DNA from: Tritrichomonas musculus
Lineage: Eukaryota; Parabasalia; Tritrichomonadida; Tritrichomonadidae
Reading direction: 5' to 3'
Length of the DNA stretch: 64,000 nt
Assembly (NCBI GenBank): GCA_039105265.1
Contig: JAPFFF010000004.1
Span: forward strand, 4,712,001-4,776,000
Shown here: positions 1-64,000 of the stretch, one piece after another
How the letters are laid out: every line of letters starts with the position of its first letter
How positions within the stretch are numbered: the first letter of the stretch is position 1
Program-made: the position numbers and the translations under genes
The notes under the pieces: model-generated
Databases searched by the model: none
Told to the model about the DNA's origin: nothing
What the model saw: the letters and a program-made list of their open reading frames with translations, nothing else

Positions 1-1
1 A

Positions 2-103
2 ATAAATAGGTTACGTAATAATATTGATTACGTTAATAAAAAGAAGAAAGCTTATATTGCTGAGAAAAGTGAAACCAAGAAATCGAGAAGACGAAAGAAG
101 TAA
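2..103 (+). CDS. 3' end of an upstream Maverick gene (partial)
   Basis: One frame is open from the first bases of the window to a TAA at 101-103. It gives 33 residues ending in a strongly basic tail (Lys-Lys-Ser-Arg-Arg-Arg-Lys-Lys). It lies 22 bp upstream of the major capsid gene on the same strand. Such basic tails occur in small DNA-binding or core proteins of these elements, but no family can be named from this fragment. The start lies outside the window. Confidence 0.45.
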   Translation: MNRLRNNIDYVNKKKKAYIAEKSETKKSRRRKK

Positions 104-125
104 TTTTTTTATTATATAAAAAGTA

Positions 126-1703
126 ATGTTGAACAATGAAGTGATTATGCAAACATCTGCGGATGCATGCACCCAGATAGCCTCATATTTTGATACCGTC
201 GATAATTGCATTGCGATGAGTGATACTAATAAACAATATTCGATCAACCCACAGACGAGTTATGGACCATCGCCCCCAATCAAAAGTGGCTCGTATACAT
301 CTGTAATCATATCACCAAATACTCACAACACGGCTGATTTATACAACGGATTCATTAAGGCAACGATGGAGATTAAAGTTAATATCGATGATAAGATAGA
401 TACAGCAAATGTTGGCGATTATAGTTTCAATAATATATGGTATGGATTTAAAGATGCACGTGATGCTATTGAGAAGTATGAAATTGTAGCAAATGGTATC
501 ACCATATATACACAAAATTATGGCTGTGAAGAATCATTTCTTACAGCTTGTTGTTCCAACGAAACCACGAAGAGGGCAGATATTTATTCGAAAACTAGGC
601 ATAAAGATGTATGGAGACAGAATGAAGGGTGCCGCTGCGGTTTCGTAGTTTACTGGACTAAAGATAGGACCGAAGCTACTGGTACGATTAATTTGAAGAT
701 AGATTTGAGAAGATTCTTGCCGATATCTAACATTAAATATCTCCCAGCGTTTGCAGGCAAAATAGAACTGCGATTATATTTCTCATGCGCGGGACTAGTA
801 TATTGTCCATGTGGACCTGATGAAAATTTGATCAATAATCCTGGTAAGTATTCAAAATATACATTTCATCCCGTCACGACAGAATTCAAGCAAATAGGTA
901 ATCCAATAAGATGTTGGGCGACATCTACAACCGCTAATGGATTATATACATTAAATAATGCTGATAGAACAAGTAATGTTATATGGTATGAGGTCAAGGA
1001 TTGCCTCAGTATTATCCCATGTTTTGGAATTAGTGAGAGTGTTTATAACTCATTGGTTCAACGATATAGTGATCCATCTCACCCGTTAACATTCCCCACA
1101 CAAACATTATCTGTATATACGACAACTAATAAACTCGAACAACCTAATGATAAGACCACCTGTACTATCACTCCAAGATTTGTTGATAGTATATTTTGTT
1201 TATTCCCGTTGCGTAATACTGATAAAACTGTTTTCAAGAATCCATTATTCAAATCATTCTACATTAATGCGGGTGGATATGGCAACATACCTTCGCGACC
1301 ATTTGGAACAACTGAAGAGTACCCCGAATTTTTGGAATATTGCCAGAATGCAATGAACATGAATGGTGAGCAGAGTGGTTTCAATAAGGAGGTCGTCAGA
1401 TCGCTAACCAATTCATATTCATTTAACTCAACGACTGGTTATTATAGTGACGACAGGTCATCGTTTTTCATTGGTCTCCCAACAGAAACTGATAATACAT
1501 ATCAACAGGGACTCACTTCGCTATCACCTATCAATTTTGAAATGAATATTACTCAAAGTGCGACTGAAGGTTCATTTGCGAAGAGTGTAGATGCCAACCC
1601 ACTTTTCTGCTTATTATATGATGCCTCGATTAGTATATTAGTTCAACCAAATGGTATGCCTCCATTGGTTCGTATTGGTAACTATGATTTAACTACACCT
1701 TGA
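126..1703 (+). CDS. Maverick major capsid protein (double jelly-roll type)
   Basis: This 525-residue protein would form the icosahedral shell of the virus-like particle. It is recognised through its counterpart at 22102-23991. Shared landmarks include WYGFKDARDAIEKYEI here against IFVGFKNAVEFYEDCRFW there, the mid-protein block VTTEFKQIGNP against ITRKFTQIGRP, and a later FCLFP/MMFPK block before a conserved Tyr/Phe-Asn stretch. Length and beta-rich, low-charge composition fit a Polinton double jelly-roll capsid. There is no signal peptide or membrane segment. A second in-frame ATG lies seven codons downstream at 147; the first is preferred because it follows an AT-rich TATATAAAAA leader. It precedes two small genes on the same strand. 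The capsid assignment is inferred from synteny and fold pattern, not from a database match. Confidence 0.7.
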   Translation: MLNNEVIMQTSADACTQIASYFDTVDNCIAMSDTNKQYSINPQTSYGPSPPIKSGSYTSVIISPNTHNTADLYNGFIKATMEIKVNIDDKIDTANVGDYSFNNIWYGFKDARDAIEKYEIVANGITIYTQNYGCEESFLTACCSNETTKRADIYSKTRHKDVWRQNEGCRCGFVVYWTKDRTEATGTINLKIDLRRFLPISNIKYLPAFAGKIELRLYFSCAGLVYCPCGPDENLINNPGKYSKYTFHPVTTEFKQIGNPIRCWATSTTANGLYTLNNADRTSNVIWYEVKDCLSIIPCFGISESVYNSLVQRYSDPSHPLTFPTQTLSVYTTTNKLEQPNDKTTCTITPRFVDSIFCLFPLRNTDKTVFKNPLFKSFYINAGGYGNIPSRPFGTTEEYPEFLEYCQNAMNMNGEQSGFNKEVVRSLTNSYSFNSTTGYYSDDRSSFFIGLPTETDNTYQQGLTSLSPINFEMNITQSATEGSFAKSVDANPLFCLLYDASISILVQPNGMPPLVRIGNYDLTTP

Positions 1704-1753
1704 GTAAATTTTCAAACAATACAACACATTATTTTTGTTTATTTGCATAATAA

Positions 1754-2182
1754 ATGAATAAGTATAAAAACCCGAATTCAACAACCATCGGTACAACTGG
1801 ATGTATGTATAATGAATCCACCACTACCAACGAAGATGTTGAGTATAATCATTATGGTATATATTCAAATGATAATACTTATGCGGTCACATTCAATCCT
1901 CACATCAATCGACCACCTACCAAAAATATGCCACACAATCCAGTTAGACCACCTCCAACTGATGAGCATATGACGCTTACTCAAAATGAGCCTCCCGTGA
2001 GTATGACTGATGGGATGCATTATTTGAACAATGCGACAACGAAACCTCCTCCATTGCTACCACCATATTTGAATAGACCTCAAGACCTGGCAGCGATTCA
2101 AGGATTGGCTAATGAGAGAGATAAGGCAAATTTGATATATAATAAGCCGGCTAATATCAATTTCAAAAATATACATTATTGA
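1754..2182 (+). CDS. Proline-rich Maverick protein of unknown function
   Basis: This 142-residue protein lies 50 bp after the capsid gene. It is Asn/Thr/Pro-rich with several polyproline patches (NRPPT, VRPPPT, TKPPPLLPPYL). It ends in a short charged helix-like stretch (about residues 107-125) and has no cysteine pair or membrane segment. It is preceded by a TTATTTTTG...AATAAATG leader like those of other genes of this element. Proline-rich small proteins near capsid genes are often scaffold or interaction proteins; that role is speculation. Codon use matches the neighbours, so it is probably a real gene. Confidence 0.6.
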   Translation: MNKYKNPNSTTIGTTGCMYNESTTTNEDVEYNHYGIYSNDNTYAVTFNPHINRPPTKNMPHNPVRPPPTDEHMTLTQNEPPVSMTDGMHYLNNATTKPPPLLPPYLNRPQDLAAIQGLANERDKANLIYNKPANINFKNIHY

Positions 2183-2219
2183 GAAATCACATGGTTTATA
2201 ATATTTTATTTTTGGGGAA

Positions 2220-2750
2220 ATGATTAGGAAGAGGAATGCTAATGCAGGTATCAATGCAAACGTTTCATTAGAACCATCAGCTGCATCGCAATCAACATCT
2301 AATATTAATAATAATATCATCATTAATAAGAGGGATGATGGCAAGGAGGATATCGTCATTACGAGAGATATCGATGAGGGGCAACCAGTATCATCCGCTG
2401 AGGGCATGGATGTGAGGACTGTTATATTAGAATCATATGCACAAATATTATTGAATCAAGATAAGGCGTTATTAAGTAATCTCATCTCCAAAAATTGTAT
2501 CATTGTCCCCATGTCGGCTTTACAAAATATTATCAAGGCAGCTATCCATACTGAACAGGTAGATATATATCTGGATGAAGATATTAAATGTTGTGCAACT
2601 AAAGCTAATCCAATTCGCAAAATAGAAGCTATCAAAATTGTTAATGAGAATGGAGAAATTGTAACTGATTTCAAGCAGGTCTACAATAAGGAGTATAACG
2701 AACTCGTTAACGTATACCATTTATGTCTCAAATACTGCATCAATATGTAA
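2220..2750 (+). CDS. Conserved Maverick orphan with Cys-Cys core
   Basis: This 176-residue protein has no recognised domain, but its second half matches the 217-residue minus-strand product at 28482-29135. VDIYLDEDIKCCA here corresponds to VDFVLEDDEPGCCA there. Both then have a Lys-Ile-rich strand, an acidic Asn/Lys-Glu turn (NENGEIV / TKDGKSE) and a Tyr-Asn-x-x-Tyr/Glu-Tyr stretch near the C-terminus. The N-terminal half is Asn/Ser-rich and probably disordered in both. Conservation between two diverged elements argues for a real function, perhaps structural. The leader contains TATAATATTTTATTTTTGGGGAAATG. No enzyme motif is visible. Confidence 0.7.
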   Translation: MIRKRNANAGINANVSLEPSAASQSTSNINNNIIINKRDDGKEDIVITRDIDEGQPVSSAEGMDVRTVILESYAQILLNQDKALLSNLISKNCIIVPMSALQNIIKAAIHTEQVDIYLDEDIKCCATKANPIRKIEAIKIVNENGEIVTDFKQVYNKEYNELVNVYHLCLKYCINM

Positions 2751-2752
2751 AA

Positions 2753-3142
2753 ATGCAAAAACCAACCCCCGTAACTGGATGCGTAATGCATTCTCTCGAG
2801 GAACCAACATACGTACCCGGGATTATATATCAATCCCCCAAGGAAAATATCTGCATCCAATTACAGGAGCTGGTTTGGGTTTGCATTGCCGACAATGCTT
2901 CGTATTATCCATAATCCACAAGTAATAGCTTACCACAAGGTGTTTAGTTCGCTAGGGCTCTATCACAAATATGGACCGAAAATAATACGAAAAATCCGTA
3001 TGGCAGCGAATCGAACTCATGCCTGCCGCCGAAGCTGGGAGACATGCTTCATGATCCAACAACTATACCAGTTAGCGCTAACACATATATGTTTTCGATT
3101 TACTATTTAAACTGTTCCAATTATATTCCATCATACATATAG
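2753..3142 (+). pseudogene. Broken Maverick ORF with two in-frame stops
   Basis: A single frame from ATG 2753 to TAG 3140-3142 is interrupted by TAA at 2912-2914 and TAG at 2945-2947. The part after the second stop reads like a folded protein, with mixed Asn/Pro/Tyr-rich beta-strand-like sequence and a Cys near the end. The first part could also be read in another frame starting at the ATG near 2779. It lies between two intact genes and overlaps neither. It is most simply a decayed small structural gene. A short separate gene ending at 2914 is the alternative. Confidence 0.4.
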
Positions 3143-3237
3143 AACGCAGTTCCTGCTCGCTCTATATACCCAAAATTTTTCAAAAATATTTTTTATATCA
3201 CATGTCCAAAATTATTTTATTTTTTATCCTAATATAA

Positions 3238-3696
3238 ATGTCTGTTGATTCAATCGTAGACACTAACAATAACTTCTACTCACCAACCAAGCTCGTTTCA
3301 TTTATCAATGATACATATAAGAACAACAAGTTTGTAAAGGCTGTCATCTATTTCGAAGGGGAGAAAGTATTTAAAAATAAGTTTGACAAATATTGTTGCA
3401 AACCTTTATTCATCACACTCGAATCATCTAATAAGAAAAATAATGTATTCATCAACTATAATAAAATCATTAAATTGTTTGGGGATTCGATTATAGTATC
3501 ATTCAACTGCAAATTCGATAGCAAGGATAAGCTATACGTCCTTATCATAGAACTCACAATGCAAACATATATGGACACCCCATACTATCCATGCCACGTT
3601 CTCGAATGCGTCAACAAACATAATATCAAATGTATTCGCGACCAGTTCAAAATTGAATTCGATGATAGCGATATAAAGGATGATTGCTTCGTATAA
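3238..3696 (+). CDS. Hypothetical Maverick protein, possible homologue of the first gene of element 2
   Basis: This 152-residue soluble protein is preceded by a TTATTTTATTTTTTATCC...ATAAATG leader. It shows a pattern also seen in the 156-residue protein at 17881-18351: a Phe-x-x-x-x-Phe-Asp/Lys turn, then KPLFITLESS here against KPILISLWKR there. A Tyr-Asn-Lys/Asp stretch, a Leu-Phe and a lysine-rich strand follow. The C-terminus is acidic and the middle contains several Cys residues. Function is unknown. The similarity is weak and was judged by eye. Confidence 0.6.
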   Translation: MSVDSIVDTNNNFYSPTKLVSFINDTYKNNKFVKAVIYFEGEKVFKNKFDKYCCKPLFITLESSNKKNNVFINYNKIIKLFGDSIIVSFNCKFDSKDKLYVLIIELTMQTYMDTPYYPCHVLECVNKHNIKCIRDQFKIEFDDSDIKDDCFV

Positions 3697-3743
3697 ATAT
3701 GCATCGATTATTTTTATAAAAATATTTTTTTCTCGATAAGCAA

Positions 3744-4136
3744 ATGAGTGAATCGAAAGTAGATAGCCCAACTATTACTAAGCAACATCCATCCGTCAAC
3801 AGGACAATTGTTAAATCGAAATCGAGTGATGTATTAAATAAGATTGATAACATTGATGATGAACCTATTGAACCTACATCTAAGAAGCCTCGTGGGCGAA
3901 GATGTAAGTATGCTAATGATGACGAGCGACGAACTGCTAGACGCCAACAGCAACGTGAATATAGATTACGCAAAAAATATGAAATGGAGATACTGAGGAG
4001 ATATGTTAAGGAACATCTTGATGAGCTTGCAGAGGAGGAAGATGCCCCTGATGCAGATAACATCGATTGTAGTGTTAATGAAACGATTAATGAGACACCT
4101 GATGATGAGCCCTTAGTAGATAATTGTAATAACTAA
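3744..4136 (+). CDS. AT-hook/basic-region putative DNA-binding protein
   Basis: This 130-residue protein has an AT-hook-like core (KKPRGRRCKY, about residues 47-56) followed by an Arg-rich helix (about 57-85, ERRTARRQQQREYRLRKKYE) and an acidic C-terminus. The GRR-Lys-Tyr-Ala-x-Asp-Glu-Glu-Arg-Arg layout resembles the GRPRKY-type basic proteins of mobile elements and viruses and the basic region of bZIP factors. However, no clear leucine heptad follows, so bZIP dimerisation is not supported. It probably binds or condenses element DNA, or regulates transcription. It converges with the minus-strand HNH gene. Confidence 0.65.
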   Translation: MSESKVDSPTITKQHPSVNRTIVKSKSSDVLNKIDNIDDEPIEPTSKKPRGRRCKYANDDERRTARRQQQREYRLRKKYEMEILRRYVKEHLDELAEEEDAPDADNIDCSVNETINETPDDEPLVDNCNN

Positions 4137-4223
4137 ATAATTACATTTTATCGAACCATATTTTATTTTTGTTAGAATTATCAGTATTGAGGATAACAAA
4201 TAATATGCTCCGCAAAAATAATA

Positions 4224-4949
4224 CTAATTCAAGTTATATATTTTCTTGAATCTATTTACATATACATTGACAGTTCTATTTTTAGTATCCTTCATGCTAA
4301 CAAATAGAACACCTGATTTATTCTCTTTGATATATAATTCTCTGTAACGTACTCCGTTGAAATAGTAAAACTTATTATCGAAATAATAATAGTTCTCAAA
4401 TAAGTGGTCACCGTATTTATTCACCACAATTGCATCTTCATCTATATCGTCAAAATACTCGTATACAATACCTCTCGTTGAACTCCTATTTTTATTATTA
4501 TCTTGAGTCGAAACCCATCGTAAACATTTTACATGATAATATGTCCTATCCTGCTCTATATGGTCGACGATAGTTTTGTTTACAGGGTCATCGTTATATA
4601 TGAATTGTAGTGCAACAAGTCTATGTTTTTGTTGACAGCTACCATTGAGAGATACTTGGATGTATCCGCTAGTTTTATTTTTGAATTCAGTAACAATCCT
4701 ACCAGTTGCTATCTTACGAATTGGATAAGGGTAGCAGTTCAATATCTCATACTCGTTTTCATAATTCTTGAGGGGGAACCATTTAGCATCTTCATCCTTT
4801 TCAACGGTGGGACATACATCATCACCGCGTCCATCTGTATTGCAACCAACATCGACAAGATCAGGGGTAGCCTTCAATCTAGCATTCTCCTCCTCAAGTA
4901 ATTTGATGCGTTCCAATAATTGGTCAATATTGATATTATCGTGTGACAT
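4224..4949 (-). CDS. HNH-type protein with N-terminal coiled coil
   Basis: This is a 241-residue protein. Residues about 8-27 form a leucine-heptad coiled coil (IDQLLERIKLLEEENARLKA). Residues about 107-152 carry the HNH_3-like pattern HRLVALQF, then VDHIEQDRTYYHVKCLRW, then STQDNN, as in homing endonucleases with NUMOD-type DNA-binding modules. The first His is present (VDHI), but the central Asn of classic HNH sites is not obvious, so nuclease activity is uncertain. It starts 62 bp from the divergent polymerase gene. It could be a passenger homing nuclease or a domesticated DNA-binding factor. Confidence 0.65.
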   Translation of the reverse strand: MSHDNINIDQLLERIKLLEEENARLKATPDLVDVGCNTDGRGDDVCPTVEKDEDAKWFPLKNYENEYEILNCYPYPIRKIATGRIVTEFKNKTSGYIQVSLNGSCQQKHRLVALQFIYNDDPVNKTIVDHIEQDRTYYHVKCLRWVSTQDNNKNRSSTRGIVYEYFDDIDEDAIVVNKYGDHLFENYYYFDNKFYYFNGVRYRELYIKENKSGVLFVSMKDTKNRTVNVYVNRFKKIYNLN

Positions 4950-5011
4950 TTTGATAGCGCGATAAAAAAATGAGTTGATTTTGAAACCGGGCCATTTTTA
5001 ATGATATATAA

Positions 5012-8000
5012 ATGAAAAATAAATTATTGAGTAAGCTCACCAAAAGAGATATCTTATCGTTACCCGGATTCGCTAATAAAACTGCATCGTTGAGAGAGTT
5101 GAAGGGTGAGTTATCGAATCGATTGATAAGTATGCATATTAATAGGAGAGGTGTTTGCGTTGATGATTATATTAGAGCATTTGATAAGGATGATAATAAA
5201 TTATTCGCGACCATTCGTAAAAGCAAATCGAGTCATATCAATCGAGTTCAGCAACGTAATCAGTATAAAAATAGTATTCGCGACAACGCATTAGAGGAGA
5301 GGCTTATATTAAACATCCCCATCAACTTATATCAATCCAAGACTGATGAGAGAATTCAATATGAGAAACGAATCAAGGATGTTGTCAATAAACGCAATTT
5401 CCAAAAATATATGACCGAATATATGTTATACGTGAATAGGAGGATATCATTTGATGTGTTGATAGGAGATGATGAAGACAAACGTTTAGCATTTTGTGAG
5501 GCGTTGAGAAAATGTTATAGTTTGAAAGGTGATGAGAGACCTGTTGTCAAAGCTCACTCACTCGATGGTACCTATAAATATTTCACCCTGAGTGATAAAT
5601 GGATGATTGATAACACGATTGGTCATATCGCAGGCACCGTTGATTTGATCGAAGATGCTAGTGATGTAAATCCCAACTACAACAGCACATTTATACCCGT
5701 TCGATACGAAGCATTATTTGTAACTAAAAGTAAGTTCAAAAAGACCACCACATTTTCGATTCAAAAATTGGACCCTGATACGAATACAGTTTATAATGAA
5801 GAGATTGAGATTGATGAAGATTTTAGAAACATGTATGATGGCGGATTTTTCCCATATATCAATTTGAGCAATATCGATTTGACAGATTATCATATATTTA
5901 GTTCCATAGACAAAAATAATTATAAGGACAACTGCTTCGTATATGCATGTATTCAATCAGGTGTGTTTGAGATAGATGAAATAAATCATTTGAGGAATTA
6001 TATTAGGACTAAGCGAGTTCCTTGTAATCGTATTATCAGTGTTGCCAAGGAATTCAAATGCCACTTCATTATACGACGTATCGATGAATCCAAAGATACT
6101 CGCCACCAATATAATGTTAGAATTGATACGCGAAAGAAACCATGGGCTAAGGATTACGTGAGAACTGTCGACCTACTCCTATATAAGAATCACTACATGA
6201 TTAATAAAAATATCATGGCGACAACATATTATTTGGAACATAGAGATGAGCTCGATGAAAAATTTGCTCATATTCCAATTGATAGGAGAGTTCTAATCAA
6301 GGGTGTTAATAAAGATACCCCTCTATATAAAAATGAAGGTACCACTCCAATGATTATACTACGTAAGATGTTTGATTTAAACTTATTTAGAGAGATTAAG
6401 AATTGTGAATTAAATATATTAGCAACGACCGAATTCAATAATAATCTCAATGACTATGTCGATTTAAATTATGATGAGGAGCTATGTTGCAAACCTATCA
6501 AAACAGATACTAATTACGGTAAGCAATGGAGTAGGATTTATTATAGCGATTACGAAACCAACTCAACTGTGTCTCCTCATGTTCCATATCTAAATTGTAC
6601 AGCTTGGAGAGATGGTGCATATATTCACAGTATATCTTTCACAGGAGATAATATTAATGAACAGCTATTAGATTATTTACAGGACCAATCATTAACATAC
6701 TTTCACAATCTAAAATATGATGCATGCTTCTTCATGAACACATATGGTTGGCGGCCCAAGATACTTGAGCGAGCAGGTACTATATTACAAATCATCATGA
6801 ACAAATATATCGATAACAAGATTGTGAAAACGTTAACGTTCCGCAACAGCTATTCTCTAATTAATAAGCCCTTGAGGAAATTCGCGAGCATGTTCAACTT
6901 AGATGTCCACAAGGAAATCATGGCTTATAAGTTATATACGGAACATAATATTAAACGTTGTATCGTGCCAGCGTTAGAATTCCAAATACAATATTATGAT
7001 GAGAAAAAAGATGAGAAATCTTTGCATGAGATTGCACGAGATTTTAAACAGTTGATTGAAAATGCGAAAATAGCTAATGCCTATGACTCATTAAATATAG
7101 ATATTATGAAATATGCGAAATATTATTGCAAGAAGGATTGCATAGTTTTGATGAAGGGCTTGGAGAAATTTAATGAAGACCTCATGAAAATATTTCATGA
7201 AACCAAGATTAATATGTTAAACATTCATAACTATATATCTATCTCAGCTATTGGATACGATTTCGCTAAGAGATATGGATGCTTTAATGGATGCTATGAG
7301 TTGAGTGGTAAGCCCCAGAATTTTATCCTGAGATGTGTTAGCGGAGGTAGGACAATGACTGCGAATAATGATAAGCAATACATAGAGGGGCGCATCCAAG
7401 ACTTCGATGCCGTGTCTTTATATCCATCTGCGATGAGAATTATGAATGGGGTACCAAAGGGCAAGCCTAAGATCATCCCTGCAAATGTTTCGAAGGAAGA
7501 GCTGTTGAGATATGACACGTTTTTTGCAGAAATCAATATTACAAAAATTAAATGTAAGAGTGATATTGATTACAAATTTGGGCATGTATTCCATCGGGAT
7601 GATAATGGTAGCAAGATATTTGATAACAATCCAGTCACCCATTTCTATATCGACAAGATAGCATTCATGGATTTAATGGAGTTTTATGATTTCGATTATG
7701 AGTTCATTCGCGGATACTATTTCAATGAAGGTTTCAATACAACTATAAATAAGTTCATCGATAAATTATTTAGACTTAGATTGAGATACCAACGAGCATG
7801 TAATCCGTTGGAGCAAACTATTAAGCTGCTCCTCAATAGTATATATGGTAAGTCTATTTTGAAAGCTATTCCAATCGAGACTAAATCCGTCCCCAAGGAG
7901 AAGATATATAACTATATCTGGAGGAATTATAATTATATAAGTGAGATTACAGAAACCGATAATATTAACAACGTTTATGTTAAGAAGATGAAGCCTATAT

Positions 8001-8542
8001 ATAATCACTTCAACCTACCACAATTTGGGGCATCAGTTCTCTCATGGAGTAAGCATATTATGAATAGAGTTATGAATACGGCTGAGCAACACGGCATCAA
8101 TATATATTATCAAGATACTGATAGCATGCATATTATGGAAGATGATGTTGAACGCATCGCAAAAATATATAATTCAAAATATGGGAGACAATTGATTGGT
8201 AAGCAGATGTGTCAGTTTCATATTGATTTTGACAGATTTGATGGTGCTGTTGGCGAAGTCCATTCACGTAAACTGATAGCGCTTGGTAAGAAATCATATC
8301 TAGATATACTGGTCGATGAGAATGGCAACGAAGGATATCATATTAGAATGAAAGGTGTTCCTAAACAATGTATTCTCAATTATTGTAAGCATCATAATAT
8401 TAGTGTTGAAGAATTATATGAGCTCATGTATAATGGTGAGGAGATTACATTTAACCTACTCGATGGTGCCAATTGTTTTCGCAAAAATAAATTGTATCAG
8501 CAAATCAATCTCCCTCAATTTAATAGGACGATGAAGTTTTAA
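5012..8542 (+). CDS. Protein-primed family B DNA polymerase with OTU-like N-terminal domain
   Basis: This 1176-residue polymerase replicates the element. Exonuclease motifs are visible: Exo I YSDYETN (about 512-518), Exo II FHNLKYDA (about 566) and Exo III YCKKDC (about 706-711). Polymerase motifs follow: A DFDAVSLYPS (about 797-806), B NSIYGK (about 942) and C YQDTDS (about 1033-1038). The long A-B spacing fits the terminal-protein insertions of protein-primed enzymes. At about 304-400 a DNCFVYA motif is followed by a helix-strand pair and then NHY, the layout of OTU-type cysteine peptidases. The first 300 residues are unassigned. All catalytic motifs are intact and there is no frameshift. 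It converges with the fibre gene 43 bp downstream. Confidence 0.92.
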   Translation: MKNKLLSKLTKRDILSLPGFANKTASLRELKGELSNRLISMHINRRGVCVDDYIRAFDKDDNKLFATIRKSKSSHINRVQQRNQYKNSIRDNALEERLILNIPINLYQSKTDERIQYEKRIKDVVNKRNFQKYMTEYMLYVNRRISFDVLIGDDEDKRLAFCEALRKCYSLKGDERPVVKAHSLDGTYKYFTLSDKWMIDNTIGHIAGTVDLIEDASDVNPNYNSTFIPVRYEALFVTKSKFKKTTTFSIQKLDPDTNTVYNEEIEIDEDFRNMYDGGFFPYINLSNIDLTDYHIFSSIDKNNYKDNCFVYACIQSGVFEIDEINHLRNYIRTKRVPCNRIISVAKEFKCHFIIRRIDESKDTRHQYNVRIDTRKKPWAKDYVRTVDLLLYKNHYMINKNIMATTYYLEHRDELDEKFAHIPIDRRVLIKGVNKDTPLYKNEGTTPMIILRKMFDLNLFREIKNCELNILATTEFNNNLNDYVDLNYDEELCCKPIKTDTNYGKQWSRIYYSDYETNSTVSPHVPYLNCTAWRDGAYIHSISFTGDNINEQLLDYLQDQSLTYFHNLKYDACFFMNTYGWRPKILERAGTILQIIMNKYIDNKIVKTLTFRNSYSLINKPLRKFASMFNLDVHKEIMAYKLYTEHNIKRCIVPALEFQIQYYDEKKDEKSLHEIARDFKQLIENAKIANAYDSLNIDIMKYAKYYCKKDCIVLMKGLEKFNEDLMKIFHETKINMLNIHNYISISAIGYDFAKRYGCFNGCYELSGKPQNFILRCVSGGRTMTANNDKQYIEGRIQDFDAVSLYPSAMRIMNGVPKGKPKIIPANVSKEELLRYDTFFAEINITKIKCKSDIDYKFGHVFHRDDNGSKIFDNNPVTHFYIDKIAFMDLMEFYDFDYEFIRGYYFNEGFNTTINKFIDKLFRLRLRYQRACNPLEQTIKLLLNSIYGKSILKAIPIETKSVPKEKIYNYIWRNYNYISEITETDNINNVYVKKMKPIYNHFNLPQFGASVLSWSKHIMNRVMNTAEQHGINIYYQDTDSMHIMEDDVERIAKIYNSKYGRQLIGKQMCQFHIDFDRFDGAVGEVHSRKLIALGKKSYLDILVDENGNEGYHIRMKGVPKQCILNYCKHHNISVEELYELMYNGEEITFNLLDGANCFRKNKLYQQINLPQFNRTMKF

Positions 8543-8585
8543 TATTTTTGATTGGCTTGGACTAACTTGTTGAGTACCTACCTCC

Positions 8586-11500
8586 TTATAATGAATGTAT
8601 TCCATTCTTGGTATTATCTTCAGCTAAGATACCATTTGATGAAAAGAATGACCCACCAATCAATATGAAATTAGCTGTTGGATTGACCATTAAATTGCTA
8701 CTATTTAATGGAAATTCAATATTGTTTAACCAGATCTTATTTGGTTCGCATTGGTATTCATACGTAGGTGTATTTTTAACATTGAATGATATATTAATTT
8801 TAATTTCTTTTTCACTGGCAACATTATTTTTGTTTTCATGATATGTCAAATAGAGGGTTGCCTCATATGCATCAAATGGTTGTTCGAATTGGTAACGAAT
8901 GCTAGTACTATTTGGTACGCTGAATGTATACTTAATTCGCGTTAATCTATTCGCTAATGCAGCTAATCTTGATTCAAAAGATTCTATGGTTGCTTTCAAA
9001 TTTGTGTTCTCAGTTACCAAATTTTCTATCCTTGTCTTCAGTTCATCATAATCACTTTTTAATGCATAATTTGACAAATCAACTGGTTCTGGGATATCTG
9101 TTTTCAAAGCAAAAGTGTTCGACACATATCTTGCTGAATAAGCGTTTTTGTCTGTTGGTTCGATATTTTTGGTTATTGAACATGATAAAATTTCCGGTGT
9201 TTCACCACTTCCTGGATTGATTAATTCATGGGAGCTATACAGAATCCAAAGACCAGAATTACTTCCTTCGATACGAATTATCTGAGAGGGTTGTTCGTCA
9301 TCATCGTCATTGTACGAATAATCTATGTGAACATAATGAGCCGTATAGAAATTGTTTGATGAGACAATATCCAACCCATATTGCTCAATCAGTTCATGAT
9401 ATGTGTCGTAATCCAAATCAGGAATTGTATTATTGACGATTTTGAATTGAATAGTTGTTTGCCCCTCAATAATTTCTGGAATAATGCTTTTCATAGCATA
9501 ATTGGTTAAATCAACAGGTTCAGGTATATCTTTCTTTAATGCATACTCCTTTAGTACATCATTGACCTCATCAACCGTGGGGTACTCGTTTATGATTGTA
9601 GCTAGTGAAGCATCATTAGATTTGGTCTGTTCATGGATAGCATCAATTTTATTATGAAGAGCATTTATGTCACAGGTATAGGCTAAATCATTTGGTGTAA
9701 ATGACATCCTCCTAACACAAGTATTCTCCTTGATAGTAATAGTATTGACTTTAACATTTTGGGGATTAGGTATGATTATAATCTTATCATTGAGAGTGCA
9801 TGTTGGGAAGTAATCGCAACCTTCATATTGACTAACACTACCATTCTCTATAGTAATTGTAACAATATATTCCTCATAGTCTATATCATTGAATTCGCTA
9901 ATAAACATTAACATCAGCCTAACTTTGATAGTTCCATTTGTAATCACATCTTCAGCTTCAAGATGAACATCCTTATTGACTAGCTTACCAACAATATCAA
10001 TAGTGTCATCTCTAACTAAATTATTTTTGGAAATATAGATATCATCAAGTAGGGTTGTATTAAATTCAACCTCATTTATTTTTTCAGCTAATAGTCTAAA
10101 TGCTGGTTTCAATGACTCCCTGAAGTGGTTGCATAAATCGATAGCATCTCTATAGGTTGTAATGGTTGTTGAGGGGTTGTTAACATCATCAGTATATTCG
10201 ACAGCAACTTTGTCTGCATCGCACCAATTTATGATTGGAGTTAAATCAGTTGTAGTTGACCTTGCTATTTTTAATGGAGGTAGGTTGCTTCCATCACCTA
10301 GATGATATAAAGCTTGCTCACCTTGGGATATACCTTCAATGGTTGAATCTATACCAGCTTTAGTGATTGTGAACCCTGTTCGAAACAACGTCAATCCAAC
10401 ATTGGCTATGCTACCAGCCGTGCCGATGACTCCAAATGCCAGGGCTACATTTGATACGATTCGAACCTGGTCGATATCATCTTGCAAGTGTTGAGTAATT
10501 CTTTTAGTCTCACCCATTTCTGCATTTAATGTATCCACTCTACTGGTCAAATCTTTAACATCATAACTAACTACATCAAAGTTGTTAGTGAGTACATTCA
10601 AATCACTCCTCATGGTAGTAATATTATCAGCCGTAATGACCTTAGATGATGTTATATTGTAATCAGTATATAAGGTTGTCGCGGCATCTGGTCTCGGGAG
10701 TACTTCATAATATTGTTGGTCGATTATATATTTGAATGCGTTAGTTGATGGGTCCCAATTCACTTCATCAATGGGGTCCGTGAAATCTTTCTTCAAATAT
10801 AGTTCAATATTTTTGGTATCTGTATTAATTTTAGTAGTAGAATATTCATAGCTAATCTTCTCAATCGTATCGAGGACAGGGATGACATCAACATATACCT
10901 TGCCATTCTTTTGAGCATGGAACCCATCTGGTTTGAATGATAACCTAGTGCCAGTAATCGAATCCCCCAAATATATATCCAAATATATCTTATCAATCAG
11001 GTCGGTTCGAATTCCCTCGGTGTTATCCATTGATAAATATAAAATGATGGTACCATAATACCCTGGATGTAACGAGTTCGATAGACCATCTGTTAAATGG
11101 TTCTCGTAAGCACATGTCATATTCCATTCACTACCATCTCTAATAGTACCATCATTCATTTGAATTTTGAATACATGTTTATAGTTTTTCAATAGCGAAT
11201 GCATCAAACCATTCCCTTCATTTGTAATTATCGACTCGTGCAAATCTGTTTGCTTAATAGTTATCCAGCAACCGTAGCAATCGTTAGTTTTCTTACTGGG
11301 TCGAAGATTCCATTTGGTGATAACTTTAGAATTGAGTCTACCTTGGATATTATTACCTGTCCAATAGCCCCTATTGGCATGGGTCTCATCAGCACACCAT
11401 TTCAATGACCAATGGTTACCAAAACAATGTTCTGTAAACTTGAATTCGAGTTGGTCTGGTATAGTATAATCATCAGGCACCTCAAATATAATTTTGTAGT

Positions 11501-13745
11501 AATCCTCATCCTGTATAATGTAATCCTGAATAATGGATGGCTTATAGAAGTAGTGGACATCACTTTTATGAAGCTTCAACGCATTATCAGCAATTATGGT
11601 TTTACATTTAATAGGCTTATCCGTTTTCAATAGAGTTGGTGTGTATTCATTCATAATTGATAACTCTCCATTGAGGAATAGCTTATATGGATGAAATGGT
11701 AACTTTTTATCAAATGCTATATAAAACTTACCATCGAGGTCATTTTGGTCAGCAGGTCCAATGGATCTTGTTGCGATTAAAGAACTATCATTGATAATAC
11801 AGAAATTTTGATACGAATCAAATTTGATTACTGGACACAGTATCTTATTATTTTTGGATACAATATAGAACTCTTTAATATATCTGCCTTTGCTATCATA
11901 TATAACATTCTTTCGTAACACAATTTTGAAAATTGGTCTATTGTAGCTGAGGAAGGCTTGTTTTTGTTCATCAGGAACATTAATAACTAATAGGTTACAT
12001 TCGATATTATTAATGGTATTTGTTAATGAAGATACATCCTTGTTTGTAATTATGAATTCATCGATACCTGCCTCACTGACAAAATTTGAATCGCCTGCGG
12101 GTATCTCATCCAATCTATCCATGACATAATTATGAGCCTCACATAAATTATTCACCAAATCAATCGTATCAACAAATACTGATGCTACATCCAATAATGG
12201 GTTATCATCCGTTAGTATATCAATCTCATCACTAAGGGGTGTTGGTTTAGCTTTCTTCTTGAGGCGAGCTGCTATAGCTGCATGCTCTCTCTTCATCTCT
12301 TCAAATTTCAATTTATGCTCCATGGGACTAAGCTTCTTATAGGTCTTCTCCTCATTGAATATTATTTTGATTCCATATATAATCAGTAATAATGTCAATT
12401 GAAACGTGCCTGCACATATTAGAAAATTGTCAGATTCTTGTAACCATCTAATGAAACTACCAAAGTTATCAAATACTTTATGTACTGTAGATGAATCAAT
12501 TGTTGGTAGTGTATCAACAACCCTATCCTTAAATGTGATTAGGTAGCGAACCAGTTTACCAGATGTATCTACTGTATAATGCCAGATGTATCCTGAATTA
12601 AAATATAATGATTCCATCAATGATGTGGCTGTATTGTATGTTACCTTACTCATAGATGATACCCCTGAGAGTGTGTATGATAATAGCTTACCAGTTATAG
12701 AGAATGTACTTTTCAATAGAAGTAGCATAAAACTTGATGTCTTGACCACTACATTGATAACTTTATCCATGTTATCGTGACTGATAGGTGACTTGTTTTC
12801 AATCAGTGTATCCACATCTTCGATATCATACTCCTTATTATCATCTGGGTTCACGATGACATCATATTTGGTTGGCTCGACTGGGAGGTCATCACCTGAT
12901 GGAGCTTTTTGACACTTCACTTTGCGTATCTCATATCTATCATTTATTTTTAGGACAACGAGGTACTCCATATTCTCAAGTGTATTCAAGAGATTTGTTA
13001 TATCACTATTGGAAGCAGTTGATATATCATTTTGAAGACCATTCAATATTTGTAATAGGTTTGCATTATTGGTATTGAGACTGGTGAATAGATTGGCATA
13101 TGTTTTGATATTATTTGTTGTATTGAGATTATTTGATAATGAGGAGCCAAATAAATTCAGTTGACCATTAGGATATATATCTGTATTCTCAAATCCGGAT
13201 TTCTTCACAAACCCATTCATGTTAGATAATAATGATTGAATCGAAGTATTGGATGAGTTGTATGTTTTGATGACATCATTTATACTTGACGGATTGTGTG
13301 GTTGAATTATGTTGTTGTTATCGATATAATTCATTTGACTCAATGATATATCTGTGTTCGCCAAATCACTCAAATCGACTCCACCTATATTTAGGTCATG
13401 TATATATTTGGTTAGATTATTAAAATTGGTTCTCAATAATTCCATCAGTTTATTATAAGTGGTACAATATTGTGTATTTGTAGCACCATCAGCGAAGACA
13501 GGTAAGCTTTGCCCACCAGTAATAGTTAGATCTTTAAATGAATCAATTTTGAAGTCCTTTCCTAATGCCATTTGGTCAACTTCAGCTTTGCTATATATAT
13601 TATTGAATGCGACTGGTTCACCATCCTCTCGTGTGAAACTGAATTGTTCGTTACCTTCATCATCTTCAGCTACTTCTATCGACAAACCTTTATCCTTTAA
13701 CTTGGTTGCTTCATTACAACGAAAAGCATATGGTACAATAGACAT
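8586..13745 (-). CDS. Giant fibre-like Maverick structural protein
   Basis: This 1719-residue protein is homologous to the 1322-residue protein at 24437-28405. YYEVLPRPDAATTLYTDYNI here matches YYNVVPKPESCTTLFTNYNI there. In both, a coiled coil (about 1073-1100 here) and a Gly-rich hydrophobic segment (about 1101-1125) follow. Other features are a probable transmembrane helix at about 445-465 (LTLLLIIYGIKIIF), PEPVDLxNYA repeats near 1403 and 1550, and a C-terminal coiled coil (about 1562-1603) before a beta-rich end. Such architecture resembles viral tail or receptor-binding fibres; receptor binding is inference. Its start is 16 bp from the divergent gene at 13762. Confidence 0.75.
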   Translation of the reverse strand: MSIVPYAFRCNEATKLKDKGLSIEVAEDDEGNEQFSFTREDGEPVAFNNIYSKAEVDQMALGKDFKIDSFKDLTITGGQSLPVFADGATNTQYCTTYNKLMELLRTNFNNLTKYIHDLNIGGVDLSDLANTDISLSQMNYIDNNNIIQPHNPSSINDVIKTYNSSNTSIQSLLSNMNGFVKKSGFENTDIYPNGQLNLFGSSLSNNLNTTNNIKTYANLFTSLNTNNANLLQILNGLQNDISTASNSDITNLLNTLENMEYLVVLKINDRYEIRKVKCQKAPSGDDLPVEPTKYDVIVNPDDNKEYDIEDVDTLIENKSPISHDNMDKVINVVVKTSSFMLLLLKSTFSITGKLLSYTLSGVSSMSKVTYNTATSLMESLYFNSGYIWHYTVDTSGKLVRYLITFKDRVVDTLPTIDSSTVHKVFDNFGSFIRWLQESDNFLICAGTFQLTLLLIIYGIKIIFNEEKTYKKLSPMEHKLKFEEMKREHAAIAARLKKKAKPTPLSDEIDILTDDNPLLDVASVFVDTIDLVNNLCEAHNYVMDRLDEIPAGDSNFVSEAGIDEFIITNKDVSSLTNTINNIECNLLVINVPDEQKQAFLSYNRPIFKIVLRKNVIYDSKGRYIKEFYIVSKNNKILCPVIKFDSYQNFCIINDSSLIATRSIGPADQNDLDGKFYIAFDKKLPFHPYKLFLNGELSIMNEYTPTLLKTDKPIKCKTIIADNALKLHKSDVHYFYKPSIIQDYIIQDEDYYKIIFEVPDDYTIPDQLEFKFTEHCFGNHWSLKWCADETHANRGYWTGNNIQGRLNSKVITKWNLRPSKKTNDCYGCWITIKQTDLHESIITNEGNGLMHSLLKNYKHVFKIQMNDGTIRDGSEWNMTCAYENHLTDGLSNSLHPGYYGTIILYLSMDNTEGIRTDLIDKIYLDIYLGDSITGTRLSFKPDGFHAQKNGKVYVDVIPVLDTIEKISYEYSTTKINTDTKNIELYLKKDFTDPIDEVNWDPSTNAFKYIIDQQYYEVLPRPDAATTLYTDYNITSSKVITADNITTMRSDLNVLTNNFDVVSYDVKDLTSRVDTLNAEMGETKRITQHLQDDIDQVRIVSNVALAFGVIGTAGSIANVGLTLFRTGFTITKAGIDSTIEGISQGEQALYHLGDGSNLPPLKIARSTTTDLTPIINWCDADKVAVEYTDDVNNPSTTITTYRDAIDLCNHFRESLKPAFRLLAEKINEVEFNTTLLDDIYISKNNLVRDDTIDIVGKLVNKDVHLEAEDVITNGTIKVRLMLMFISEFNDIDYEEYIVTITIENGSVSQYEGCDYFPTCTLNDKIIIIPNPQNVKVNTITIKENTCVRRMSFTPNDLAYTCDINALHNKIDAIHEQTKSNDASLATIINEYPTVDEVNDVLKEYALKKDIPEPVDLTNYAMKSIIPEIIEGQTTIQFKIVNNTIPDLDYDTYHELIEQYGLDIVSSNNFYTAHYVHIDYSYNDDDDEQPSQIIRIEGSNSGLWILYSSHELINPGSGETPEILSCSITKNIEPTDKNAYSARYVSNTFALKTDIPEPVDLSNYALKSDYDELKTRIENLVTENTNLKATIESFESRLAALANRLTRIKYTFSVPNSTSIRYQFEQPFDAYEATLYLTYHENKNNVASEKEIKINISFNVKNTPTYEYQCEPNKIWLNNIEFPLNSSNLMVNPTANFILIGGSFFSSNGILAEDNTKNGIHSL

Positions 13746-13761
13746 TTTAACAGATAGTAAA
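13746..13761. promoter_or_regulatory. 16-bp divergent start region
   Basis: Only 16 bp (TTTAACAGATAGTAAA) separate the ATG of the minus-strand fibre gene from the ATG of the plus-strand gene at 13762. The ends mirror each other (TTTAAC / GTAAA), so each gene is preceded by an (A/T)AAA-ATG context. Either the initiation signals overlap, or the core promoters lie inside the opposite coding sequence. The same arrangement recurs twice in element 2. Confidence 0.6.
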
Positions 13762-14508
13762 ATGTTGTGTTCAGTTAATAGTAATGCAACAGATTATAGT
13801 CTGGTGAAGCTAAATGTAGACATACCTTGGAAATGTGATTATGTGAAGTATTATGTTTCCTCAATCAATACAAAGGGGAATATATTGATAGTAACTAAGG
13901 ATGACTATTTGATGTTTTCATATGAGGACGGAAATAATGAACGTTCGCTGATGATAGAATTTAAAGACACATATTATTACTCAATGCTTGGATTGGTTAA
14001 ATACTTGAATAGTTGTCAAAACATAATTGTGTTCAAAAATATTGATGGTAGGACAATGAGTTTATCGAGTCAGCATAAAGTATCGTTCATTAGAGGTTCT
14101 CATAGAGCTAAACTGATAACAGGATTATATAGTGTAAAGAATGAAGTTGTTATACCTGCCAACAATGAGACAGTTGTACCTGATTTGCCAATATTGGATT
14201 ATGCCAATAGATTATATCTCGTATCACTACAAGGTCAAGCTGTACATAGTATTATAGGAGAACATGAATATACACCATCCGTGATTGCAACAGTTGATAC
14301 TGTTATAGAACCACAGGCACCTATTATAATTGATTACGATTCATCTAAACCAATCAAAATTAAAACATTTACCGATTCACTAAAACACATCGAAATGAGG
14401 CTAGTAGATTTCATGTACCAACCTGTCATATTAAAGTCTCCATTATTTGTCAACATTAAAATTAAACCTGCAGGGACAACTAATATTGACACACCAACGA
14501 ATCATTAA
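13762..14508 (+). CDS. Candidate minor capsid (penton-like) protein
   Basis: This is a 248-residue protein starting at the ATG immediately after the divergent region; the frame is open further upstream only as antisense of the fibre gene. It is beta-strand-rich. It ends with HIEMRLVDF...LFVNIKIKP, the alternating strand/short-turn/strand pattern seen at the C-terminus of single jelly-roll minor capsid proteins of Polintons. The small gene at 24087-24419 sits in the same place beside the other fibre gene and ends similarly (FKIWFTDAEGNEI...LFLKLEY). Both position and ending suggest a penton or fibre-partner role. There is no direct motif proof. Confidence 0.5.
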   Translation: MLCSVNSNATDYSLVKLNVDIPWKCDYVKYYVSSINTKGNILIVTKDDYLMFSYEDGNNERSLMIEFKDTYYYSMLGLVKYLNSCQNIIVFKNIDGRTMSLSSQHKVSFIRGSHRAKLITGLYSVKNEVVIPANNETVVPDLPILDYANRLYLVSLQGQAVHSIIGEHEYTPSVIATVDTVIEPQAPIIIDYDSSKPIKIKTFTDSLKHIEMRLVDFMYQPVILKSPLFVNIKIKPAGTTNIDTPTNH

Positions 14509-14555
14509 GCTTGGATTCAATTAAAGATTTATTTTTGAGTAGATATCGGGTGTAC

Positions 14556-14875
14556 ATGAAGTGGTTGCATGAGTAGATGTATGTGATGAGATATGGGAGA
14601 TGATTGCATGAGTGGATGTGTGTGATGGTTGCATGAGATGAGTTGCGATACAAGATATGGGAGATGATTACTTGAGATGATTGCTTGAGTGGATTGCTGT
14701 AGGAGTATGCTAGATAGGTTGCATGAGATGGTTTGCTTGAGATGATTGCTTGAGATGGGTTGCTTGAGATGATTGCATGAGATGATTGCATGAGATGATT
14801 GCTGTAGGAGTATGCTAGATGGGTTGCATGAGATGATTGCATGAGATGATTGCTGTAGGAGTATGCTAGATAGGT
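14556..14875 (+). repeat. Minisatellite of degenerate GATTGCATGAGAT-type units
   Basis: About 320 bp consist of variants of a roughly 11-13-bp unit (GATTGCATGAGAT, GATTGCTTGAGAT). A longer block (GATTGCTGTAGGAGTATGCT + AGATAGG) recurs three times. It lies just inside the inferred right end of element 1. The reverse strand is open for about 149 codons, but that is an artefact of the repeat. Confidence 0.85.
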
Positions 14876-14883
14876 TGGTATTA

Positions 14884-15146
14884 AGTAGTTATACATAGTG
14901 AAGGGGGGATAGATAACTAGTATAAGCAAATGAGGCTCTCCGTGTAGGGTGGCTGGGTGGGGGTTGCTTGGGGCTGTTTGGAGATATGGTTTATTATAGC
15001 GAGGGAGCTTTTCAAAGCGAGGGAGCTATAATATAAAACATCTCCAAAGTACCTCAAATTATCGTCTCTTCAGGAAGCTTTCAAAGCTGGAGAGCCTCAT
15101 TTGCTTATACTAGTTATCTATCCCCCCTTCACTATGTATAACTACT
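14884..15146. repeat. 58-bp inverted repeat pair; probable right terminus of element 1
   Basis: A 58-bp sequence starting AGTAGTTATACATAGTGAAG at 14884 is repeated perfectly in inverse orientation, ending at 15146 with ACTACT. The roughly 150-bp centre contains further imperfect inverted arms (TGGAGATATGGTTTATTATAGC against its diverged complement) and small hairpins such as GCTTTTCAAAGC. The outer end matches the AGTAGT...ACTACT termini of element 2. No duplicated target flanks this 263-bp unit itself, so it is better read as a Maverick end with an inverted duplication than as an independent MITE. Confidence 0.55.
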
Positions 15147-15730
15147 CTATATACATTTCTGAGTAAAAAATAGTGTTGATATCATTAATGTTGTATATTT
15201 TTTAATCAAAATAATACTTAATGATATCATAGGTGGAGTTAGGTCTGAGCAAATGATAAAGATGCGCGTCATAATGTTCTCTATTAATGGAATATCTGCA
15301 TATTAAATAAAAATTTATGAAACTTAATTGATATTTATTGAATTATATTAACTCACAAATGAAATATAATAGAGTATAATGGCCAGTAAATGAAATATAA
15401 TGTAGAATGATAGTTTATAAATGATATAAAAAGGAATATTTTTCAATGTATTTGTTTAAAAGTAAAATAAGATTGAGATTATTGAAATATAAGAAAAAAA
15501 GGTGGTATTTAAAGGAGATATATTGCATTATAATGGAGATTAAATGAAATATGATATAATATAATGACGCAGAAATGAAAAATAATGCAATATAATGATC
15601 AACAATTGAAATATAGTTCAGTATAATGATTTACAAGAGGAATATGAATCAAAATTTGGCAATATACAGGTAAACATTTGAACTATGACGCATTTCAATG
15701 TGATAAAAGGACACATAAAAGCTGTATGTC

Positions 15731-15820
15731 AATGACAACTATGAATTGAAATCAGAATATAATGCAAAAATTGCAACCCTCGAAGCTAGAATGGGCACTC
15801 TTGAGTCAACAGAAAAATAA
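15731..15820 (+). pseudogene. Relic C-terminus of a coiled-coil Maverick protein
   Basis: A 29-codon frame ending at TAA 15818-15820 contains ELKSEYNAKIATLEARMGTL, a coiled coil like the C-terminal region of the giant fibre protein (ALKSDYDELKTRIENL... in element 1). Upstream the frame is closed by stops. It is probably a leftover from an earlier, otherwise decayed element. Confidence 0.4.
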
Positions 15821-17247
15821 TTACATTTTAGAAGTGATTGTTATTTTTATGTATTAAAAATAATAATTATTATAATTGAACCTATCCCTAGAGAGATCGA
15901 AGGTGATATCAGGCCTGGGTAGATGTTAAGGACGCACAACCTAACGTATTACAATCACAGATAAGTAAAATATTAAAGTATTAACAATTGTATCAAATGA
16001 TGATAATCCAATATAAAGTAAAATACCTATTAGCAAATAAATAATATTACAATTTCCTAATAGATAGGCTTAATGTAATGTCTATCAATATATTTTTAAG
16101 TAATAAACTTACACCGTAAACTTTAAAAAATAAGATACAGATTTCATAATCCAAAATAAAATCAAAATTCTATAATATTTTGACTTTTTGATGCATTATA
16201 CAATAATTTTATAAATGATCCTCTCAAAAAAGATTAATATTTACTTATTTATTTATAATTTTATTGAGATAAATGCAAATTAAAAAAAAAAAATATTATT
16301 TAAATAACCGTTATTATTTGAAATTTTTATTAATCTTTTATCTCTAAATAAATATAAATATATCATGATTATAATTGGATATTTATTATTGAAAGAATAT
16401 TATTATACAAATAATATATTAAATGTAATGCAAATCTAGGAATATCAAAAATATTTTCAAACTATTTTAAATAACATGTAAAGTATTCAAAAATATCAAT
16501 GGGAAAACGAATATTATCTTGAAATAAAAATATTGACAAGCATTATTTTATAATTATTTGAAATATATTTATTTTAAAAATAATAAAATATAATATTGAA
16601 ATATAGAATTATTAATTTTTAATAATTTTCAAGATTATTATCAATTTAAATTTAAATTTTTATATTATAATATATTAATAAGAAGCAATTGTAAGAATAA
16701 TATGCTTAAAATGTTTTTGGAATCTTCAAATTAAATTTTAATAATCATGAATAAAAAGAAACTAGGTTATTTCATTAACCATATAAACTTTAAGATTTAA
16801 TATAAATCTTCAGTTAAAAATTAAAAGCTTTAATTTAGATAAATAAAATCTGGACTTAAAAATATATTTGGAATTGTTGTTTTGAAATAATAAATATAAT
16901 TTATTCTTTAAATAGTTCATTTATAAAAAAATTATTGATTTTAATTTATTTTACTTTATTTTTTATCGAGAAAAAGATAAAATAAGATTAAAAATCATTA
17001 TATTCATTTCATTCAAATTCATTCAATTTGGTTATATTAAAGATATATGGTGTAAAATACAAATCAAATAAGAATTAAATATTTTATTAATATATTTTAA
17101 TTTTATTTTCAGAAAACTTATTTTCGGTTAATAATTAAAATTGATATAAATTTTAATCTATGTTCACAAATATTTCAGATGATTATTTTATACACTATAC
17201 AAATGTTTAATAAATCAAACTTTTCCAAAATACTTTGATTTATTTTG

Positions 17248-17252
17248 TATAT
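17248..17252 (+). repeat. Left target-site duplication TATAT
   Basis: TATAT immediately precedes the left terminal repeat and is repeated immediately after the right one (36039-36043). Polintons usually make 5-6-bp duplications. In AT-rich DNA this could occur by chance, but its exact placement at both termini supports it. Confidence 0.7.
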
Positions 17253-17793
17253 AGTAGTGTACAAAAGGGGTGATTTAAGACCGGGGGTCTTAAAACGCTT
17301 CGCTTCCCCCCTTTCTCGGTTCTCCGCTCTTGACGAGCTTCGAACCGGACTCCATAAATATAGGTCATTTATAACTTTCATTTTTGTCTTCATTTTTTGA
17401 ATATTATTTAGTGGAATAAATAATACATTTTTCACTCGTTTATGACTACATAGTTTATACTTTTTAAAAGGGGTGATTTAAGACCGGGGGTCTTAAAACG
17501 CTTCGCTTCCCCCCTTTCTCGGTTCTCCGCTCTTGACGAGCTTCGAACCGACCACCATAAATATAGGTCATCAATGCGGTCCATAACTGTCTTCAGTTTT
17601 TGATTTGTTATACGAGACCCTATATTGCGCATAAAAACCTTTATTTTCACATTAAAAGTATATGTTAGTAGTCTCAAAAGTGATATCTTTATACCTGAAA
17701 TGTGATATGAAAAACTAAAATTTCTCATAAAATTTTAACATATTTATACTTTTTAAAAATATTGAAAATAAAATTTTAAAAAAATTTTGTGAA
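17253..17793 (+). repeat. Left terminal inverted repeat of element 2
   Basis: About 541 bp match the inverse of 35498-36038. The outermost 20 bp are AGTAGTGTACAAAAGGGGTG. The repeat contains two copies, about 200 bp apart, of a roughly 100-bp GC-rich module (17264-17365 and 17466-17570). The module has the hairpin AAGACCGGGGGTCTT and a larger stem-loop CGGTTC...GAACCG enclosing GCTC...GAGC. The inner module differs here from the right repeat (ACCACC instead of the expected GACTCC after CGAACCG). Frames open across it are not credible genes. Confidence 0.9.
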
Positions 17794-17880
17794 TTGTGAA
17801 ATAAAATGTTATTCTCTCAAAATTTTATTTTTATTCTTTTAATTTTAATTTTTTATCCGCAATACAAATAACACCAAAAA

Positions 17881-18351
17881 ATGACTAAACAAGTTGCATA
17901 CGTTTCTATTAATAAATTATGTGATAAATTAGAGGAATTTGTTAAAGAGCATACAATTGACTTAAAAACAAATGCATATGAATATTATGTTTTATTTAGT
18001 AAAGATACAGTATATGAAGATAGATTTGATAGTAATTATGTAGTATTTAAACCAATATTGATATCACTTTGGAAGAGGCAACAATTGAAATATAATGATT
18101 TATGCAAGCTGTTTGAATGTGAAAAATTATATATTAAAGCCAAATCTAAAGGTGCACATTACAACATAAACACTAAAGAGAATCTACAAAATTTGGTCAT
18201 TGAACGTGAACCAAAAAAGTTTACTAATAAAGATGGAAAAGAAATAGTATACCATGATATTCGAAATTATGACACATACAGTTTGGTTAAAGAAATAGAA
18301 TCCCGTTTAAAGACTAACTATCAGCAATTCATCAAAGAATGTGGCTTATAA
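17881..18351 (+). CDS. Hypothetical Maverick protein, first gene inside left TIR
   Basis: This 156-residue soluble protein starts at an ATG preceded by ACACCAAAAAATG. It is rich in Lys/Tyr/Glu with a basic middle (KRQQLKYNDLCKLFECEKLYIKAKSK). It shares a faint pattern with the 152-residue protein at 3238-3696, including the KPILIS motif. There is no catalytic or membrane motif. Its position next to the terminus and its basic nature would allow a DNA-binding or terminal-protein-like role, but nothing proves this. Confidence 0.65.
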   Translation: MTKQVAYVSINKLCDKLEEFVKEHTIDLKTNAYEYYVLFSKDTVYEDRFDSNYVVFKPILISLWKRQQLKYNDLCKLFECEKLYIKAKSKGAHYNINTKENLQNLVIEREPKKFTNKDGKEIVYHDIRNYDTYSLVKEIESRLKTNYQQFIKECGL

Positions 18352-18376
18352 AACCTTAATATTTTTTTGTATTCAA

Positions 18377-20413
18377 ATGAGTAAAACAAAACTGATACTC
18401 GAACCAGGTCATGTAATGCAAGGCAATAATACTCAAAAATTATTAGGATACTGTAATAGATTGAACAATGAATTAGGGTTTAATATTAGCACTACTTCAG
18501 GAGGATATGTACTTAGGGACAGTTCATATGCTACTCGTTTAATAGAACCTCTTAACGAATTTCAATTTGGTTTACGTGAAGGGAATAGTGTTAATGATAC
18601 TACCATGAATAGATTCATTGAAAGGGTTCAAAATGAAAATCCATATGATAGACCAATAGATTATTCTGATTTAAAAGATTTTAATGATTATCAGTTTAGT
18701 AAATGGGCTAGAACAAATAATGGTGTTTATAATGAACTCACAACAAGAATTAATTCCCAAACACTTGAACAATATAAAAAGACATATCCAAAAAATGTTA
18801 TAAAAGCTATCATTAGAATACTCAATGAACATGATTTTGCATCAAATGATAATATTCACCATAAATATGTAAGGCGTATATATCAAGAAAGTCTGGACCA
18901 TTTCGCAAATAGAGTATATCCAGAAAGTGAAGGTGCTTCTAGCGACAATAATATTGTTCCCCCTTCTCGAACAGCGTCTGCTCCCCCTTCTCAAACGGAG
19001 TTTAGGTCTGCTCCTTTCTTTAGATATGGTGCGGCAGAGACTTTTCCAGAATTGAATCCATTGAATGTATTAAGAAGAAGACCCCCTAATGACAGCGCCG
19101 CTGGCCTTGGCTTTGCCAATGAAACAACTCCAATTATAGATAACACTAATATTAATAATAACAATAATACATTTTTATTTCAAAATCAAATGGCACAAGA
19201 AGTAAATTTACAGGATTTAGTTAATGCCTACAATTCTTTTGCTCAACATCCGGTAGATATCAATACAATAGCGAACAATGTCCAAGAAATTCAAAGAATA
19301 GCAATTGAATCAATAAACCATTTTCGACATAGACCAGGTAGGGTTGGTGGACCAAAACAAGGAATGAATGCATTATGGGATATCGTTCTAGACAATAAAA
19401 AAGACATCAAAAGAAGAAGAAAAGCAATGACCCTTGCTGGAGCTCAAGATATTGTTAATAAACGAAATGCAGCAAATCCTAATAGTCAACCATGGTCTGT
19501 ATCAGATGAAGATGTTAACGGGGATAATATTCCAGATATTATTATTAAAAATGGTAGCAACAATCCAATATACATTAATGGATACACAACAGCAAAGTCA
19601 GATTGGCCTGCACGATTTCATTTCTATACAGATTATGATGCAGCTGCTAGAAAACAATATAGGAATGAACATGGCGGAAAATCAATCACTGTTCCAATAT
19701 ATCTCAAGGAGAAATTGAATTATAGTTATAATAATGACCTCAATGGAAATCCACATCATTTAGGTGAAATGACAGGATATACAATGCCTGAAGCATGGAG
19801 AGATTACAAGTTAGATGGGTACAGTTTTGTTAAGGAGAAGCGAAAGAATGCCTTTGCTAGATTCCGCGATTATGTTGTTAGTCATGTTGTTGAAGATGTT
19901 ATTAACGCACTTAGGACTCAAAACATATTAGATATCACTCCTAAATTCAAGGCAAGACTAATTATGATGGCTACGTCAAAATTATGGAAACACTATATAC
20001 TTAGTACAGTTGCTCGTAAACGTGGTTTCACCTCAGTAGAACATGAAGAGTTTAAGAAATGGTGTAAAAAGAGTGAAGGAAAACGAATAGTTGATGCAGA
20101 AGTTTCAAGCCTATTATTACATGTTCTTCATACTAATGGAAATAATTGGACTGTTGAACAAAGAGCGCAACTCAGAAATAAGATTTATAATGATTTCGGA
20201 CACGCTATGGTAGAATCAGCTCAAGAAGTCAATGAACATGAAAGGGAAAATTTGATACACGATAGATATACTGGACAAGAAAGACAGGGCATGCAGTACG
20301 ACCATCGAAATGATGAAGAAGGAGGTGAATGGCACGATGGTATCACACAAGAATATAATCGAGAACAGAATGGCGAATGGAACTTAGAAGATGATGAGGC
20401 ATTTTTAAACTAA
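18377..20413 (+). CDS. Large Maverick structural-type protein with EF-hand-like loop
   Basis: This 678-residue protein uses the ATG at 18377, which follows TATTCAAATG; an in-frame upstream ATG at 18341 overlaps the previous gene and is less likely. The N-terminal third is helical and charged. The centre (about 190-260) is Asn/Pro/Ser-rich and probably disordered. At about 377-388 lies a DVNGDNIPD loop resembling calcium-binding D-x-N-x-D-x-x-D loops, followed by a conserved-looking INGYTTAKSDWPAR...Y block. The C-terminus is acidic and Gln/Glu-rich. No counterpart is visible in element 1, where the matching region is off-window. It is possibly an internal capsid or core protein; function unknown. 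A double-hairpin insertion lies at 19093-19119. Confidence 0.7.
   Translation: MSKTKLILEPGHVMQGNNTQKLLGYCNRLNNELGFNISTTSGGYVLRDSSYATRLIEPLNEFQFGLREGNSVNDTTMNRFIERVQNENPYDRPIDYSDLKDFNDYQFSKWARTNNGVYNELTTRINSQTLEQYKKTYPKNVIKAIIRILNEHDFASNDNIHHKYVRRIYQESLDHFANRVYPESEGASSDNNIVPPSRTASAPPSQTEFRSAPFFRYGAAETFPELNPLNVLRRRPPNDSAAGLGFANETTPIIDNTNINNNNNTFLFQNQMAQEVNLQDLVNAYNSFAQHPVDINTIANNVQEIQRIAIESINHFRHRPGRVGGPKQGMNALWDIVLDNKKDIKRRRKAMTLAGAQDIVNKRNAANPNSQPWSVSDEDVNGDNIPDIIIKNGSNNPIYINGYTTAKSDWPARFHFYTDYDAAARKQYRNEHGGKSITVPIYLKEKLNYSYNNDLNGNPHHLGEMTGYTMPEAWRDYKLDGYSFVKEKRKNAFARFRDYVVSHVVEDVINALRTQNILDITPKFKARLIMMATSKLWKHYILSTVARKRGFTSVEHEEFKKWCKKSEGKRIVDAEVSSLLLHVLHTNGNNWTVEQRAQLRNKIYNDFGHAMVESAQEVNEHERENLIHDRYTGQERQGMQYDHRNDEEGGEWHDGITQEYNREQNGEWNLEDDEAFLN
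19093..19119 (+). repeat. Tandem hairpin pair inside the 678-residue gene
   Basis: CAGC-GCC-GCTG is followed by TTGGC-TTT-GCCAA. Both are perfect stems with 3-nt loops and GC-rich in an AT-rich gene. The start ATGACAGCNNNGCTGGC is shared with the unit at 31083. It encodes an in-frame NDSAAGLGFAN stretch in a low-complexity region. Confidence 0.6.
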
Positions 20414-20462
20414 ACATAATATGAGTCTTTTTTTACACATAATATAATCTATTAATATGTAA

Positions 20463-21281
20463 ATGAATAACCTAAAAGACGTCAATTATTTAGTATCTGA
20501 TACACTAAAACAAAATAAAGACAATTTATCAGGTGCATTAATAGAATCTATTCACGAAGATATTCATATTAAATATAATTCAGTAAATGTTATCGTAGGC
20601 AAACAAAATTCTGGTAAAACTGTTATTGCTCTACAAGAGATAATCAAAATAGGATTAATAAAAACACACCATTTATTAGTCTATATCACGAAGAATGGAG
20701 ATGAAAACGATAGGAGCTGGCAAACATTGAAACATCTAATTAAAATGCCATATATTACAATCTCTGAGAAAAATGCAGTTGATTTTATGACAGAATTGAT
20801 AGCTGCAAAAAATCTCTATTATCTTGTCAAAAGAGAACACTTAGAAGAAAGATTAGATGATGGACAAAAAAATGATATGTTTAATGTTTTACATATACAA
20901 GACTATAATAAAGAGTATCTTCACACATTAGTACTTTTTGATGATATCTCTAATAGCAAACTATTTTCATCAGAAGAATCATATTTTAGCCAACAACTTC
21001 GTAGATGTAGGCACACAAATATCACATACTTCTTGTTAATCCAAGGATGGAAAGGAATTAAGCCACATATCAAAAATGAGATAACAACTTTGTTTGTATT
21101 TCCATGTTTTAATCGTCAACAGTTGCATTATATATATTCACAATCAGCTAGTAATTTAGATTTTGAAGAATTTTATAATTTATATAGACAGCTTGCAGAA
21201 GAAAAAAATATTTATCCTGATTCACATTCATGCTTAATCGTTCAGGTATCAGAAGGCGGTGAGACATCGCTTACTTTGTAA
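20463..21281 (+). CDS. FtsK/HerA-type (A32-like) genome-packaging ATPase
   Basis: This 272-residue P-loop ATPase is expected to pump element DNA into capsids. Walker A GKQNSGKT lies at about 46-53 and Walker B LVLFDD at about 156-161. A downstream QLRRCRHTNITYFLLIQ stretch fits the strand carrying the sensor residue and the arginine finger region. Length fits the 250-300 residues of Polinton packaging ATPases. Its last 40 bp overlap the 3' end of the convergent minus-strand gene. It starts at ATG 20463 after TATGTAAATG. Confidence 0.88.
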   Translation: MNNLKDVNYLVSDTLKQNKDNLSGALIESIHEDIHIKYNSVNVIVGKQNSGKTVIALQEIIKIGLIKTHHLLVYITKNGDENDRSWQTLKHLIKMPYITISEKNAVDFMTELIAAKNLYYLVKREHLEERLDDGQKNDMFNVLHIQDYNKEYLHTLVLFDDISNSKLFSSEESYFSQQLRRCRHTNITYFLLIQGWKGIKPHIKNEITTLFVFPCFNRQQLHYIYSQSASNLDFEEFYNLYRQLAEEKNIYPDSHSCLIVQVSEGGETSLTL

Positions 21282-21619
21282 GAGTCTACATAGCAGTTGC
21301 TGTCAACTTGATTATTAGGATTTAAAAAATGAATAATATTATTTATTGTTTCTTTTATCTGTTTTATCTCTTGTTTCAATTCAGATATCTCACTATTTTT
21401 TTGCTCTATAATATTCTCTTCTTTAATCTTCTTTAACATTAAAACATTTTTTATTTTTGTTATGTGATATCCTTTTATGTAATACATTTTGTTTAATTTA
21501 TGCGTTGTAAGTGAATCCATATCATTTTTATGCTTGTTATAATACAAATTAAATTCATCAACAGTATCAAACTCTTTAGTATACTTTGAAATAGGTTCAA
21601 TTATTTTCACATCGTTCAT
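21242..21619 (-). CDS. Conserved Maverick coiled-coil protein
   Basis: This 125-residue protein has an N-terminal module (FDTVDEFNLYYNKHK...LNKMYYIKGYHITKI) followed by a Lys/Glu coiled coil (about 65-97) and an acidic Pro-ending tail. The EF-x-x-YY-x-x-x-K and LNKxYxIxGYxIxKI patterns look like a small helical nucleic-acid-binding fold recurrent in trichomonad Mavericks; that recurrence is recollection, not tested here. It is convergent with, and overlaps by 40 bp, the packaging ATPase. Start ATG is at 21619. Confidence 0.65.
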   Translation of the reverse strand: MNDVKIIEPISKYTKEFDTVDEFNLYYNKHKNDMDSLTTHKLNKMYYIKGYHITKIKNVLMLKKIKEENIIEQKNSEISELKQEIKQIKETINNIIHFLNPNNQVDSNCYVDSYKVSDVSPPSDT

Positions 21620-21641
21620 TTACATTTGAAATAAATTTAAA

Positions 21642-21971
21642 TTACTTCAATAATGGTATATCAAATCTTCCTGGATTAAAATACTGGGCATTCACAGGTC
21701 CATTACTAGTTTGTCTGATACCCACCCCATTAACACCTAAAGACTTTCCTTCGAAAGGCCCTGCCAAAGGCAGCGACTTATTGCCCGCAAATTTCCCTGC
21801 GTAGTTGCCTATTTTATTGATAACATTTCCTGCTGTCCCACCAATCGCGCCTCCAATAACTGGAGCTACTTTTGATACAATTTCTGCTCCTTTTTTAAGT
21901 ACTGGTAATGCTTTTCCAATAATATTCTTTGCACCGCTAATCAAATTTTTAAACCAACTTCCAAATGCCAT
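21642..21971 (-). CDS. pVI-like small capsid-associated protein
   Basis: This 109-residue protein begins with an amphipathic basic helix (MAFGSWFKNLISGAKNIIG), followed by a Gly/Ala/Val-rich hydrophobic stretch (about 35-60, VAPVIGGAIGGTAGNVINKIG) and a basic/Gly C-terminus ending NPGRFDIPLLK. This layout resembles the membrane-active minor core proteins of adenovirus-like and Polinton particles (pVI/pX type). Lying next to the capsid gene supports a particle role. Two adjacent palindromes interrupt the sequence at 21744-21773. Confidence 0.6.
   Translation of the reverse strand: MAFGSWFKNLISGAKNIIGKALPVLKKGAEIVSKVAPVIGGAIGGTAGNVINKIGNYAGKFAGNKSLPLAGPFEGKSLGVNGVGIRQTSNGPVNAQYFNPGRFDIPLLK
21744..21773 (+). 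repeat. Tandem hairpin pair, copy 1 of a 38-bp dispersed unit
   Basis: CTTTC-CTTC-GAAAG is followed by CTGCC-AAA-GGCAG. Together with flanking GA...CGA/TTA, the roughly 38-bp block is nearly identical to 26303-26341 in another gene of opposite orientation. Differences fall mostly in the loops and spacer. Confidence 0.75.
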
Positions 21972-22101
21972 TTCAATTCAAGTAAACATAAACAAAGTTT
22001 AGTTTACTTTGACAAACTTTTTTTGTTTGGCCTTTGCTTATGCAAATACTGTCGTAAATAAAATGTAAATTATGATAAACATTATTTTTATATTTAAACA
22101 A
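21972..22101. promoter_or_regulatory. Divergent region with three palindromes upstream of the capsid gene
   Basis: The 130-bp gap between the minus-strand pVI-like gene and the capsid gene holds three stem-loops. AAGTAAAC (21980) pairs with GTTTACTT (22002). CAAAC pairs with GTTTG around 22012-22029. TTTGC-TTAT-GCAAA lies at about 22033-22046. The capsid start is preceded by ATTATTTTTATATTTAAACA, the TTATTTTT leader seen at several genes. Promoter function is inferred. Confidence 0.5.
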
Positions 22102-23991
22102 ATGACTTATTACAACGCACAAACAAAGAATTTAGGAAATGATGAGGGTGATGTTTTATCATTCTTTCAATCAAAATTACGTAATCTTATACAAAGAAAT
22201 GGTGGAGATAACACATTTTCGTTTGTCATGGAGGAATTCAAAGATAAAGATGCACCATTACCTGTAGGTACAAAAACACGTATAAAATTAACACATTCTG
22301 GGCACACAATTACACAAATTGAGAAGTCATTCACGACTATTCTTTTAGATTTTATCATAAAATTATCAAAACCAATTGACGTATCTGCTGACACACATGG
22401 ACTCATGAAAATATTCGTTGGATTCAAAAATGCTGTAGAATTCTATGAAGATTGTAGATTTTGGATTAATGATAAACTCTTAGGTGCATATCGTCAAGAT
22501 GAATTACAACGTGAATCATTTGCATATAATTCTATTAAGCCAAGAGATGCAAAAGCAACATCAAAATATTCACATTCTACATGGGAAAATGTTTCACAAT
22601 TCTCTCCATCAATTTGTGGCTGTTATGTAGACTTAAAAGATATTGCAGATGGACAACCACATAAATTTACCATCGAATTGACTATACCATTTGTAGACCA
22701 ATTAGCACTTCAAGCATGGCAATTATATCCTAATGCAATCTGTGGAGAAATAGAAGAAGAAGTAAAAACAAGTTTACGCGCACTTGTATGGGCACAAGTG
22801 AATCCAAATGTAGTTAAAGAAACACTTCAATTTTTAGAAGATAAAGAAATAGATGAAGAGATGCCTGCTGTTATACCTATTACACGTAAATTCACACAAA
22901 TTGGTAGACCATCAGTGATTGTCTCTCATTATTCATCAAATCCAACTCCTTCACAAAAGCTTCATATAGAGTATCAAAGATATAAAGGCGTAAATGTATA
23001 TGATGATGATGTGCTAGAGCATCCAACAATTGATTTTGGATACACAGATGAAGAATTTACTAAATATAAAGTATCACGTGATGATGTTAATAAAAAGGAA
23101 TTTGCAGAATTAATCGCAGCAGCTAATCCTGATAAACCATTAGATGCTGGCGACACTGTTAAAATCATTAAAAGTGAATTAAAAGGTGCATTATTAGCAA
23201 CAACAAAATCTGATTCAATCAACCTGAAAACAGAAAAGATAACACTAGATGTTCTTGGTGGAACTATTCAATTAGGTCGCTCAAATTTAGCAGGATTTGG
23301 ATTAAAACAAGATGTTTATAATGGATTATATCGTGAATTGCAAACACCATTATTGATTCCATCACAAGAACTCACAAGAGAAATATTTGAAGGAACAGCA
23401 AAGGTAAATGGATTAGAAATCAGTAAAAGTATTCCATTACGTAATGCAACAAATATCACAATGATGTTTCCAAAATCACCTGCAGACATCACATGTTTCG
23501 ATAATATTATGTATCAAAATGTGCAATTAGTTGTTAATAAAAGAACATATCCAGATACCGAATTTGCTAATACTTGTGCAGCCAGGTTCTATCAACATCA
23601 ATTGATTGCAAACGAGTTAGATGGAGCGTTAGAAGCAACACAAGAATTTGAAGATAGTTTTACACAGCCATTAAACGACCCAACAACTGGTAAACGTTAT
23701 TTAAATTGTCGTTCTGACGGAACATCATTTGGTATCAATTTTCAACTCGAAAGAAGTAATGCAGGATATGTATTCGATGGATTAGACACAGGCAGCACTT
23801 CAATAACTGTTACATTTAGAGGTCAGCCAATGTATCGTGGAGAAGATGACACATATTTTATTCCCGATCCAGAATACCCAAATATGCATCCACCATCACC
23901 AGAAGCATGGATATGTTCAGACACATATTTCACATGGAGTGTAAATGGTGTTGAATACTATCAAACTGGCGTGCCAGCAGGGAAAGAGTAA
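22102..23991 (+). CDS. Maverick major capsid protein (double jelly-roll type)
   Basis: This 629-residue protein starts at ATG 22102 (AACAAATG); an in-frame ATG at 22072 would add ten hydrophobic residues and sits in the leader. It is beta-rich with short charged turns. It aligns along its length with the capsid protein of element 1 (blocks VGFKNAVEFYED, ITRKFTQIGRP, ITMMFPKSPAD and the following Tyr/Asn stretch). About 100 extra residues sit mainly in the middle (about 295-400) and at the C-terminus. Codon choice is highly regular, as expected for an abundantly made protein. It should form the hexon-like lattice of the particle. The call rests on context and length, not a catalytic motif. Confidence 0.75.
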   Translation: MTYYNAQTKNLGNDEGDVLSFFQSKLRNLIQRNGGDNTFSFVMEEFKDKDAPLPVGTKTRIKLTHSGHTITQIEKSFTTILLDFIIKLSKPIDVSADTHGLMKIFVGFKNAVEFYEDCRFWINDKLLGAYRQDELQRESFAYNSIKPRDAKATSKYSHSTWENVSQFSPSICGCYVDLKDIADGQPHKFTIELTIPFVDQLALQAWQLYPNAICGEIEEEVKTSLRALVWAQVNPNVVKETLQFLEDKEIDEEMPAVIPITRKFTQIGRPSVIVSHYSSNPTPSQKLHIEYQRYKGVNVYDDDVLEHPTIDFGYTDEEFTKYKVSRDDVNKKEFAELIAAANPDKPLDAGDTVKIIKSELKGALLATTKSDSINLKTEKITLDVLGGTIQLGRSNLAGFGLKQDVYNGLYRELQTPLLIPSQELTREIFEGTAKVNGLEISKSIPLRNATNITMMFPKSPADITCFDNIMYQNVQLVVNKRTYPDTEFANTCAARFYQHQLIANELDGALEATQEFEDSFTQPLNDPTTGKRYLNCRSDGTSFGINFQLERSNAGYVFDGLDTGSTSITVTFRGQPMYRGEDDTYFIPDPEYPNMHPPSPEAWICSDTYFTWSVNGVEYYQTGVPAGKE

Positions 23992-24086
23992 ATAAAAAGA
24001 TTATATATAAAAAAATTTTTTTTATATCTAGAATCATAATATGAGTCATTAAGTGAAAACATCTAATTGAAAAGAACAAAGTTCTT

Positions 24087-24419
24087 TTAATACTCTAGCT
24101 TCAAAAACAATGTAAAATTATCTGGTTTTATCTCGTTTCCTTCAGCATCAGTGAACCATATTTTGAAATCTCTTTTTGTTCCAACATATTCATACTTGCG
24201 ATTATCATCAGGTGGCACTACATTTGCGTACCATACTAAACTATCTTCATATTCATCTCTTTGAATAAAGCTACAATGTATTTCAGTTTCACCATCAAGA
24301 TATCCATTACATGTGGCTCTACAATATTGAAAAGATATATAGCGTTTATTCAACGAATTACTAAACTCGGATGGCAATAAATTATTGTATTTCTTCGTGA
24401 TAAAGTACGTTTTTACCAT
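24087..24419 (-). CDS. Small capsid-associated candidate beside the fibre gene
   Basis: This 110-residue beta-rich protein has two Cys near the middle and the C-terminal pattern FKIWFTDAEGNEI...FTLFLKLEY, like the last strands of penton-type minor capsid proteins. It is divergently paired with the fibre gene across 17 bp, just as the 248-residue candidate is paired with the fibre gene of element 1. It is less than half that size, so one may be a reduced or partial version of the other, or they may be unrelated. Confidence 0.5.
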   Translation of the reverse strand: MVKTYFITKKYNNLLPSEFSNSLNKRYISFQYCRATCNGYLDGETEIHCSFIQRDEYEDSLVWYANVVPPDDNRKYEYVGTKRDFKIWFTDAEGNEIKPDNFTLFLKLEY

Positions 24420-24436
24420 TCTTTATAATATATAAA
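24420..24436. promoter_or_regulatory. 17-bp divergent start region
   Basis: TCTTTATAATATATAAA separates two divergent ATGs. It contains a near-perfect palindrome TTTATA-ATA-TATAAA, so both genes see TATA-like bases directly before the ATG. This is the second of three such tiny divergent gaps. Confidence 0.6.
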
Positions 24437-27400
24437 ATGACTGCAATCATAACAAAACAAAATGCATTTGATAAAGCATTTATTAGTGGATACAATGCAG
24501 GTGGAAATGGAGAATTTGATAATATTCATGTTAAACAAGATGCTATAATTGAAGATAATCTTATTGTTAAAAATAATAATATCATTGATATATTATCACA
24601 AACATCACAAATATTAGATGACCACGATAATAGAATAACAATACTAGAAAATAAACCTGATTCACAGAGTAATTTAGAATATGTAGATGGCTTTGATGAA
24701 TTCATAATAGATGTTAAAACATTATCTAAAAAAGAAACAAATGAATGTAATATATTGGAAATCGCAGTTGATTTACCAGAAACGTATTCAGGAAATGTAT
24801 TCGCAATTACTACATCTTTGGGTTCAGGAGTGATATCATTTGCAAATAATAAATTTACTAATCCTCGCATAGACTATTCTGATGGACAATATGTTGTATC
24901 TTATATTGAAAATGATGATTATGCAAGATTATATATGAGTAAAGATATTTTAAGCGATCCATTTGACCTATTCACTAAAGGATTCATAAGAATAACATTT
25001 GTTGCTCCAATTAAACAGACTATTAATAAAAAAGACAACAAAATAATAAACTTTAAATGTAATACTATAGATGCAGATAATTGTTTTAAATTATTTAGGT
25101 CTCCATTACCAGATTTCTATGAAATAAAGTCAATATCACAAGATGACAATTATTATATTGCTTATTGGGGCTATGATGAAGGAACAGAAGAATTTAACAC
25201 ACTTATTGATGGACAAACATTTGAATTCAATGATGAAGTATTTGGCACAACATTTAAGCTTACAAAGAAAGGAGATACGTGGATTGGAAACAATTATTGT
25301 GTACATATTCCGGAATCATTAAAGATAATACAAAATAGCGATAATGAAGCTAGAATAACAATAGCCAAAAATGATGCTAATAAATTTACTTTATCACATC
25401 TTGTTAAATTCCATTCAGACCAGAACGCATTAACATTTCTCATTAATGAAGGATTATTGAAAATAAACAAAGGAAAACTAGATTATGCAGGTGAAAATGA
25501 TAAAGAATGGTGGATAGATATCGTTTGTGAGTTCGATAGTGGAGGCCAATGGGTTGGAGGTGATTATATTGCGACATTAACGCTAAATGGGAAAATATAC
25601 GAAATAAAAGTTAATGTAGATGCAACAATTGATTCACCCCATTATAAAGTAAATAGTAATAATTATTTTGAATATATTGGATATCATCATACCGAAAAAT
25701 TGATTAACAATAAAGGGATTAAACTATTTATGTCCACTAATCCAAATCTTATATTTAAAATCGCTGACGTAGAATATAATAATGAAAATACATTTGAATA
25801 TCTCAATGGATGTGGTTATTATAATGTTGTTCCTAAACCCGAATCATGCACGACCCTTTTTACAAACTATAATATTCAAACATCTGGTGTGGTAATTGGT
25901 GAAAACATTGAGAGTCATATGTTTGTGTTAAATTCTTTAGGGAATACAGTTGATGTTGCACTAAATGATATATCTCAATTACAAAATTATTGTAAACAAT
26001 TAGAATCACAAATAGAAAGTATGTCAAATAAAGTTAACTGGTTTGATATTTTACAAGGTATTGTTGATATTGGTACTATGTTAATAGGATTTGGTCCAGG
26101 ATTAATGCGAATAGGTGCTGCAGGAATTGAATCATTAAGTAGACTCTCTTTTGCTAAATCAACTGTGAAAGAAATAGAATATGTTGATGAAATAATACAC
26201 GATGTTGACGTTTTATCACCTGGCGTTATTGAGAAACAACTAGATTTTGCATCAGAGACAACAATAATTGGTTCAGATAATTGCTATAAATACTATCTAT
26301 TTGACTTTCCTAAGAAAGACTCTGCCAATGGCAGCGAATTAAAATCAGAATCTAAAATAGATGTATCATTTATAGTTGATTCAGACGGAGAAGTTATTAG
26401 TATTAACAATTATGATGTAGATTCTGATGGAAATATTGTTGCGGTAAATTCTGTAGTTGCTTGTAATTTAATATACGAATATCCCTATTTAATGGTATTT
26501 TCTAAAAATAAGCCATCAAATGTTTCATATAAATATATCCCTAAATCGAAGTCAGTTAAGTTAGCATTAGGGGAAACATTAACCAATAATCAATTATTAT
26601 CAGCAGCTGCGACAAAAAAATTAATTGAGAATCATAAGCAAAATATGTTAAGTGAAATCCCTACTGTTGATTTATCAAATTATGCAACACTTGAGAATCT
26701 TGATGAGTATGCTAAAGCACAGGACTTACAGTCTTATTTGAAGAAACAAGACATATTATCAACCGAAAAAATAACACAAGAATTGTCAATAGCTACAAAA
26801 TTCGTAAATGGAACAACAAATGATGAGGATAAAAGAACTTATATAACAAATTTGGATAGAGATTTATGCAACATATTAATGAAATCATCACTTTTTGTGA
26901 AAGGCTCTTGTAATAATGAAGATATTTCAGGAGAATATTTGTATGATAGTGAAGACACGGAATATTATTATTACAAGAAAGGCGAAAATACTTTTACTAT
27001 ATACTTTTTCTATTACAATGGAACATTCAGATATAATAGTAATTATGTTTTGGATTTAGAATCAGTAAGTTATTCATACGAACCTGAAGTTTATGACAAA
27101 TATTGTATTCCAAATATGAACTTCGTAAAAGATAATTATGCATTAAAATCTGATATACCTGAACCTGTTGATTTGACTAAATATGTAGCAAAAAATGATG
27201 ATGGTTCATTAACAATAGCTACTACGTTTACAAATAATTCTCCATCATTAATAGTGAATAATCCATATTATCCAGATATTAGATTATGTAATGAAAATAG
27301 TTATGTTTCATTAAGATATTCACCTTATACAGAGGAATTTATGATAAAATATAAAGATGTTGATATGATAAATTGCACATATAAATCTCAAAAATATAAA

Positions 27401-28405
27401 ACTACAATAAAAGACCAATTAGTGGTTGATGGTCGAGTTATGATAAAAGGTTCAGATTTAAGTATATTTGATATTTATTCAACAAGTTCAGCAAAACAAG
27501 CACTTATTAATTTTGGATTAGATTTAGCAAATAAAAGTGAAATATTATATGAATTAGTTAATAATATTCCAAAATTATCTTTATACTTAAATAGTTCAAA
27601 AATAATAACAGTTAATAAAGATAAAGTTGAAATTAGTACTGATTTATATAAAAATAATGATAAATATTTAACTGAATCAGAATGTGATACTAAATATTTA
27701 GCTAAAAATGATGATGGCTCATTAACAATTAATACTACCGAAAGTAATATTGCAAGTTTCTTTAGTTCTATTGATTCTAATACACTTACTTTATTTAGAT
27801 TTGGATATAATGATACTTATAATACTGTCTTTATGTATAGGTCTTCAAAAACTGCTGATACTGGTGAAGTATTTATATATGTTGATGGTCATAGATTTCA
27901 ATCATTTAGCATGTTTGGTACTGCAAGAAATACAACAATTGATTCAAATTTATATGTTTCTGGCAAAATAACATCAAATGGTTCAAATACGATTACTCAT
28001 TATGCGCCAATTGAAGCTGGTGAAAATATTGAAGATTACGCACTTGGGAAACCTGTATTTATGTCTGGTCATGTGTATAAAAATGTTAATGGTTCATTCG
28101 TGAGTTCTACTGCAACAGATTCAGTTGATTGCATTAGTAGTGTTAAAATAAATGGTTCATGGAAAGAGTATATTGGTGTAATCACTAGTATTGATAAAGA
28201 AAAAAATAACATTACATTCGCTACACATGGAGACTATTTATTTTATGTTGATGATGCTAATTTATATGCAATAGGTGATGTGATTCTATATGATGGAAGA
28301 ATATTGGATGAAGATTATGCATTAACATTAAAGATTCAACAAAGTATTGTAGGAAAAGTGAGTGCAAAAATAAATGAACATATATTAGCGTTGTTTAAAG
28401 CTTAA
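24437..28405 (+). CDS. Fibre-like Maverick structural protein
   Basis: This 1322-residue protein is homologous to the 1719-residue fibre of element 1 (shared VVPKPESCTTLFTNYNI block; INFKCNTIDADNCFKL block near 205). The beta-rich N-terminal half is followed by a coiled coil (about 500-535) and a Gly-rich hydrophobic segment (about 540-567). Repeated AKNDDGSLTI units (about 910-930 and 1090-1102) and PEPVDLTKY linkers recall phage fibre shafts. The C-terminal domain (about 1190-1322) begins APIEAGENIEDYALGKPVF and looks like a compact fibre-end domain. It is probably a particle spike or fibre. A double-hairpin unit lies in frame at 26305-26334. Confidence 0.75.
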   Translation: MTAIITKQNAFDKAFISGYNAGGNGEFDNIHVKQDAIIEDNLIVKNNNIIDILSQTSQILDDHDNRITILENKPDSQSNLEYVDGFDEFIIDVKTLSKKETNECNILEIAVDLPETYSGNVFAITTSLGSGVISFANNKFTNPRIDYSDGQYVVSYIENDDYARLYMSKDILSDPFDLFTKGFIRITFVAPIKQTINKKDNKIINFKCNTIDADNCFKLFRSPLPDFYEIKSISQDDNYYIAYWGYDEGTEEFNTLIDGQTFEFNDEVFGTTFKLTKKGDTWIGNNYCVHIPESLKIIQNSDNEARITIAKNDANKFTLSHLVKFHSDQNALTFLINEGLLKINKGKLDYAGENDKEWWIDIVCEFDSGGQWVGGDYIATLTLNGKIYEIKVNVDATIDSPHYKVNSNNYFEYIGYHHTEKLINNKGIKLFMSTNPNLIFKIADVEYNNENTFEYLNGCGYYNVVPKPESCTTLFTNYNIQTSGVVIGENIESHMFVLNSLGNTVDVALNDISQLQNYCKQLESQIESMSNKVNWFDILQGIVDIGTMLIGFGPGLMRIGAAGIESLSRLSFAKSTVKEIEYVDEIIHDVDVLSPGVIEKQLDFASETTIIGSDNCYKYYLFDFPKKDSANGSELKSESKIDVSFIVDSDGEVISINNYDVDSDGNIVAVNSVVACNLIYEYPYLMVFSKNKPSNVSYKYIPKSKSVKLALGETLTNNQLLSAAATKKLIENHKQNMLSEIPTVDLSNYATLENLDEYAKAQDLQSYLKKQDILSTEKITQELSIATKFVNGTTNDEDKRTYITNLDRDLCNILMKSSLFVKGSCNNEDISGEYLYDSEDTEYYYYKKGENTFTIYFFYYNGTFRYNSNYVLDLESVSYSYEPEVYDKYCIPNMNFVKDNYALKSDIPEPVDLTKYVAKNDDGSLTIATTFTNNSPSLIVNNPYYPDIRLCNENSYVSLRYSPYTEEFMIKYKDVDMINCTYKSQKYKTTIKDQLVVDGRVMIKGSDLSIFDIYSTSSAKQALINFGLDLANKSEILYELVNNIPKLSLYLNSSKIITVNKDKVEISTDLYKNNDKYLTESECDTKYLAKNDDGSLTINTTESNIASFFSSIDSNTLTLFRFGYNDTYNTVFMYRSSKTADTGEVFIYVDGHRFQSFSMFGTARNTTIDSNLYVSGKITSNGSNTITHYAPIEAGENIEDYALGKPVFMSGHVYKNVNGSFVSSTATDSVDCISSVKINGSWKEYIGVITSIDKEKNNITFATHGDYLFYVDDANLYAIGDVILYDGRILDEDYALTLKIQQSIVGKVSAKINEHILALFKA
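26305..26334 (+). repeat. Tandem hairpin pair, copy 2 of the 38-bp dispersed unit
   Basis: CTTTC-CTAA-GAAAG is followed by CTGCC-AAT-GGCAG inside the fibre gene. It is nearly the same as 21744-21773, with changes confined to loops and the short spacer. Both lie in frame within a coding sequence, here giving PKKDSANGSEL. Confidence 0.75.
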
Positions 28406-28429
28406 ATGGCTATCTTTAAACTTATCCCG

Positions 28430-28499
28430 GCAACTTTGTTGCAGTCATGTCGCTAATTTTAGCGACTCGTTTACGAGGCTCTCAAACTGCAAGTTTGAG
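28430..28499. terminator. Cluster of four hairpins between convergent genes
   Basis: Four perfect stem-loops follow one another: GCAAC-TTT-GTTGC (28430), TCGCTAA-TT-TTAGCGA (28450), CTCG-TTTA-CGAG (28466) and CTCAAACT-GCA-AGTTTGAG (28481, covering the last codons of the minus-strand gene). They lie between the 3' ends of the fibre gene and the Cys-Cys orphan. They may act as a bidirectional 3'-end or insulator signal, or may be two stacked double-hairpin insertions. Confidence 0.55.
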
Positions 28500-29135
28500 C
28501 GATATGCCATACTTTATAAACTCTGTATAAACATTATTATAAGCATATTTTAATTCCTCTGATTTACCATCTTTTGTTATTAATATTTTATCTATTTTGA
28601 TAAATTTTGAAACACTAACTGCACAACATCCAGGTTCATCATCTTCTAAAACAAAATCAACTTTATCACACCTAGTTAACAATTTTATCATATTCATTAA
28701 TAGAGTTGATTTGCACACAACATAAGAGTTAATCCTTAAAGGGTTATCAGCATACATTTCAACTAACATTTCTAAAAATCTATTTTTTTGTTCAAGTGTA
28801 TCCAGCTCATTTCCTAAATCTGTTAAACCTCTGTTTGCCATGCAAACTTCGCTCTGCGAATCTCGGGTAATGTTGTTTGTTTGAGGTGTGTATTGAGAAG
28901 CATATTGTGCCGTCATCTGTGTAGGCATAGTTGGGGGAGGTATAGTTGGAGGGGGAATAGTAAAATTTACATTATTAGGTGCACACTGATTAATGGGTTG
29001 TATATTTGGATATGCCACAGGCGGGATACTCTTATTGGGAGATACTTTAATTTCGATATTAGTGTTTTGTTCTTGTTTAACACTTGCATCATTCTCACTT
29101 GATAATATTCTTGCTTGACGTAAAGTATTAGACAT
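28482..29135 (-). CDS. Conserved Maverick orphan with Cys-Cys core
   Basis: This 217-residue protein starts at ATG 29135, which is preceded by TTTATTTTTTTATAAAATG; an in-frame ATG at 29162 overlaps the stop of the upstream gene. The N-terminal half is disordered and Pro-rich (TIPPPTIPPPTMP). The C-terminal half contains VDFVLEDDEPGCCA, which matches the 176-residue orphan at 2220-2750. No known domain was recognised. A double-hairpin unit (28833-28860) lies at the border between the halves. Confidence 0.7.
   Translation of the reverse strand: MSNTLRQARILSSENDASVKQEQNTNIEIKVSPNKSIPPVAYPNIQPINQCAPNNVNFTIPPPTIPPPTMPTQMTAQYASQYTPQTNNITRDSQSEVCMANRGLTDLGNELDTLEQKNRFLEMLVEMYADNPLRINSYVVCKSTLLMNMIKLLTRCDKVDFVLEDDEPGCCAVSVSKFIKIDKILITKDGKSEELKYAYNNVYTEFIKYGISLKLAV
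28833..28860 (+). repeat. Tandem hairpin pair inside the Cys-Cys orphan gene
   Basis: GTTTGC-CAT-GCAAAC is directly followed by TTCGC-TCT-GCGAA, both perfect with 3-nt loops. It lies in frame in the linker between disordered and folded parts. Confidence 0.65.
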
Positions 29136-29158
29136 TTTATAAAAAAATAAAGGTTTAT

Positions 29159-29404
29159 TCATAATGTATACAAATTGTTAATAGCTCTATTTAACAAATT
29201 TCTGACCTTCATATTATATTCATATTTGCGTTGAATCTTATTACGTTTTGCTATTTTTTTTGGATCAGTTGGTATAGGTTCCTTTAATATTTTTCGATAA
29301 TATTGAAGACGTGATTTGATTTGTTTAAGTGTTGATGATGCAAATGTTTTTCTTTCGTGCCATTGTTTAAGAGGTGGTAGTGTGAGGCAATCTTGCTGGC
29401 TCAT
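29159..29404 (-). CDS. Small basic Maverick protein
   Basis: This 81-residue, Lys/Arg-rich, helical protein (IKSRLQYYRKILKEP; KKIAKRNKIQRKYEYNMKVR) lacks cysteines or membrane segments. It is divergent from the integrase gene across 17 bp. Its high positive charge suggests nucleic-acid binding; it may be the functional analogue of the basic protein at 3744-4136, though they do not align. Confidence 0.55.
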   Translation of the reverse strand: MSQQDCLTLPPLKQWHERKTFASSTLKQIKSRLQYYRKILKEPIPTDPKKIAKRNKIQRKYEYNMKVRNLLNRAINNLYTL

Positions 29405-29421
29405 TTAATACTAAATAAAAA
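29405..29421. promoter_or_regulatory. 17-bp divergent start region upstream of the integrase
   Basis: TTAATACTAAATAAAAA separates the ATGs of the small basic protein and the integrase. Read either way it gives an A/T-rich AAATG-type context. This is the third example of a 16-17-bp divergent gap. Confidence 0.6.
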
Positions 29422-31158
29422 ATGAATACTAGTAATTTACTTTATAATAACACGGATAAAATAATAAATGCTATAATAAATGAACAGAGATACAAAGATG
29501 ATATAGCAGATATTGAAGGAAATAATGATTTTATCTTTATTTACAATACAGTTAGAAAATGGATATGTAAAGAAATACATGACGCATTAACTGAAGATTT
29601 TCATTATAAACATGATACTTGGGATTATAGAAATATTACATATTATTATGACAAAATATTTACAGAGAATGATAATATACAAATAAGGAATTTTATATCA
29701 ATTAACTACAAAGAAATTCATGAAAAATTACTTGAGAGTATAGCATATCAGAGGCATAAAAACTATATGAATACATATCAAAAGTGTAAAAATAGATTAT
29801 TCGAAAAACTGAATAACAAACAAAAATATACTATAAGTCAAGCACGTTCATTGTTATCAGAAAATAATAAACTTCCAATAACTGAAGATGATTTTAGAAG
29901 ATTATATAATATATTTGTTGAAGAATGGAATAAAAGACAAGAATCTGAGACACCACAAAGACACATATTAAGAGACACATTCACTGATAAACTAAATGAT
30001 TTTGTTGTATTTAATCATGAAAGATTATTAAATAAAGATGAATTCGCTAGAGTTAGTCAAAATTGGGGGCCAACATCATTATCATTAGATGAATGGTATG
30101 ATAGATATGTTAACAAATTTTATTATCAGCCAACAACGCATACTACCTATACTATTCCAGAAGAGCAAAATTATATTGGATTTAAATCAGAGAACAAAAT
30201 AAGAGCATTACAAAGAATATTTCCTGGTAAGAAGGTTAATATATATGAACATACATCATATTTCCCATTAAAATCAAATAAAAAGTATCAATTGCATAAA
30301 GTATCATCGAGATATTCATATATTATTGATTTGATGTTTGTAGATAAACTGTGTTATCTTGTTATGATAAACGTTAACACAAGATATTTATATGTTGAAT
30401 TAGTGAACCAAATTTTGTTTGACAATGACTCAGAAAATAGTGAGAAAAGACAACGCTTTGCTAAATATGAAAAATCAGCTGATAACTATTTAAAGACACT
30501 CGATAAAATAATAAAATCAGGTGTCATCATTAAGCATTTAACATTTGATGGAGAAGGTTCGTTTAACTCGAGAAAGGCACAAAATTATTATAATTCTCAT
30601 GGTATTCATTGGAGAACTGCACCAAGAATGAAAATGGGTAATTATCCAGATTTTATGAAACGTGAGCAGAAACAAACAAAAACTGACCCTATGCATAGTT
30701 CATTAGGGTTGATTGATAGAGTTATTAGAACATTAAGAGATATGGCATATAACATGAGAGTAGGAATTATTACACCATCTATTATGAATGAATTAGTGAG
30801 ACAATATAATAATGCACCACATAAAACATTATCTAAATATGCTGGTAAAAGTGTTAGTCCAAAACAAGTAAATGATGATAAAGAACTTGAATCATATATT
30901 GTTATGAATATATGTAAAGAGAACTATAATATTATGATGAGTGATGGATTTTATTTAAATAAAGGTATGAGTGTTAAACTGTATAATGAAAAGGATGGAA
31001 TGATGAAAAGAAGGACAAATGTGCAACCAGGTAAATATAAAGTTATTGGGTTTGCTAATGGATTATATAGAGTTGTTGATGACAGCAAAGCTGGCTCCGA
31101 TAAAATCGGCGAAAAAAATAATATTCAATCAATACCTAGATTTAAATTAGATTATTGA
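29422..31158 (+). CDS. Retroviral-like DDE integrase of Maverick
   Basis: This 578-residue protein inserts the element into host DNA. The RNase H-like core begins at about 296 (YSYIIDLMFVDKLCYLVMIN) with the first acidic residue at D303. The second is D376 in LTFDGEGSF. The third position falls in GLIDRVIRTLRD (D432), where most integrases have Glu in a similar ER-x-x-RTLK motif, so this may be a DD-D site. The N-terminal 200 residues are helical. A C-terminal SH3/chromo-like part (about 510-550, GKYKVIGFANGLYRVV) precedes a basic tail. A double-hairpin unit near 31083 sits in that tail. It starts at ATG 29422 after the 17-bp divergent gap. Confidence 0.88.
   Translation: MNTSNLLYNNTDKIINAIINEQRYKDDIADIEGNNDFIFIYNTVRKWICKEIHDALTEDFHYKHDTWDYRNITYYYDKIFTENDNIQIRNFISINYKEIHEKLLESIAYQRHKNYMNTYQKCKNRLFEKLNNKQKYTISQARSLLSENNKLPITEDDFRRLYNIFVEEWNKRQESETPQRHILRDTFTDKLNDFVVFNHERLLNKDEFARVSQNWGPTSLSLDEWYDRYVNKFYYQPTTHTTYTIPEEQNYIGFKSENKIRALQRIFPGKKVNIYEHTSYFPLKSNKKYQLHKVSSRYSYIIDLMFVDKLCYLVMINVNTRYLYVELVNQILFDNDSENSEKRQRFAKYEKSADNYLKTLDKIIKSGVIIKHLTFDGEGSFNSRKAQNYYNSHGIHWRTAPRMKMGNYPDFMKREQKQTKTDPMHSSLGLIDRVIRTLRDMAYNMRVGIITPSIMNELVRQYNNAPHKTLSKYAGKSVSPKQVNDDKELESYIVMNICKENYNIMMSDGFYLNKGMSVKLYNEKDGMMKRRTNVQPGKYKVIGFANGLYRVVDDSKAGSDKIGEKNNIQSIPRFKLDY
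31083..31109 (+). repeat. Tandem hairpin pair near the integrase C-terminus
   Basis: CAGC-AAA-GCTG is followed by CCGAT-AAA-ATCGG, perfect stems with 3-nt loops. It begins ATGACAGC like the unit at 19093. It codes for DDSKAGSDKIGE, a hydrophilic insertion between the SH3-like region and the last residues. Confidence 0.65.
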
Positions 31159-31160
31159 TT

Positions 31161-31907
31161 TTATTCTTTATAGATTCCATTGTATTGTTTATATAGTCGA
31201 CCATATTTTAATACATAAATATCATTTTCTAATATACAATCTAATGCTTTATCATATTCATCATCATAAACAGCTTCATCAATTCTTAAAAGCTTTATTT
31301 TATGTTCTCTACAATATTCATCTTTTAACTTACTATTTTCAACTTGTTTAATATTACTTCTATGGCTTCTATCATCAATTTCAACAAGCAAATTAATTTC
31401 TGGTATATAAAAATCAAATCTGAGTAAATAATTATTTTTACTCTTCAGTCCTTCAAATGTTTTTTGTGTTTGAAATTCAATATGTTTATTTTCCAAATAT
31501 TTTCTAAATTTTTGTTCATTCTCATTAATAAATAAATGTGGTCTTGACTGATGGTGTATCCAATCATCTAAAGTTGTTTTGTAATATGAATCATTATATT
31601 TATATTTTAATTTTTGTTTTGTGCTTCTATATTCATCAATTAATTCACAACCTTCTTTTTGAAATAATTCATTAACTTTTTCTTTATTCCATTTTTGGTG
31701 TTGTTTTGTATCTCTATTCCCTCCTTTTAAATGGGGTCTTGAAGGTCGTTCTTTTTTCATCCAATCATACCATCTAACAGAATATTCATTGTTTTCATAT
31801 GTATATTTAATTCTTTCATCACCTCTATGGTATTCGCTTATTAATATACAATTTTCTTTAGCCATTTCATTTGCAACCATTTGTGTGTTCCATCTTGTCC
31901 TGTTCAT
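31161..31907 (-). CDS. PD-(D/E)xK-type endonuclease with two N-terminal repeats
   Basis: This is a 248-residue protein. Residues about 130-225 show the small-nuclease layout: ENEQKFRKYL helix, then FDFYIPE and LLVEIDDRSH strands (about 160-180), then a Lys/Asp helix and IKLLRIDE. The catalytic set appears to be Asp in FDF and Glu/Asp in EID, with Asp replacing the usual Lys of ExK. The N-terminus holds two related modules of about 60 residues (ILISEYHRGDERIKYTY...W and ELIDEYRSTKQKLKYKY...W), probably DNA-binding. It is similar in style to phage-borne homing-type nucleases. It lies 2 bp after the convergent integrase and upstream of nothing else on its strand. Confidence 0.65.
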   Translation of the reverse strand: MNRTRWNTQMVANEMAKENCILISEYHRGDERIKYTYENNEYSVRWYDWMKKERPSRPHLKGGNRDTKQHQKWNKEKVNELFQKEGCELIDEYRSTKQKLKYKYNDSYYKTTLDDWIHHQSRPHLFINENEQKFRKYLENKHIEFQTQKTFEGLKSKNNYLLRFDFYIPEINLLVEIDDRSHRSNIKQVENSKLKDEYCREHKIKLLRIDEAVYDDEYDKALDCILENDIYVLKYGRLYKQYNGIYKE

Positions 31908-31939
31908 GTCTTTGTCTTGTTATAAAAAAATATTTTTAA

Positions 31940-34900
31940 TTAATATTTAGCATAATCAAAATATTTATTATCATCTCCTTCTTCATAGTCTGTTTTTATA
32001 CATCTTTCAAATTTTTTCCTTGTTGATACGGTCATATTTTTGTTCATCTCAAAGCTTGGTTGACCTTTTGCTAAATCGAATGTTATAGAGTTCCCATTAT
32101 ATAATGCTTCATAAAGTTTCATAACATCTCCATTAAAATCTTCATTATATTTGTATTTAATAGAATTTTGTGTAAGTCCTTTACCTCTAATAACATAATC
32201 GATATCACCAGTAGAATCTGTTATTTTATGAGTATACATTTTTTTCATTAAAAAGTATGATTCAATAGCTTGAGGCATTTCTTTATGCCCATTTATCTCT
32301 GGGAAATCACAATGGAATTGACCAAGATTTTTACCAATTAATTCTCTATTGTATTTTTTATTGAATTCTTTTTGTAATAGCTTTAAATCATTAGATTTAA
32401 TCATAAATGAATCTGTATCTTGGTAATAAATGTGGCATCCGATATCAAAAGCTAAACACATTACTTCATTCATGATTCTCTTAGACATAGACAAAACTTG
32501 AATACCTAACAATGAAAAATTAAAATGTTTATCTATTTGTTTTAGAGTCTTAACTGCGTGGATATTAGAGTTGTTCAATTGAATATCTTCAACTATTTTA
32601 TTATAATTTTTTTGCCAAAATTTATCTAATTCATCTCCTTCACGTAAATATTTATAATCTTTTTCAACTGGTTTCTCTATTGTTTTACCATAACATGAAT
32701 TCATAATAAGTTTATAGAGATTTTGTAATGGATTATTTTGCTTTTTATATTCAAGTCTTTTATTGAAGATATCACTGATGCAATCTCTTATTCTATAATC
32801 TTTTTTACCATCCCAATAGTATCCACGTAAAATGTTAAACTCTATCTTTTGAAACTCTATGTAATCCTCTAATGTGATATTATCAACAATCATTTTTATT
32901 GATTCACCTTCTGGTATATAATCATTGTTGCAGTTTAAGCCGTTTATCTTTTGTACAATCAATGGAAAAGCATAATGTTTATTTATTTTTGTTATCTCAA
33001 TTTCTACAATATATGCGGATTGTTTAGAAAGAAATTCTAGGTTTAATTGTTCTGGTTGAATCACTTTAGGTTTTCCTTCAACTGTATACAATCTTTTCAT
33101 TGCAGAAGGATATAAACTAACTGCATCAAAATCTGATAGTGGTTTAGTTGTATGCCACTTTTTATTATAAGCAGTCATGCATCTACCACCATATATTGCT
33201 TTTGAACAGAAATGCCTAACATGTCCACCTAATTTATAAAGATTTCCATTAGGATAATATACTTTTTGGTTAAACACTTCATTTGCAAGAGATGATATAC
33301 TAATAAATTTATAAAGGTTAATATTAAAATTTTCTTTAAATCCTTCACGCAATTTTTCAAATCCAATTCTCAAAATATTAACATCTTGTTGGCAATAGAA
33401 TTCAGCATATTTGTACATGTCAAAGTGTTTTTCGTCTATTCTGCATCCTTCAATCTTATCGATATTAGAGTTAAATAAAATATAATCTTCATCTGTCCAC
33501 TGTTTATCTTCATTTAAGCCTGCTTCGCTTATTGTGCCAATATTTGTTTTTAGTCTTTCTAGTGTATAATATTTATATGGAAATATCTCTTTTTGTATTC
33601 CTTCTATATTAAACATAGATGGCAATTGTGATAATTTACATGATAATATTGGTAATGAATCTCTAAGATGAATCGTTTTATTATTATATTTTATATCTGC
33701 CATCATAGTTTTTGAACCTTTTATGATAGATTTACATAAGCCAAAGTTTGCAAGCATTCTAATATCATACGCTAAATTATGGAAATACACAACTGATTCA
33801 TCATCTAGATAATCTAATAATTGTTTATTACAATCTTCACCTTTAAAACATTTTTTGTGATTTCCATTTGCACTATGTACAACACACATATAAGGCTTGT
33901 GGATGCAAGGCATCCCGGGACTTTGTCCTTGAACACTAGTACTTACATCTGCTTCAAAATCTGCATACCAATAACTTTTTTCTCCATCTTTTTTATTAAT
34001 CTTTTTCTTAGGTTGTTCTATTAATTTTGTGCATTGTTCATCATTATAATCAAGGTCAATAAGGTCAATATTACTGTCTACATCTTTATAGAATATTGTG
34101 TTTAAAACCTTATATTGTCCAAATGTAATAGGAACAAAATAATTGTTCTTCATTAATATTCTCACTAGGTCAGAAGAGTTAATAAAATATCGTGCGTTTC
34201 TCCAGTGGTCGCTATTGTATTCTTTATTGTATTTGTCCTCTGTGCACTCACTTAAATGATTAATATAATATGTACTAAAAGGTGTTTTCTCTTCAAGGAA
34301 ATAATGTTTATTGTATATATTCATTGTGTGTGTTCTATTTGGTTCAGCATTCTCTATACCTAAATAATGTTTTTCTTTGTTATTTTTAGTAGATTTAACA
34401 GAGCGTTTTTTATTTATTCCATTTGCATCTTCATCTATGAATGATAATTTAATATGCAGTTTGAACTCCATACATAATTCATTTAGTGATTTTTGTGAGA
34501 GATATCGTGTGTTAATTCTTAATCGCATTTTATTTAGTGTAGCATCGTCATAACATCCAGTTTGTTGTAAAGCATAAATAAAACAACAATCATCTAATTC
34601 TTTTCTTTGTTTACCTTTTTTGTTTACTAGAGATGTGAATATTTGTAATTTTTTAAGATATTTTTTAACATTTAACGGGCAATTCTTATTTACTAAATAT
34701 TGAAAGAAACTACCACCAACATCGTTGTAAACGAGTTTGCCGGATGGCAAATCATTTTTAGCTTTAATACCTTTAAATTCATTAAATTTGACAGCACTAA
34801 ATAGACTCCATTCTGGTATCTTTTCTGCACCTTTTTCATAAAAATATTCTGGCACAACATTCTCAATATCAAATATAAAGTGATTTTCGGTAAGATTATT

Positions 34901-35422
34901 CATTAATTGTTTATATACTTCTGGAGTCAATCGTTTTGAATGCCACTCCCCATTAACTTTGAAAGCTATTTTATATTTCTCAGATATTGATAAAGCATCA
35001 ATATGTTCTTCAAAGAATTTCTTTAATTTTGGCAATAATAATTTTCGTCCGTCATTATCTAATCTTTCAAAATCAATATACCAATTTGTGGGAGAATCTT
35101 CTAATTTTTCCATAATTCTATTTGTTATTTCAAACTGTGTTTTATCCTCCGTTTTTATTATTTTTTTGGGCTCTTCTTTAGGCTCTGCTGTGGGCTCTTC
35201 TTTAGGTTTTTCTTTATCACGTTTACCTTTGAAATACCAATAGATAGCATCATAATTATCCATATCACCATCATAACCTTCTTGTTGAGCAAAATCTATT
35301 ATATCTCTTATACAATCTTCTTTAGATATCCAATAATAATCAAAATCATGTTCTAATTTTTCATTAATTATTAATTCAAATAATTCGTATAATTTTTGGT
35401 TTTCAATTTCTATAAGTTTCAT
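31940..35422 (-). CDS. Protein-primed family B DNA polymerase with OTU-like N-terminal domain
   Basis: This 1160-residue polymerase has Exo I YADFEADVS (about 487), Exo II YFHNLAYD (about 547), Exo III YCQQDV (about 677), motif A DFDAVSLYPS (about 763), motif B NSCYGK (about 911) and motif C YQDTDS (about 1001). All acidic residues are in place. At about 276-385, LDDCCFIYALQQTG, a helix, MEFKLHI and NKHYF reproduce the OTU-like block of the element 1 polymerase. An acidic/Pro-Lys repeat (KPKEEPTAEPKEEPK) separates the first 75 residues from the rest. It is the innermost gene before the right TIR. Two double-hairpin units are carried in frame (33901, 34723). Confidence 0.92.
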   Translation of the reverse strand: MKLIEIENQKLYELFELIINEKLEHDFDYYWISKEDCIRDIIDFAQQEGYDGDMDNYDAIYWYFKGKRDKEKPKEEPTAEPKEEPKKIIKTEDKTQFEITNRIMEKLEDSPTNWYIDFERLDNDGRKLLLPKLKKFFEEHIDALSISEKYKIAFKVNGEWHSKRLTPEVYKQLMNNLTENHFIFDIENVVPEYFYEKGAEKIPEWSLFSAVKFNEFKGIKAKNDLPSGKLVYNDVGGSFFQYLVNKNCPLNVKKYLKKLQIFTSLVNKKGKQRKELDDCCFIYALQQTGCYDDATLNKMRLRINTRYLSQKSLNELCMEFKLHIKLSFIDEDANGINKKRSVKSTKNNKEKHYLGIENAEPNRTHTMNIYNKHYFLEEKTPFSTYYINHLSECTEDKYNKEYNSDHWRNARYFINSSDLVRILMKNNYFVPITFGQYKVLNTIFYKDVDSNIDLIDLDYNDEQCTKLIEQPKKKINKKDGEKSYWYADFEADVSTSVQGQSPGMPCIHKPYMCVVHSANGNHKKCFKGEDCNKQLLDYLDDESVVYFHNLAYDIRMLANFGLCKSIIKGSKTMMADIKYNNKTIHLRDSLPILSCKLSQLPSMFNIEGIQKEIFPYKYYTLERLKTNIGTISEAGLNEDKQWTDEDYILFNSNIDKIEGCRIDEKHFDMYKYAEFYCQQDVNILRIGFEKLREGFKENFNINLYKFISISSLANEVFNQKVYYPNGNLYKLGGHVRHFCSKAIYGGRCMTAYNKKWHTTKPLSDFDAVSLYPSAMKRLYTVEGKPKVIQPEQLNLEFLSKQSAYIVEIEITKINKHYAFPLIVQKINGLNCNNDYIPEGESIKMIVDNITLEDYIEFQKIEFNILRGYYWDGKKDYRIRDCISDIFNKRLEYKKQNNPLQNLYKLIMNSCYGKTIEKPVEKDYKYLREGDELDKFWQKNYNKIVEDIQLNNSNIHAVKTLKQIDKHFNFSLLGIQVLSMSKRIMNEVMCLAFDIGCHIYYQDTDSFMIKSNDLKLLQKEFNKKYNRELIGKNLGQFHCDFPEINGHKEMPQAIESYFLMKKMYTHKITDSTGDIDYVIRGKGLTQNSIKYKYNEDFNGDVMKLYEALYNGNSITFDLAKGQPSFEMNKNMTVSTRKKFERCIKTDYEEGDDNKYFDYAKY
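33901..33928 (+). repeat. Tandem hairpin pair inside the polymerase gene (first site)
   Basis: GGATGC-AAG-GCATCC is followed by GGAC-TTT-GTCC. It lies between Exo I and Exo II of the polymerase. ATCCCGG+GACTTTGT is shared in outline with the first hairpin of the 28430 cluster (ATCCCGGCAACTTTGT). Confidence 0.65.
34723..34751 (+). repeat. Tandem hairpin pair inside the polymerase gene (second site)
   Basis: CGTT-GTA-AACG is followed by TTTGCC-GGAT-GGCAAA in the N-terminal part of the polymerase, upstream of the OTU-like block. It is translated in frame as DLPSGKLVYND. Confidence 0.6.
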
Positions 35423-35497
35423 TTTTTAAAAAGAATAAAAAATTATTAAATATAAAATTATTTATACCTGTTATTATTTTTTATATCACATATCAGT

Positions 35498-36038
35498 TTC
35501 ACAAAATTTTTTTAAAATTTTTATTTTCAATATTTTTAAAAAGTATAAATATATTAAAATTTAATTGAAAATTTCGTTTTTCATTTCACATTTCAGGTAT
35601 AAAGATAACACTTTTTTGACTACTAACATATACTTCTAATGTGAAAATAAAGGTTTTTATGCGCAATATAGGGTCTCGTATAACAAATCAAAAACTAAAG
35701 ACAGTTATGGACCGCATTGATGACCTATATTTATGGAGTCCGGTTCGAAGCTCGTCAAGAGCGGAGAACCGAGAAAGGGGGGAAGCGAAGCGTTTTAAGA
35801 CCCCCGGTCTTAAATCACCCCTTTTAAAAAGTATAAACTATGTAGTCATAAACGAGTGAAAAATGTATTATTTATTCCACTAAATAATATTCAAAAAATG
35901 AAGACAAAAATGAAAGTTATAAATGACCTATATTTATGGAGTCCGGTTCGAAGCTCGTCAAGAGCGGAGAACCGAGAAAGGGGGGAAGCGAAGCGTTTTA
36001 AGACCCCCGGTCTTAAATCACCCCTTTTGTACACTACT
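35498..36038 (-). repeat. Right terminal inverted repeat of element 2
   Basis: Inverse of 17253-17793, ending ...TTTGTACACTACT at 36038. Both internal GC-rich modules here carry the GGAGTCC variant, so the two modules are more alike than in the left copy. Scattered substitutions and small indels separate the two TIRs (for example near 35600-35640), so the insertion is not brand new. Confidence 0.9.
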
Positions 36039-36043
36039 TATAT
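36039..36043 (+). repeat. Right target-site duplication TATAT
   Basis: TATAT directly follows the right terminus and matches 17248-17252. Confidence 0.7.
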
Positions 36044-37277
36044 TAGTTAAAAAAAGAATACATTTAAATTTCAAATCATCAAACTTCAAATTAATATAAA
36101 AGATAATAAATAATTCATATTTCATACTCATTAATTCTTAACTGATATATTTGAATATAACCAATTATAAAAATACGTTTTGAATTTTTTGAAAATCGTT
36201 TTTTGAGAAATAAAATAATATAAACTTTTAAATCTTATTAATAACTTTTAATTTAAAATATTAAAATGATTATTTAAATACTATTATATATACATTCAAT
36301 ATATTTAAAGTATAATTTAGTAACATAAGTATTTTTGGTAAATATACTAAAAAGCATTAAAATATAAAATTTATAACAATCAGAAATATTGAGATAAAAA
36401 AAATTGAAAACATTCAAAAATATTTAAAACAATATTTAAAACGTACAAATCTAATTCAATTATCAATTCTTAAATATCATATTATATAAAATTATTTATT
36501 CAATTTTTTTTAAACACCCAAAATCTATTCCTACTTGCAAATATTTATTTTGAATTAGATACTATAATATTTTAAATTACCTCAAATCAATGTGAAGTTT
36601 AATTTTTTATTCAAAAAATAATTAAATTCACGTGAAAAACAATGTTACTCCATATTATTATTCTAAAATGAATCATAATAAACCAATTTAAAGGTAAAAT
36701 ATTACAAAAAACACTATATCATCATTTTCTCAAATATCTAAGCTACCTCTCAAAAAATATGCTCATTTTTATATTTTATGAATAAACATTTAGTATTAAT
36801 TATTAAATCAAGAATTTTTTTAGAATTGAAAAAAGTAAATATTCCTTAAATAATTATTTAAAGAAAAATTGATTTTTTTTGCATTTATTAATAATATAAT
36901 ACTTACACAAACGCATTCTATATTTTTCACACTTATTTATTACTTTCATTAGCCAAATATTTTATCATTTTATATTTAATTAAACCAAATTCTTTAGAAT
37001 TAAAAAAATAATTACTTTTAAATCATTAAATTTTACCGGTAATATTCATTTTTCATTTTTTCAATTATTAAATGATTTTTTAAAAGTTTTTTTCTTAATA
37101 AAAATCCACTGGTGAAAAGTGTAAAATGAATTTATAAAATTGAATAAAAAATGAAGTAAATTGAATACTACCAAAGGTGAAAAGTGCGAAATGAAGTAAA
37201 CATCGCACTTTTCACCAGTTGATTTGAAGGGCAATTTGGCCGTTAAGTGAAATTGAGGGGTGATTTTTACTGAAACC

Positions 37278-37278
<1 letters not shown>

Positions 37279-37322
<44 letters not shown>
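37279..37322 (+). repeat. 44-bp poly-A tract
   Basis: Uninterrupted run of A residues preceded by GAAACCC. It could be a retro-insertion tail or a slippage-prone homopolymer; no target duplication was recognised. Confidence 0.9.
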
Positions 37323-37324
<2 letters not shown>

Positions 37325-38053
37325 AGCTTTCACATGAATTATTTGATATTTGATATGTACAAATCCAGTACTTATAGTAACCGCAATTTTTTTTGACATT
37401 CCGAATTGAAAAATATGTGTCAAAAACAAACCTAGTCAATTTAAACTTTTTCAGAGACATGCAACTATTCAAATAATAAACGTTCTCCTGTTCAAAAAAT
37501 AACGTACTGGATTTGTACCTTAATACAACAAATATATATTTATATTATTTTATATATTACATGTATATATTTTATTTGTATAATTTATTAGTCTATCTAT
37601 TTTTTTGACTATTCAATTAAATAACCTAACATTTGATGAACAAGCAGTCATTATTTTGACAATAGATTTTTTAACAACCAAAAAAGCTTTTAAATTGATA
37701 TTCAAAGGCTCTTTAAATATTAAATATTGTGATGATTCAAAAAAATAATTTAACTGATTTACTGAATGACAATTATGGACTGATTGATTTATTGAAAGTT
37801 TTGAGTAAAAATATGAAAAGGATTCCAATTAGTCAATTTCGATCCAAAAAATGAATGAGGAAAAAGCGGTATAAGTTCAAAATTACTATAAACTTATTGA
37901 TAAGTTGTTAAAGAACATAAATTACAATATATGCTTTGCATTATATAAATGGTTGTGTTCAAAGTGGGAATAGCTTTCAATTGAAAATCTTGAGAAATTT
38001 TTGAAAATCATATGATTTTAAAGGTCAATAAGAAATTTTTGAAAATCATACGT

Positions 38054-38168
38054 AAAGGTCAAAATTACTCATTTTAAAGGTCAATAAGTCCCAAGCAGAA
38101 TACAAGATTTTCAGAGAAACATTGAAAAAAATTGAATGTTTCCCCAATCATTTTGAATCTAACTTTAT
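38054..38168 (+). repeat. Dispersed repeat, copy 1
   Basis: About 115 bp starting AAAGGTCAAAATTACTC and including CAATAAGTCCCAAG and TTTCAGAGAAACATTG. They recur with about 10 differences at 51843-51956. No coding capacity. Confidence 0.8.
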
Positions 38169-38285
38169 AAGATCGTAATTCAAATATCGTTACCTTTATG
38201 AAAAAAAGTAAATTTTTGAGAATGATCATTTTTTTTTCCTTCAAATGTCAAAACGCTTCTCACAAATAAAAAAAAACATATTTTA

Positions 38286-39761
38286 ATGAGTTATCCTCAA
38301 TACCCAGGCCAATATCAACCATATCCAGGTGCTCCTGCACCGTATCCGGGCGCTCCTGCACCGTATCCAGGCGCTCCTGCACCGTATCCAGGTGCTGCAG
38401 CACCTTATCCAGGTGCTCCTGCACCGTATCCAGGCGCTCCTGCACAATATCCCGGAGCTGCACAGTATCAAAATCCACCTCCTCAATATGCTCCCAACCA
38501 ACCTGCTCCTTATCCTCCACAATATCCTGGTCAATATCCCGGACAAATGACTGAGCAATATCCTGGCCAGTATCAGAGTCAAGTTGGTGGGCAGTTTCCA
38601 GGACAAATTCCAGGCGCTTTTTATCCAAATTACACAACTATTTTTGATCCGAGCGAATATACAGAAACAAACAACCCATGGAGTTCAAACTTTTGGATGA
38701 ATAATTATAACAATGTTCCAAATCAACAACAGCAAGCTCCATTTCAACCACAGCAACAAGCTCCACCAGTCCAATCACAGCCAACTCAACCACAACCACA
38801 AATTCCGGCTCAACCACCACAACCAGCTCAACCACCACAACCAACTCCACAACCACAACAACCTCAACCACCACAACAAACAGAAACAAAACAGCAGGCT
38901 CCACCACCTCAACAAACATCAAATCTTGGAAAACCAAAGCAATCAATTTTCCAATTCGAATCGGTCGAACAATTTCAAAAATTAAGACAGCATTCAACTG
39001 AAGAATCTGCATTAAAACAACTTAATGAACTTGGAACTGACCTTTCAAAATTGAGCGCAAGCACTTTTAATCCAAGTCAAGCTAGCTGCTTTATAATATG
39101 CAATACTTATACAAAACCACAGTATAAATTAGGCGTAGGACCAATCAATGATGCTATTACAGTTGCTGCAAATCACAAAGTTATGGGATATACAGTTTAC
39201 TTTCTCCATAATCCAGAACAGAATAATTTCTTATCTTTCCTTGAACAATTTCTCAAGAAAGTTAATCAATATCTCACAATTTACTATACAGGCCATGGTG
39301 CTCAAATAAAGGACCGATCTGGAGATGAAGATGATGGATATGATGAAGTTATGGTCTTTGATAAAGGATATATTGTTGATGATACACTTGCAGATTACAT
39401 TAAGAAATATTCTAGTGGAAAAGCTCATACTGTTCTTCTTTCTGATTGCTGCCACAGTGGAACAATATGGGATGTTCCAGAAAAAGTAAACAAGGCAAAA
39501 GATTGGCCTGCCAATCTTATGTCTATTTCAGCAGCTCAAGATAACCAGACAGCCAAACAAACAACATTTAATAAGAGTAGCCAAGGGGTGTTTACATTTA
39601 ACTTTTGGACATTGGTTAGAAACAATCCTTCAATTACTGCTGACGAAGCTAAAGATGTTCTTAATGTTGAATTGAAAAGATTTAATCAACAATTTGTAGT
39701 TTGCCCAACAAGGAAGAATCTCACAAATCAACCCATTTTCCCTCTAATGGCAAGACGTTGA
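38286..39761 (+). CDS. Type I metacaspase with PYPGAPA repeat prodomain
   Basis: This 491-residue protein is a Lys/Arg-specific caspase-fold cysteine peptidase. The N-terminal prodomain (1 to about 210) is Pro/Gln/Tyr-rich, with about seven PYPGAPA-type repeats, then GQYPGQ and PQPQ repeats. The peptidase domain runs from about 255 to the end, with catalytic His337 in YYTGHGAQ and Cys389 in LLSDCCHSGT. The DRSGDEDDGYDE acidic stretch after the His is typical of metacaspases. There is no signal peptide. The Pro/Gln prodomain is the hallmark of type I enzymes and may mediate self-association. The gene stands alone with the short TTTTAATG leader. Confidence 0.92.
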   Translation: MSYPQYPGQYQPYPGAPAPYPGAPAPYPGAPAPYPGAAAPYPGAPAPYPGAPAQYPGAAQYQNPPPQYAPNQPAPYPPQYPGQYPGQMTEQYPGQYQSQVGGQFPGQIPGAFYPNYTTIFDPSEYTETNNPWSSNFWMNNYNNVPNQQQQAPFQPQQQAPPVQSQPTQPQPQIPAQPPQPAQPPQPTPQPQQPQPPQQTETKQQAPPPQQTSNLGKPKQSIFQFESVEQFQKLRQHSTEESALKQLNELGTDLSKLSASTFNPSQASCFIICNTYTKPQYKLGVGPINDAITVAANHKVMGYTVYFLHNPEQNNFLSFLEQFLKKVNQYLTIYYTGHGAQIKDRSGDEDDGYDEVMVFDKGYIVDDTLADYIKKYSSGKAHTVLLSDCCHSGTIWDVPEKVNKAKDWPANLMSISAAQDNQTAKQTTFNKSSQGVFTFNFWTLVRNNPSITADEAKDVLNVELKRFNQQFVVCPTRKNLTNQPIFPLMARR

Positions 39762-40052
39762 ATATTATTCAATGAAATTTTTTTTTTATAATTACAAAAA
39801 TAAATAAAATCTATAATATTTTATATTTGTATACTGCAAATGCGTAATTCAAATATTATATTAAGTTTGTAATAAAATAAAAAAAAAGATTAATCTTTAA
39901 TCTCGCAAAAACTTTTCATGAAAATGCTATTTACAGGCCTCGTTAAAACATCCTAATCTAAGTATACCTCCAAAAAAATCTTATTAAAAAACCATACTTG
40001 TAAGCAATATCTATTTTAAAATATAAGAAATATCTTGAAGAATATAATTTGA

Positions 40053-40277
40053 TTAATCAAAAAGGCTAGAAATTATGTATAATACAGCTAAATATGAAAT
40101 TGAAATGGCAACAATATCAAATATCTTATTGTTTTTTTTCGATGAACGGAGATTTTTCTGTAATTTTTTAATACCTGAATTCTGGAGATTTAATACCATT
40201 TCTTCGTTACGATTAATGACATTTTCTATCTTAGGGAGCTTTTCATATTCTTTTCTTTCAATGCTTGATATCTCCAT
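40053..40277 (-). CDS. Small tail-anchored protein
   Basis: This 74-residue protein has a charged helical N-terminus (EISSIERKEYEKLPKIENVI), a basic patch (KKLQKNLRSSKKNNK) and a C-terminal membrane helix (about 53-71, IVAISISYLAVLYIISSLF) ending two residues from the C-terminus. This is the layout of small tail-anchored proteins such as SNARE-like or translocon subunits. Family not recognised. An opposite-strand frame of similar length lacks this organisation. Confidence 0.5.
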   Translation of the reverse strand: MEISSIERKEYEKLPKIENVINRNEEMVLNLQNSGIKKLQKNLRSSKKNNKIFDIVAISISYLAVLYIISSLFD

Positions 40278-40635
40278 TTTGGTATTTGAAATAAGTTATT
40301 GAAAATCTAGACATAATATTAAAATCGGTTTAAATCCTTATCATTACAATTTTTATTTTATTTATGATTAATTTTTTTAGTATTATATAAAAATATTTAA
40401 ATACTTTGATTTATTTTTAAAATTATTTTTTTATTCTTAAGATATTCAAAATAATTAAAATTTCAGGATATACTAAGAAATAAAGAATTCCTTTATAGTG
40501 ATATTTTACTTAGAAAATAATGTATATAATCATATTTATAACATATTTATTTCATATATTTGATATATATATATATTTTGAACATATATATAAATAAAAT
40601 AACAATTTTGGTACTTTAAAATCAAATTTGATTGA
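40278..40635. other. AT-rich intergenic stretch
   Basis: No gene or clear repeat, apart from a TA-repeat (about 40562-40576). It must contain the promoters of the two divergent flanking genes. Confidence 0.6.
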
Positions 40636-41337
40636 ATGTCTCAAAAGAATATTCTCATTACATGGGATATAGACGGAACTCTCATAATTGGAAAATCAAC
40701 TTCAAGAGATCATTTAGAAGCATTTCATCTTGCGTGCGAAAATCTTTTTGGTAAATGTGATGAACCAGAGAAATTTTTAGGGCACTCAATTGATGGGATG
40801 ATGGACAGCATGATTTTGAGTGAAATGATTGAAAAACTCGGATTTGAAGCCAATGAGGAGAATTTATGCAAAGGACAAAAAATGATGGAAGAGATATTCA
40901 TTAAAAATTGCCAAGATACTCCTGAAGTTCCAGTTGGGATTGCTGATACACTTAAAGAGCTATCTAAATATCCAAATGTAACCTGCGCTATCGCAAGTGG
41001 AAACTACGAAAAAATTGCATGGCGCAAATTAGAATTAGGTGGAATAGCACAATATTTTCCAGATAAAATTGGTGGTCTTGGCGTTGTAAAAGATCGGAAA
41101 GATGCTTTACTATTAGCACGAAAAATTGCTGAAGAAAAAAAAGGGTTAAAATTTGATATAATAATGCATGTTGGAGACACACCAAATGATATTATTGCAG
41201 CACAAAAAGCAGGTGCAATACCTTTTGGTGTAAGAACGGGAAGGGTTCATTATCCAAACTATCCAACTCCTTCTTATGTTTTCGATAACATAATTGTTGG
41301 ACATGATCAGTTTATGAAACTATTAGAGCTAGAATGA
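40636..41337 (+). CDS. HAD-superfamily hydrolase (phosphoglycolate phosphatase-like)
   Basis: This 233-residue cytosolic phosphatase-type protein has motif I WDIDGTL (nucleophile Asp11, acid/base Asp13). A helical cap domain (about 20-85) is followed by motif II IASGNYEK (about 118), a motif III Lys in the KDRKDALLLARK region, and motif IV GDTPNDI (about 179). The order and C1-type cap fit the Gph/pyrophosphatase-like HAD subfamily. The substrate cannot be told. Intact and of standard length. Confidence 0.88.
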   Translation: MSQKNILITWDIDGTLIIGKSTSRDHLEAFHLACENLFGKCDEPEKFLGHSIDGMMDSMILSEMIEKLGFEANEENLCKGQKMMEEIFIKNCQDTPEVPVGIADTLKELSKYPNVTCAIASGNYEKIAWRKLELGGIAQYFPDKIGGLGVVKDRKDALLLARKIAEEKKGLKFDIIMHVGDTPNDIIAAQKAGAIPFGVRTGRVHYPNYPTPSYVFDNIIVGHDQFMKLLELE

Positions 41338-41639
41338 TATGGATTATTACTTTACTTAATAATGTACGATTAGATTCAATAATAACATTTTTTATTAAAT
41401 TTCTATTTTAATAATATTAATAGAAATCAATTAATTATTAAAATGTATCTAGTAGAATATATGCAACATTTCCATGAAATTATTAAAACAAAATATTTTT
41501 GATATATGTATCAAAAAAAATGAAATGTAGTAGAATACCGAGTTGCTAAAACGCTTATTCGATTCATTTAATGGATTAGTAATTATCTTTAAAGTATTTT
41601 TATTATTGCAAAATCAGTTATAAAAGATAAAATAAAATT
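41338..41639. other. AT-rich spacer between convergent genes
   Basis: Nothing recognisable beyond AT-rich sequence. It lies between the 3' ends of the HAD and V-ATPase genes. Confidence 0.6.
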
Positions 41640-42161
41640 TTAGGTGTTCTGGAATTTGGCACGCATTGACATCAAAAGACAAACAAGAAGTCCCATGATA
41701 CCAATAAGCTCGGAGAAAATCTGAACAATAAGTAACTTAAAGAACATATCTGCATCTCTATGACAAACAACTGAAATTGTACCACCAACAATACCAATAG
41801 CTATACCTGCGCTAAAACTACACAATCCCTGCACAATTCCACCAAAGTAAATAGCATATCCAGCGTGATATGCATTACGATCGAATGGAGGCTGTTCGTA
41901 AGTATAACGACCGTTCAAAACGAGGGACATAATAAGACCGTAAATAGCGATAACTTCGCAAAGAATGAGGTTCATAATATCACGCATTGCAATATGTCCT
42001 GAAATAGCTGCAGTACCAGCCATGCAAGTTCCGCATGACCAAATACCCCAACCAGCTCCAACTGCTGCTAAACCAACACATAATCCGATTCCTTCACCTG
42101 CGAAGTTCCATGGATTTATATCGTAAAGAAAACCCATTTTTTTGATAATCCGATTTATCAA
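41640..42161 (-). CDS. V-ATPase proteolipid subunit c''
   Basis: This 173-residue proteolipid would belong to the proton-conducting ring of the vacuolar ATPase. Four membrane helices are seen (about 24-47, 61-82, 102-130, 141-165). Helix 2 carries LILCEVIAIYG (Glu69), the signature of c'' (Vma16/ATP6V0B), whereas subunit c lacks Glu there. Helix 4 keeps Glu151 in FSELIGIMG. It lacks the extra N-terminal helix of yeast c''. A second Met at codon 9 (start 42137) is an alternative start and would remove a basic leader. Confidence 0.88.
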   Translation of the reverse strand: MINRIIKKMGFLYDINPWNFAGEGIGLCVGLAAVGAGWGIWSCGTCMAGTAAISGHIAMRDIMNLILCEVIAIYGLIMSLVLNGRYTYEQPPFDRNAYHAGYAIYFGGIVQGLCSFSAGIAIGIVGGTISVVCHRDADMFFKLLIVQIFSELIGIMGLLVCLLMSMRAKFQNT

Positions 42162-42662
42162 GCCGATAAAATTTTCTATTCAAAAATCAGTTTTGACAAA
42201 TTCTATTAGTTTTATTAAAATTCTGAATGAACACAAAAAGTTTCCAAAAAAATGTTCTATTTGTAAACATGAAAAATGGAAATAGAAAGTGATGACTTGA
42301 ATGTACATTTATATCAATTGCATTCTATATTCAAAATACGCCTAACTATTTCATACAAAAAAAAAAATTACTACATTTCATATTCTTTGAGGTATGAAAT
42401 TCCGAAAACGCTTAATTTAGGTTGCTTTAATAAAAATTTCAACATTACCTATTTACATCATCTATTGATTATATCATTTTACCAATAACGCTATTCACAA
42501 AAAGATCTATAATACAGAAACTTCAATTATTTTTAATAATTAATAAGCAATTAAGTGATATTATTATTACACACAAATTTATTGATTTCGAAGACCTTTT
42601 TTTTTACTTTATTTATTATTCGAAAAAGTGAACAAAGACGTTACAAATTTCTCAAAATCAGA
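42162..42662. other. AT-rich divergent intergenic region
   Basis: Contains only short, unconvincing frames (a 70-codon frame at 42276 has no recognisable features). It must hold the promoters of the flanking V-ATPase and low-complexity genes. Confidence 0.5.
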
Positions 42663-45395
42663 ATGAAGAAATTTTCGAGAAAGTCGAGAGGCAAAAATAC
42701 AAAGAAAGTTCAAGATGAAATATATAAGCCATCAGTCGAAGAAGAATTTATTCGTAGTTTTTCAGGAAGTGACGTAAACAAAGCTCAATTAATAACATAT
42801 TCAAACATCTTTCATTCATCAGCGAATACAAAAAGCGTAAGAAAATTTGCTTTCTTTACAAAAGGTGAATCGAAAAAAGTTAGATATTGGATGACTCCGA
42901 AATTATTTATTATTTCTTTGAACATAGAAACCCCTCCAATTGACGAAAATTATTTTATATCACACAAATTTTATGACGACAAGTATGTATCATTTCATTT
43001 AAATCCAGCAGCATGTACCAACATGATTTATTTCATGGATAAAGTTACTGATGTATTATCAAAATTAGAATTTTTCAACAGAATTATTTTACTTACTGAT
43101 GATTCTAATCTAGATCCATATTTATATGAAAGTATTTGTAAGTCATCAATTCAAAATTATTCGCAATTTGTAGAATTTCCTATAGCTGTTCCTTGCTCTG
43201 TTGAAGAACTTAAACAAATTAATCCTTCAGCTGACTCTGAATCACATTATTCATCAACACCTAGTAATGTATATAAATTGACAAAAGAAGATGGCCAACT
43301 TGATTACTCAACCACTCAAAAATCTCAAAATCAACTTAGTGAAATACAAGATGATTCAGAATCATCTCCAAGCTTGTTCATATCACCTCCATCTACAGAC
43401 GAATCACAAGTCAATTCAGATTTCAAGGCAGCTGCTAAGATGAAAGACATGTACTTACAAAGCACGAGCCAGGAATCAGCTGTTTCAGTTTCATCATCAT
43501 TTAGATCAAGTGCAGGCCGTAGATCAACAAGCGTTAGACCACGGAAAAGAAATACTGACAACTCAACTAATAATAGAGCTAACAGATCAAGCATAAATAG
43601 TCGAGCTAGCCAAAATGATGCAGAAAATCAACATTCTTCAAATACAATAAATAAGAAAAATAGAAATAGTATTAACAGTACAGCTAGTACAAGCAGTAGA
43701 AACAGGAGAAATCTATCTGTTACACAAAAACACCGCGGCAGGGGTAATAGAAACAGTATCAACAGCACAGACAATGGAGATGAATCAGAAAAAGCAAATA
43801 GAGCTTCTGCACGAAATAGAAGAAGCAATAGAAATAGTATAAATAGTTCTATAAACGAAAATGATATTAATCAAAATCACAGAAGTAATAGAGACAGCAT
43901 GAGCAATGACAATAATATAAGTAGAAGAAGCGGTTCTGTTAAAAAAATTATTGTTTATGATAATAATGAAAACATTGAAGATAATACAAATGAAATCAGC
44001 CAAAATGGACAAAGAAGCAGAAGGAGAAGAAATAGAAATAGTATTGACAATGATGAATATAGCAATAAATATGACATGTATAGTACAAGTAGCAGACACA
44101 GTAAAGCAAATGATAATGAAGATGACAGATATGATATGATCAACACAACAAATATCAGACGCACAAAACATCGTCAGACTAGAAATAATGAAATAGAAAT
44201 AGAATATGATGAAGAAGACATTATTCAGAGATCAAGCAGCAGGCACAATAGAAATCATGGAAACGAAATAAAAGACGACAGAGACGAAGAAAATGAAAAC
44301 AAATATGAAATGTACAGTTCAAGCAGTAAAAATAGTAGACATCGCAAAAATAGTGTACACAGATCAAATAGTAGAAATAGACGAAGTAGTTCAACAACAC
44401 AAAAAGCTAAAGCAAAAAACAATATTGATATAAACGAAAATGAAAATGTTAATCAAACTAATTCACCAATTTCTCATACTGTTAAAAATAGACGAAGAAG
44501 TAAAAGCATTAGTAATACCTATGACGGCAGTTCGCACAAAAAAAACATAATTGGCAATTCAAATTCCAATATTAATAATAGTAATAGTAGCAATAATAAG
44601 AGAAATAGTTTTAATGGAAATAGTAACAATAGGCGCAAAATAATCAATTATACAACTGATAACATTGATCACAATTACAAGGGAAGCAGTTTAATGACCA
44701 ACACTTTACGATTAGTTAATAGTGAGAATAACTTGCGAAGAAACAGAAACGAAATAAAAGAAACAAAGGAAGCCCATAGCGAGGAAGAGTCAAGTGGAGA
44801 CAACTTTACTTTCGATATCTCAAATGATGAAATTGAAGAAATGCAAAGAAAAAAGAATAGTAATACTAATACAAATGATAGCAGTACTTTTGAAAGTAGA
44901 AAGAAAAATCAAGAATCAGTTAAGCAAGTTTCAGTGCTTCAAATTCAATCAGATGGAACATCATCTATCACCAAAACAGCGCCTGATTTAAAAATGAACC
45001 ATAATAGGAGAAAAGCTAGTAGTTATAATCAAAGCGAGAGTGGAAACAAAATTGTAACCCATCAAGTGATAAGAAAAGCTAATTCATCTTTTCATAAAGT
45101 AGTTAAAAAGACAAAAGTTAGAAAAAATTTAAGTTTGGATTTAGATGAGGAAAGTAGCTTTGATAATCCAAAGCATGCTCTTTCTTCTTTGACAAATTCT
45201 TCTAAATATTTAAATGAAAATCCTGATAATTCAGAGTTCAGAGCTATTAATTCCGATGATACAACATCTGAAGAAGAAATTTCTGGCTCCCAAAAGAATT
45301 CTATTTCAAATCGTTCAAATGAATATGATTCAATAGATGCTGCTGTTACTCCTTTGGAATCTGATTCTCATAGTTCGCGAAGAAGAAGGAAGTGA
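42663..45395 (+). CDS. Asn/Ser/Arg-rich low-complexity protein
   Basis: This 910-residue protein uses the ATG at 42663 (MKKFSRKSRGK); the frame is open further upstream through hydrophobic AT-derived codons that look non-coding. Residues about 30-180 are mixed and probably folded. From about 280 to 640 it is dominated by RNSINS, SRNRR and NNEN repeats, then a Ser/Asp/Glu-rich tail with many SxxE/SDxE sites that could be phosphorylated. Predicted to be mostly disordered and basic-acidic patterned. No known domain. It precedes the cyclase-like receptor on the same strand by 500 bp; no functional link is evident. Confidence 0.75.
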   Translation: MKKFSRKSRGKNTKKVQDEIYKPSVEEEFIRSFSGSDVNKAQLITYSNIFHSSANTKSVRKFAFFTKGESKKVRYWMTPKLFIISLNIETPPIDENYFISHKFYDDKYVSFHLNPAACTNMIYFMDKVTDVLSKLEFFNRIILLTDDSNLDPYLYESICKSSIQNYSQFVEFPIAVPCSVEELKQINPSADSESHYSSTPSNVYKLTKEDGQLDYSTTQKSQNQLSEIQDDSESSPSLFISPPSTDESQVNSDFKAAAKMKDMYLQSTSQESAVSVSSSFRSSAGRRSTSVRPRKRNTDNSTNNRANRSSINSRASQNDAENQHSSNTINKKNRNSINSTASTSSRNRRNLSVTQKHRGRGNRNSINSTDNGDESEKANRASARNRRSNRNSINSSINENDINQNHRSNRDSMSNDNNISRRSGSVKKIIVYDNNENIEDNTNEISQNGQRSRRRRNRNSIDNDEYSNKYDMYSTSSRHSKANDNEDDRYDMINTTNIRRTKHRQTRNNEIEIEYDEEDIIQRSSSRHNRNHGNEIKDDRDEENENKYEMYSSSSKNSRHRKNSVHRSNSRNRRSSSTTQKAKAKNNIDINENENVNQTNSPISHTVKNRRRSKSISNTYDGSSHKKNIIGNSNSNINNSNSSNNKRNSFNGNSNNRRKIINYTTDNIDHNYKGSSLMTNTLRLVNSENNLRRNRNEIKETKEAHSEEESSGDNFTFDISNDEIEEMQRKKNSNTNTNDSSTFESRKKNQESVKQVSVLQIQSDGTSSITKTAPDLKMNHNRRKASSYNQSESGNKIVTHQVIRKANSSFHKVVKKTKVRKNLSLDLDEESSFDNPKHALSSLTNSSKYLNENPDNSEFRAINSDDTTSEEEISGSQKNSISNRSNEYDSIDAAVTPLESDSHSSRRRRK

Positions 45396-45895
45396 TTTTT
45401 TATTGCTTTTATGACTTATGTATATTATTATATAATTTTCAAAATATTTACTTGTTCTTAAAATAAAGTTCCTCAATTTTTTTTTTTTTTTTTTATTTTC
45501 TTGAAAAACATATCAAGATATGATTCATGCAATAATATATTACGAAAATAATAATATTTTATTATTTTTCTCAAAATTTGATCGTAAAGGTGAATATTCG
45601 AAATCAACCAATCATCTTTTTTTTGAAATAATACATCGGTTTAAAATTTTGAAAAATACAAAAAATTTTTTTTATAAAAATAATAATCATAATTATAATA
45701 TATATGATTAAACACGAATAAATTTTGAAATTTTTTCATAATAAATTGAAATTTTAATAAAAAATTGTGAGATTTCATTCGATTGATTCGTTAAAAAATT
45801 CAAAGCGATAAGAAAATTTGAATTCTTATCAGAAAAATTTATAAGATATTATTCAAAAAAAATTTCATGATTTTTTTTGAAAACGAAAAACAAAG
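45396..45895. other. AT-rich intergenic stretch with poly-T
   Basis: An 18-bp T tract lies at 45477-45494, otherwise AT-rich DNA with no credible gene (a 63-codon frame at 45520 is Asn/Phe/Ile-only). Confidence 0.6.
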
Positions 45896-48800
45896 ATGCA
45901 CTCGCCATATTCCACCTCTTTTACTATTACAAATACGATCGGTTCAACAAGAGGCTTTGTTTCGTTTTCTTCAAATTCAGTATTTAGCCAACAGCGAGGT
46001 CCTTCAAATACTGAAAAATTTAAATCGAATATTCTCCATTTATCAATAAATGTTCATCGATATACAGGGATAGATAACATATGGCACAACTTTGCAATGA
46101 TATTTCGTTTACTTCAGACATTTTGCATTTATTTACTCCCGCGATGTAGAATTTTTTGGCAAATGAATAAATCTACCAATTTTTTTATTTATATTCTTGA
46201 GCTTCCACTGCATTTATGCTTTGTTCCGGGAAACGAAAATTTTCATAGCTATTTTTTAATGATATTATTTTTATTTTTTTTTATTTCTTTAATTTTCATT
46301 TTTTTTCTAATTTTACGAAATCCAGCAGAATATTCAATTTCAAATTCAGTCATATTTTACATCAGTTTATTTTGCTCAGTTCTGACTCCAATATTATCAA
46401 CTTTTGTTTTTACTTTATATGGCTATTGTTTGAACAATTTGGTATTTCAACATAATAATCATACAGAAATCATAGCTGCTATTGTTCTTGGTAGTTTTGC
46501 GGTAATTTTATCTCTCATTTCTCACTATTTCTCATATTATATTAAAGAAGGAACTTCACTTATTGATTTTTCTTCACTTTTTGTACCATGGGCTCCTTAT
46601 ACGGGCTTATATGCTCATTTCAACACATACATTCTTATTCTAGGCTTTCTCGGAGAATTTCTCCCAGTTGAAGAGAAATATTATCAGATTGGTTTTTCAA
46701 TTTTTGCTCTTATAGGGGCCAATCCAGGGGTAATATTATATCTTTTTTACAATCCTATATTCCAAGACTTAAATGACACTATTTATTGGTCCACTTTTCT
46801 AACTGTGAATATGATATCCATTATATTAATGAACATTCGATTTTTATCAGACAATCTAACGCCAGTAATTTTATTTGTAGTTGTTATTATCTCACTTGTT
46901 GTTTTTTTCCTTATCTACAACTTCATTATGCGCAGGATTACGATGAAATATTCAAAAAAATTATTTTCTGTATATAAGCACACAAAACCATATCTTCCAG
47001 CCACTACGCCACTTGTATTTACAGCTCCGATGCCATCCCAGGTTCTTTTGTCACGAGATGCCTACTCTGTTATGCAATCTTTTTCATCTTTAGGAATAAC
47101 GACCGTTAGGGAATTTCACTACTATATTTTTGTGGGTTCTTACATGAAGATGCCAGCTATTAAGAACCTTGATTTTATAAAATGGGGACTTAATTATTTT
47201 CATGATAATAAGACATTGCTCATATCGACCCAAATATGCCAATATTTCAAAGATAACTCACAAACACAAGCGGTTTTAATTCAGAAATTGAATGAAACCG
47301 ACGACTTATCGATTTTCATGACACCAATCGTCTTCAATTTAGTTTTGTATCACGCAGATGTCATTTCTGACAAACCGGCCTTTCTGAAAAAGTTATACAA
47401 AAAGGCAAACGGCGGACTTGTCAGATCTAGAAGGGCCCTGGCAATTTTTTGGGGATGCGTCTTAAAACATTCGACAAATCAAATGGCAGAGTCTTTGTGC
47501 AAATTGAGAGACACTATATCTGAGACAAGGACCCATTTCGACGAGTTAATTCGATGCTACCCGTTCTCATTAGATGCAATCGGTCTCTATTTGAATTTCA
47601 TGACTGAAATTTGCGGCGAATATAACAAATGTAACCGTTATATTAACAAAATGTCGGCAAAATTCATTGAGATGAAAAGTGACGCAATAGAAAATGAAGA
47701 ATCAGTTGATGGAATATCTCTTTTATTAAATGACCATACCCGCCATTTTTCACCTTACATTCAAAAGTTGACTCAATATTTAGATCAAGAAAATCAGGCT
47801 CGCGAAAACACTAACGGACCAGTTATTTCAATTTGGACACTTAGTATTATATCAAGCTTAACTTTAATTATTTGTATCCTGGTTATAATGATTTTGACTC
47901 TTGTATCATTTAATGAATATCCACAAATTTTATCAATCGTAAATAGCGCAGACGACGTGTTTATAGAATTAGCATCATTAATTATTGGTGCTCGTCGAAT
48001 TTGCCTTTTCGCTTCAGGAGTCTTGGAACCTGAAAATGAAAATGAATTAGATGATTTCGACTCTTCAGTTTATGATAATCCTGGAGTCCTCTTACCATGG
48101 ATAATTGACAGAAGTGAAAGATTACCTTCACTAATTTTGCGGTTTTATAAAAGTATGACTAATGATCTTGAGATATTGCGTGTAATTACTGGTCATATAA
48201 GAAAACTTGAAATATTTGGATCTGAAGTTGAAGGAAAATTAACTTATATTATTGATATGATGGCGATGTCAATACGAAACATAGCAGTCAACATTCCTTA
48301 TTATTTTGATATTTTCGAAATTAAAGAAACAGAACAAACACGCCAATCGATACAGAAAATGATTAAAGACCAAAAAAAGCGGCCTTTATACAAATATTCT
48401 TTTGGCAGAGCATATCCAAATGAAAAAAGGAAGCATCCTCATCTTTTGGAAAATAATAATAATATCAATCATGAAGGTATTTCAAATTACACGAATATTT
48501 GCAATTCATCAGAGATGAGGCTACTTTTAAGGAATATTGAAGCCGCATCAGCACTTTGCGATGATTTTATTTTTGAATTTCAAAAAATATCAAAACGAAA
48601 AGTTGATTCATTAACCAGACTTCTTTATTATTCTATGATATTTTTCCCAATATGCTATATTTTTGTATTTGGCTTGGTACTTCTTATTAATTGCTTGTCA
48701 ATCAAAAAGGAAGCCAATTTTAGATTAACTCTCTTTTTGAGTTTACCTGAACAAGTAGCTTCAGAAATATATAATTCGGACAGTTTTGCTATTGTCTCAA

Positions 48801-50890
48801 AGATAAAGAACGACGATAATAGTTCAAATAAATCTAATGACGAAGGTGATACGCCTGAGAACGACCAAATTAAAGAAAAAACCCTCAGAATAGAGAGTCT
48901 ACATCAATTCTCATCGAAAAGCAATCTAATTACTGGGATAGGCATAAAAGAGTACTTGATATCTAGTTCCACTTTTATACTCATTGCAGCTTTCTCGATG
49001 TTTATATTAACCTACTATTCCAAATCTGTTAATGAGACCTTCCAATCACGTTCATATATGCTATGTTCGTCAGCTCTTCGTTATTCCTCAGTTTCCTATT
49101 CATCCATGTTTTTAGAAGAAAGTTTTTTCACATCACAAGTCGCACTATTTAATGAATCAGAAATCATCCGTCTCTCTGACAAATTTCTTACACGTGCCCA
49201 GACATATCATCGCTACTTAACACAAGGCAGCGACTCAATTATCTATGACTTCCGGGAGTATCAAGGCATTGAAGATCTAATTCTGAATGATGTCAAAATG
49301 ACAATTTCTAATTTGAGTGGTATATTTACGATTGGCTATTCACATGCACTTCTGCAGCATAATGCATACTCGAGCGACTCATTTGACACCGTTATGAGGC
49401 TTTTTATTGCCACTTCATTTGGCATGCTCGAAACGTACAAAAACAACACACATTATTACCAATTGAATGGAAACACATGGTACCATTACAACCATCTGAT
49501 TGTCAGCCATTTGCTGTCCGACCTTGAGAATGCAACAGGCATTTATTTGCAAGGCGTGTCACAAGTCATCTATCGTTCTTTCATGATAACGTTAATCGTC
49601 TCAATTGTGGCTATCGTCGTCCTTCTTCTCATCTTCATAGGACCAATCCTGAGTTCTTCGAAGGCCATATCACAATACTTCTCAACTTGCGTTCGTTGCC
49701 TGTGCCAAGTTCCGCCAGAAGTCTTCACGCGATCTTTCTATATAAATAAGTGGCTGAAAGGTCAAATATCAAGGTCAAATTATGGTCAATATGAAACGAC
49801 CTTCACAAGGAACATTTCGCGCGAATTTCAGTCAAAAATTATTTCTGAGTCTTCTGAAAAAATTCTGGTATTCACCTCTAATGGTGAATATATTGAGACA
49901 CCAAGTTATGATGTTTCTCAGTTGAAAGAGAAAAACTTGCAAAATATCTTAAATTTGGTTTTGAATACGAACGATCAAACCGTTTTTGATGAAATTCAAA
50001 GGGCCTTTGATCGTTTTCAAGAAGCCAAAGACAAAATTGACAACATCAGAATTATTTGCAAATTGAATGACGACCAGTCGGTTAAAATAACCGTCACTGG
50101 CATTCAATTATCTCATCTATCGTCATCGATCACATCATTCCAGCGTTATTATTCATACATCCTCATCCTGCTGAGCGATTTCACAGAAGAGGCCGAAATA
50201 GAGGCCAAATATAAATTTGAAAAGGAAAAGACGTTAAGACTATTGAATCAAATTGTTCCAGACGAGTTCGCAATAAGGATTCATGACGGCGAGAATAACA
50301 TATCTTTCTCGGCTACAATCGGATCTGCTCTGACCATTTCTATCGTTAATTATGACACTTGTTTGGATAATACAAATTTGTCCTTAACGTCCGAAATTAT
50401 TGTAAAAATAAGAAAAGCGGTTAACGAAACTTTATCAGAATTTAATAACGTGTCTTTATTATTGATATCAGGAGGAGACTTGCTGTTTATTGCTGGCCTC
50501 TTTAACGAAGAACAAAATGGAAGAACAGAAGCTATCGATACTATACAGTTCGCAATGAAATTGAATCAGCTAATTTGCGATATATTAGATTCTTATAATT
50601 TAGATATGTTCTTGAAATTCGGAATTTGTACAGGTGGACCAATATTTTGTAGATTAATTCGTAACAATTCAATAGCTAGCTTTACATCAGGTGAACCAGT
50701 AAGTTTATCAAAGATATTAAGAGATAAATGTGAAAAAGGACAACTTATTTTCGAAAGAACAACATATGAATGCTGTAGTGATCTTGAACTTAATGTTAAA
50801 CAGGCTGGAGAATTTGAATACCAAGGAAAAAGTAATCCTTATTATTCAATTCCACTTGATAAGAATATTCAAATTGTTAATGATATATAA
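45896..50890 (+). CDS. Multi-pass receptor-like protein with C-terminal nucleotide-cyclase-like domain
   Basis: This 1664-residue plasma-membrane-type protein has a cluster of helices at about 120-350, single helices near 645-670, 908-930, 1020-1042 and 1225-1250, and a cytosolic tail. A PAS-like alpha/beta stretch may lie at about 1320-1440. The class III cyclase-like domain is at about 1470-1655, with SIVNYDTC and SGGDLLFIAG holding the two metal-type Asp residues. The segment GEPVSLSKILRDK replaces the usual Asn of the transition-state NxxxR motif with Ser, so activity may be altered or lost. Trichomonads have large families of such proteins. Confidence 0.85.
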   Translation: MHSPYSTSFTITNTIGSTRGFVSFSSNSVFSQQRGPSNTEKFKSNILHLSINVHRYTGIDNIWHNFAMIFRLLQTFCIYLLPRCRIFWQMNKSTNFFIYILELPLHLCFVPGNENFHSYFLMILFLFFFISLIFIFFLILRNPAEYSISNSVIFYISLFCSVLTPILSTFVFTLYGYCLNNLVFQHNNHTEIIAAIVLGSFAVILSLISHYFSYYIKEGTSLIDFSSLFVPWAPYTGLYAHFNTYILILGFLGEFLPVEEKYYQIGFSIFALIGANPGVILYLFYNPIFQDLNDTIYWSTFLTVNMISIILMNIRFLSDNLTPVILFVVVIISLVVFFLIYNFIMRRITMKYSKKLFSVYKHTKPYLPATTPLVFTAPMPSQVLLSRDAYSVMQSFSSLGITTVREFHYYIFVGSYMKMPAIKNLDFIKWGLNYFHDNKTLLISTQICQYFKDNSQTQAVLIQKLNETDDLSIFMTPIVFNLVLYHADVISDKPAFLKKLYKKANGGLVRSRRALAIFWGCVLKHSTNQMAESLCKLRDTISETRTHFDELIRCYPFSLDAIGLYLNFMTEICGEYNKCNRYINKMSAKFIEMKSDAIENEESVDGISLLLNDHTRHFSPYIQKLTQYLDQENQARENTNGPVISIWTLSIISSLTLIICILVIMILTLVSFNEYPQILSIVNSADDVFIELASLIIGARRICLFASGVLEPENENELDDFDSSVYDNPGVLLPWIIDRSERLPSLILRFYKSMTNDLEILRVITGHIRKLEIFGSEVEGKLTYIIDMMAMSIRNIAVNIPYYFDIFEIKETEQTRQSIQKMIKDQKKRPLYKYSFGRAYPNEKRKHPHLLENNNNINHEGISNYTNICNSSEMRLLLRNIEAASALCDDFIFEFQKISKRKVDSLTRLLYYSMIFFPICYIFVFGLVLLINCLSIKKEANFRLTLFLSLPEQVASEIYNSDSFAIVSKIKNDDNSSNKSNDEGDTPENDQIKEKTLRIESLHQFSSKSNLITGIGIKEYLISSSTFILIAAFSMFILTYYSKSVNETFQSRSYMLCSSALRYSSVSYSSMFLEESFFTSQVALFNESEIIRLSDKFLTRAQTYHRYLTQGSDSIIYDFREYQGIEDLILNDVKMTISNLSGIFTIGYSHALLQHNAYSSDSFDTVMRLFIATSFGMLETYKNNTHYYQLNGNTWYHYNHLIVSHLLSDLENATGIYLQGVSQVIYRSFMITLIVSIVAIVVLLLIFIGPILSSSKAISQYFSTCVRCLCQVPPEVFTRSFYINKWLKGQISRSNYGQYETTFTRNISREFQSKIISESSEKILVFTSNGEYIETPSYDVSQLKEKNLQNILNLVLNTNDQTVFDEIQRAFDRFQEAKDKIDNIRIICKLNDDQSVKITVTGIQLSHLSSSITSFQRYYSYILILLSDFTEEAEIEAKYKFEKEKTLRLLNQIVPDEFAIRIHDGENNISFSATIGSALTISIVNYDTCLDNTNLSLTSEIIVKIRKAVNETLSEFNNVSLLLISGGDLLFIAGLFNEEQNGRTEAIDTIQFAMKLNQLICDILDSYNLDMFLKFGICTGGPIFCRLIRNNSIASFTSGEPVSLSKILRDKCEKGQLIFERTTYECCSDLELNVKQAGEFEYQGKSNPYYSIPLDKNIQIVNDI

Positions 50891-50915
50891 TTTATTTTTT
50901 TTTATGTTTTTATTA

Positions 50916-51014
50916 GGGAGATATTTTTTGCCCCAATCTCTTTTGACCCCAACGGTTAAGGTCAATATTGACCCTGTATCGTACTTCAGAAAAAATCGGC
51001 AAAAAATATCTCCC
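50916..51014. mobile_element. 99-bp MITE with 17-bp TIRs and 9-bp target duplication
   Basis: Begins GGGAGATATTTTTTGCC and ends with its complement. Flanks are TTTTTATTA at 50907-50915 and 51015-51023, a perfect 9-bp duplication. The left 80 bp match the arm of the longer element at 58235-58812, so this is an internally deleted relative. A 9-bp duplication is typical of Mutator-like transposases. Confidence 0.85.
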
Positions 51015-52986
51015 TTTTTATTATTAATATTACCAATCTATTTTTAACATTAAAAATATATATATTTATATATTTATGATATATATAATTTAAAATATTA
51101 TAATATAACATGTTATTCTCAAACAGTATAAGAAAACTAGATATTTTAAAATTCAGTCTTAAATTCATTTACAATATTGTTAAAATGTCTGGTTTTCTTC
51201 AATTCTTCAATTCTTCAATTCTCAGATATATAATATTTAATATAATTTAAAATATTGTTAAAATGTCTAGATATTTGATCTTTACCCATAAGAAAACAAG
51301 TGATAATCTTCATGAACTTTTGTCATTGTTACATCTTATTGCGAAAATAAGTAATAATTATCATCATTCTCCTTGCTTCTTCATCAAAACTGAAGATATT
51401 TTACAATATTGATAAAATAATCAAATTTCCTATTGCAGTTATGTTTGTTTTATAAAAAGGTCTAATAAATTATTGATTATTCATCGAGGTGCTTTTAAAA
51501 AAAAATCTTTCAATTTTACTGGGATCCAAAAATTAAGTGGGAATTCATCATGTATAATGAATTCTCTGATCTGTTTATATATATATTCTCTGATGTTTCT
51601 GAAACACAATTATATATGAAATATATCTATATTTATTTTAATGATTGAAAAAAAAAACAATTTATTTCCATTTCAAAACTTGTGAAAAGAAGAGAAAATA
51701 AATTTACTCAAAACAAAGAAAACATCATTAAGCAGCAGGTATTATTCTTATTTTTCTTTAGACATCATCATTTTTTTTAATCAGTGTTTCATTTTTGATA
51801 AAGTTAGATTCAAAAGGCTTGAGACAAACTTTTTCAATATATAAAGGTCAAAATTACTCATTTTAAAGGTCAATAAGTCCCAAGTAGAATGCAAGATTTT
51901 CAGAGAAACATTGAAAAAATAGAAAGTTGTCCCAATCAATTTGAATCCAGCTTTATTTGATAAGTGAAAATTTGAAAAAAATAAATATAACCATATTTAT
52001 TGTTTTGTTATGATGATTTGAAATGTTATTAAGCAAGCACTTAAATGCATAGATGTTAAAAAAGAAGAAGCATTAATAAAATAGACATTAGTATGTGATA
52101 ATATAAAATAACAAGAGTTTTGCATGTAAATTGGATTGCTTCATGATAGAAACGATCTAGATAGAATCACCAATTTAGTGATTTCAGGCGATAAAAATGG
52201 AAATACCTTTCTGCAAATTAAATACTTGGGCATCTAATTGGACAATCAGATATGAAACTATATTAAAAGAAAAAACATCAGATATGAAAATTTAACGTGC
52301 TATTTATTAACTCAAACTAAAGAATTAAAAAAATAAACTTTCTAAAAGGAAAAAATAAACTTTTTGAGTTGTTAAGGTCAAATTTTGACAAAAATTAACC
52401 TTCAATATTATTTATAAAATTAGAAATATGGAAAGAAAAATAAAAAATTCGATTATTTATTTGAAAAAGCCAAGAGTTAGTCATTTTTTTAATTCAGATT
52501 CTAGCTATAGTTCTAATTTTCCTTTAGATTTCATCATAAAACACTAGTAATAATCTTTTATTTGTTAAAACTCATATTAATTTATTATTGCATTTAATAC
52601 AAAATATAAATTCATCATTAAATTGCTTCTAACATTAAAATTCACACATTTTTAGACATTTCATTTAAATTGCTTTGCAGTGTTGCAAATATTATATCAA
52701 CTAATTATATGATTCAATAAAATACATCGAAATGAATAGCAACTCATTAAATGAATTTTTTTTAAGTATTTTTACATATAATGCTATATTATTCATACGC
52801 CAAAAACATCTAAAAACATATTTAATTTATATAAATGACCATTTAGATTTTCAATGAAATTTATTCAAATTTATATAAATGACCATTTAGAATTAATTTT
52901 TTTAAACAAAACAATAAAATAACATCATTTAAAATAAATATTTATTGAGTTAAAAAGTAATACAAAAATTCATGAGTTTTATCAAA
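51015..52986. other. Non-genic AT-rich region
   Basis: No gene is seen in about 2 kb. It holds a dispersed repeat copy at 51843-51956 and a local direct repeat TATATAAATGACCATTTAGA near 52828 and 52872. Confidence 0.6.
51843..51956 (+). repeat. Dispersed repeat, copy 2
   Basis: Matches 38054-38168 with few differences (for example AAGTAGAATGCAAG here against AAGCAGAATACAAG). Non-coding; possibly a remnant of a non-autonomous element. Confidence 0.8.
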
Positions 52987-54009
52987 TTAATAACCTATTT
53001 CATATCTACGATAAGCAATAATGATAACAGAAACCAAGATAAATACAATTGCAACAATAATTGAGACAATAATAATCCAAGCTGAAACAGGAGGAATTAT
53101 TATAACTTTGCCATTGTTTTCATTATAAACCAAAAAACCTTGACTATTCATGCAAACTTTCATCCAATCATTTTTTTCTTCCAATGAATCGAAATACTCT
53201 TTTAAATATGAATATTGCTCTTTATAAACAACATCTTCCCATGGACAACTAGTATAATTCTCTAAGTAAGTAGACCATGTCATATTCATCCAAATTTGAA
53301 TATTACTATGATTAATTAATTTGACAAATGAAGATATTTCTGTTTCATTAAAAAGATCAGAAAAAAATATATCAATTTGTCCCAAAAATGTCATTGAAGG
53401 CAATATTTTGCTAAGATAATATTTTGTATTTTTGTTGATATTAGAGATAATAAAGTATCCATCTTCTAACAAAAAACTGTATTTTGAAATATCAGAATAA
53501 TTAACACTGAGATTAATTCCATTCAATTCCATATATGCAACATCAGTTAAATTAATCTGAAAATATCCATCACATATGAATTTATTACCACTTGCTATTT
53601 CATTTGGAATTTCATATTCTGGATTATGAAATAAAATATTATCATATGATAAAGTTGATTTCTCTGAGAGATCAAGTGTGGGAGAATTAAAAACTTCAAT
53701 CCATTTGAAAAAACAATTATTTTGAAATACAATATTTGGTTCATCATATATAAATAATGATAAATTATTTTCATTTGTATTCGAAGGACATGACAGTATA
53801 ACATTGGAATCATTAAATATTGAAAAGGAATAAAAAAGGTCTTCACGAGAAATATATATTGTTTGCTTGGAATATTTTGGACATGAAATTTTGTAATCAA
53901 TTAGATAATAATCCCATCTATATGAATCAATCTTCGCATACCCTTCTTTACAATCATGAATCATTTTTTTTGTTATAATAGCTAATATTGCAACAATAAA
54001 AAGGAGCAT
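52987..54009 (-). CDS. Type I membrane protein of unknown family
   Basis: This 340-residue protein has an N-terminal signal/anchor (MLLFIVAILAIITKK), a luminal or extracellular domain with about eight Cys and several N-glycosylation sequons (NLS, NLT, NMT and others), and a C-terminal helix (about 308-331, AWIIIVSIIVAIVFILVSVIIIAY). A short tail RRYEIGY contains tyrosines and could be an endocytic signal. The family was not recognised. It resembles trichomonad surface proteins in layout. Confidence 0.7.
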   Translation of the reverse strand: MLLFIVAILAIITKKMIHDCKEGYAKIDSYRWDYYLIDYKISCPKYSKQTIYISREDLFYSFSIFNDSNVILSCPSNTNENNLSLFIYDEPNIVFQNNCFFKWIEVFNSPTLDLSEKSTLSYDNILFHNPEYEIPNEIASGNKFICDGYFQINLTDVAYMELNGINLSVNYSDISKYSFLLEDGYFIISNINKNTKYYLSKILPSMTFLGQIDIFFSDLFNETEISSFVKLINHSNIQIWMNMTWSTYLENYTSCPWEDVVYKEQYSYLKEYFDSLEEKNDWMKVCMNSQGFLVYNENNGKVIIIPPVSAWIIIVSIIVAIVFILVSVIIIAYRRYEIGY

Positions 54010-54326
54010 TTGCTAATTTTAATAAAAGGAAAATTCATTTGAAAAATTTCTGATAAAATTAAGATTTTTTTTCAAATGGTTTTTATTTTTTAATACTCAA
54101 AAAAATAATTTAAAATATGAAATAGGATTATTTTATATGGAGTTTGGTGGGCATAAAAAAATAAACCGAATTAAAAAAAATTACACATATCAAATTTGAA
54201 TTGGTCATTCAAATTTTCAATTAATTATTTTATTTTTTTCAATAACATTTTTTTTTTAAAAAAAATTCATTTTATTTGAAAAAAAAAATTGAATAGAGAA
54301 AAAAAAATTAGTTTTAATTTTCTTTT
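54010..54326. other. AT-rich divergent intergenic region
   Basis: Only A/T homopolymer-rich sequence. It must contain the divergent promoters of the flanking membrane-protein genes. Confidence 0.6.
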
Positions 54327-55772
54327 ATGCCTTGTGGTTGCGATTGCTCAGATTCATTTGCAGGATTATTATTTTCGCAACTATTCGATATTGGAAATTC
54401 AGCAGGATCGCTCATTGTAGAAGCTCTTAATATATTTCGAACTTTTCAAAGAATGAGTGCGATAAAGTCATTCACAGTAAAATTCTCGAATAATTGTTTT
54501 TCGATGTTTGATTGGGCCAAAAAATTGATTCAAATCATTTCAAATTTAATTGGACTGACACCATTTACAAATTTAGAATTATTTCTATTTTATTCATTTG
54601 CTTTTCCATTGTCAATTCTAGTTTTTGTTTCAACCGTCATTCCGAATTTCCATTTATACAATCACCTTTCATTATTTGTAGTGATCACCTTCTTTGGCAT
54701 TGGAATCGGATCAATTGGCGGGAATTTATCTGATGTTTTAATTTTTACTATTATTCCAGCAGCCATTTTTATTATTTATATGGTCTATTATTACTGTCCT
54801 GTCCACTGTCATAGGAGGGTTGGCAATTCAACGGATGCTTGTTGCTTTTACAACACATGTGATTGTTGTGAAATATCAGTAAATTTTTGGTTTTCAAAGC
54901 CATTATTTGCAGGTTGCTTTTTCTTCTTAATAATTTCAGCACCAATTTCTTATTATAAAGGATTGCTATGGATATATCTTCCGGCGATTACAACTACAAT
55001 AATTATAATATCATTCATTAGAGAATATGTTGTTTACAAATGTAAAGATATCGATGATGAAATAGAATTCGAAAGGAGTGCAGGCAATGTAATTCTTTTT
55101 CTCATTAATTTTTTAAATTTATTATTAATTCCATCAATTGAAAATTTCGGAGAATTGATTCAAGGAAAGTATAAAACAAATTGGAATATTATTTCAAGCT
55201 TTGTGGTTAATTCATTGGTTTTGCCAATTGCTATTACAATAATAATGGTAATTTCAAATTATTACAAAATTGCTATAAAGTATAAAGAAGTTGATTTTGG
55301 ATTTAATTTTTATTGTTTAATTGAATTGGTTGACACAGTTAGACAAATTTCATATGCAATTGTTGCAGCTTTAGATATTTTATGGGCTTGTATTGGAATT
55401 GAAATTTTCTGGATTATATTAATTATAGTTGTTAGACCATACAGAAATATAAGTGACTATTCTTTGGCCTTTGGCAACTCTTTAGTGCTTCTTATTTCTA
55501 ATGGAGCTGCTCTTTATTGCGATATGAATGATACGGCTAGTTTTAGTTTTGGAATAACATTGTTTTTTGTTATATTGGCCTGTATACCAGCTGTTGTTTC
55601 AATTTATTTGTTTTTTATTTTCGATTTTCAAGTTTATTTTGATGATGATGAAGATGTCGATTTAGATGAATATGAAGATTTTTTGATAGGCATTGGCCTT
55701 ATTGCTAGTCCAATATGCTTTTTATTTTTAGGCATATTTCTGGCAACAATTTTAAGGTCGACTTATGAATAA
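54327..55772 (+). CDS. Multi-pass membrane protein with Cys-rich segment
   Basis: This 481-residue protein has an N-terminal MPCGCDCSDS motif, about ten hydrophobic helices from residue 85 to the end, and a Cys-rich loop at about 155-187 (CPVHCHRR...CCFYNTCDCCE) that could bind metal or be acylated. An acidic loop (DDDEDVDLDEYEDF, about 436-450) precedes the last helix. Not recognised as a known transporter or channel. Divergent from the type I membrane protein gene and convergent with the next gene. Confidence 0.7.
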   Translation: MPCGCDCSDSFAGLLFSQLFDIGNSAGSLIVEALNIFRTFQRMSAIKSFTVKFSNNCFSMFDWAKKLIQIISNLIGLTPFTNLELFLFYSFAFPLSILVFVSTVIPNFHLYNHLSLFVVITFFGIGIGSIGGNLSDVLIFTIIPAAIFIIYMVYYYCPVHCHRRVGNSTDACCFYNTCDCCEISVNFWFSKPLFAGCFFFLIISAPISYYKGLLWIYLPAITTTIIIISFIREYVVYKCKDIDDEIEFERSAGNVILFLINFLNLLLIPSIENFGELIQGKYKTNWNIISSFVVNSLVLPIAITIIMVISNYYKIAIKYKEVDFGFNFYCLIELVDTVRQISYAIVAALDILWACIGIEIFWIILIIVVRPYRNISDYSLAFGNSLVLLISNGAALYCDMNDTASFSFGITLFFVILACIPAVVSIYLFFIFDFQVYFDDDEDVDLDEYEDFLIGIGLIASPICFLFLGIFLATILRSTYE

Positions 55773-55824
55773 ATACATAAATCACATTTTTTTTTTTTTT
55801 TTTAATCAAATAATTGATTTCAAT

Positions 55825-56310
55825 CTAATAAATGTTGCAACACACAGATAAAAATAATGAAAATATATAAAATGATGTATATGTTGATATCACAAAAAGG
55901 ATAAAAGTACCTGGGGTAGGTTCTTGTTTGTAAATAAAATTATCACTGAATGCATTTGTTGCGTATGAGAAATCTGAAAAAGTAATTTTTGCTAGCTTTG
56001 TTTTCTCTATTCCTTCGTTTGAAAATTTTAATGTGTAGTTGCAATCTGGAAACCTTGCTCCGATTATTCCTGATTTTGAATTAAATGGACCATGCTCTTC
56101 AATTTCTTTTGTTTTATTTCCAGCAGTTACATCTAAGTAAAGATCCTTATTTTTCTTCATATCAAGGAAAAATGACCACAAACCTCTTTTGTATTTAATA
56201 TCAACTGTATCAAGAGGTTTCATATATAACGTTAGATTAGGTCTCCAATATTTATTTGCGAAATTAATCACAACATGACATAAAGTACTTTGAAAGAGGA
56301 TAAAAATCAT
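55825..56310 (-). CDS. Small secreted or type I membrane protein
   Basis: This 161-residue protein has a short hydrophobic N-terminus (MIFILFQSTLCHVVI), a luminal part with sequons NLT, NKT and NYT and one pair of Cys, and a C-terminal hydrophobic helix (about 133-157, GTFILFVISTYTSFYIFSLF) ending CCNIY. The layout mirrors the larger type I protein at 52987. Family unknown; the weak signal leaves some doubt about the start. Confidence 0.55.
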   Translation of the reverse strand: MIFILFQSTLCHVVINFANKYWRPNLTLYMKPLDTVDIKYKRGLWSFFLDMKKNKDLYLDVTAGNKTKEIEEHGPFNSKSGIIGARFPDCNYTLKFSNEGIEKTKLAKITFSDFSYATNAFSDNFIYKQEPTPGTFILFVISTYTSFYIFSLFLSVCCNIY

Positions 56311-56513
56311 GTTAAAAATAAAAAATAAAATTGATGCAAAACGAAATGTGATATAAAAAATAAGTCAATCTCAGATAATAAAATCTCTTGCTCACTTTTT
56401 GGATGTAAAATTAAATTTAATTCTGAGAATTACAAATATTGCATCCAACTTTTTATGATGTGAACTTACAATAAGTTTTATATGAAACTCAATAAATTCA
56501 ATACAAAGTTAAT

Positions 56514-56517
<4 letters not shown>

Positions 56518-56563
<46 letters not shown>
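56518..56563 (+). repeat. 46-bp poly-T tract
   Basis: Uninterrupted T run downstream of the small secreted-protein gene. No paired terminal repeat is found beside it. Confidence 0.9.
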
Positions 56564-56564
<1 letters not shown>

Positions 56565-57906
56565 AATTTCCTCGCAAATTTGATTATTTTTTTGCCACAG
56601 AAAAAGTGAGTTGATTTGAAAAAAAAGTTCAAATTCACTTAATCTTCTAATGAAAAAGGTTTTGACAAGGAAACATGAATTATTATATTAATCTAATCTT
56701 CATTTATTTTATATTCTGAATCTTATTCATAATATTCTTCAGTATTGTGTCGCTCCTCATTAAACTTTAGAAAGGCATTCTGAATCTTTTTTAGGGATAA
56801 ATTGACTTATGTACTTTTGTTTTGTTTACTCCAATTCTTTTGAATATATATCTAGCCAAAACATTCAAAAAGTAAGTAGAGTACAACTTTTTCAATGAAA
56901 TATATGTTACCTATCGTTGAGTCCTCTCAATTTTCATTCTCTAATCTTTTCCGTTTTCTCGGCTATTCAAAACTCATCCTTAATTATAAGTAATTTTATC
57001 TTTTTTTAGAATGAATTTGATTTTTTTCTCAGAAGTGCAATTTCTAATAGAATTGTTATTTCGAGAATGGATATCAAAAGTGTCACTTTTTTGATTCTGA
57101 TACTCGATTATCAGTTTAAAAATCTTATATCGAGATTATTGATTATCGTGATATCAGATATGAAATGCAATATGAATATAATTGTAAACTTGATATATAT
57201 TACTAAGATCTCTGTATCAGAATTGACACTTTTTAAGCTTGATAATTCATTATCAGTTTGTAAACCAGACATTCTCAAGAAATCGTTAATTAAATAGGAA
57301 ATGTTATATAAAAAAATTGAATATTTGATATAATGATTGATCATTATCAAACATTTTTCACTTGCTAAAAATTATTATATTTAATTTTCCTCTTCGTAAA
57401 ATAATATATCGCTTAGATAAAACATATATTTTCATTTATTATTATTTAAAATATATTATAAACGAATATATTTGAATTTTTTTTCAAAAAATTTGAATGC
57501 TCTCTAAATGTTTCTTGATAATTGAGATCGATTATCAAATATCAAAAAAAGCACTGATTATTGATATCGATTATCGAAATACAACAAGCCTACTCGAGAT
57601 TTCAAACATATTTTTTTTTTTATTTATTGGCATTTCTGATTTTAAAATACAGCTTCATTTTAAAGGAAACAGACCATTCAATTGAGTTTTGGCTTAAAGG
57701 TATTATTTCTGCAAAAAGATTTTTTATTAAAAATGTAACTTTTATTATGTTAAAAAAGTGGATTTTTTTAGAAAATTTAAAAAAATTTTCTGGGAATATC
57801 AGATTATTTTTAATTTAAAAATCGATTATTACGATCATAATTTCAATCATTATTAATCGTAATATTCTATATTTTGAAGCTATATTTGGGCGAAAAATTC
57901 AGAGTT

Positions 57907-58042
57907 TTTTAATCGCTTAAAGGAAAAAAAAGACGGTTTTTCCTTTGAGCGATCATTTTTGACCTAAATATGGTGATTTAACCGTTTTGCTTAATGGTAT
58001 AACCGCCAAATTTTTAGCGGTTACACCTTTAAGCGATTAAAA
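57907..58042. repeat. 136-bp nested foldback
   Basis: Outer arms TTTTAATCGCTTAAAGG and CCTTTAAGCGATTAAAA are perfect complements. Inside are a second hairpin (CGCTTAAAGGAAAAA against TTTTTCCTTTGAGCG) and AACCGC...GCGGTT arms. MITE-like; no clear target duplication. Confidence 0.7.
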
Positions 58043-58234
58043 TAGGTGAATTTAAAATATATTTATTTGACCTTATTTCATTGAATGAAAGGACAAATAT
58101 TTGATAGAACAAACAACCAAATATTAATTCAATTATTATTTTGATTTTCTAAATAATTGTTTGTGCAAAATAGAATAAAAATTAAAAAATAATTAAAAAT
58201 ATAGACCAAAAAAAAAAAAAAAAAAAAAAAAAAA

Positions 58235-58812
58235 GGGAGATATTTTTTGCCCCCAATCTCTTTTGACCCCAACGGTTAAGGTCAATATTGACCCTGTATC
58301 GTACTTCAGAAAAAATCGGCGAGAACTTTTTTGCACTTTTGTGAAAAATACCATGAGTAGCTACTCACGCTTTTTTCTCTAAATTTTTATTTTTTACAAA
58401 TAATGCTAATTGTATAATTTTGAAAAGATTAGTAAACATTTATTGTTATATATAACATCATAGGCACGAATATGTGAAGAAAATCTTATATATTTTTTAA
58501 CAAAGAGATATCTTTAATATTATTGATAAATTTTTTTTTTACCAAAAAAAGAAAAAATTGGTATAATAATTACTACAATGAGATACTAATTACGTATAAC
58601 TTACTCGGGGTGGAAGAAATTTTCTCTGGAGCTGCTTTTTATTAAAAATGATTTTTTTGAAATTTTCGTAAAAAAAGCGTGAGTAGCTACTCATGGTATT
58701 TTTCACAAAAGTGCAAAAAAGTTCTCGCCTATTTTTTCTGAAGTACGATACAGGGTCAATATTGACCTTAACCGTTGGGGTCAAAAGAGATTGGGGGCAA
58801 AAAATATCTCCC
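58235..58812. mobile_element. 578-bp MITE with 142-bp TIRs inserted in poly-A
   Basis: Begins GGGAGATATTTTTTGCCCCC and ends with the complement. The arms (58235-58376 and inverse) match with one mismatch (ATCGGC against ATAGGC). Flanked by A tracts of 27 and 29 bp, so any 9-bp duplication would be A9. Related to the 99-bp element at 50916. No transposase is encoded. Confidence 0.85.
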
Positions 58813-58843
<31 letters not shown>

Positions 58844-59458
58844 AACAATTGAATTCATTTTTTTTGAATGTATATAAGAACAAATATGTTATCAAAATGT
58901 TTATTGATATAACTGACAAGAATATGGTTACTTTTTTTTTTTTTTTGCTAAAGGTAGCCATGAAGCTGTATTTTAAAATATATAAAAACTAATAATATAA
59001 TGCTTTAATGTTAAAATCAAAAATGCATGCTTTTATACAAAAGTTTCATTGAAAAATCTAATATCCGAAGCTGAGAAAAAGATCAATCTCGAGTATCAGT
59101 GTATATTTCATTTATCGATATCAAAAAATGAATCAATAATCGATCTCAAGAAATGAAAAATAGCAAGCCTATCATTAATCTGTTAGATTCCCATAATGAT
59201 AACTTATCAAACCATTTATTCTCATAAAAAATTTGTTGTATCTTATAGAATTAATTATTAAACTTTTCAGAATTGATATAAATAATGATACTTACTTTTT
59301 ATCTTTTCATAAAATTAATAAAAAGAAATTATATGATTGTTACTATTTAAATTGCTTATCATTTAATATTATTACTGAACCGATTCTGTTTTATCATAAA
59401 AAATGAAATATAAATTCAGGCGACCGTTTACACAGTAATTTTTTTTTAATCTCAAAAA

Positions 59459-62400
59459 ATGGCATCTCCCAATGAATACCAGCAAATGGAATCATTTATA
59501 TTAGCAAAAGTGAATAATCCTCAATTCACAAATGAAAAACTTGATCAATTAGAAAAAGAACCAAGTTGTTATCTACAACATAAACTTTTTATTGAGATCT
59601 CCAACAATCCTTATGTTCTAGTATATTGTACCAATTATATCAGCGTTTTAGTCCGTAAAGATAGCCCTATTTGGAATGCTCAAATTTTAGCAGAAATATT
59701 TGAATGGATTCCAGATGTTATTCAAAAGAAAGCAGAAATACTTTTTCAATTTCAAAAGCAGTTTAGAATTGTTATTATAGACTACTTGTGCGTACTTTAT
59801 ACTTATATTCTTTCGAAGTTGTGGGATACTAATTCTCAACTTGCTAATTTTTTCATTACAATTGCTAACATTATTCCAGATTCTGATCCGCATCATCGAG
59901 AGCTAAGATACTCTTTTTTTGCTAAAGTCATTAATGAAATACAAGATACACAAAATATTTATGCACAAAAAATCAAAACAAAAATTCTTGCGGATAAAAA
60001 TGATGCCAGTCTTTTTAACTTGTTTATGGATGTTGTCAATTCTAACTTCCAAGGAGTGTTAGATTTTTCACAGGCAAACACAATACAAGCATCTCTTGAA
60101 TTGTTATTAGCAATATTGTGCTTTTATAAGAAAAAGCAAAATTCCACCAAATCTGACACAGATGAAAATGCTTTATATTTTTGTGACTTAACTCTCAATT
60201 TCAAAGATGTTCTTACTGACGCTAATTTTATTTCAACTCTATTTTCATTATTTAATTTTTCAAAGGCTGAAAACAGTAAAGAAATTATAAAAAACTTGTT
60301 GAAAGTAATCCTAGAAATTATTTCTGTAAAAGAATCGTATTTTCCAAATATTAAAGATAAGCTTTCTTTAATCGTTCCTATTGTTACTAATCTCACACAA
60401 TTGATACAGATGGATATTTTAAGGGATTCCGATGTTTTTTTACTATCATCTCAAGTTATTTACAAACTTTCTCTTCTTGTTAGTAATAACAACGTAATTA
60501 TGAACATGCAAGACCAATTATTTAGTTTTTTATCAGTTTTACGCGAAATACTGGCACCCTACCTAACTGATACTAATCTATTTGTTTCAAATAATGAAAG
60601 TATAATCAATTTTATCAAATTTTGGACCACAATTATTAGCAAAAATTCGAGTATTGTTCAGTTTAAGGAGATGTCATTTCCACTTTTCCAAAGTTATATT
60701 CAAACTCTTTTGAAAAGTTCGTCTGAGCTTCCTGACGAAATGATCGAAATTCTTGGTCTTGACAAATATATTATTTGTGAACAAATTAAAGTCATGCCTG
60801 TTCTTCTAAAGACTGATTTTGCTGCTCTCGGAATTCTTTTGGAAACTGCATCACGTCAAGTTTTCGAATCTTATAAAAACATTATTATAAACAAGAGAAT
60901 TGATAATATGGATCAATTTCATGCATGTGATGTTCAAATGGCAATTTATATTCTTATTATGACAGTTGGCCTTTCAAGTATACTTACTAAAGATAATATA
61001 CGAAAGAAACGAAGGCCTCTTGACTTCGAAGAAATCTTTTTCAAATTCATAATTGAAGTAATTGATTTTACAGACCAAAATATTCCCACAATTTTCTCAA
61101 TGAATGGAATGTTTTTAGAAAGAGCAATATATCTTTTTGCTCGTTCATTCCAGAGAACTATTTTCTCGGTATTTAGTTCCGAATCTTCACAAGAAGAAAA
61201 TGGCCAAGTTTTGATTAATTATAACAAGATTATCAAACGTCTTGTTGATGCACTTTATTGCCTTCATGTTTTCACTAATGAAAAATTCATTTTTGAAAAT
61301 CTTAAGTCAATTCAGAAAATTTACAATCACCTCAATTCTTTAAGTTCGTCAAAATCAAAAATATTGGATCATTTAGATTCACTCAGTGTATCATTAACCG
61401 AAAAAGCAATGATAAGCGCTCAAGAATCTCAACCGATTGAAAATTATGCTCTTCTTCTTGAAGTATCGCGTAATATTACTGAAGGTGTTGCGAATGGAGC
61501 TTTCCAATTCATGTCCAATCCTGAAATTTGCCTCAATTTCAAAAAAGAGATTCCGATGCTAATGCAAATTGTAAAATCAATTGTTGCAAAGAACCAAGAA
61601 GTAATTAAGCCATTTTTAGCGAGTATTGAAGCTAAATTTAATGAACTTGCAAGCGGTGGAGAAAACAATAGTACTGTTGCAGTTCTTGTCTTTATTTATC
61701 AATTGATTGGAATTTTCTCAAATGATACATCAAATGAATCATCAAAGCCTTCCAATGGCTCATTTCTTGAGTTTTTCAAATGGGCTTTTCCAAATCAGCT
61801 CACAGCGCTAGCAAAAATCGCACCACAAGTTTCTGTAAACCCTGAAATTGCTTCCACTTACTTAAAGTTATGGTATATTTTCATGTCACAAGTCACCGTA
61901 CATCAGAAAAATTCATCCATTTTTAAACCACATAGTCCGGACTCAATAATATTATTCACTATGGTCACAAATGTTTTAGTTAGTTACTTACAAGCTACTG
62001 CAGCAACTGTTGCTCAAAATGATTTATATAAAGAAAAATTAAAACCAATGAAAAATGCAATGCTGTTAATGAGTGAAAGCCTTGGTGCTGATTACATTAT
62101 GTTCGGTGTTTTTGAATTGTACAATGATCCAACTCTTGTTAATTTATTAACTAATTTTATCAGTATTATCAGTGGACTCTCGATTGAAGTAATTCTCCAA
62201 TATCCAAAACTTTCTATTGCATACATGAAGCTCATTGTTGCTTTATGCAAGAATCATCTCATGACAATTTGTAATTGTTCTCTTGAATTCTTTGATTATT
62301 TGTTCACCGCAATATATGCTGGATTACGAGAAATAAATGAAGAAATAAGAGATATGTCAATTGATGCAGGTAAATTAATGGGAAAGTTTGTTCAATCAAA

Positions 62401-62740
62401 CAAGACAAATCAAGTAATTGCTGAATCAATAGGAAGAAATCAAGCAGTGATTACTCAAATTCTTACAATTGCAATTGACCTTTACCTTACAACAAATAAA
62501 GAATATAACTTGTTAATGCTAATCAATCCATTTTTGACTTTCTTACCAAATTATATGCAAAATTTGGCAACAACAATGCTACCTCAAGTTCCTCAGGATG
62601 GTGCCGATAAATATAGAGAAATATTCCAAGAATTGATTGCGGCTGCTACTGATATCTTTATGTTTGATAAGTTTAAACTGGCAATGGAACAATTGAAGAA
62701 TTTTGCCAAGATAGTCCATCTGAAAGTACCTGTTCAATAG
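59459..62740 (+). CDS. Exportin-like karyopherin (XPO7/XPO4-like)
   Basis: This 1093-residue all-helical HEAT-repeat protein is expected to carry cargo through nuclear pores with Ran-GTP. The N-terminus (1 to about 140) shows the importin-beta N-terminal arrangement: EKLDQLEKEPSCYLQHKLFI, a helix with NPYVLVYCTNYISVLVRK, then QFRIVIIDYLCVLYTYILSKLW. The HRELRYSFF block at about 146 and the overall length resemble exportin-7/4 rather than CRM1 or CAS. The rest consists of amphipathic helices about 35-45 residues apart. No interruption. Cargo cannot be told. Confidence 0.7.
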   Translation: MASPNEYQQMESFILAKVNNPQFTNEKLDQLEKEPSCYLQHKLFIEISNNPYVLVYCTNYISVLVRKDSPIWNAQILAEIFEWIPDVIQKKAEILFQFQKQFRIVIIDYLCVLYTYILSKLWDTNSQLANFFITIANIIPDSDPHHRELRYSFFAKVINEIQDTQNIYAQKIKTKILADKNDASLFNLFMDVVNSNFQGVLDFSQANTIQASLELLLAILCFYKKKQNSTKSDTDENALYFCDLTLNFKDVLTDANFISTLFSLFNFSKAENSKEIIKNLLKVILEIISVKESYFPNIKDKLSLIVPIVTNLTQLIQMDILRDSDVFLLSSQVIYKLSLLVSNNNVIMNMQDQLFSFLSVLREILAPYLTDTNLFVSNNESIINFIKFWTTIISKNSSIVQFKEMSFPLFQSYIQTLLKSSSELPDEMIEILGLDKYIICEQIKVMPVLLKTDFAALGILLETASRQVFESYKNIIINKRIDNMDQFHACDVQMAIYILIMTVGLSSILTKDNIRKKRRPLDFEEIFFKFIIEVIDFTDQNIPTIFSMNGMFLERAIYLFARSFQRTIFSVFSSESSQEENGQVLINYNKIIKRLVDALYCLHVFTNEKFIFENLKSIQKIYNHLNSLSSSKSKILDHLDSLSVSLTEKAMISAQESQPIENYALLLEVSRNITEGVANGAFQFMSNPEICLNFKKEIPMLMQIVKSIVAKNQEVIKPFLASIEAKFNELASGGENNSTVAVLVFIYQLIGIFSNDTSNESSKPSNGSFLEFFKWAFPNQLTALAKIAPQVSVNPEIASTYLKLWYIFMSQVTVHQKNSSIFKPHSPDSIILFTMVTNVLVSYLQATAATVAQNDLYKEKLKPMKNAMLLMSESLGADYIMFGVFELYNDPTLVNLLTNFISIISGLSIEVILQYPKLSIAYMKLIVALCKNHLMTICNCSLEFFDYLFTAIYAGLREINEEIRDMSIDAGKLMGKFVQSNKTNQVIAESIGRNQAVITQILTIAIDLYLTTNKEYNLLMLINPFLTFLPNYMQNLATTMLPQVPQDGADKYREIFQELIAAATDIFMFDKFKLAMEQLKNFAKIVHLKVPVQ

Positions 62741-62910
62741 TTAATATATTTTTATTTATTTATTGTTGTAGTAATGTTTAAAATATATTTATTTATTTAT
62801 TTTTTTTTTTTAAATATATTTATTGATTTTGTAATTATTTGATCGGTAAGTAGCACTAATACAGACTTATTTTGTTTTTGAGTCACAATATTAATTACTC
62901 ATTAGGATAC

Positions 62911-62941
<31 letters not shown>

Positions 62942-64000
62942 TGGGAAATCGTAATTGCCCGCACAAAAAAGGTCAATTTTGGCCTTAAAACCGTTGTCAA
63001 ATGAAAATGGAAGAATGACTTTTTGAATTATTTGGCTAATTATTCTCTGAAAATAATAATAAAATTACTAATTTACGAAATCTTCCTCAGATATTTGCGA
63101 AGTCTTCCCAAAATAGTTGCGAAATCTTCCCCAGATATTTGCGAAATCTTCCCCAGATATTTGCGAAGTCTTCCCCAGATAATTACGAAATCTTCCCCAG
63201 ATAATTACAAAATCTTCCCAAAATAGTTGCGAAATCTTCCCCAGATATTTGCGAAATCTTCCCAAAATAGTTACGAAATCTTCCCCAGATAGTTGCGAAA
63301 TCATTTTCAGATGATTATTCTTATCTGATTATAAAATCATTTTCAGATGATCACAACTATCTGGGGAAGATTTCGCAAATATCTGGGGAAGATTTCGCAA
63401 CTATTTTGGGAAGACTTCGCAAATATCTGAGGAAGATTTCGTAAATTAGTAATTTTATTATTATTTTCAGAGAATAATTAGCCAAATAATTCAAAAAGTC
63501 ATTCTTCCATTTTCATTTGACAACGGTTTTAAGGCCAAAATTGACCTTTTTTGTGCGGGCAATTACGATTGAGGGCAATTACGATTTCCCTTTTTTTTTT
63601 TTTTTTTTCCATTTTTTTATTTCGAAGAATGTTTTCATATTCTTTTTACGTTTATATGTTAACTTTTATTCATTTTTTTAATTCTATGAATGAAGATATT
63701 TGTTCTAATTTGATATTTAAACGATAGAATTTGTTTTTAATTAAGGATGAACTCGGATTTCAAACTTTTTGAATACTTATTCAATTTTTTCCTTTCAATT
63801 TTTGATATGTCTAATAAAAAAATGATTTGTTTTATTGCATTTTAATAATCCTTTTCTTTTCATGTTTTGGGAATATATAGGAAAAATTCTGAATTTTATT
63901 TTTATGCAAAGACCATTTACAATTATGAAAAAAAAAAAAATATTGATAATATGGAATATTTGGATGACCATATTAAGCAATGTTTACTTAAAACAAATTC
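62741..64000. other. Non-genic region downstream of the exportin-like gene
   Basis: Holds poly-T tracts and the foldback element 62943-63590. The final 390 bp are AT-rich with no credible gene in this window. Confidence 0.6.
62943..63590. mobile_element. 648-bp foldback element with internal 22-bp tandem repeats
   Basis: Starts GGGAAATCGTAATTGCCC and ends with its complement. The arms extend about 200 bp; the right arm has a duplicated 16-bp GGGCAATTACGATTGA-type block. About 11 degenerate copies of ATATTTGCGAAATCTTCCCCAG lie at 63074-63310, and a few more lie inverted in the right arm. Flanked by T tracts of 27 and 18 bp. Non-coding despite an open frame through the tandem repeat. Confidence 0.85.

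Follow-up and report, generated by a model that had tools for sequence, protein, structure and literature searches.

The window analysed here, a 64,000-nucleotide stretch of nuclear DNA from Tritrichomonas musculus, a protist living in the mouse gut, contains a Maverick (element 2) that is bounded by terminal inverted repeats and a short direct repeat (Table 1). Pfam searches identified PolB (DNA_pol_B_2, 5.4e-43) and an A32-type ATPase (1.2e-6) among its genes. The integrase-like, 639-aa, 226-aa, 678-aa, and fibre-like genes, which are named by inspection or position, and some small genes had no Pfam match at 0.01. A 248-aa nuclease-like gene adjoins the integrase-like gene. The GC content of element 2 is 28.7%, that of the double-hairpin cores described below 44-67%. 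The contig bearing the element and its inserts measures 8.39 Mb, which exceeds the size of organelle DNA and therefore argues against a mitochondrial location; trichomonads are not known to have a mitochondrial genome.

Table 1. Element 2 and its double-hairpin inserts, in window coordinates
Feature	Position	Length	Strand	Structure and context
Maverick element 2, host of the inserts	17253..36038	18,786 bp	n/a	
Terminal inverted repeats of element 2	17253-17788 and 35504-36038			
Direct repeat bounding element 2	17248-17252 and 36039-36043			TATAT
Insert in 678-aa gene	19093..19119	30-bp insertion		CAGCgccGCTG-gcc-TTGGCtttGCCAA; flanks TGA/TGA; in frame
Insert in 109-aa gene	21744..21773	33-bp insertion	- (gene)	CTTTCcttcGAAAG-gcc-CTGCCaaaGGCAG; flanks AGA/CGA
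Insert in 1322-aa gene	26305..26334	33-bp insertion		CTTTCctaaGAAAG-act-CTGCCaatGGCAG; flanks TGA/CGA
Two nested insertions	28426..28505	43 bp + 37 bp		outer limits uncertain by ~2 bp
Nested insertions, stage 1		43 bp		GCAACtttGTTGC + imperfect stem
Nested insertions, stage 2	28466-28499 (core)	37 bp		CTCGtttaCGAG-gct-CTCAAACTgcaAGTTTGAG; flanks CGA/CGA
Insert in 226-aa gene	28834..28860	27-bp insertion	- (gene)	TTTGCcatGCAAA-C-TTCGCtctGCGAA; 1-nt spacer class
Insert close to end of integrase-like gene	31083..31109	30-bp insertion		CAGCaaaGCTG-gct-CCGATaaaATCGG; flanks TGA/CGA
Insert in PolB	33900..33929	30-bp insertion	- (gene)	GGATGCaagGCATCC-CG-GGACtttGTCC
Insert in PolB	34722..34751	30-bp insertion	- (gene)	TCGTTgtaAACGA-G-TTTGCCggatGGCAAA; 1-nt spacer class

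A preliminary description of this DNA had listed eight blocks of adjacent GC-rich stem-loops in element 2, and all eight were found where it had placed them. The last, described as 34723-34751, is present with its start at 34722 according to both scan and insertion boundary, and the block at 28430-28499, read as four hairpins, resolved into two nested insertions. The shared motifs were likewise recovered, ATGACAGCNNNGCTGGC reading from 19089 and 31079 on and ATCCCGG...ACTTTGT from 28425 and 33912 on. We scanned element 2 (17789-35503) for adjacent perfect stem-loops with stems of at least 4, loops of 3-4, and a gap of at most 6, and obtained exactly these eight blocks. As controls, 100 dinucleotide shuffles per threshold were made in 500-nt blocks. 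Eight double hairpins were observed at four thresholds, compared to shuffle means of 0.15-0.46; the largest single shuffle gave 5 and none of the 100 reached 8, and at the strictest threshold 6 were observed versus a shuffle mean of 0.09. The same scan gave no double hairpin in element 1 (1-17252) and one in the window outside the two elements, at 38390 within a tandem-repeat gene.

All eight blocks are missing from intact sites in some sibling Mavericks and are therefore discrete insertions. The counts that follow are of loci, not of copies, because a single copy may contribute more than one sibling locus, in pieces. At site 19093, 7 of 20 sibling loci were filled, 9 were exactly empty, and 4 more diverged copies had no insert. 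Site 21744 was filled in 7 of 21 loci (including L007, chosen by motif), empty in 12, and without insert in 2 diverged ones, and site 26305 was filled in 9 and empty in 13 of 22 loci (including L001 and L004, chosen by motif). For site 31083, 4 of 20 sibling loci were filled, 14 empty, and 2 diverged without insert. Among 16 other aligned loci at site 28834, 2 were filled and 12 were without insert, while 2 further loci (pieces of one copy) lacked it and carried a different insert nearby. Site 33900 was filled in 6 of 29 other loci, empty in 22, and not covered in 1; at site 34722, again with 29 other loci, the 30-bp insert was found in 10 and a 39-bp insert in 4, with 13 empty and 2 uncovered. 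This alternative insert consists, by eye, of two stem-loops, the second being imperfect in two of the four loci. For the nested block, 30 loci were fetched and 2 remained unaligned; among the 28 aligned, which include the window and several pairs of fragments belonging to one copy each, stage 2 was present in 5 others, stage 1 alone in 4, a different hairpin insert in 1, and no insert in 17. Stage 2 sits within the second hairpin of stage 1. Siblings hold additional inserts as well, and PolB alone has 11 insert positions including the two of the window. Both checks named in the preliminary description, shuffled sequence and related Mavericks, were carried out: shuffles do not yield the GC-rich tandem pairs, and the exact empty sites show that the blocks are not universally conserved codons. 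The interpretation of the element 2 blocks as double-hairpin inserts is supported.

Insert length was divisible by 3 at all 20 in-gene positions measured but at 0 of 4 intergenic or gene-terminal positions; inserts of such location include those at 28430, 17724, and 35589. This count omits the in-gene positions for which no empty site was found (18344, 19139, 26690, 27672, 32949, and, in L053, 35167), a 36-bp insert of L027 right at the beginning of the integrase-like gene, and a 45-bp difference in L082/L083 that includes a duplication. Only frame-keeping inserts are seen in genes, where they therefore appear as 9-13 added amino acids. The encoded peptides (DSAAGLGFAN, DFPKKDSANGS, QGQSPGMPCIH, and others) are unlike one another, and two that were sampled had no Pfam match at 0.01.

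In 298.5 kb of sibling loci together with element 2, we counted 40 distinct double-hairpin cores, loop variants being counted apart. Extrapolating the shuffle rate at the same threshold by hand, one would expect about 8 fortuitous double hairpins in 298.5 kb; a few of the 40 may accordingly have arisen by chance, namely cores for which no empty site is known. Most inserts measure 27-43 bp. The commonest class, 22 of the 40 cores, has the order YCR - hairpin - RGY - hairpin - YCR; the other 18 have different spacing and fall outside this rule when read with maximal stems. For the rule count only cores with a 3-base spacer (22/40) were taken, with 25 flanking bases on each side; 82 observations were reduced to 24 sites, and 7 sites found by the RSY pattern only were set apart. 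At the independent homology-found sites, the spacer was RGY in 17 of 17 and the flank YCR in 15 of 17 on the left and in 15 of 17 on the right, with a trinucleotide background of 6.0% for RSY and 7.8% for YSR. The two flanks matched each other at all three positions in 11 and at two or more in all 17. In six events with unlike flanks and a known empty site, one flank was the target and the other a different YCR: TCG at 21744, 26305, and 31083, CCA in L046, and TCA in L021 and L041. Exceptions at 21744 are the filled copies L090, flanked by TGA/TGA, and L105, whose flanks have drifted. The 1-nt spacer class needs no flank repeat beyond AT. In the listed elements each half forms its own hairpin, neither end being an inverted copy of the other. 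Along the element, the commonest class favours one strand over the other by 14 to 5, which is not significant (two-sided p 0.064; positions, strands, and spacers entered by hand).

Several inserts recur. The blocks 21744-21773 and 26305-26334 have their stems in common and form one family, and at 26305 one triplet loop differs between copies (AAT, ACA, GAA, AAA, TTT). The core of site 19093 was found again in a different gene, a single loop base being changed (L026, window-equivalent 17960), and that of 33900 at 32559 with altered loops (L047). Between L026 and L038 the second hairpin is swapped in place at one site, and hairpin modules are paired differently across L041, L058, and L082. Genome-wide, the pattern CAGCNNNGCTGRSYC gave 174 matches compared to 1 in the reversed control, and CTTGCNNNGCAAGRSYC gave 132 compared to 0. 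With a freed spacer CTTGCNNNGCAAGRSYC gave 174 matches (control, 10), so that 132 of 174 spacers are RSY. A second hairpin was present in 15 of 20 sampled matches, 13 by scan and 2 by eye. As judged from these sequences, the near-identical inserts at unrelated sites, the nesting, and the hairpin exchange point to mobility. The polarity, insertion or loss, is taken solely from diverged copies lacking inserts, and some presence/absence patterns may reflect exchange, since Mavericks may recombine.

We consider it very probable that the blocks are short non-coding mobile DNA elements defined by their shape, paired GC-rich stem-loops, which insert into and copy across Mavericks. They would enter many positions and copy themselves to new ones; one outer triplet would be the target's own, and the other either identical or a different YCR apparently brought by the element. 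A trans-acting enzyme, encoded by the host or else by a different Maverick gene, would act on the feet of the hairpins, the substrate being DNA or, less likely, an RNA copy, and the element would be joined beside a triplet matching at 2-3 positions. The elements would be selfish rather than of use to the Maverick, which looks like one selfish element residing inside another. More tentatively, they may constitute a shape-only kind of mobile DNA, in which interchangeable hairpins of any pairing stems are held by YCR-hp-RGY-hp-YCR, single hairpins can be exchanged, a dedicated enzyme would read the feet, and a nuclear parasite of a virus-like transposon would place in-frame inserts in viral proteins.

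Other origins can be weighed against the same observations. That the blocks are ordinary conserved codons, or chance pairing within a GC-rich patch, would fit the frequency of short stems by chance and the location of 7 of the 8 window blocks in stop-free open frames; this is hardly conceivable given the shuffle result and is refuted by the exact empty sites in siblings. Stable hairpins, some lying between genes or at gene ends, could instead be cis signals serving the Maverick, such as terminators or packaging or origin hairpins, but their positions vary between copies, most of those found are intragenic, and any given insert is missing from many copies, which makes this very improbable. Replication errors of the Maverick polymerase (stalling, fold-back, and template switching), requiring no dedicated enzyme, would account for loops that vary and look flipped over constant stems, for the in-place swap of the second hairpin, and for modules in different pairings; we regard this as quite improbable, because it predicts neither the combination of an RGY spacer and agreeing YCR-type flanks (17 of 17 sites), nor the narrow length range, nor near-identical pairs at distant unrelated sites.

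RNA-mediated mobility, in which transcripts of a hairpin pair would be copied by reverse transcription into new sites, appears unlikely. An absence of reverse transcriptase, which would have excluded this route, was not borne out: the genome gave at least 150 matches to it, many of them within long open frames. Small stable hairpins could persist as RNA, and such a route is suggested for the mitochondrial analogues of Allomyces and yeast (PMC2800124, PMC4478555). Against it, the aligned inserts show precise ends and no poly(A) tail, and the triplet loop of one hairpin can appear reverse-complemented while that of its neighbour does not (AAA versus TTT at 26305; ttt versus aaa in the 33900/32559 pair), which would be easier on DNA; these points are no more than suggestive.

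Regarding an enzyme for the proposed mobile elements, no match to PF01797 (Y1, HUH transposase) was found in the genome at E 0.001 with a search that was positive in 5 of 14 control genomes. A Y1/HUH mechanism is thus without a candidate here, and the inserts lack this mark of IS200/IS605 or REP-type elements. The 248-aa nuclease-like gene, also considered as mobiliser, does not seem to be needed in cis, because most siblings stop before it and many of these have inserts. With the query 30700-31400, which covers part of this gene, three others of 40 scored candidates match to the query end inside it and C9 matches part-way.

The preliminary description had compared the blocks to the mobile double-hairpin elements (DHE) of Allomyces mitochondria. 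DHE of Allomyces, Schizosaccharomyces octosporus, and S. osmophilus are short, scattered, adjacent GC-rich hairpins proposed to be mobile (PMC10085805, PMC2800124). The comparison is apt as a likeness, as the Maverick inserts too are adjacent GC-rich hairpins in AT-rich DNA that differ in presence between close relatives. However, they are nuclear, reside in a virus-like transposon, lie mostly in frame within proteins, and have YCR/RGY triplets, whereas DHE are mitochondrial; 18 of the 20 reported for Schizosaccharomyces are intergenic and 2 lie in rRNA genes (PMC10085805). The Allomyces elements are described as having no flanking duplications (PMC2800124), in contrast to the commonest Maverick class, all 17 sites of which have a 2-3 bp repeat. 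GC clusters of yeast mitochondria (GC42 and relatives) resemble the inserts in form, with a GC-rich palindromic body and a short flanking direct repeat (AG or ACT); they are mobile, show module merger and shuffling, and vary in presence between strains, but are mitochondrial, mostly intergenic, ~40 bp long, and apparently of other sequence, and the consulted part of the report describes no RGY-type spacer rule (PMC4478555). Rickettsia palindromic elements are mobile palindromic repeats placed in frame within many unrelated protein genes (PMC10969869); these are bacterial, ~150 bp long, and each encodes a conserved peptide, unlike the mostly 27-43-bp Maverick inserts with unconserved peptides. 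The Submariner MITEs of Pandoravirus, described as short non-coding elements of a DNA virus genome, some of them intragenic (PMC5799277), are named as inverted-repeat elements, whereas the Maverick inserts lack element-spanning terminal inverted repeats. Paper searches confined to open-licence PubMed Central gave no report of double-hairpin elements in Mavericks or trichomonads.

For organelle double hairpins, mobility was argued by comparing relatives and the mechanism was left open (PMC4478555, PMC2800124). Here, the sibling Mavericks of a single genome are numerous and offer filled sites matched by empty ones. The target, the junction rule, nesting, and exchange are therefore open to direct reading, which makes the mechanism testable. 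The inserts indicate that viral proteins, even a DNA polymerase, can gain 9-13 residues per step, in frame and repeatedly. A search of viral_contigs gave no relatives by one element pattern or by PolB. Of 76 PolB relatives, metagenomic and other, 37 were picked by length and rank and aligned; none of these reaches 10 residues at the window insert spanning 496-510, and 3 do so at 222-236. Taken from protein sequence alone, relatives P0025 and P0027 have extras of 11 residues near residue 610 and of 10 residues near residue 606, respectively.

The preliminary description had named eight places in element 2, a Maverick with genes for a type-B DNA polymerase (PolB), an A32-type ATPase and, assigned by eye only, an integrase-like protein, at which two hairpins stand side by side, and all eight were located in the window sequence. 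A purpose-written double-hairpin scan of the interior of element 2 returned exactly the same eight; element 1 (the Maverick at 1-17252) gave no pair, and the remaining 28 kb of the window gave one, within a tandem-repeat gene. The claim that such pairs exceed chance was borne out, as none of 100 dinucleotide shuffles in 500-nt blocks attained eight, the shuffle means being 0.15 to 0.46 at thresholds giving the eight observed.

Sibling Mavericks were collected by searching the same genome with the DNA around each site, and the best 40 candidates per search were scored. Every block proved to be an exact insertion with intact flanks that is not present in all related Mavericks, in line with the preliminary description of a family of units spread through the element. 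The 39-bp alternative insert at 34722 likewise consists of two stem-loops, judged by eye. At 28426-28505, five loci besides the window carry a 43-bp insert with a 37-bp insert nested in its second hairpin. Because the block is missing from the most diverged copies examined at 33900, 34722, 31083 and 21744, the sequence comparison favours gain at these positions. At 28400-28510 the two nested inserts provide the final codons and the stop of a 226-aa gene, which by translation by eye ends in ISLKLAT or ISLKLAV with the inserts versus ISLKIAI in empty copies; this likeness may be due to chance.

Features of element 2 and occupancy of its double-hairpin blocks. Figures are counts of loci, some of which are pieces of one copy; three filled loci (L007 in the count for 21744, L001 and L004 in that for 26305) were picked by motif.
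Feature	Position or locus	Filled	Empty	Remarks
Element 2	17253-36038			Long terminal inverted repeats, TATAT direct repeat outside them
138-nt direct repeat	17263-17400 and 17466-17603; 35688-35825 and 35891-36028			Copies 203 nt apart in each terminal inverted repeat
Block	19093	7/20 siblings	9 (exactly)	Rest diverged copies without block
Block	21744	7/21 siblings	12	Rest diverged copies without block
Block	26305	9/22 siblings	13	
Nested block	28426-28505	5 besides window	17	28 aligned loci; 4 with 43-bp insert, 1 with other hairpin insert
Block	28834	2/16 other loci	14 (unfilled)	2 of the 14 with another insert nearby
Block	31083	4/20 siblings	14	Rest diverged copies without block
Block	33900	6 of 29 other loci	22	1 uncovered
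Block	34722	10 of 29 other loci	13	4 with different 39-bp insert, 2 uncovered
Different YCR flank TCG	21744, 26305, 31083			
Different YCR flank CCA	L046			
Different YCR flank TCA	L021, L041			
One-base spacer	28834, 34722, L037, L058, L067			28834 read as 0-1 bases apart

The sibling loci and element 2 together (298.5 kb) contained 40 distinct cores, that is, two adjacent hairpins with their spacer, loop variants being counted apart, and many of the further cores have exact empty sites in other loci. Since the shuffle rate predicts about 8 double hairpins in 298.5 kb, some of the cores without a known empty site may be chance. PolB alone has 11 insert positions including the two of the window; of the 11, one (32949) is without a known empty site. 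At the PolB position equivalent to 35167, L041 and L046 carry different double hairpins, apparently at the same codon position.

Insert length was a multiple of 3 (27, 30, 33, 36 or 39) at the 20 in-gene positions with a measured empty site, whereas non-multiples (31-32 twice, 37 and 43) were found at four measured positions that lie between genes or end the frame. The chance of this 20-versus-4 split is 1 in 10,626, calculated by hand. Most simply, the units would insert without regard to frame, and selection would then remove those that disrupt it.

The same cores recur at different places. That of 19093 was found again in a second gene (L026, window-equivalent 17960) with a single base change, located in a loop; 21744 and 26305 have identical stems in two genes on opposite strands; and the 33900 core reappears at 32559 with both loops altered. 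There are also signs of hairpin exchange between cores: the module CAGCagaGCTG has three different partners (L041, L058, L082), and the partner hairpin differs between two copies at one site (L026, L038). Among ten aligned filled sequences at 26305, including the window, one loop shows five triplets, AAA and TTT among them, and the core outside this loop shows no change, a pattern such as hypermutation of the loop or flipping of the hairpin might produce.

A 3-base spacing between the hairpins occurs in 22 of the 40 cores; read in the appropriate direction, these take the form YCR-hairpin-RGY-hairpin-YCR (IUPAC triplet classes). When one element per site was counted at homology-found sites only (n=17), the spacer was RGY at all 17 and the left and right flanks were YCR at 15 each, compared with a trinucleotide background in element 2 of 6.0% for RSY and 7.8% for YSR. 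The two flanks were identical at 11 of these sites and matched in at least 2 positions at all 17. In cores of a second class a single base separates stems of 5-6 bp, and no end repeat longer than AT is required; in a third class, at 33900 and 32559, the stems are separated by CG. The remaining cores have other spacings.

Genome-wide, CAGCNNNGCTGRSYC gave 174 matches versus 1 in the reversed control, and CTTGCNNNGCAAGRSYC gave 132 versus 0. With the spacer of CTTGCNNNGCAAGRSYC freed, 174 matches were obtained (control 10), 132 of them with an RSY spacer, and several of the 42 non-RSY matches were the same hairpin read from the far side. In a hand sample of 20 of the first 100 listed CAGCNNNGCTGRSYC places, spread along the list, a second hairpin directly followed the spacer in 15 (13 by scan; L152 and L167, which are weaker, by eye), was disrupted in two (L155, L166) and was absent in three (L149, L164, L165). 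Nine of the 15 lie within stretches matching Maverick proteins of the window, from element 1 as well as element 2, and four of these nine are copies of one insertion.

These data support insertion of a discrete unit at a YCR-like target, with copying to new places and keeping of the frame. The fixed spacer and flank classes are not accounted for by template switching alone. In six events for which an empty site is known and the flanks are unlike, the triplet on one side is that of the empty target and the other side has another YCR. These sequences suggest that the element brings a triplet of its own and does not just duplicate the target. Alternatively, the unlike flanks could have arisen when one of them mutated later; at 21744, the two flanks match in the filled copy L090. 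The moving form of the discrete unit would be DNA, since its ends are precise and some loops seem to have flipped. An RNA intermediate is a possible alternative, because a search of the genome found no Y1 transposase and reverse transcriptases are plentiful there. Reverse-transcriptase domains lie in long open frames, many of 2,200-3,300 aa, on contigs C8, C16, C28, C58, C66, C129 and others, where they form tandem-like arrays with a repeat spacing of about 7-13 kb.

Among known elements, the nearest kinds are the double-hairpin elements of fungal mitochondria (PMC10085805; PMC2800124) and the GC clusters of yeast, which are described as flanked by AG or ACT and as merging and shuffling (PMC4478555). 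The in-frame habit is common to the Rickettsia palindromic elements (PMC10969869), and MITEs located in genes are described for Pandoravirus (PMC5799277). Among titles and abstract openings of the open-licence literature, no report of double-hairpin elements in Mavericks, polintons or trichomonads was found, and the words hairpin and palindrom are absent from a paper on integrated viruses in protists (PMC10120064). On the basis of these open-licence searches, we claim that the inserts are new for Mavericks and trichomonads.

A 248-aa gene at 31161-31907, between the integrase-like gene and PolB, has a weak, below-cutoff match to PvuRts1I-like nucleases. Of the sibling matches scored, most end short of this gene and three others reach the query end inside it, so that the gene itself resembles an optional insertion. 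Element 1 contains a 241-aa gene (4224-4949) that by eye resembles a homing-type HNH endonuclease, with no Pfam hit at 0.01. On contigs C15, C9 and C37 of the same genome, separate parts of one element are matched at distances about 20 kb greater than in the window, which suggests large nested insertions in those copies. A 726-aa DNA polymerase labelled uncultured Brachyspira (P0003) is 96% identical to the element 2 PolB over 63% of it and probably comes from a trichomonad Maverick whose DNA was assigned to a bacterium by mistake in a metagenome.
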